Below are positions 1-22,799 of a DNA stretch of 22,799 nt, piece after piece (within the stretch, counting starts at the first letter, position 1; each line of letters opens with the position of its first letter). Under the pieces are notes generated by a model. That model was not told where the DNA came from. It ran no database searches and was given only the letters and a program-made list of their open reading frames with translations. Origin of the DNA: a virus; IMG/VR virus record IMGVR_UViG_3300027747_004040, positions 1 to 22,799 of that record; one strand, given 5' to 3'. Position numbers and translations under genes: made by a program.

Positions 1-1
1 T

Positions 2-508
2 AGAAGAATTTTGAGGGATGAGGTTAAAGATATAGCAAGAAGAAATTCTTCTATAAATTTCGATGCATTACAATTTAGTATCTTTGGTGCTGTTGCCCCG
101 CCTATAGAAATTCCTCCTGTAGGTATACCATATGCAGGGCAAACATTAAAGGTTACATCTTATGCGCGTCCATCATTCCCAACATTAAAGATAGATTTTA
201 CCGTAGATAACTGGTTTAATAACTATTGGGTAATATACAAGTGGCTTGAAGTGTTTAATGATCCTAAAATAGGTATCTTTAGCCCTCAGGACAAAGAAGT
301 TGAATCTAGAACTGGTGAATATATGACAAATATATCTATATATGGTTTAGACGAATATAATAACAAAACAATTCAATTTGATTATATTAGATCATTTCCA
401 ACTGCCTTACAAGGCATAGAATATAATGATAGGGATGCTGACGAAATGGTATGTAGTTTTAATTTTGCTTACCATCAATTAAAGGTTTCTCTATTACCTG
501 TAAATTAA
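2..508 (+). CDS. Tail-tube-fold structural protein, 5'-truncated by the window edge
   Basis: The reading frame is open from base 2, so the true start lies outside the window; the TTG at 11 is only the first possible start codon inside it and is a poor choice. The visible 169 residues resemble the T4 gp19-type tail tube family. There is a segment around 'FTVDNWFNNYWVIYKWL' (an acidic/aromatic stretch followed by an amphipathic W-L helix), and near the C-terminus a 'SFPTAL..I.Y.....D.....F.FAYH' pattern typical of the last strands of tube proteins. It would assemble into, or cap, the inner tail tube. It sits directly upstream of the sheath gene but is separated from it by a late promoter. Because the better tube candidate follows the sheath (3062-3613), this one may be a second tube paralogue, a terminator or an initiator. 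The family call is from pattern memory only; the exact role is open. Confidence 0.5.
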   Translation, partial: RRILRDEVKDIARRNSSINFDALQFSIFGAVAPPIEIPPVGIPYAGQTLKVTSYARPSFPTLKIDFTVDNWFNNYWVIYKWLEVFNDPKIGIFSPQDKEVESRTGEYMTNISIYGLDEYNNKTIQFDYIRSFPTALQGIEYNDRDADEMVCSFNFAYHQLKVSLLPVN

Positions 509-554
509 TTTGTAGACTTTTTTTATTTTTTTTGAAAAAGTTAAACATAAGTAA

Positions 555-562
555 TATAAATA
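555..562 (+). promoter_or_regulatory. T4-type late promoter TATAAATA for the sheath operon
   Basis: This is an exact match to the T4 late promoter box. Taking the box to span about -13 to -6, transcription should begin near 568, two bases before the ATG at 570 that opens a short ORF, and about 43 bases before the sheath start. No -35 element is needed for this promoter class, which is read by a gp55-type sigma with the sliding clamp. The position in an intergenic gap before a highly expressed virion gene supports it. Confidence 0.65.
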
Positions 563-569
563 TTAACGT

Positions 570-605
570 ATGAGTAACAATTCCCTTGCAGGAGATAATA
601 ACTAA
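570..605 (+). CDS. Putative 11-codon leader ORF upstream of the sheath gene
   Basis: ATG at 570 is followed by ten sense codons and TAA at 603-605, giving MSNNSLAGDNN. The stop is 5 nt before the sheath ATG at 611. The ATG lies 7 nt after the late promoter box, the same geometry by which several other genes here start, so ribosomes could enter at the 5' end of the transcript and then re-initiate on the sheath gene. Its reading frame covers the GGAG at 591-594 that would otherwise serve the sheath gene. It could be chance: a short ORF in AT-rich DNA is not rare. The spacing and the position make it worth recording as a possible translational-coupling device. Confidence 0.3.
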   Translation: MSNNSLAGDNN

Positions 606-610
606 AATAT

Positions 611-3037
611 ATGGCAAGAACAATTCAAAGCCCAGGAGTTGAAATTCGTGAGGTTGATCTTTCCTTAAGACCAGTAATCACACAAGGTACTAGCGTTTTT
701 GTCGCTGGTTTCTCCAATCAAGGCCCTATCGACGAAGTTTTACAGCCAGCAAGTATTAGTGAGTTTGAACAAATCTACGGTACACCGACAAATGCTGCTG
801 AGAGATATTTTTATCATACAGTAAAAGCTTCCCTACAAGCCCCGGTTCAATTAAAAGTTACAAGACTACCCTATGGTGAAGCTAAGGGCGAAGGGTTTAA
901 TGCATGGAGATATAGTGCATTAGTTTATCCTGTTATCTCTCTGACAACCGACAAAGTAGGCTTATCTTCCGTAGAATTAAGAAGTCTTAGCGGTTCTAAT
1001 GCATATTATCTAAAATCGCCAACACATCTTGAACTTACTTTAGAACAATATCAAAATTTAATTAACAATAATATCTCTTGGGAAAATTTCGCTGGAGGTT
1101 ATTTTGATTCTCCTAGTAGTATCTCTTATGAGACAATTGGTAATGCAGGTTTAGTTATTCTAAACAAATCTCAAGTTTCGAATAATAATAAATTCGAAGG
1201 CTATTATGTTGCTATTACTGATAATGCAAATGTAAATCCTGCCACACCTTTTGACGGTATTAACGGTATTAAGTCGATTGGAGCTAATTTACCTTCAATA
1301 AACAGCTTTATAAGCGTACCTACAACAAGACTTAATTTTCCATTGACGGCAACTAAGTTTGGCGATGGTAGTAGTATTAGTGAAATCATGGAAAATGCTG
1401 CTACATTTGATATTTCTCCAGCCTCGTTCAGTGATACACTTACAATTGGTGTATTTAAATTGAGACAGAGTGTATTTTCTCCTGATGTTATTTCGCTGGA
1501 TTATGTTTTAGCTGAAAAATATATTGGCTCTTTAGATTACTATAGGCAAATTGCTGATCCAAATGGCGGCCCTGCAACAGCCTTCTATATTGGTAATGTA
1601 ACAGAAAGATCACCCAATATCAAGGTCTTGGTAAATCCATGGATTTCTAATCAAGGTAGAAATACCTGGCTTGGTAATGATGGCAACCCCACAAAGACAG
1701 TAAGGGTCACTAACAAACAAGGGGCTATTCCGTTAGCATTACCTGGTTATACCGAAACTGCTAAAAGTTATATAACCCGTATTGGTGCTGCTTCTGCTAT
1801 CAATGGTACAAACTTATCCGACCTATTAACCACCACAATGGAAGGCAATAAGTTGTTCCCATTAGGCGTTTATACTGATACAGTAGTTTCTAATAAAAAT
1901 ATCGGTAATCTACCACAGAAGCTTGAAAGAGCTTTCGAGCTTGTTGAAAATCCTGACCTATACAATATTAATCTAGTACCCGAAGCCGGTCTAGGTACTA
2001 TATTTGTAAGCGTAGCAGAGCAAGCATTTAACAACAATTTGCCTGTTTCGGCTTGCGGACCTTACCATGAAAATACACCGGTAAATAGTCTTAGCGGATT
2101 GTTCATTACTAATAATGAGCTCTTGGGTGAAGAAGGATCGAGAATCAGATCTAATTATAATGCAGTTGCAAGTATAATGGTAAATGCTGCACAGAATCAA
2201 AGAAAAGATTTCCTTGTAATCCTGGACGCCTTGAGACATATATTTGTTCAAGGCGAAAACCACAAGGTTTTAAGCAACAAGAAGATTTATAGCCCTAATG
2301 CTGGTGTTGGAGTCGATCCTAAAGCTTCAGACTACACTCCCACGAGCTTTAGTCAGCATATCTACTGGCCATTAAGACATCAATTTAGCTTAATTGATTC
2401 TAGCTACGCTTGCAGCTACGCTACTGTTGCTCAAGTATTAGACCCATCATCTAATCGTCAAGTCTGGGTACCTTTCTCTGGGTTTGCAGCAGCCGCTATG
2501 GGTAATACTGATGCTAACTTCCAGCCCTGGTTTGCGCCTGCTGGATTTACAAGAGGCGTTCTATTAGGAGTAAATGATTTAGGTATGTATCCTAAGCAAA
2601 AACAACGTGATCAACTGTACAAGATAGGCCTGAACCCTGTGCCGTTCTTCCCCGTTGAAGGGTTTGTAATCTTTGGTCAGAAGACCTTGCTTAAGAAGCC
2701 AAGTGCATTTGATCGTATTAACGTACGTAGATTGTTCTTAGATCTAGAAGTTGCAACTAGAGATACCGTTAAATATTTCGTATTCGAACCAAATACACTA
2801 TTTACAAGAACACAAGTTGTAAATACACTTACACCTATATTTGATAATGCTAAGAATACAGAGGGATTATATGATTATCTAATCATTTGCGATGAGCGTA
2901 ATAATACACCCGATGTAATAGATCAAAATGAATTGAAGGTCGATATTTATCTTAAGCCAGTACGCGCTGCAGAGTTTATCTTAGTAAGCTTCTATGCAAC
3001 TCGTACCGGTCAAAACTTCCAGGAGTTACTAGCGTAA
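611..3037 (+). CDS. 18: Tail sheath protein (T4 gp18 family)
   Basis: This is the contractile sheath subunit, which polymerises around the tail tube and contracts to drive it through the host envelope. The N-terminus 'SPGVEIREVDLS' is the characteristic sheath opening (linker strand and first fold), followed by 'VFVAGFSNQGPIDEV' and an 'F...YG.P......FY..K' segment. The C-terminal domain (about residues 690-808) has the conserved pattern of the family, including 'INVRRLFLDLE', a D-rich strand segment and the 'AEFILVSFYATRTG' end strand used to link neighbouring subunits. At 808 aa it is longer than T4 gp18 (659 aa), so the middle domains exposed on the outside are probably enlarged. The start is fixed by the family N-terminus. 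The nearest Shine-Dalgarno-like GGAG (591-594) is 16 nt away, unusually far. Transcription probably starts from TATAAATA at 555. Confidence 0.93.
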   Translation: MARTIQSPGVEIREVDLSLRPVITQGTSVFVAGFSNQGPIDEVLQPASISEFEQIYGTPTNAAERYFYHTVKASLQAPVQLKVTRLPYGEAKGEGFNAWRYSALVYPVISLTTDKVGLSSVELRSLSGSNAYYLKSPTHLELTLEQYQNLINNNISWENFAGGYFDSPSSISYETIGNAGLVILNKSQVSNNNKFEGYYVAITDNANVNPATPFDGINGIKSIGANLPSINSFISVPTTRLNFPLTATKFGDGSSISEIMENAATFDISPASFSDTLTIGVFKLRQSVFSPDVISLDYVLAEKYIGSLDYYRQIADPNGGPATAFYIGNVTERSPNIKVLVNPWISNQGRNTWLGNDGNPTKTVRVTNKQGAIPLALPGYTETAKSYITRIGAASAINGTNLSDLLTTTMEGNKLFPLGVYTDTVVSNKNIGNLPQKLERAFELVENPDLYNINLVPEAGLGTIFVSVAEQAFNNNLPVSACGPYHENTPVNSLSGLFITNNELLGEEGSRIRSNYNAVASIMVNAAQNQRKDFLVILDALRHIFVQGENHKVLSNKKIYSPNAGVGVDPKASDYTPTSFSQHIYWPLRHQFSLIDSSYACSYATVAQVLDPSSNRQVWVPFSGFAAAAMGNTDANFQPWFAPAGFTRGVLLGVNDLGMYPKQKQRDQLYKIGLNPVPFFPVEGFVIFGQKTLLKKPSAFDRINVRRLFLDLEVATRDTVKYFVFEPNTLFTRTQVVNTLTPIFDNAKNTEGLYDYLIICDERNNTPDVIDQNELKVDIYLKPVRAAEFILVSFYATRTGQNFQELLA

Positions 3038-3048
3038 CAATAAAGGAG

Positions 3049-3056
3049 AATAAATA
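3049..3056 (+). promoter_or_regulatory. Possible variant late promoter AATAAATA before the tail tube gene
   Basis: This has one mismatch to TATAAATA (A in the first position). The box ends 5 nt before the ATG at 3062, and adding 13 from its first base places the start of transcription exactly on the ATG. It overlaps the region just after AAGGAG (3043-3048), which lies 13 nt from the ATG and so is too distant to be an ideal ribosome binding site. AT-richness makes single-mismatch boxes common, so this is a weak call on its own. Confidence 0.35.
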
Positions 3057-3061
3057 ATTTT

Positions 3062-3613
3062 ATGGCAGACGTAAAACAACTTATTGCAGATTTTTACAGA
3101 GTAGCTTCCGCTAGAGACTTCCAGCGTGATATTCAATTTCGTGTATTGAGTATTACCCCTGGCGGTACAACAGTAACATTTGATGAAAATGATCTAGTAT
3201 ATGCAAAGGCTGCGTCGCTACCCGCGCGCTCTATTACAGCAGTAAATGCAAAATATATGGGATTAAATTTTAATCTACCAGGTGTTGCTACATATCCCGG
3301 TAGTGAAGGTTATATACTTAATTTCTATAATGATGCTAAGAATAATCTTCGCCAGAAATTTGAAGATTGGACACGTGATACCTTTAATGATGCTAACAGC
3401 ACTGGTAATTACTTCACCCCAACACAATCGAGTACAATTGACTTAGTACAGCTCGATACACAAATGAACAGGGTTGCGCAATATCAACTTGTTGGTGTTA
3501 GTATTCGCAATGTCGGTGCAATCGAATATCCAATAGGCGATGGTACAGGGCAGATTGTCAATTTCCCAGTAACTCTTGCTTATCATTACTTTACTCGTAA
3601 GCAAGTTTCTTAA
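3062..3613 (+). CDS. 19: Tail tube protein (T4 gp19-like)
   Basis: This is the probable major inner-tube subunit. The 183-aa length is close to T4 gp19 (163 aa), and the gene follows the sheath gene directly, which is the standard order. Visible features are an N-terminal segment 'ADFYRVASARDFQRDIQFRVLSI' of the type in which tube proteins present their first helix and strand, and a C-terminal run with 'YQLVGVSIRNVGAIEYPIGD', a short turn and 'FPVTLAYHYFTR', matching the closing strands that make the inter-ring contacts. The AAGGAG at 3043-3048 is 13 nt from ATG; no nearer Shine-Dalgarno is present. It may be expressed by read-through from the sheath promoter, from the AATAAATA box at 3049, or both. 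Confidence 0.72.
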   Translation: MADVKQLIADFYRVASARDFQRDIQFRVLSITPGGTTVTFDENDLVYAKAASLPARSITAVNAKYMGLNFNLPGVATYPGSEGYILNFYNDAKNNLRQKFEDWTRDTFNDANSTGNYFTPTQSSTIDLVQLDTQMNRVAQYQLVGVSIRNVGAIEYPIGDGTGQIVNFPVTLAYHYFTRKQVS

Positions 3614-3630
3614 TAGAAAATTAAATTTGC

Positions 3631-3638
3631 CATAAATA
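3631..3638 (+). promoter_or_regulatory. Possible variant late promoter CATAAATA before the gp54-like gene
   Basis: This has one mismatch to TATAAATA in the first position. Five bases separate it from the ATG at 3644, so the predicted transcription start is on the ATG itself. There is no Shine-Dalgarno sequence upstream of this gene (bases 3614-3643 contain no GGAG or AGGA), so a leaderless message would explain how it is started. Confidence 0.42.
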
Positions 3639-3643
3639 TTTGA

Positions 3644-4582
3644 ATGGCATTATCTAATCCAATTACCGACGCTTTTCAGGGCTTAGCATCTAATACAGTT
3701 GGTATTGGTAGAGGAATAAACCCCTTAAGTCAGCCACAAATTACAGACATTCTCGGGTTTAATATACCTGGCGTCCCATTAATCAGTACAAGAGATTATT
3801 TCCTTCTTCAACTTCAAAGCTGGCTTACGGCTATACCGTTACAAACACAATGGATTGCAGTTATAGACAGTTTTCCATATTGCTTAAGAACTGAAATACT
3901 TCAAAATATGGAACGTTCTGATGGCGGTAAAAAAAGCTATGATATAGATCGAGCTAAAGCAATTTTAACTAGCTATCCATTTCAAAAAGTAATAGGTTGT
4001 GTATTTGCACAAGGGGCTTTCGTACCTGGCGAGCAGCTAACAGTTAGAGACACTGCTTTAGATAATAACAGAGGATTTATACCTGGAATAGTTGCTGAAA
4101 AAAGAGTGGGATATAGCGGGTCACCTTTGAGATTAGATTTCTTAGAAACCAATACAAGTATAGTTGATTTTATCTTCAGGCCCTGGGTAATGTTAGCTAG
4201 TCATTATGGGTTAGTCGCTAGACCAAATGATATGCCAGGCAGCAAAGATTTTTATAACGTTAAGTCAAACATAACACTTCTTTGCTATACAAGAAGCTAT
4301 CAAAACGTAAGTCAAATTCCGCGAAAAGTTTTTACTTTTTATAATGTCGTCCCCACTTTAATCAATAATTTTACATTAGACTATAAAGAAGAACCTCAAC
4401 AAGCAACTGCCTATAGCGTTAATTTTACTTATACAAACTATACTATTCAAAATAGTATGTATTTCCCTATTGCGGATATCATTAAGACAGTTTCTAATGC
4501 AGCGAATGGCAGCTATTCGCCTGTTGTTTCGCCGCTACAGAATTCATCTAATTCCCCCGTCAATGTAGGTGGCTTTTTCTAA
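3644..4582 (+). CDS. Tube-fold baseplate protein, gp54-like tail tube initiator candidate
   Basis: The protein has 312 aa, near T4 gp54 (320 aa). After about 45 residues rich in G, P and N come 'FLLQLQSWLTAIPLQTQWIAVIDSFP', a strand-helix unit, then a central domain containing 'VDFIFRPWVMLASHYGLVAR' (the 'RPW...GL' element I associate with gp48/gp54-type tube proteins), a strand with 'NITLLCYTRS' and 'RKVFTFYNVVP', and a final 'VNFTYTNY' strand like the end of tube proteins. The last 35 residues are N/S/P-rich and probably flexible. The role would be to join the baseplate to the first tube ring and nucleate tube growth. The choice between gp54-like and another tube-superfamily member cannot be settled by reading. 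Confidence 0.52.
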   Translation: MALSNPITDAFQGLASNTVGIGRGINPLSQPQITDILGFNIPGVPLISTRDYFLLQLQSWLTAIPLQTQWIAVIDSFPYCLRTEILQNMERSDGGKKSYDIDRAKAILTSYPFQKVIGCVFAQGAFVPGEQLTVRDTALDNNRGFIPGIVAEKRVGYSGSPLRLDFLETNTSIVDFIFRPWVMLASHYGLVARPNDMPGSKDFYNVKSNITLLCYTRSYQNVSQIPRKVFTFYNVVPTLINNFTLDYKEEPQQATAYSVNFTYTNYTIQNSMYFPIADIIKTVSNAANGSYSPVVSPLQNSSNSPVNVGGFF

Positions 4583-4601
4583 ATTTTTTGTTTAATAATA
4601 T

Positions 4602-5429
4602 ATGGAATTTTACCTAAATTGTTGGGTACCATCGTTAAGCGGTTTTTTTAAATTAAAAGAATTAAAAAACTCTCAACTATCTATTTTATCTAAATATATT
4701 TTAAATGAAGATCATGAAGGCACTAATATGTGCTTTAATGAAATTATTAATAAAAATTTTCTAGAGATAAACCCTAATTTAAATGTTAACCGTTTTGATA
4801 AGTGGTTTATTTTAAGTTTTTTAAGAGCTACAAATATTTCTCCAATACTCTACTTACAAACTGCTAATACAGCTAACGTTCCTTGTAATATAGAGCTGTC
4901 TCTCTATGAAACGCTTACAAGATTATCAGAAATTTCACCTGTTAGTGCTATCGATGTCAAACTAGAAAATATTAATATAATACTCTATCCTAGCGAGAGT
5001 TTATATACAGTTGAACCTGTTGTAGATTCTGTTAAAGAACTAAAACATCTTAAAAATAATATTACTAATAGAGATGAAATTTACAAGCTTTTAGGAAGAA
5101 GAGAAAATTTGAGAAATTATTTAGCGCAGCAAATGTTATATTTTGATAGTCTTAGCAATGACTTGATAATAAAAAATGAAAACCCTGCTCTCAAGCTTAC
5201 GAATATACCTGTAAGAGTTTTTGATAATACTTTATTCTTTTTTTTAAGATCTATCTATCTACCCTATTGCAAAGGTGTTTACGAAAAACTTTTCAGTCTT
5301 AAAAAATTAATGAATTTGAGCCTAGATGAGTATTATCAACTTACCCCGTCAGAATGCGATATTTTAATAAGCCTTTATAAGCAGGATGAATCGTCTAAAA
5401 CGCAGCATAGTTACAGTCTTCAACAATAA
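4602..5429 (+). CDS. Candidate baseplate assembly factor (gp26/gp51-like)
   Basis: The protein has 275 aa with no signal peptide and no membrane span. Residues about 15-85 have the order seen in the T4 gp26/gp51 assembly proteins: a short strand 'GFFKLKELKNSQLSILSKYIL', a helical C/N-containing stretch, then 'NRFDKWFILSFLRATNISP', where an acidic residue precedes a hydrophobic helix ending in an R-x-x-x-x-S/P element. The C-terminal half is helical and ends in a polar tail. Such proteins act as catalysts or chaperones during hub assembly and may not stay in the virion. The gene lies between tube-type genes and the hub operon, as expected. There is no Shine-Dalgarno and only a poor promoter-like sequence (GTTTAATA at 4590-4597), so it may depend on read-through. 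The assignment is moderate to weak. Confidence 0.4.
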   Translation: MEFYLNCWVPSLSGFFKLKELKNSQLSILSKYILNEDHEGTNMCFNEIINKNFLEINPNLNVNRFDKWFILSFLRATNISPILYLQTANTANVPCNIELSLYETLTRLSEISPVSAIDVKLENINIILYPSESLYTVEPVVDSVKELKHLKNNITNRDEIYKLLGRRENLRNYLAQQMLYFDSLSNDLIIKNENPALKLTNIPVRVFDNTLFFFLRSIYLPYCKGVYEKLFSLKKLMNLSLDEYYQLTPSECDILISLYKQDESSKTQHSYSLQQ

Positions 5430-5436
5430 ATTTGTC

Positions 5437-5444
5437 TATAAATA
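5437..5444 (+). promoter_or_regulatory. T4-type late promoter TATAAATA for the hub operon
   Basis: This is an exact box in a 19-nt gap, followed by ATAT and then the ATG at 5449. The expected transcription start is 5449-5450, that is, at the start codon. No Shine-Dalgarno is present. It would drive the five coupled genes from 5449 to 11618. Confidence 0.7.
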
Positions 5445-5448
5445 ATAT

Positions 5449-7383
5449 ATGGATAATACAGACAATGCAGTTGAGTCAGAACAAAATATAAAAAGTTCTG
5501 ATAATGTTACTCTATTAAACAACAAGGAAGCTGAATTTTCTGTGCCTAGCTCTACTGATGAAAATATTTACTATACGTTAGCGTCATTAGAAGCTGATAG
5601 TCTCAATCGAAAAGTTTTAAGAGATAAAGAACTATACGGCGATTTAGATAAAGCTGATGAAAAAGCTAAGACTCTTTTAGAGCAGGACATGGTATTTGAT
5701 ATTCCTGAAATCAAGCCTGATGAAGCCTCGTTAAATATTAGCGACACTAAAAAAGAAGATGCTTTCGCGCAGGAGCAACCTGCAAATATTGAGAGTGACA
5801 AGAGTAAAAAATCTCAAAACACTGATTCACCTGTTAAAAGCGAAAATAATCAACTTGGTTCCGCAAAAACTAAGCCCGTTGAACCATCTCAGCCTACAAT
5901 AGCATCTAAAGCAAAGCAGGAAGCAGATGAAATAAGACGTAACGCACAAATTCAAATAGAAAAAATGAAATCTGAGGTCTCGCAATCTGTAGAGCCTCCT
6001 CCAAATATATATGATGCTCCTAAGCCAAGACAGCAGTCGTCTCAAAGTACAGTTAATAATAAGAATAAAGAAAGCAAAGAAGAGGAAGGATCTACTTTAA
6101 AGAAATTTGAGGTACCACAATGGGCCGAAAACATTTCAAGAAAAATGCCTGTGCAACCAGAAGCTTTAAATGAAGACAGTTTGGCTGTAAGTAGGGAAGC
6201 TAGAGATATTAACCTGACTCAACCTGATAAATCATCCTCTTTAGAACCTAAGAAAAAACCGGGTCAGTCACAAGCACCTGTAAAATTATCAGAAACATTA
6301 CAATCTAAGACTGGTGATCAGCAGCCTGTTTTAGAAAGCTCTTCAACAAAAAATATTAAAAGTGACATCAATAAGACAGAAGAAATTACGGTGACAGATG
6401 GAAAAGACAAAATAGAAAAAAAACAACCTAAAGAAGAGGTTAAACCGGAAAAGCCAGTATTGAATGTACAAGACATTCAGCAAGCTAGTACACCGCAACA
6501 AAATACTCAAAGTAACAACTCGGTTGATTCACTTAAAAAGTTTTTAAATTTTTTGACACCGTCACAGCAAACAGAAGCAGCTGAAGTATTGAGTGAAAAT
6601 AAACCACAACAGACACAAGATAATGATATGCCACAACAGCAGCAACCTAATATAGATAATAACATAGAACAACCTACAGTTGTAGCTGGTCCAGAACCTG
6701 AAAATAAACCTAATATTCTTGATGAACCTTTTCAAAATAAAAGACCTATAGACAATCCGCAAATTGCTGGTCAAGTTATGTCTATAATAAATTCAATCAA
6801 CAATAATACTATAAACCCTAACTTAGATCTTTTCAATTTCAAATCTTATGTTAACAAAGGTATTAAGGAAAGAGGATTGCTAAATCAAATGCCTCAAGTT
6901 AATAATATGGAAAATCTACTTAAACAGATACCATTTCTACAGCCTCCTTTAGCAGGTAATAATGAACCTCAACAAAATAGACCTCAAGGACAGATGCCTT
7001 TTCTTGATTTTAACTCCTTTGTACCTAAGGTTGAAGAGAAGAAGCAATCTACACCAATCACTAATAATAATGACAAACTATTAACAGATATGAATATAAA
7101 CTTAAATAAAATTTCGGCCACCATACAGCAATCTCAGCAGAATTTAATAAATTCATTAAATAATTTAAGCAATATTGCTAATCAAATCTTGAAAACAATA
7201 CCTTCTATTTCTATATCGCAGGATAATAGCTCTGTAGCCTCCGGGGGAAATCAAAAAAATTCTGGAAGATTTTCACCCACAGAAAACTTAAATTTAATTG
7301 GTAATTATAGAGACGATTTAGGTTTAACACCTAGAAATTATACTACTAACACCATATTTCCAGGGAATAATAGTATAGTATGA
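5449..7383 (+). CDS. Long intrinsically disordered tail-operon protein, function unknown
   Basis: This 644-aa protein is mostly low complexity. Residues 1-330 are rich in K, E, D, S, P and Q with a short helical patch (about 150-180, containing 'EADEIRRNAQIQIEKMKSEV'). Residues 330-540 are rich in Q, N and P, including the Q run near 'MPQQQQPNID'. Residues about 545-590 form a probable amphipathic coiled coil ('LNKISATIQQSQQNLINSL'). The last 50 residues look flexible. There are no cysteines, transmembrane segments or catalytic motifs. It heads the hub operon and overlaps the next gene by ATGA. By position it could fill the slot of a tape-measure or scaffold protein, and the length is similar to T4 gp29 (590 aa), but tape measures are normally continuous helix, so this is not supported by composition. 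I do not recognise the family. Confidence 0.85.
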   Translation: MDNTDNAVESEQNIKSSDNVTLLNNKEAEFSVPSSTDENIYYTLASLEADSLNRKVLRDKELYGDLDKADEKAKTLLEQDMVFDIPEIKPDEASLNISDTKKEDAFAQEQPANIESDKSKKSQNTDSPVKSENNQLGSAKTKPVEPSQPTIASKAKQEADEIRRNAQIQIEKMKSEVSQSVEPPPNIYDAPKPRQQSSQSTVNNKNKESKEEEGSTLKKFEVPQWAENISRKMPVQPEALNEDSLAVSREARDINLTQPDKSSSLEPKKKPGQSQAPVKLSETLQSKTGDQQPVLESSSTKNIKSDINKTEEITVTDGKDKIEKKQPKEEVKPEKPVLNVQDIQQASTPQQNTQSNNSVDSLKKFLNFLTPSQQTEAAEVLSENKPQQTQDNDMPQQQQPNIDNNIEQPTVVAGPEPENKPNILDEPFQNKRPIDNPQIAGQVMSIINSINNNTINPNLDLFNFKSYVNKGIKERGLLNQMPQVNNMENLLKQIPFLQPPLAGNNEPQQNRPQGQMPFLDFNSFVPKVEEKKQSTPITNNNDKLLTDMNINLNKISATIQQSQQNLINSLNNLSNIANQILKTIPSISISQDNSSVASGGNQKNSGRFSPTENLNLIGNYRDDLGLTPRNYTTNTIFPGNNSIV

Positions 7384-8852
7384 ACTTATTTGCATTTGAA
7401 AAATTTGGTTCTCCTAAACCTCAATATCAAGGAGCTCCTCGCTTAGTTCCCGTTGGCTCTATAAGCGGACCCGGGGCAAACAACATAGCCAAAGATAGTT
7501 CAAGTTACGGACTGATTGATGTTGTTAATAATTTTCAATGGACTACCTCACCAAAGTCATCTAGGATGGAAGTACCTGCTATATTTTTAAAAGAAAAAAG
7601 ACTTAAGAACAATTCATTGTATGCGCAAGTAGCTTACTACGGCATGGCTCTTGGCGGTATTTTAGGCGGCGCAGCTGGCGGTCTTACGGCTTTAAATAAT
7701 TCTATCAGGCCTTTTATGACTTCTGTTTTAGGTGGGTTTGGTGCAGGTACTTTTACTCAGGTTTTAAATAACGCCTTAGGGCAGCTAACATCATATATTT
7801 CTGGTAATGCTGGCGCGGCTGAATCTGGTATTTTTAGTTCTAATATTACAAGAATAGCAGAGGGTGTAGGTGCTATAGCAGGGTGGAACGCTACACCAGA
7901 AACAATACAAGCAGGTGTAAATGCTATTGCCTCCATATCCCAACAGTTAGGCAGATTTACTCCAGACAATTTTAATATACCTAGTCTTAATAGCGATATA
8001 CTATCACCTTATGAAGGATTGTATATTACAGAAGATACAAAATTTATTTATAATATGCCTTATTTCTCGAACGAACAGAATACTGTTAATAATATGTTTG
8101 GTGATTTTGATGAAGTAATGGGTGAAGGTGGTATAGATCCATTAAATGCATACGGTACAGCAAAAAATGTAAGGGCTGCAGCAAATTTTGTTTCTGGTAC
8201 AGTTAATTTCGATGCCCCGGGCATCTATATTGAAAAGCCAAAATTTTTCAATTTTAAAGAAACAGGCGAACAAATAAGGTTTAGTTTTCCTCTTATCAAT
8301 ACCGGATGGTCTACGTTTGAAGACGTGGTTCAGAATTGGCAATTAATGTACATGCTTGCCTATCAAAATCGCCCTAACAGAAGAACACGAGACTTAATTG
8401 ATCCGGCAGTAATTTATGAAATTACAATACCGGGGGTAAGATTTTACCCTTACGCATACATAAGCAGCATGGCTATTAATTTTGTAGGTGCTAGAAGAAG
8501 AATGAACATAAGAGTACCTTTAGAAGGTGGTCTGGGAACTATTAACACTATTATACCTGATGCCTATGTAATTGATATAACATTTACTACTCTTGTATCT
8601 GAAACACAGAATTTCTTGTATGCTTGCTTACATGACAAGCAAGATATCATAACAACATCAAGTTCTAGGTCGCCTTTTGATATTTTTGGTGATGATCTTT
8701 CTAAGAATTATTCAGGCGCATTAAAACAAAATCTAAATCCCAATACACAGTCGTCCGCAAATAAGCTATTGAATGCGGCAGGAGATTTTGTACCTAGAGT
8801 CATTAATACATTTAAACAATCACCATTAGATATATTAGGAGGCGGCTTGTGA
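7380..8852 (+). CDS. 48: Baseplate tail-tube cap, gp48-like
   Basis: The protein has 490 aa, longer than T4 gp48 (364 aa). Residues about 75-165 form a Gly/Ala-rich hydrophobic stretch ('ALGGILGGAAGGLTAL') that could be a buried helical hairpin or membrane-active segment. Residues about 275-425 carry the recognisable tube-cap domain: 'IRFSFPLINTGWSTFED', then 'LAYQNRPNRRTRDLIDPAVI', 'ITIPGVRFYPYAYISSMAIN', 'GARRRMNIRVP' and 'IPDAYVIDITFTTLVSETQN'. This pattern matches my memory of gp48-type proteins in T4-like phages. The C-terminal 60 residues are N/S-rich and flexible. It starts at ATG 7380, overlapping the previous stop by 4 nt, with only a weak AGGGA upstream, so translational coupling is likely. 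It would sit between hub and tube. Confidence 0.58.
   Translation: MNLFAFEKFGSPKPQYQGAPRLVPVGSISGPGANNIAKDSSSYGLIDVVNNFQWTTSPKSSRMEVPAIFLKEKRLKNNSLYAQVAYYGMALGGILGGAAGGLTALNNSIRPFMTSVLGGFGAGTFTQVLNNALGQLTSYISGNAGAAESGIFSSNITRIAEGVGAIAGWNATPETIQAGVNAIASISQQLGRFTPDNFNIPSLNSDILSPYEGLYITEDTKFIYNMPYFSNEQNTVNNMFGDFDEVMGEGGIDPLNAYGTAKNVRAAANFVSGTVNFDAPGIYIEKPKFFNFKETGEQIRFSFPLINTGWSTFEDVVQNWQLMYMLAYQNRPNRRTRDLIDPAVIYEITIPGVRFYPYAYISSMAINFVGARRRMNIRVPLEGGLGTINTIIPDAYVIDITFTTLVSETQNFLYACLHDKQDIITTSSSRSPFDIFGDDLSKNYSGALKQNLNPNTQSSANKLLNAAGDFVPRVINTFKQSPLDILGGGL
8837..8842 (+). promoter_or_regulatory. Strong Shine-Dalgarno AGGAGG for the GTG-started gp53-like gene
   Basis: AGGAGG lies 6 nt before GTG at 8849. 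It is the best ribosome binding site in the window and fixes the otherwise doubtful GTG start. It lies inside the 3' end of the upstream gene, encoding part of a Gly-Gly run. Confidence 0.75.
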
Positions 8853-9241
8853 TTGGATTAAGTGCTTTAGGCGGGTTTAGAAAAGATATTAATCTTTTAG
8901 AAAAAATACCATCTATTAGTTATGAAAATATTTTTCGTATGTATTTGACTGAAAATACTGATAATACAAATTTCTATTATTATAATTTGCTCAATAGTGT
9001 TTATTTTCCAGATGATATACCTAGCAGCATCTATTATGCTATTACGTTAAATAAAAGACTTCCATGGACAGCTATTAGTTATAATGAATATAGAACTACA
9101 GATTTATGGTGGCTAATTGTCTTAGCAAACAAAATACATAACCCAGTTTACTATCCCGCACCAGGTTCAACCTTAAGAATTATTAAACCTGAATATGTAA
9201 AGCTTATATTTAACGAAATAACCGCTCAAATAAAACAATAA
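8849..9241 (+). CDS. 53: Baseplate wedge protein, gp53-like
   Basis: The protein has 130 aa; T4 gp53 is 196 aa. The C-terminal half has the LysM-like signature of gp53: 'ISYNEYRTTDLWWLIVLANKI' (W87-W88, with the D/E-Y-x-x-x-x-x-W-W-x-I-x-x-x-N arrangement), followed by 'NPVYYPAPGSTLRI', which matches the loop and final strand of the same unit. In T4 gp53 staples neighbouring wedges together around the hub. Translation starts at GTG 8849 behind an excellent AGGAGG and overlaps the upstream stop as GTGA; its own stop overlaps the next ATG by 1 nt (TAATG). The N-terminal arm is shorter than in T4. Confidence 0.7.
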   Translation: MIGLSALGGFRKDINLLEKIPSISYENIFRMYLTENTDNTNFYYYNLLNSVYFPDDIPSSIYYAITLNKRLPWTAISYNEYRTTDLWWLIVLANKIHNPVYYPAPGSTLRIIKPEYVKLIFNEITAQIKQ

Positions 9242-10794
9242 TGAACCCAATAGTACAAAATTTGTCCTTTTCGAGTCAAGGCGAACATGTTCAAATTGGC
9301 GACATGCAGTATGAGTTTAATGTTCAGCTTTATAATGGCGATGGTAATTCTATAGGGATAAAATACCCTAGTATAGTAGAGCTTTGTATATCTGATTTAA
9401 TTACTACATTTGCCCCTGATGGTTATCTAATTTTTAATAATCCTTTAGATGCAATCGAGAGTGTTCAAAGCATATCAACAGATGTAAGAGGTATGCCTCA
9501 GCAGGCATTTACACCTTTCACTTTTAGAGGAGATGGTAGAGATTTTCTTGTTATAAATATAAAACCCTCTGTCAACATAGGTGACAGTGATCCACTTAAT
9601 ACATCGGATGATAATGAGTACTCTTTTAGCTATGTATTTACAGTGTACGATATGCAAGATATTATAACTGATGATAGAGAAGTTAAACTAAAAAAACTTT
9701 TTCTGTGTGACTTAACTTTTCAAATTTTAAATGAAAAAAATAGCTATTTTTCTACAGCTAAAATGACAGATGGAAAAGGTAAAAGTAATACCGAGAGAAG
9801 TGCTTTTACTGGACAAGCATTAAGACAGCTACTATCAGATGTTTTATCTAAAGATACTAAGCTTAAACAATCTTTTAGTACCGAATGGGATCTTGGAAGT
9901 GAGAAAATATTTTACAGTAGCCCAGCTGGAAATAAAGCTATAGATGATTTGTATTACTTGTTAGATTATCATGTTAGTGGTAAAGAAAATGATTATTGCC
10001 CAGCATTATTGAGAAAAAGTAGAAAAAATGTATGGGCATTAACACCGATTACTAAATTATTTCGTACCGCTTACTATAAAGGATCTTCTTCTTTTGGAGA
10101 TATAGGTGGAACCGGGTTATCAGAAAATTTTATATTAGGAAAGCCTACTACTGGTGACTATGATCCGTTAAACGTTATTGAACGTAATCCTTCCTCTTCA
10201 GTATTTGCAAATAATTTACCAGATTATTCTTATATAGAAAATTTTGAAAGTGCTAGTATATCTGCCACATCAAATACTTTAGGTGTTGCGACACATGTTG
10301 TTCATAGCTATGACCCGGCTAATAAAACCTTTTCTATAGACTTAACAGAAAATAATATTAATAGTTCTTATAACAAATATAAAAAATATTTTGTTAATTC
10401 GCAGAAAGGTGTAATGGGGTCTTCACCTAGCCCTAATATATTTTTAAACAAAACTAAGACAGAAAATAAATCAATTCAACACGTATTTAATCCCAACACA
10501 AATCAATCTATACGATTAAATTCAGGTACTAATAAAATTATGTTAAACTCAATTTTTAATAATACTACCATTGCTTTTAAAACAAGAGGCAGTATTCTAA
10601 GAGAAGCTGGTAAATTCTTTACTTTAGAGAGACGAGACTTTGCAAATAATTCTGCTTTTGATAATAAAATGCTAGGTACATATTTCATTACTAAGGTAGA
10701 TCATGTATTTAAGAACGGTCAATATTATAACTATATAGTAGGAGTTAAGACGTATGCTGCAGAAAGCATGAACATGTCTAATGAAATTATATGA
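9241..10794 (+). CDS. Baseplate central hub protein candidate (gp27-like role)
   Basis: The protein has 517 aa. The N-terminal 190 residues are beta-rich and look like the first tube-like barrel of hub proteins, with 'IVELCISDLITTFAPDGYLIF' and 'FLVINIKPSV'. The middle contains 'SGKENDYCPALLRKSRKNVW', reminiscent of the hub segment that evaluates a cysteine/aromatic strand pair. The C-terminus has 'RGSILREAGKFFTLERRDF' and 'LGTYFITKVDHVFKNGQYYN', the pattern I know from hub proteins of contractile systems (a strand-turn-strand barrel ending in 'V.H.F.NG.Y...I'). T4 gp27 has 391 aa, so this is larger. It starts 1 nt inside the previous stop codon with no Shine-Dalgarno, so coupled translation is expected. 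The fused lysozyme/spike domain found in gp5 is absent. Confidence 0.57.
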   Translation: MNPIVQNLSFSSQGEHVQIGDMQYEFNVQLYNGDGNSIGIKYPSIVELCISDLITTFAPDGYLIFNNPLDAIESVQSISTDVRGMPQQAFTPFTFRGDGRDFLVINIKPSVNIGDSDPLNTSDDNEYSFSYVFTVYDMQDIITDDREVKLKKLFLCDLTFQILNEKNSYFSTAKMTDGKGKSNTERSAFTGQALRQLLSDVLSKDTKLKQSFSTEWDLGSEKIFYSSPAGNKAIDDLYYLLDYHVSGKENDYCPALLRKSRKNVWALTPITKLFRTAYYKGSSSFGDIGGTGLSENFILGKPTTGDYDPLNVIERNPSSSVFANNLPDYSYIENFESASISATSNTLGVATHVVHSYDPANKTFSIDLTENNINSSYNKYKKYFVNSQKGVMGSSPSPNIFLNKTKTENKSIQHVFNPNTNQSIRLNSGTNKIMLNSIFNNTTIAFKTRGSILREAGKFFTLERRDFANNSAFDNKMLGTYFITKVDHVFKNGQYYNYIVGVKTYAAESMNMSNEII

Positions 10795-11618
10795 GCATTA
10801 CTACAGATCCACAGCTAACACAAATAAATTTATTTTATAAGAAGGATTTCTACGAAAAAGCATCCAACTATCTTGGCGCAATACAAAGTTATTCTACTGA
10901 GCTCGGTTATGCTATAGAACATTCTAAGGCAAAAGTCGCTAATGACCCTATAACAGCGATGTCAGATTTCTACGTTAAGATGGATAATAGAATGAAAAGT
11001 ATGGGAGCACAATTTACAGCGCATTGGATAAAAAATTATAATTTAACATTAGAAAAAGTAAGAAATGAAGTTGGTCTAAAAATTGGTACAGGTACTTTTT
11101 ATCGCAGTTTTGGTGATAGTATTGGCAGTATAGCTAGACAAGAAACTCTTTACGATGAGAGCACCACATCAATTCAAAATAAAGCTTTTCCTGTGAGATA
11201 TGGTTCTTCTATGTCGAACAAAATACACCCTCAAATACAATTACTTTATGCGGACTTTAGTAATAAACTTAATAAAATTTTTAATCAAAATTTACAAAAT
11301 ATACAATCAACAGGTTCTTTGTCTACTAAATCCCATGGAGAAAATTTAGTGCCCGACGTGGAGCATTCAAAAAGAATACAGAGCATAATTGCAACGTTAA
11401 ATCAAAAAATAAGGAATGAATTTAAGGAACTTTACAATGTAATACTTCTCTATTGTCAGTACAATCCTAGAGCATCAACTCAAAATATTCAATTTGTTCC
11501 AAATTTTAACATTACAGTTAATGTAGAAGGTAACAACTTAAATCAAGATATACTCTTTAATCAATTACAAGAAGTTAAGAAAGATATTGTCACGAAGACA
11601 ATACTGGGACTAGGGTAA
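10791..11618 (+). CDS. Conserved-looking tail-operon protein of unknown function
   Basis: The protein has 275 aa, is mostly helical and lacks cysteines apart from one near residue 222. The N-terminal half contains long polar helices ('FYEKASNYLGAIQSYSTEL'), a middle part rich in G and S, and a C-terminal helical pair ending in 'ILFNQLQEVKKDIVTKTILG'. There is no membrane segment and no catalytic motif. It is the last gene of the 5449-11618 operon, overlaps the hub gene by ATGA, and its final 29 nt overlap the antisense small terminase gene. Operon position suggests a hub-associated or assembly protein. I do not recognise the family. Confidence 0.8.
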   Translation: MSITTDPQLTQINLFYKKDFYEKASNYLGAIQSYSTELGYAIEHSKAKVANDPITAMSDFYVKMDNRMKSMGAQFTAHWIKNYNLTLEKVRNEVGLKIGTGTFYRSFGDSIGSIARQETLYDESTTSIQNKAFPVRYGSSMSNKIHPQIQLLYADFSNKLNKIFNQNLQNIQSTGSLSTKSHGENLVPDVEHSKRIQSIIATLNQKIRNEFKELYNVILLYCQYNPRASTQNIQFVPNFNITVNVEGNNLNQDILFNQLQEVKKDIVTKTILGLG

Positions 11619-12072
11619 CATTTACTGCCTCTGCTTGTGCCTCTATAACTTTTGCTTCGTCCAGAATGCGCTTAAACACCTCATCTCGACTTAATAAAAG
11701 TTTTTCTTTTCTATCATCGTCTTTCAACATTTTTCTAGATTCAATTTCCATAATTTTTAAATCTTTTGCAGAGTCTTTCTTCATTTGTGTTACGTGAATA
11801 TCTTTAATAATAGAAAGCGCACTCGACACAGCCTTTAATGCCTCAGATAGTGCTTCTACCTCTCGACTTTCAGGGTTATTCATTACATAATCCTTTACAC
11901 CTTCAACTATTTCAAGACCTTGAGTTACTAGCTTACCAGTACTATTAAGTACAAAACTTTCTAACTTTTCCCTAGGTAGATCGAAATTATTATTGAGAAG
12001 ATCCTTATTATTGTTTGTATTAACTTTTAATTGGGTTATTAAGTCGTCTACGCTAAATTCTTTTTCTGCCAT
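11590..12072 (-). CDS. Probable small terminase subunit (gp16-like)
   Basis: The 160-aa length is almost the same as T4 gp16 (164 aa), and the protein is nearly all helix. The central part (residues about 32-105) follows the gp16 layout: a D-x-x-R-E-x-L helix, a 'GLEIVEG' helix, then 'NNPESREVEALSEALKAVSS' aligning with the gp16 'SPR..EV...L' helix, and 'LSIIKDIHVTQMKKD' like its 'ILKLHKDMKD'. This central coiled coil forms the ring that recognises DNA and regulates the large terminase. N- and C-terminal thirds are charged and variable. It is on the - strand with its own TATAAATA at 12077-12084, and its 3' end overlaps the convergent gene. In T4, gp16 sits beside gp17 upstream of the sheath; no large terminase is visible here. 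A generic helical structural protein is the alternative. Confidence 0.55.
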   Translation of the reverse strand: MAEKEFSVDDLITQLKVNTNNNKDLLNNNFDLPREKLESFVLNSTGKLVTQGLEIVEGVKDYVMNNPESREVEALSEALKAVSSALSIIKDIHVTQMKKDSAKDLKIMEIESRKMLKDDDRKEKLLLSRDEVFKRILDEAKVIEAQAEAVNVTLVPVLSS

Positions 12073-12076
12073 TCAT

Positions 12077-12084
12077 TATTTATA
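12077..12084 (-). promoter_or_regulatory. T4-type late promoter TATAAATA for the gp16-like gene
   Basis: This is an exact box on the - strand, reading TATAAATA then ATGA then the ATG at 12072. The predicted transcription start is at 12071-12072, on the start codon. It sits in a 48-nt divergent gap shared with the dUTPase gene. Confidence 0.7.
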
Positions 12085-12086
12085 CC

Positions 12087-12114
12087 TTGAAATTAATATA
12101 CAATATATTATATT
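12087..12114 (+). promoter_or_regulatory. Possible sigma70-like promoter for dUTPase and clamp loader
   Basis: TTGAAA at 12087-12092 (5 of 6 to TTGACA) is followed after 16 nt by TATATT at 12109-12114 (5 of 6 to TATAAT). The expected start of transcription is about 12121, the A of the dUTPase ATG. No TATAAATA box faces this way, which suits early or middle expression of nucleotide-metabolism and replication genes. The DNA is very AT-rich, so the -10 match is weak evidence and other registers are possible. Confidence 0.35.
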
Positions 12115-12120
12115 ATTACT

Positions 12121-12564
12121 ATGAGTAATGTTCCTTATTCCCCTAACATGAAGTTTGAGAAAACTCATCCTAACGCACAGCTTCCTAAGAAAAATTTTCC
12201 TACAGATTCTGGCTGGGATTTATTTGCTGTCGAAAATACTGTTATCCCTGCTAATGGCAAAGCTGTTGTGCCTGTTGGACTTAAGCTGGCCTATCTTGAA
12301 GACGGGTATTGGCTGAGTGTTGAGTCTAGATCCGGCTTGAGCTTTAAAAACTCCATTTTAGCCCACCCTGGAGTTATAGATCAAAACTATAGAGGCGACC
12401 TTGGTGTGCTACTATATAATCATAGCAGCGCGGATTATAATGTTTCAGCAGGTGAGAGAATAGCCCAGCTGGTATTACACTATAATATACAAATTAATGT
12501 TGATTGGGGTGCTATTCAACTGACGGATAGAGGCGAAAAAGGATTCGGAAGTAGCGGTAAATGA
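12121..12564 (+). CDS. dut: dUTPase (dUTP diphosphatase, trimeric type)
   Basis: The enzyme hydrolyses dUTP to dUMP and pyrophosphate, keeping uracil out of DNA and supplying dUMP for dTMP synthesis. All five motifs of the trimeric family are present in order: motif 1 'DSGWDL' (29-34, with W where Y or F is more common), motif 2 'SRSGL' (69-73), motif 3 'GVIDQNYRGD' (84-93, with catalytic-water Asp87 and uracil-stacking Tyr90), motif 4 'ERIAQLV' (112-118) and the flexible motif 5 'RGEKGFGSSGK' at the very C-terminus (137-147). The 147-aa length is normal for a single-domain enzyme, so it should be active. It overlaps the clamp-loader gene by ATGA. There is no Shine-Dalgarno upstream; the predicted promoter would give a leaderless message. 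Confidence 0.96.
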   Translation: MSNVPYSPNMKFEKTHPNAQLPKKNFPTDSGWDLFAVENTVIPANGKAVVPVGLKLAYLEDGYWLSVESRSGLSFKNSILAHPGVIDQNYRGDLGVLLYNHSSADYNVSAGERIAQLVLHYNIQINVDWGAIQLTDRGEKGFGSSGK

Positions 12565-13496
12565 TAGATGTCGATAAAGTCTGGACGGAAAAATACCGTC
12601 CTGCAACATTGAATGATATAGTTTTATCAGAAAAAAATAAATCTATACTTAAAAAGTTTGTTGATCAAGATGAAATTCCTAATCTTCTTTTTTGTGGGCA
12701 TGCTGGTATAGGAAAAACAACATCAGCTAAAGTGCTTATTAATATACTTGACGCAGAACATATCTACCAAAATTGCTCTGAGGTGGGGATTGATGCAGTT
12801 CGGAATGATATAACAGGGTTTAGTAGAACAAAGAGTTTTAACGGTAAGAAGAAAATTGTTTTGCTAGATGAGATTGATGGAATGGCTTCTATAGAAGCTC
12901 AAAGATCTCTACGTAATGTTTTGGAAGAATACGCCGGGCACTGCAGATTTATATTGACTTGTAATTACAAGCACAGAGTTATTGTACCGCTGCAAAGCAG
13001 ATGCCAGTCTATTGATCTAGATCCAAATATTACTGAGGTTGCAAAGAGATGTTTCACCATCCTAAAGCAAGAGACAATTGCTGTTGACGAAGAAAATAAA
13101 AAGAGATTAGTTGGATTAATTAGAAAATATTTTCCAGATATACGCAAGTGTATCAATGAAATGCAAAAGTTTTCCACAGACGGTAAGCTCACTATACCTG
13201 ATTTAAATGTTAATAGTGACTTTGCCGATAAAATAATTAAACTAGTAACTAGCAAGAAGGTTCTACAGGGTCGAAAATTTGTTATTGAGAATGAAGCTTC
13301 TTTTAACGGGGATTACCCTATTTTGATGAAAAATGTCTTTGATGAAATCTGTAAAGGTAATTATGGCTTAACAGAAAATCAAAAAAGAATGTGGCTTGTT
13401 ACTACTGGCGAATACATGTACAGATCGGCATTAGTTCTAGATCAAGAAATAAATTTTTACTGTTTATTGTTGGCGTTATCAGAGATTAGCGCTTAG
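12561..13496 (+). CDS. 44: Sliding-clamp loader ATPase subunit (T4 gp44-like, RFC small-subunit family)
   Basis: This AAA+ ATPase opens and places the DNA polymerase sliding clamp. At 311 aa it is close to T4 gp44 (319 aa). Visible motifs are the RFC box 'WTEKYRPATLNDIV' (8-21), Walker A 'GHAGIGKT' (46-53), Walker B 'VLLDEID' (100-106), sensor 1 around 'LTCN' (132-135) and the arginine-finger 'SRC' motif (146-148). The helical C-terminal collar follows. In T4 the loader is a gp44 tetramer plus one gp62; no gp62 gene is seen here. Its start overlaps the dUTPase stop, giving a two-gene replication operon, and its last 11 nt overlap the convergent - strand gene. In T4 the loaded clamp also activates late transcription, which fits the promoter type in this window. 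Confidence 0.93.
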   Translation: MIDVDKVWTEKYRPATLNDIVLSEKNKSILKKFVDQDEIPNLLFCGHAGIGKTTSAKVLINILDAEHIYQNCSEVGIDAVRNDITGFSRTKSFNGKKKIVLLDEIDGMASIEAQRSLRNVLEEYAGHCRFILTCNYKHRVIVPLQSRCQSIDLDPNITEVAKRCFTILKQETIAVDEENKKRLVGLIRKYFPDIRKCINEMQKFSTDGKLTIPDLNVNSDFADKIIKLVTSKKVLQGRKFVIENEASFNGDYPILMKNVFDEICKGNYGLTENQKRMWLVTTGEYMYRSALVLDQEINFYCLLLALSEISA

Positions 13497-14109
13497 GTAA
13501 ATACTTGGCCGTAGATTTTCCTGGATTAGGGAAATTAGGATTAACTTCTGGAGTGCGAGCATCTTTTGCAGGTGAGCTAGGTATTTGAACATTTACATTA
13601 TTAAGTTTTCTATCACCTTCATTATCTTTATTATTACCTAAATCACTAGTCTGTGTTTGTCTAAAAGGGCGTAATGTTGCTTCAGCTGTTTTTTCTGCTT
13701 GCTCTAGCTTAGGGTCTATATTAACGTTACCTTCTCTTTTTAGACTATTAGGAACCGGGGCTAAATTAGGGTATGTATGTATAGGTTCTAAAAGATGTGC
13801 TGGTACAGTAATAAATTCACGATATAAACCAGGCGCAACCTCTTGAACTATGTCAACTATGAACGATTCTGCTTCGTTTTGTATATCACCAGAGTGAATA
13901 GTGGGTCTAACTGTTTTTATGGCGCTAACACGAAGATTGAGACCGCTATCTTTGAAAGATTTGGCCTTTTGAACATAGTTTGGAGCTTGCTTCTTGAAGA
14001 AATCATCACTAAATGCATTTTCTGTGAATTTAACTAAATCACCAGTTAGAAATCCACCTCTAGTAAACCTTTGAATAGAAGATTCATATAGCCTGACAAA
14101 TTTGTTCAT
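13486..14109 (-). CDS. Unknown phage protein with conserved N-terminal domain and disordered tail
   Basis: The protein has 207 aa. Residues 1-125 look folded: 'YESSIQRFTRGGFLTGDLVKF' at the start, a K/Y-rich helix, 'LNLRVSAIKTVRP' and 'VDIVQEVAPGLYREFITVPA'. The G-D-L-V-K-F turn and the later 'PGLYREF' strand read like a small SH3-like or beta-barrel module, but this is an impression only. Residues 126-207 are rich in P, N, K and T and are probably disordered. It has its own late promoter (14116-14123) on the - strand, so late expression and a virion or assembly role are likely. I recall similar hypothetical proteins in marine T4-like phages but cannot name a function. Confidence 0.8.
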   Translation of the reverse strand: MNKFVRLYESSIQRFTRGGFLTGDLVKFTENAFSDDFFKKQAPNYVQKAKSFKDSGLNLRVSAIKTVRPTIHSGDIQNEAESFIVDIVQEVAPGLYREFITVPAHLLEPIHTYPNLAPVPNSLKREGNVNIDPKLEQAEKTAEATLRPFRQTQTSDLGNNKDNEGDRKLNNVNVQIPSSPAKDARTPEVNPNFPNPGKSTAKYLPKR

Positions 14110-14115
14110 ACATAT

Positions 14116-14123
14116 TATTTATA
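14116..14123 (-). promoter_or_regulatory. T4-type late promoter TATAAATA for the 207-aa - strand gene
   Basis: This is an exact box on the - strand, six bases (ATATGT) before the ATG at 14109. The predicted transcription start is one base upstream of the start codon. It lies back to back with the promoter at 14167 in a 69-nt divergent gap. Confidence 0.7.
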
Positions 14124-14166
14124 GCTTAAAACCGTTAAATAAATACTTTTGTAACAAATATTACAC

Positions 14167-14174
14167 TATAAATA
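14167..14174 (+). promoter_or_regulatory. T4-type late promoter TATAAATA for the gp25-gp6 wedge operon
   Basis: This is an exact box, followed by TAGT and the ATG at 14179. The transcription start is predicted at 14179-14180. It would drive at least 8.6 kb of closely packed baseplate genes running out of the window. Confidence 0.7.
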
Positions 14175-14178
14175 TAGT

Positions 14179-14646
14179 ATGGCAGCTATTGTATTAAACT
14201 CGTTTTCGGCACCTGCTTCAGGCGCTTTATATAGAGACTTACTATTAGATCTTAAAATAAACTATACTAGAAACCTACAATTAGAAAAACATAGAGAAGT
14301 GAAGGATTTGCAAAGATCAGAAGATATAGGCGCAATTAAAAATAGCCTATTTAATTTATTTACTACTATACCTGGTCAAAAAATATTAAACCCTATTTAT
14401 GGCTTAAATTTATTGCAATATTTATTTGTACCCGCGTCAACATCACAAGCTAGAATTATTGGGGAGGTAATCTTTACTGGTGTAAAAAGATTTGAACCTA
14501 GATTATTAATTCGCAAGGTTAACGTTGAAGCTATCGAAGATCAGAATCAATATAACGTAGCAATGATAATGGATGTACCCTCTTTAAACGTTACAAATGT
14601 ATCTTTAAATGGAACATTAAATGATTCGGGATTTTATTATAATTAA
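14179..14646 (+). CDS. 25: Baseplate wedge protein gp25-like
   Basis: The protein has 155 aa; T4 gp25 is 132 aa. The gp25/lysozyme-like fold signature is clear: 'DIGAIKNSLFNLFTTIPGQKILNPIYG' in pieces (helix, T-x-x-G-x-x-x-x-x-P-x-x-G turn), a following 'LLQYLFVPAS' helix, and the strand 'FEPRLLIRKVNVEA' (the conserved E-P-R). In contractile injection systems this protein forms the core bundle with two gp6 copies and is the site that first binds the sheath. It heads the operon; the next gene starts 2 nt after its stop. There is no Shine-Dalgarno, consistent with a leaderless start from the box at 14167. Confidence 0.85.
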   Translation: MAAIVLNSFSAPASGALYRDLLLDLKINYTRNLQLEKHREVKDLQRSEDIGAIKNSLFNLFTTIPGQKILNPIYGLNLLQYLFVPASTSQARIIGEVIFTGVKRFEPRLLIRKVNVEAIEDQNQYNVAMIMDVPSLNVTNVSLNGTLNDSGFYYN

Positions 14647-14648
14647 AC

Positions 14649-16523
14649 ATGAATACAGATATTACAAATAATCCATTTAGTTTGCCTATTAACGCTTATG
14701 CAGCGTTCGATGCCTCTAGTTTAAAATCGTTAATGATACAGCGCTTGAGCCAGGGTAATGTATTTACAGATCAAATTTACGAGGGTAGTAATTTTAATAG
14801 TCTACTCGACATTATAGCTTACAGTTATAATGTTCTGTTGTTTTATCTAAACAAAACTGCTAGTGAGAGTATCTTTAGCCAGGCACAGCTGTATGAGAAC
14901 ATGAATAAAATTGTAAAGTTGCTTGGGTATAATCCAATAGGCGTACAAACCAGTATTTTGAGTTTCAATACAACCGCGCCATCCAGTCTACCTAGTGGAG
15001 TTTATACTATTCCAAGATATTCTTACTTTACAATAAACGGTATACCGTATTCATTCACCGAAGATGCAACATTTATAAAAAATAGCGATGGTGATGAAGT
15101 CTTGCAAAACTTAAGTGATTCTAGCGTCTTGTATCAAGGATTAATGACACCATATCCAAGTTATATAGCTAACGGCGCGCCCTACGAAGAATTTATATTA
15201 GCCGCAGTTGGTGATGAGGGTAATGCAGATTTAATAGACCATAATAACATACATGTTTACGTTACAACTAAGAACGGAACGTATGAACAATGGAATAGGG
15301 TAAATAGTCTTTACTTAGAATCATCTAACAGTAAGAGTTTTGAATGTCGTCTTAATGAAAATCAAAGATATGTTATAAAATTTGGTAATAATGTTAATGG
15401 AAAACAAATACCACAAAATAGTTTAATAACTGTCTTTTATCTTAAGAGTAGCGGTTATGCAGGGCAAATAGGGCCAAACGTTTTGGACGGTAATAGATTA
15501 TTTCTTTATAATCAGCCAACATACAACAAGATTTTTAACGATATTAAAACAAATACAACTTACCTAAATGATGCTCAAGCATCTTTATTATCATTTAGTA
15601 ACTCATCTCCTAGCACAGTCTTTAACGGGTATGAAAGTACTAAAGATATACGTAACAACGCGCCTAATTTATTTAAAACACAATATAGATTAGTTACTAC
15701 AACTGATACGGAACTTTATATAAAAAATAATTTTAATAATGTTATTAATGATGTAGCTGTATTGAATAATTGGGAGTATCTAGCAGAGCATGTACGTTAT
15801 CTATACAATTTAGGGCTAAGGTCCCCTAATAATGATAGCCGTGTATTGTTTAATCAAGTTACTTTTGCCGATAGTTGTGACTTTAATAATCTATATGTTT
15901 ACGTGGTTCCTAAATTGCAAAATAATAATTTTAGTACAACTCTTAGAAATAATTTTCTCAATACTGGATTAAAAGATAAAATTATAAACACTATACAGAA
16001 TTTAAAAATGGCTACAACAGAGATAGTCATGATGGACCCTGTCTACATTGCAGTATCGCTGGGGGTAGCTAGTATAGATGAAATAAACAACAAAGAACTT
16101 ACTACTTCTATAGGGGATGAAACAACTATACTTGTCGGTAGATCGCCTAATAGTAGATTTTCAGAAAATGAAATAAAATCTCAAATTAATAATATAATAA
16201 CTAGTTATTTTAGTGTTGAAAACTGTAAGCTAGGGCAAACTATAGATTTACTATCTTTAACATCATCAATATTATCATTAGAAGGTGTAACTTCTTTAAG
16301 AACTCAAAGAGTTGTAAATGGACAGCAAATAGTGAAAAACGGATTAAGTTTTATGGTGTTTAATCCCGTATACAGCGACTCTAACGAAGATATAAATATT
16401 ATAAATCAAAACCTTACTCTACAAAGATTTAAAATTCCATATTTGTACAAATCGGAGACAATATTTTCTAAAATTTTTGTAGTAACACCTGATACTCAGG
16501 AAATAAGCCTAAGGGAGTATTGA
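14649..16523 (+). CDS. 6: Baseplate wedge protein gp6-like (baseplate J family)
   Basis: The 624-aa length is near T4 gp6 (660 aa). The N-terminal region has 'GSNFNSLLDIIAYSYNVLLFYLNKTASESI' in two adjacent helices and 'KIVKLLGYNPIGVQTS', the typical gp6 opening in which the L-L-G-Y-x-P element precedes the first beta domain. The middle is a series of beta domains ('YVIKFGNNVNGKQIP' matches the F-G-x-x-x-x-G-x-x-P turn of baseplate J proteins). The C-terminal part contains 'TTEIVMMDPVYIAVSLGV' and a helical 'NEIKSQINNIITSYFSVE' unit, as in the dimerisation and core-bundle domain. It forms the iris ring of the baseplate with gp25. It starts 2 nt after gp25 and ends 1 nt before the next ATG. 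Confidence 0.85.
   Translation: MNTDITNNPFSLPINAYAAFDASSLKSLMIQRLSQGNVFTDQIYEGSNFNSLLDIIAYSYNVLLFYLNKTASESIFSQAQLYENMNKIVKLLGYNPIGVQTSILSFNTTAPSSLPSGVYTIPRYSYFTINGIPYSFTEDATFIKNSDGDEVLQNLSDSSVLYQGLMTPYPSYIANGAPYEEFILAAVGDEGNADLIDHNNIHVYVTTKNGTYEQWNRVNSLYLESSNSKSFECRLNENQRYVIKFGNNVNGKQIPQNSLITVFYLKSSGYAGQIGPNVLDGNRLFLYNQPTYNKIFNDIKTNTTYLNDAQASLLSFSNSSPSTVFNGYESTKDIRNNAPNLFKTQYRLVTTTDTELYIKNNFNNVINDVAVLNNWEYLAEHVRYLYNLGLRSPNNDSRVLFNQVTFADSCDFNNLYVYVVPKLQNNNFSTTLRNNFLNTGLKDKIINTIQNLKMATTEIVMMDPVYIAVSLGVASIDEINNKELTTSIGDETTILVGRSPNSRFSENEIKSQINNIITSYFSVENCKLGQTIDLLSLTSSILSLEGVTSLRTQRVVNGQQIVKNGLSFMVFNPVYSDSNEDINIINQNLTLQRFKIPYLYKSETIFSKIFVVTPDTQEISLREY
16511..16517 (+). promoter_or_regulatory. 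Shine-Dalgarno AAGGGAG for the PKD/propeller protein
   Basis: AAGGGAG lies 7 nt before the ATG at 16525, within the last codons of the gp6-like gene. It supports ATG 16525 as the start and shows that internal operon genes can use conventional ribosome binding sites while operon heads lack them. Confidence 0.65.
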
Positions 16524-16524
16524 T

Positions 16525-19500
16525 ATGCCCGGGCCTAGTGTCAGTATACTAGCTACGGTACTGGATAATAGCAATAGACCCGTTAGTAAAGGTTATACGT
16601 TATCAAACACTCCTTTCTATTTTAAGCCAATATGGGATGGGGAATCTATTAATTACAGTCAATATGAAATTATTTGGGATTTTGGAGACGGTACTACATT
16701 TTTAGGGCTAAGTGCAACCCATGTATACAAATTACCAGGAATTTACCCTGTAACAGCTACATTTTTTAATAGAACAGGTCAGGCCTTTAAAATCACCAGT
16801 ACCACCAGTTTAAGTGTTTACAACGTAATGCCTGATACTTTAATTTTTGATAGATTAACACCAACTTACAGAGAAGGTTTATATCTATTACCTGCAGGTA
16901 AAAAGAGCGAACCGCTAAAAATTTACAGATACAATAGCTGGCAAAATGATAAATTTCTATCAAAAACCAACTATACAATAAATCTTTATGCATCAGGATC
17001 TAACAGTACATATTATTCACCAGAAGAATATTACAAAGGACGTTACTCACATTTAAGAAATTTCTTCGGCTTTATAGAAACTGAAGTTAATAATGATACA
17101 TCACAGAACAAAATTATAAATAAAACAACAACATCATCTGTTAGTGTTTACGCCATACCCAATTTTGATGAATATGGTGAAATTACTTTTGACTTTACAA
17201 CAACACCTAATCAAAAAACAGCATTCGCCGGTACTTCAGGTAGTACGACCACAGACACAAAATACATAAGCTATATAGATCAAACACCTTCCAGCGATAA
17301 GAAAAATACCTTAATATATTTGTTTGCACATATAGATTCTACCGGTTTTGAAGACTCTTTTACCTTTAAAAACAATCTCTATACATACTTAAGTTTACCA
17401 GCTTACAGTATTAATAATACAGCATGGCAGACTCAATACCTTAAATCTGTTTTTAATCCAGCAGAAAAAATTTCTATTACAAGCAACGGTATTACGGTAG
17501 AAGGCGATGTAGATTACATAGGCAGTCTATCAGCACAACAAGTAAACTATTTTAATATCTACCCTATTAAATGGGCTGATTCAAAAATTTCTTTTTGCTG
17601 TACTTTCAAAGATTCCTCTAATTTTACAACCAAAAATTATCCTAACATTACAAAATTTAGATTTGACGGCAAGCATCCCACCGAGGTTAATACTGTTAGC
17701 TTAAGCTTAGTAAGCTACAAAGATCAAACTTATAATACTACTAGACTATTTACTAAAGATACGGTGCAAAAAGACTATGAGAGAGTAGAAGATGCTATTT
17801 TTGAAAAAAATGACACAGTACCAGTATTTAAAAATAGTAGCTATTTTTGCGGTATGTTAAGGACTAGGACTTCCGTAAATGCAGCTGTTATTAGTGCATG
17901 CGCTTTAATACAAGATGAGCCTGTTGCAAATTTAGGTATTACCTATGGTTATGTTGGTCAACCTGGCCTAAAAAATATAAAGAAATTTAATAAAAAAATT
18001 ATAATGGATCACTGTGGTTCTGAAAACTTGCAGTTTAAAGTGCTTACGGATGAAGTTTATACTATTAACACTATTCAAGATTCTAGTGTAGGTATTTCAG
18101 TTCTTCCTCTTGGTAGCTTTAATTTAGGAGAAAATAGAATATATGTAACAGATTCTGACAATGATATGATGAAAGTTTATACACCTGAAGGATATAGTGT
18201 GGGTAATATTAATTTTAGAAATGCTTTAATTTATACAGGTTCCAATACAGTACCTATTTCAGCAAACTTGCTCGGTGATTTAGACGGTGCGACCCCAGCT
18301 AGTATAGCTTTAAATAGCAAAGGAGATGCTTGGGTTTCTCTATATGATGCAGTTTCATGTTTTAAGTTTGATTACTCAACTTTAACTATAACCGCTTGCG
18401 CGGTACCCCCTCTAAACAACACTTATTATGATACATCATCTTATTTTTCAACTAGCGGATTTTCCGGTGAAAACTCACTTCTTCCAGCATGTTTAGACGT
18501 TGATAGTAGTGACAACCTTATTGTGGGTTATAGTCATCCTATTAGTGGGTTTATCATAAAATACAATAATGATGGTGTTGCTAAAAAAGTAATAGCACTA
18601 CCTCAATTTACTACAGTTCAGGAAATAATAGCTGATAAATTTGATAATGTGTATGCTGTAGTTAAGGATATGAGACGTGACAAACCTAATCCACATTATG
18701 TGGATGATTTTGTATATAAATGGGATCAAGATTTAAATTTAATAAAAAATTTTCCTGTCCCTATTAAAAATATTGGAAGTGCAACTATAGATTTAAACCA
18801 AAATCTATACGTTAACAACGGCGCATCTAAGTTTACTAGAATCACCCCTACAGGTGATTTGACTGAGATTATCTTACCGGTAAACCCGGAAACGTTTATG
18901 CAATATATTGGCGGTATTGCTTGTGATGAGGAAGGATTTCTATGGATTGTTCACAATCAAACAGGCAAAATGTATTTTTATCCTATCGATACATTAATAC
19001 AGTTACCGTTGTCGGGTGTATTTTGTGGCGACTTGCCCGATATTCAGCTTATAACACCTAACGGTAGCCCTGCACATTATTCCGCTGTAGGTGACTGGAC
19101 AGGGGTAAGATGGATAAACAAATTCTTAAAGAAAAATACCCCAGCTCCTAGATATATTTACGGAACAAGTAATTTATTTACTATCAAAGAAGACAAGCCT
19201 GTTATTTCAAAGATTAATGAGGATTATGACCAGGCAGCCACTTTTAAAGGATATGTTTTGCAAGAATCACTTTTAAATAAATCTCAATTTTTTGATAATT
19301 TTCTCGGTCAAATTGTCGGTGATAGCGATAGTCTACCTACCGAGCTTGGCAAAACAATTTTTGAAAAAATTGCTAATTTTACATCTAACGTTAGTGATGT
19401 AGATAGGTGTGAGTTGGATTCGTTATTGAGTATGCACAGTCAAATGGGCAAAGACCTCCCTGTATTTGGGGCTACCTATCCGCCTAAGCTAAGAAGAGTC

Positions 19501-20022
19501 ATGAATTTACTAAGTCAAAAACAAAGTAAGCTGTTCGGTTCGCCTAATACATATAGATATGATTTTAATAACAGAGTTGACGGTAATAGTAGAAATTTAG
19601 GTGAAGAAATTGATATTATATCTGGCTATTTTATAGCTGGCGAACCTATAGTTACTTTTGAAAATTTTAGCCAAACATTTAAGCTAGTTTACAACACACT
19701 AGTACCTGAAACTAACGGAATAGTTAGCGTAGAAGGTAGTTTATATCCATTATCCGGTATAAACTACAACTGGGGGTGGGGACTAGTTCTACCAGACGAT
19801 AGTATTCACGGACCAGAGATTGCACAATTTTATAAGTTCTATAAATACATACCATACATGCCTTTAAACGCTATAGACAGTTCGATAGACTTTAATAATA
19901 TTCAAACTACTTATACCAATACTCAAAGCTCTTATAATGATTGGACAAAGTATGGAGGGATAATGGATCAAGCAATTTCAAGAGCATTATATGAAGGGTT
20001 AAATTTATATGATAATTTCTAG
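16525..20022 (+). CDS. Large baseplate-operon protein with PKD domain and predicted beta-propeller
   Basis: The protein has 1165 aa. Residues about 5-95 form a PKD (Ig-like) domain with the hallmark 'WDFGDGT' (51-57) and 'HVYKLPGIYPVT' (66-77). Residues about 100-515 are beta-rich without a recognised motif. Residues about 520-830 contain around six repeats of an NHL/SMP-30-like form, each a strand, a D/N-x-x-x-N/D/G-x-(L/V/W)-(Y/W/V) turn and a strand: 'GENRIYVTDSDND', 'NSKGDAWVSLYDA', 'DSSDNLIVGYSHP', 'DKFDNVYAVVKDM', 'DLNQNLYVNNGAS', 'DEEGFLWIVHNQT'. This predicts a beta-propeller. After it come 'GDWTGVRWINKFLKK' (about 856-870) and a mixed helical region to the end. Position after gp6 matches T4 gp7 (1032 aa, wedge scaffold), so it may fill that role with extra carbohydrate- or protein-binding modules. 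It has a good Shine-Dalgarno at 16511. Confidence 0.75.
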   Translation: MPGPSVSILATVLDNSNRPVSKGYTLSNTPFYFKPIWDGESINYSQYEIIWDFGDGTTFLGLSATHVYKLPGIYPVTATFFNRTGQAFKITSTTSLSVYNVMPDTLIFDRLTPTYREGLYLLPAGKKSEPLKIYRYNSWQNDKFLSKTNYTINLYASGSNSTYYSPEEYYKGRYSHLRNFFGFIETEVNNDTSQNKIINKTTTSSVSVYAIPNFDEYGEITFDFTTTPNQKTAFAGTSGSTTTDTKYISYIDQTPSSDKKNTLIYLFAHIDSTGFEDSFTFKNNLYTYLSLPAYSINNTAWQTQYLKSVFNPAEKISITSNGITVEGDVDYIGSLSAQQVNYFNIYPIKWADSKISFCCTFKDSSNFTTKNYPNITKFRFDGKHPTEVNTVSLSLVSYKDQTYNTTRLFTKDTVQKDYERVEDAIFEKNDTVPVFKNSSYFCGMLRTRTSVNAAVISACALIQDEPVANLGITYGYVGQPGLKNIKKFNKKIIMDHCGSENLQFKVLTDEVYTINTIQDSSVGISVLPLGSFNLGENRIYVTDSDNDMMKVYTPEGYSVGNINFRNALIYTGSNTVPISANLLGDLDGATPASIALNSKGDAWVSLYDAVSCFKFDYSTLTITACAVPPLNNTYYDTSSYFSTSGFSGENSLLPACLDVDSSDNLIVGYSHPISGFIIKYNNDGVAKKVIALPQFTTVQEIIADKFDNVYAVVKDMRRDKPNPHYVDDFVYKWDQDLNLIKNFPVPIKNIGSATIDLNQNLYVNNGASKFTRITPTGDLTEIILPVNPETFMQYIGGIACDEEGFLWIVHNQTGKMYFYPIDTLIQLPLSGVFCGDLPDIQLITPNGSPAHYSAVGDWTGVRWINKFLKKNTPAPRYIYGTSNLFTIKEDKPVISKINEDYDQAATFKGYVLQESLLNKSQFFDNFLGQIVGDSDSLPTELGKTIFEKIANFTSNVSDVDRCELDSLLSMHSQMGKDLPVFGATYPPKLRRVMNLLSQKQSKLFGSPNTYRYDFNNRVDGNSRNLGEEIDIISGYFIAGEPIVTFENFSQTFKLVYNTLVPETNGIVSVEGSLYPLSGINYNWGWGLVLPDDSIHGPEIAQFYKFYKYIPYMPLNAIDSSIDFNNIQTTYTNTQSSYNDWTKYGGIMDQAISRALYEGLNLYDNF

Positions 20023-22799
20023 TATACTTAATAACGATTACAATGCTTTTGACAATAAAGACCCATATACGTTTTTAGAATGGTTTAAGCAAAATGATTC
20101 TGTCGATCCTGATGTAAATGTTCAATTTCTTGAATATAAAAAATATATTTTAAATTGGACAGAAAAGAAAAAATTAACAAAAATAGAGACAAAAAACGTT
20201 ATCCAGGCTAGTTACGTACAGGTTTTAAGGGAAATAGCGGTCTCTTACAGCACAGAGGAGGAAAAACGTTTTGTAACTAATGCCGATTTAAACAATCCAA
20301 GCGATGTAGAAATAGTACTACCATTCTTTATTTACAAATTAAAGCAAATATGCCTTTACTATGCTATAGCAAGAGAAGAATTAAAAAGTAGTTTTATTGA
20401 ATATGGTTCAAGAGGTACTAGCTTTGGGGTAGAGAAAATAGTAAAAGATTTAATATTTTCTACTGCAAGGCTTGATATATCGTTTGATAATTTACCTTGC
20501 TTTTTTCCTCCTCTTTCTTCTATCGCACAAGATTTATATGTAACTGTAGAAGAAATATACGATACTACAGACAATTATTTTAATGTATCGCCTGATAATA
20601 TTAGTAAAGACAGGTATAGTACAGTGCAAAATCTTTCCTCTATAAATTTAATTTTTCCGAATTTATATGTTGAATTTAAGCAAGCAGTAGTAGACGCAAT
20701 CCATCAATACCCTATTTATATAGATTCATTAAAAAACACTTTTGCAATTAACCCGCCTCTATCTGGCATCGAATTAAATTATTTAAAGAATAGAGATTTT
20801 GTAGACTATCTTCAGTCAAATTCCACTGATACTTTAAAGTTAAATCTCTTGCGTAAATTAGCGCCAAAGTATCTAGCAAATGATTTTTATTATCTTAGTA
20901 CAGGTAGTACTACTACTAATTTTGTATCCGGTTTGTTATTCTCAGTGTCGCCGCTCACAGGTGCACCTACTCTTAATTTGTTAAATAGAAATAATCCCAG
21001 TGTAGCCACAGTACCAAATACTAATGAATTATATACAGAATTAGAACTAGGTAGGTTCTTTTTACCACATCATCAAGGCGTACTGATTCACAATACACCA
21101 CAAAAGACATTTAGCATTAACACGGGTGAATTACTTCCTAATACCCTTTATGCATTTCCGGATCCCAACGTTGTTGGAAGTGTATCGTATAACAGTAATA
21201 TTGATAATAATTTTCCTTTAGTTTATAAAGTAGATGTCTCTTGGAATAAAGTAAGTCGTAGTAATCAGTTTAAATTTGGCGATGTATTCGCAATACCTTA
21301 TAACAGCCTGTATTATGGTTATCAAAGTCGAGAGCAAGATTTAAATCTAGGGACTTCGGGTATTAGTAGAGTTCAGGATAATGTTGATTTTTGGGGTGGA
21401 TTAAAAAAGAATGAATGGCTTAATGCTGATATATGGCCTGGTATAGATGTAGCAGATATTTACCCTAACCAAGATAGGCAAGAATCTTTACTGGTTAATA
21501 AAGGTACACCGGTTTATTGGGGAAGCGATATATTTAATAATGATTTTTGTCTTATTAAAGAAATTAGTCCTTTAAAAAACATTACAAATACAACCAGTCT
21601 TACTAGCCAGGGTATTATACCTGGTCAAAATACTAAAGTTACGGTTAATTCTAAACTATTAGAAGAACAATCAATTTACAATAAGAAAAATGTTCTACCT
21701 GGAGATTTATATTTTAGAGATAATATTGTTGGTAAGACATACACCGGGTTAATGGCGTTAAGCAGCGTACTTTTGAGATATCCTAAAAAAATATATGAAA
21801 GTATTCAATCTAAAATAGTTTATTTTGCTATCTACGGTAATACTTTTGTTTTAGAAACGGATGATATAGTTGTAGTTGATAGCTATAATTATGACTATGA
21901 CAATAATCGTATAACACCAACGACACCGCAGGGTTTATTTTTTGATAAATTTTTAACCTATAAAAATATTGAACGTTTTGCCGGGGAATGGTATTCTGAA
22001 AGAGATGATAAACTATATCTATGCTTTTTAGTAGTAAATCCTCTTCACGGTAAATCTAGCTATAAGTCCATATACCCTAAGATATACGATATTAATCTTA
22101 GTCCTCTAGTTTCTAAGCTAATTTATCCTGATCCAGAAAAAGATATATTTTTAACGTATTCACTATCGGCTAACTCTGAAATACCATCACAAATTGATTT
22201 AAAATTACTTGATGGTATAAGTGTAGAGTTTTTAAACAAAACTAACATATTTAACATTTCGTATCTAGGTAAGAATCTCAATAGTCTGCCATTTGTAGTA
22301 AATGAGCAAATTTATAAAAACGAGCCTTATTTTTATACTTATCAGCCCCAAATATTTCAACCATTTTATTATACTGTAGATACTAATTATTTCACTTCAA
22401 GCCTACCTTATTTTACAAAATATATAGGATCAACGACTGGGATAGTAGGGTCTCATAATTTTATTCAAGGCCAACTCAATACCTCGCAATATAGTGCGAC
22501 CGGTGTTAACTATATGTATTGCGATGGTGCACTACCTGTGCAACTAAACCTTTTAGGAACTTATATAGTTCAATTTGATTGGCAGGTTTATAGCGAAGTT
22601 ACCGTGTTTATAGGATGCTCAGGTTATATAATTAGAAATACTGATTCTAATTTACTATGGAATGCCGATACCGCGACTGCAAAATATCTATTTAAACAAG
22701 ACACAGTAGGTACTATAGTTGAAAAACTGTCTACTAACGGTGTTAATACTAATATATTAAATGTAGGTCTTGAGATAACCAGGCTAACCGATGACCCCT
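20009..22799 (+). CDS. Giant beta-rich baseplate-operon protein, 3'-truncated by the window edge
   Basis: Starting at ATG 20009, the frame is open for 930 codons to the end of the window with no stop, so it is a real gene although its end is not visible. It overlaps the previous gene by 14 nt, and GAAGGG at 19993-19998 is a plausible Shine-Dalgarno 10 nt upstream. Residues 1-190 look helical and charged ('TFLEWFKQNDSVD', 'NWTEKKKLTK', 'VLPFFIYKLKQICLYYAIAR'). The rest is beta-rich with many Y, F, N and D residues, 'LGRFFLPHHQGVL' near 350 and 'GDVFAIPYNSLYYGY' near 425. The last visible 70 residues ('YIVQFDWQVYSEVTVFIGCSGYII') look like a beta-sandwich. I know no domain with confidence. The operon context suggests a peripheral wedge, tail-fibre attachment or gp7/gp8/gp10-type role. 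Confidence 0.85.
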   Translation, partial: MIISSILNNDYNAFDNKDPYTFLEWFKQNDSVDPDVNVQFLEYKKYILNWTEKKKLTKIETKNVIQASYVQVLREIAVSYSTEEEKRFVTNADLNNPSDVEIVLPFFIYKLKQICLYYAIAREELKSSFIEYGSRGTSFGVEKIVKDLIFSTARLDISFDNLPCFFPPLSSIAQDLYVTVEEIYDTTDNYFNVSPDNISKDRYSTVQNLSSINLIFPNLYVEFKQAVVDAIHQYPIYIDSLKNTFAINPPLSGIELNYLKNRDFVDYLQSNSTDTLKLNLLRKLAPKYLANDFYYLSTGSTTTNFVSGLLFSVSPLTGAPTLNLLNRNNPSVATVPNTNELYTELELGRFFLPHHQGVLIHNTPQKTFSINTGELLPNTLYAFPDPNVVGSVSYNSNIDNNFPLVYKVDVSWNKVSRSNQFKFGDVFAIPYNSLYYGYQSREQDLNLGTSGISRVQDNVDFWGGLKKNEWLNADIWPGIDVADIYPNQDRQESLLVNKGTPVYWGSDIFNNDFCLIKEISPLKNITNTTSLTSQGIIPGQNTKVTVNSKLLEEQSIYNKKNVLPGDLYFRDNIVGKTYTGLMALSSVLLRYPKKIYESIQSKIVYFAIYGNTFVLETDDIVVVDSYNYDYDNNRITPTTPQGLFFDKFLTYKNIERFAGEWYSERDDKLYLCFLVVNPLHGKSSYKSIYPKIYDINLSPLVSKLIYPDPEKDIFLTYSLSANSEIPSQIDLKLLDGISVEFLNKTNIFNISYLGKNLNSLPFVVNEQIYKNEPYFYTYQPQIFQPFYYTVDTNYFTSSLPYFTKYIGSTTGIVGSHNFIQGQLNTSQYSATGVNYMYCDGALPVQLNLLGTYIVQFDWQVYSEVTVFIGCSGYIIRNTDSNLLWNADTATAKYLFKQDTVGTIVEKLSTNGVNTNILNVGLEITRLTDDP

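Follow-up and report, generated by a model that had tools for sequence, protein, structure and literature searches.

Genes and Boxes in the Window

The stretch of DNA analyzed here, referred to in what follows as the window (22,799 nucleotides), matches, at 99.9% identity, a section of a T4-like contig of 105 kb, in which a gp55-type late sigma factor is encoded. Its genes and the boxes that stand ahead of them are listed in Table 1, where the gap is the number of nucleotides between the end of a box and the start codon.

Table 1. Features of the window, with predicted promoter elements
Feature	Position	Strand	Remarks
Exact late box TATAAATA	555..562	+	7 nt ahead of mini-ORF ATG (570)
11-codon mini-ORF	570..605	+	Ends 5 nt ahead of tail sheath ATG
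Tail sheath gene	611..3037	+	phrog_23; start preceded by mini-ORF
Late box AATAAATA	3049..3056	+	Gap 5 to ATG 3062
Tail tube gene	3062..3613	+	phrog_45; predicted transcript start at own ATG
Late box CATAAATA	3631..3638	+	Gap 5 to ATG 3644
Boxed gene	3644..4582	+	Weak tail tube match (E 6.6e-4)
Exact late box	5437..5444	+	Gap 4 to ATG 5449
Boxed gene	5449..7383	+	No family match
Boxed gene	11590..12072	-	No function assigned
Exact late box	12077..12084	-	Gap 4 to start at 12072
-35-like TTGAAA of dUTPase promoter	12087..12092	+	
-10-like TATATT	12109..12114	+	16 nt past -35, 6 nt before dUTPase ATG
dUTPase gene	12121..12564	+	Sigma70-type near-promoter class
Boxed gene	13486..14109	-	No function assigned
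Exact late box	14116..14123	-	Gap 6 to start at 14109
Exact late box	14167..14174	+	Gap 4 to ATG 14179
Baseplate wedge gene	14179..14646	+	gp25-like by order and family; phrog_261, phrog_43

A sequence-only reading had described seven boxes in the window, each ending 4-7 nt before an ATG, and we confirm that all seven, five exact and two variant, lie where it placed them and that every gap is within the claimed range. Six of the seven end 4-6 nt ahead of a gene start; the ATG assigned to the seventh, at 555, is correctly located but opens a mini-ORF and not the sheath gene. The gaps for the two minus-strand boxes had been measured to the gene starts, and out-of-frame ATGs are found closer to these boxes (gap 0 at 12084 and gap 2 at 14123), opening ORFs of only 7 and 9 codons, respectively.

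Octamers with at most one mismatch are not over-represented in the window as a whole (116 sites vs 121 expected), and the signal is one of box position, not of box number. There are 11 exact boxes, five intergenic, as the earlier reading had it (although in 324 nt of intergenic DNA by our own calls, not about 311), and six within coding DNA, none of the latter lying 4-7 nt ahead of a called gene start. The octamer NATAAATA is present at a gap of 4-7 in 6 of the 17 called starts, a count never reached in 2000 shuffles (mean 0.155).

Placement of the boxes was also compared at orthologous starts, counting distinct sequences, the window's own contig included, and excluding alignments that begin after residue 25. 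The box at 3631 has a gap of 5-6 in all four sequences found, that at 12084 a gap of 4 in 8 of 11, that at 14123 a gap of 4-7 in 8 of 16 and that at 14167 a gap of 4-5 in 11 of 22, while for the box at 5437 this comparison gave no orthologue beyond the window's own contig.

Box Position in Whole Contigs

Seven whole contigs (7 of 11 selected among 37 loci) were scanned using gene starts from a simple in-house caller and, as controls, dinucleotide-preserving shuffles of the same upstream stretches. Clade A comprises G001, G002, G003 and G006, that is the 105 kb contig of the window and three relatives, and clade B the more distant contigs G009, G010 and G011. A genome-wide, sense-direction peak at 4-7 nt, which the sequence-only reading had proposed as a check, is present in the 105 kb contig, which belongs to the same phage, and also in the six other contigs taken together. 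In clade A, 88 of 584 genes have NATAAATA 4-7 nt ahead of the called start (shuffles 5.3, maximum 10), distributed as 21/102, 13/66, 18/142 and 36/274 over G001, G002, G003 and G006, counts that are not independent because these contigs share genes. The corresponding value for clade B is 37 of 509 (shuffles 5.1, maximum 11), with 6/128, 16/249 and 15/132 in G009, G010 and G011. No gene out of 935 has such a box in T4 (0/245), KVP40 (0/348) or S-PM2 and Syn9 (0/342), where boxes are mostly 10-39 nt upstream, so that the arrangement is unlike that of T4, KVP40 and the two cyanophages.

Could the peak be an artefact of A/T-rich DNA before starts or of the way in which starts were called? The contigs have a G+C content of 28-36%, the caller is a simple one, and TAAATA includes a stop codon able to end the preceding gene. 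Against this, the shuffles fall far below the observed counts, control octamers give no comparable peak at 4-6 nt save for one that overlaps the box, T4 has no peak at 35% G+C, boxes are kept at orthologous starts, and in the Pelagibacter phages HTVC008M and Mosig they agree with deposited gene starts. An artefact is thus largely refuted, and we regard it as very improbable.

Gap 4 accounts for 33 of the 88 boxed clade A genes, and T immediately precedes the start in 59 of these 88, compared with 45% of the others. GTG starts are found in 12 of the 88, all with gap 4, vs 27 of the 496 other genes. Leaderless translation in E. coli prefers AUG, a preference that this excess of GTG does not fit.

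Shine-Dalgarno Sequences and a Possible Translational Role for the Box

It had been claimed that genes started from a box lack a properly spaced Shine-Dalgarno (SD) sequence whereas several internal genes have good ones. The examples given at 8849 (AGGAGG) and 16525 (AAGGGAG) are good SDs, but the contrast is weak overall: in the window our SD test is passed by 2 of 11 unboxed starts and by 1 of 6 boxed starts, the latter being 3062, where AAGGAG lies shortly before the box. SDs are found in 8 of 88 boxed genes in clade A and 1 of 37 in clade B, about the level inside genes, and in 15% (clade A) and 7% (clade B) of unboxed starts, compared with 6-10% at intragenic control positions. In view of this general scarcity of SDs, the contrast was dropped as a main argument.

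A lineage that makes so little use of the SD could instead have recruited the motif as a translation-initiation element on the mRNA, an A/T-rich, Kozak-like or unstructured start context, and not as a promoter. In SD-poor Flavobacterium adenines at -3, -6, -12 and -13 aid initiation, according to the available part of PMC6847099, and in clade B the boxes are not concentrated after divergent neighbors (5/74 vs 37/509 overall), a result that, like the scarcity of near boxes at genes with over 60 nt upstream on the same strand (6/113), counts against the promoter reading. However, T4-family phages are known to use this motif as their late promoter, and in clade A it is common after a divergent neighbor (35/126; shuffles 2.0, maximum 7) and rare at starts overlapping the preceding gene (2/163). 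Moreover, the register of the motif slides across 4-7 nt, a different second motif with a -35 partner occurs at 6 nt (see below), and HTVC008M has the motif though about half (49%) of its other starts carry SDs. Taken together, these observations render an initiation element unlikely, and they favor the box as a promoter.

Probable Late Promoter Identity

An octamer TATAAATA or NATAAATA upstream of genes is what characterizes a T4-type late promoter, and this is what is found; in S-PM2 the late octamer is NATAAATA, as given in the accessible text of PMC2984593. Homologues of gp55 are encoded in six of the seven contigs, including G001 (21922-22521). The exception is the 78 kb fragment G002, a miss that means little because the same search also missed S-PM2, which has a gp55 late sigma factor (PMC2984593, accessible text). 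Four homologues tested against the late sigma family phrog_234 gave E values of 1e-24 to 2e-29, and gp55 in these contigs is diverged from T4 gp55 itself (1e-7 to 4e-12). In contigs that may be fragments, the gp45 clamp was found weakly in two of seven (G003 and G006, the latter also with phrog_223) and gp33, searched with Syn9 and KVP40 seeds, in none. There is no conserved -35 element: 5 of 70 boxed genes have TTG at a sigma70-like distance from +1, and 2 of 70 have it at the same distances counted from the box. Separately, six of the 70 have TTG 19 nt upstream of the box, an unexplained cluster.

The T4 box precedes the start by about one helical turn, with its first two bases at -13/-12 (PMC2988020, in the portion available), and +1 therefore corresponds to a gap of 5. 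By this geometry transcription is predicted to start at the codon or 1-2 nt off, in keeping with the earlier claim of a start within about 2 nt of the ATG. Gap 4 puts the canonical T4 +1 one base inside the codon, so that a one-base shift must be assumed, while gap 7 and the sheath mini-ORF leave a predicted leader of 2-3 nt.

Boxed proteins with a match to a functional family are, in the part scanned, all but one structural, packaging or lysis proteins. For G006 (25 scanned of 36) nine are tail, head or lysis proteins, one is PhoH, one belongs to a family of unknown function and 14 have no match, and for G001 (4 scanned of 21) there are terminase, tail tube, head-tail adaptor and one unknown. 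No near box stands ahead of polymerase, SbcC/D, UvsW-like, UvsX, DnaB-like helicase, clamp or NrdA/B; the 20 unboxed proteins scanned had been chosen manually and not randomly. The genes for SbcC, SbcD, UvsW-like, UvsX, DnaB-like and NrdB overlap the preceding gene or sit within 9 nt of it, and the absence of a box there consequently says little; NrdA has AATAAATA at gap 18. Not every late gene follows the placement rule: in four contigs the major head gene lacks a near box and carries a good SD, the box of the G006 portal stands at gap 11, and there are further tail genes with no box.

Predicted Sigma70-Type Promoters at the Start Codon

Clade A has another class of genes, including those for DNA polymerase, dUTPase and clamp, in which a sigma70-type -10 hexamer lies exactly 6 nt before the start codon, usually with TTG at -34, a class that is new here. 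TATA[AT]T is found at this distance in 26 of 269 unboxed clade A genes (shuffles 2.5, maximum 8). With a looser -10 pattern (54 genes before the spacing filter, 43 after), 36 of the 43 have a TTG that begins 21-23 nt ahead of the -10; the remaining 226 unboxed starts include 37 that also have TTG at those distances. At the dUTPase gene the position of the -10 is taken by TATATT or TATAAT in 9 of 15 distinct sequences. In clade B the class is barely above chance (9/259; shuffles 2.6, maximum 9).

Sigma70-type geometry likewise predicts leaderless mRNA in clade A, where the same placement rule would apply to promoters of replication and nucleotide genes and where leaderless initiation would therefore not be only late. 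A late-only reading was dropped for this reason. The proposal of a distinct mode of late expression is borne out insofar as the peak is absent in T4, KVP40 and two cyanophages, but the arrangement is neither late-only in clade A nor specific to this group, as it occurs in HTVC008M and Mosig.

The sigma70-type class also bears on whether real leaders exist after all, with the boxes acting as late promoters from which the gp55 polymerase starts elsewhere, or with the near box as one of several promoters. Such leaders would accord with the divergence of gp55 and with SD-bearing late genes, such as the major head gene, in the same genomes. Transcription beginning far downstream would leave the start codon out of the message, however, and the sigma70-type promoters of clade A, whose geometry is general, would independently set the start at the first codon base. 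We consider real leaders quite unlikely.

The Tail Sheath Gene

The sheath ATG at 611 is 48 nt past the box, with AGGAG at 590-594 inside the mini-ORF. Box and mini-ORF are kept in G002 (gap 7) and in G003 and G006 (gap 8), with the same mini-ORF length in all three. Here the near-leaderless start (2-3 nt) would fall to the 11-codon mini-ORF, the ribosomes of which probably pass to the sheath start 1-5 nt on, aided by the SD within the mini-ORF. The sheath start would thus be reached by reinitiation.

A Model for Expression

The boxes would be late promoters of T4 type, recognized by the host RNA polymerase with phage gp55 as its sigma factor. Their placement would put the transcription start on the first base of the start codon or within 1-2 nt of it, so that late mRNAs would be leaderless or nearly so and would be engaged by ribosomes directly. 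What the sequences show is the position and enrichment of the boxes, the classes of genes served in the part scanned, gp55 and the second promoter class, whereas promoter activity, the precise start sites, leaderless translation and reinitiation are predictions, with geometry as the ground for leaderless transcription and translation. The earlier interpretation is supported, and gp55 promoters that give leaderless or nearly leaderless late mRNAs, with clade A sigma70-type promoters acting likewise and the sheath expressed via its mini-ORF, are in our judgment the likely explanation as a whole.

In a broader view, which we hold to be slightly favored, a lineage of large, T4-like phages has moved its gp55 promoters, and in clade A also host-sigma promoters, onto the start codon and placed much of its programme on leaderless mRNA, with the sheath reached via a near-leaderless mini-cistron and reinitiation; T4-like phages of Pelagibacter would share the late half or have reached it independently. 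In T4 late transcription, which serves as a model system, promoter, leader and ribosome-binding site are distinct elements. In the present lineage the promoter would stand in for the ribosome-binding site, one octamer setting both RNA start and protein start. This raises the questions of how such a phage, lacking leaders, attains high expression of its late genes and whether leaderless mRNAs keep phage translation going when host initiation changes. The box is also a usable start signal for gene finders in a set of uncultured phages.

As to the host, Flavobacterium-type promoters (TAnnTTTG) are not enriched, the sigma70-type class would speak against a Bacteroidota host, and bacterial genome scans with the baseplate protein and with NrdA gave no relatives. 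A bS21 gene is found in one of seven contigs only, and we therefore make no link to the bS21-encoding lake phages described in the available part of PMC9723584.

Comparison with Known Systems

Records for T4, S-PM2, Syn9, KVP40, HTVC008M and phiM12 were confirmed by their titles, and ten further comparison records besides HTVC008M and Mosig were selected by us. In literature on leaderless phage, giant-phage, myovirus and pelagiphage transcription, partly available and with few subscription papers, the arrangement was not found described; in the accessible parts of PMC9004378 and PMC7892664 'leaderless' occurs in reference titles. For giant phage AR9 of Bacillus a late promoter class has been mapped by dRNA-seq, and the portion of PMC5312081 at hand remarks, citing other work, that phage transcripts are often leaderless; AR9 differs in its own 5' UTRs of 26-491 nt, in its motif and in the use of a phage RNA polymerase. 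In Deinococcus-Thermus a -10 region abutting ORFs gives leaderless mRNA (PMC12340547, accessible part). The abutting -10 element is the same, but there promoter and genes are cellular, while here they are the late and sigma70-type promoters of a T4-like phage.

T4 late promoters (gp55/gp33/gp45) share the octamer TATAAATA, the lack of a clear -35, the late structural genes and a gp55 homologue. They differ in the position of the box, which in T4 allows for a leader that includes a ribosome-binding site whereas a box 4-7 nt from the start leaves no space for an SD leader, and gp33 was not detected in our contigs. The T4-like HTVC008M and Mosig, distant relatives only, have a late box before baseplate wedge, tail tube associated protein and DNA end protector genes, among others. 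They differ in having no sigma70-type peak at 6 nt and, for HTVC008M, in the wider use of SDs noted above. Of the near sites, 9 of 14 in HTVC008M and 8 of 10 in Mosig have a gap of exactly 5, and in the stretches of annotation examined 6 of 7 and 4 of 4 near sites, respectively, fall on deposited CDS starts.

Late Promoter Boxes in the Window

All seven T4-type late promoter boxes (octamer NATAAATA) reported in the sequence-only reading were located in the window at the positions claimed. Six of them lie 4, 5 or 6 nt before the ATGs of long genes, but the box at 555 fronts a mini-ORF. There is no excess of the octamer across the window as a whole, and its unusual feature is its position: NATAAATA is found with a gap of 4-7 nt before 6 of 17 called starts, a number never reached in 2000 shuffles (mean 0.155).

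The window is a T4-like virus record of 22.8 kb, matching families of tail sheath, tail tube, baseplate wedge, dUTPase and clamp loader. No near relative of its first 8 kb was found among 50,697 phage records, the two matches covering 1% each. Searching IMG/VR once with the baseplate protein turned up 37 loci, including one in G001, a contig of 105 kb in which the window recurs at 99.9% identity. We analyzed whole contigs, G001 and six others, forming clade A (G001, G002, G003, G006; baseplate protein identity 60-100%) and clade B (G009, G010, G011; 35-42%), with T4, S-PM2, Syn9, HTVC008M and KVP40 as comparison genomes. The tail tube family phrog_45 is matched by three window genes (11-508, 3062-3613 and, weakly, 3644-4582), so that tail tube paralogues flank the sheath gene. 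Contig G006 (229 kb) carries a gene resembling ribosomal protein bS21 at 39317-39523, and G010 (227 kb) a phage tmRNA at 39411-39835 plus 14 tRNAs.

Distance Peak and Predicted Transcription Start

When every in-frame ATG near the called starts is counted, NATAAATA peaks at 4-6 nt in clades A and B (weakly in G009 taken alone) and at exactly 5 nt in HTVC008M. Counting from the called start alone, gaps of 4-7 nt occur in 88 of 584 clade A genes (shuffles: mean 5.3, maximum 10), 37 of 509 in clade B (5.1, 11) and 8 of 183 in HTVC008M (1.2, 4), and in none of 245 T4, 348 KVP40 and 342 S-PM2 and Syn9 genes. The core TAAATA is so placed 126, 82 and 12 times in clade A, clade B and HTVC008M and at 0 of 935 starts in T4, KVP40 and the cyanophages. 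Control octamers had no comparable 4-6 nt peak, except one that overlaps the box, and otherwise gave scattered clusters of at most 7 in one count, whose loci overlap. The genome-wide peak at 4-7 nt that had been suggested as a check is present in G001, in the six other contigs taken together and in HTVC008M, and absent from T4, KVP40 and the cyanophages.

The T4 late box is described as lying one turn upstream of the transcription start, its opening bases occupying -13/-12 (PMC2988020), so that a gap of 5 would place the A of the ATG at +1. Gaps of 4, 5, 6 and 7 nt are found in 33, 27, 21 and 7 boxed genes of clade A and in 2, 17, 13 and 5 of clade B. A T immediately precedes the start in 59 of the 88 boxed clade A genes, vs 45% elsewhere; T followed by a purine is a common context for initiation at that purine. 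GTG starts among boxed clade A genes are confined to gap 4 (12 of 33), and the gene at 12072 begins with GTG in four relatives where others carry ATG. The sequence-only reading's prediction of leaderless late expression is well supported by these sequence data. The arrangement is broader than claimed, extending to further classes of genes and further lineages of phages; T4-type late promoters would here work like -10 elements abutting ORFs.

Positions of promoter and repeat features
Feature	Position	Description
Late box before tail sheath gene	window 555	7 nt ahead of 11-codon mini-ORF 570-605, which ends 5 nt short of the sheath ATG
dUTPase promoter	window 12087-12121	TTGAAA, 16 nt, TATATT, 6 nt, ATG
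Inverted repeat upstream of major head gene	G001 86432; G002 59710; G003 9391; G006 99167	

Conservation and Genomic Setting

Counted over distinct orthologous sequences, among them that of the window's own contig, the box is retained at gap 4 in 8 of 11 for the gene at 12072, at 4-5 in 11 of 22 for gp25, at 5-7 in 4 of 7 for the tail tube gene, at 5-6 in 4 of 4 for the gene at 3644 and at 5-6 in 8 of 16 for that at 14109; for the gene at 5449 no ortholog was found beyond its own contig. No box at gap 4-7 occurs in the control genes (dUTPase 0/15, clamp loader 0/19, 4602 0/8, 14649 0/25). Sequences missing the box include distant relatives and also near ones: at 12072 locus L014 (66% identity), and at 14109 locus L002, with a box at gap 8, and several bearing CATAAGTA instead.

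In clade A, boxes precede 35 of 126 genes that follow a divergent neighbor. Where the gene ahead is on the same strand, they precede 2 of 163 genes that touch or overlap it, 16 of 78 that lie 1-14 nt behind it, 29 of 101 at 15-60 nt and only 6 of 113 at >60 nt. The corresponding clade B counts are 5 of 74, 0 of 94, 13 of 132, 15 of 112 and 4 of 96; boxes are not concentrated after divergent neighbors there, so only clade A shows a preference for unit starts.

The arrangement at the sheath gene recurs in all four clade A contigs, where a box lies 7 or 8 nt ahead of an 11-codon ORF (MSNNSLAGDNN, MSNRLSTGVTK, MSQFFPVGGVN and MSQKVSLGGLI in G001, G002, G003 and G006) that holds a Shine-Dalgarno (SD) sequence (GGAG or AGGAGG) and stops 1-5 nt ahead of the sheath ATG. 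None of G009, G010 and G011 showed an 11-codon counterpart; in G011 a 4-codon ORF at gap 7 ends 24 nt ahead of the sheath gene. Lone pairs of box and short ORF occur elsewhere too, including T4 (3) and HTVC008M (3), so the weight of the sheath mini-ORF rests on its conservation. Ribosomes might enter leaderless at the mini-ORF and then reinitiate at the sheath start.

Promoter Machinery and Gene Classes

Homologues of the late sigma factor gp55 were found in six of the seven contigs, the four tested matching the late sigma family, those of DNA polymerase and clamp loader in all seven and of the clamp in two; the coactivator gp33 was found in none with the seeds used. Boxed proteins with a functional match comprise tail tubes, gp25-like proteins, tail fibers, prohead protease, endolysin-like protein, terminase and head-tail adaptor, plus one PhoH-like protein, and 14 of the 25 boxed proteins scanned from G006 matched no family. 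A near box is absent from the scanned replication and nucleotide genes, most of which directly follow another gene and so could not carry their own; at NrdA a box lies 18 nt ahead of the start. Late genes without a near box include portal (box at gap 11 in G006), major head, hub and some fibers, the major head gene having a conserved SD in its place. Read by eye, the clade A sequences show a short inverted repeat ahead of the major head gene and the SD of that gene. Both ends of its stem vary (GTAGA/TCTAC, ATAGA/TCTAT, GCAGA/TCTGC), and HTVC008M has a similar repeat upstream of this gene at 74222.

A Second, Sigma70-Type Promoter Class

The -10 hexamer of the dUTPase promoter, 6 nt from the ATG in the window, is matched by TATATT or TATAAT at that position in 9 of the 15 distinct sequences compared. 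Across clade A, among the 269 unboxed genes whose free upstream DNA spans 15 nt or more, 26 have TATA[AT]T at a gap of exactly 6 nt (shuffles 2.5, maximum 8), and other gaps up to 9 nt account for 1-7 genes each. In a wider clade A set (n = 43) TTG starts upstream of the -10 by 21 nt in 4 genes, by 22 nt in 29 and by 23 nt in 3; 37 of the remaining 226 unboxed starts have TTG at these distances, as do, among 70 clade A late boxes, 2 counted from the box and 5 from +1. A TTG 19 nt upstream of the late box is found in 6 of the 70, more than at neighboring distances. Members of the sigma70-type class include DNA polymerase (G001, G003, G006), the G006 clamp and dUTPase, and would form a second set of predicted leaderless genes in clade A; in clade B the class (9 of 259) hardly exceeds chance (shuffles 2.6, maximum 9).

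The late boxes could in principle be a translation signal, or transcription from them could begin at a shifted site. The strongest argument against both alternatives is that in clade A two promoter types, unlike in geometry, are both aimed at the start codon's first base.

The 48 nt separating divergent starts at 12073-12120 carry both a late box and the dUTPase promoter, a spacing kept in G001, G002, G003 and G006. HTVC008M shows a separate TATA[AT]T peak at gap 0 from the called start (12 of 76 unboxed genes), which may reflect an early promoter together with wrong start calls.

Comparison with Known Phages

In the pelagiphages HTVC008M and Mosig the late box is mostly at gap 5 (9 of 14 and 8 of 10 near sites), and ten other, hand-chosen phage records have 0 to 5 near sites each; a control interval at gap 10-13 holds 1 to 7 sites in these ten and 3 and 4 in the pelagiphages. 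Where annotated stretches were examined, near sites coincide with deposited CDS starts in 6 of 7 cases (HTVC008M) and 4 of 4 (Mosig), five of these ten CDSs being named baseplate, tape measure or DNA end protector and the others dioxygenase-domain, curli, hydroxylase-domain, hydrolase and hypothetical protein. In contrast to the 4-6 nt peak of this group, boxes lie mostly farther upstream, over all in-frame ATGs, in T4 (12-35 nt, 4 of 30 farther), KVP40 (10-39 nt, 4 of 25 farther), Syn9 (15-39 nt, 4 of 20 farther) and S-PM2 (19-38 nt, one at gap 3 and 7 of 29 farther).
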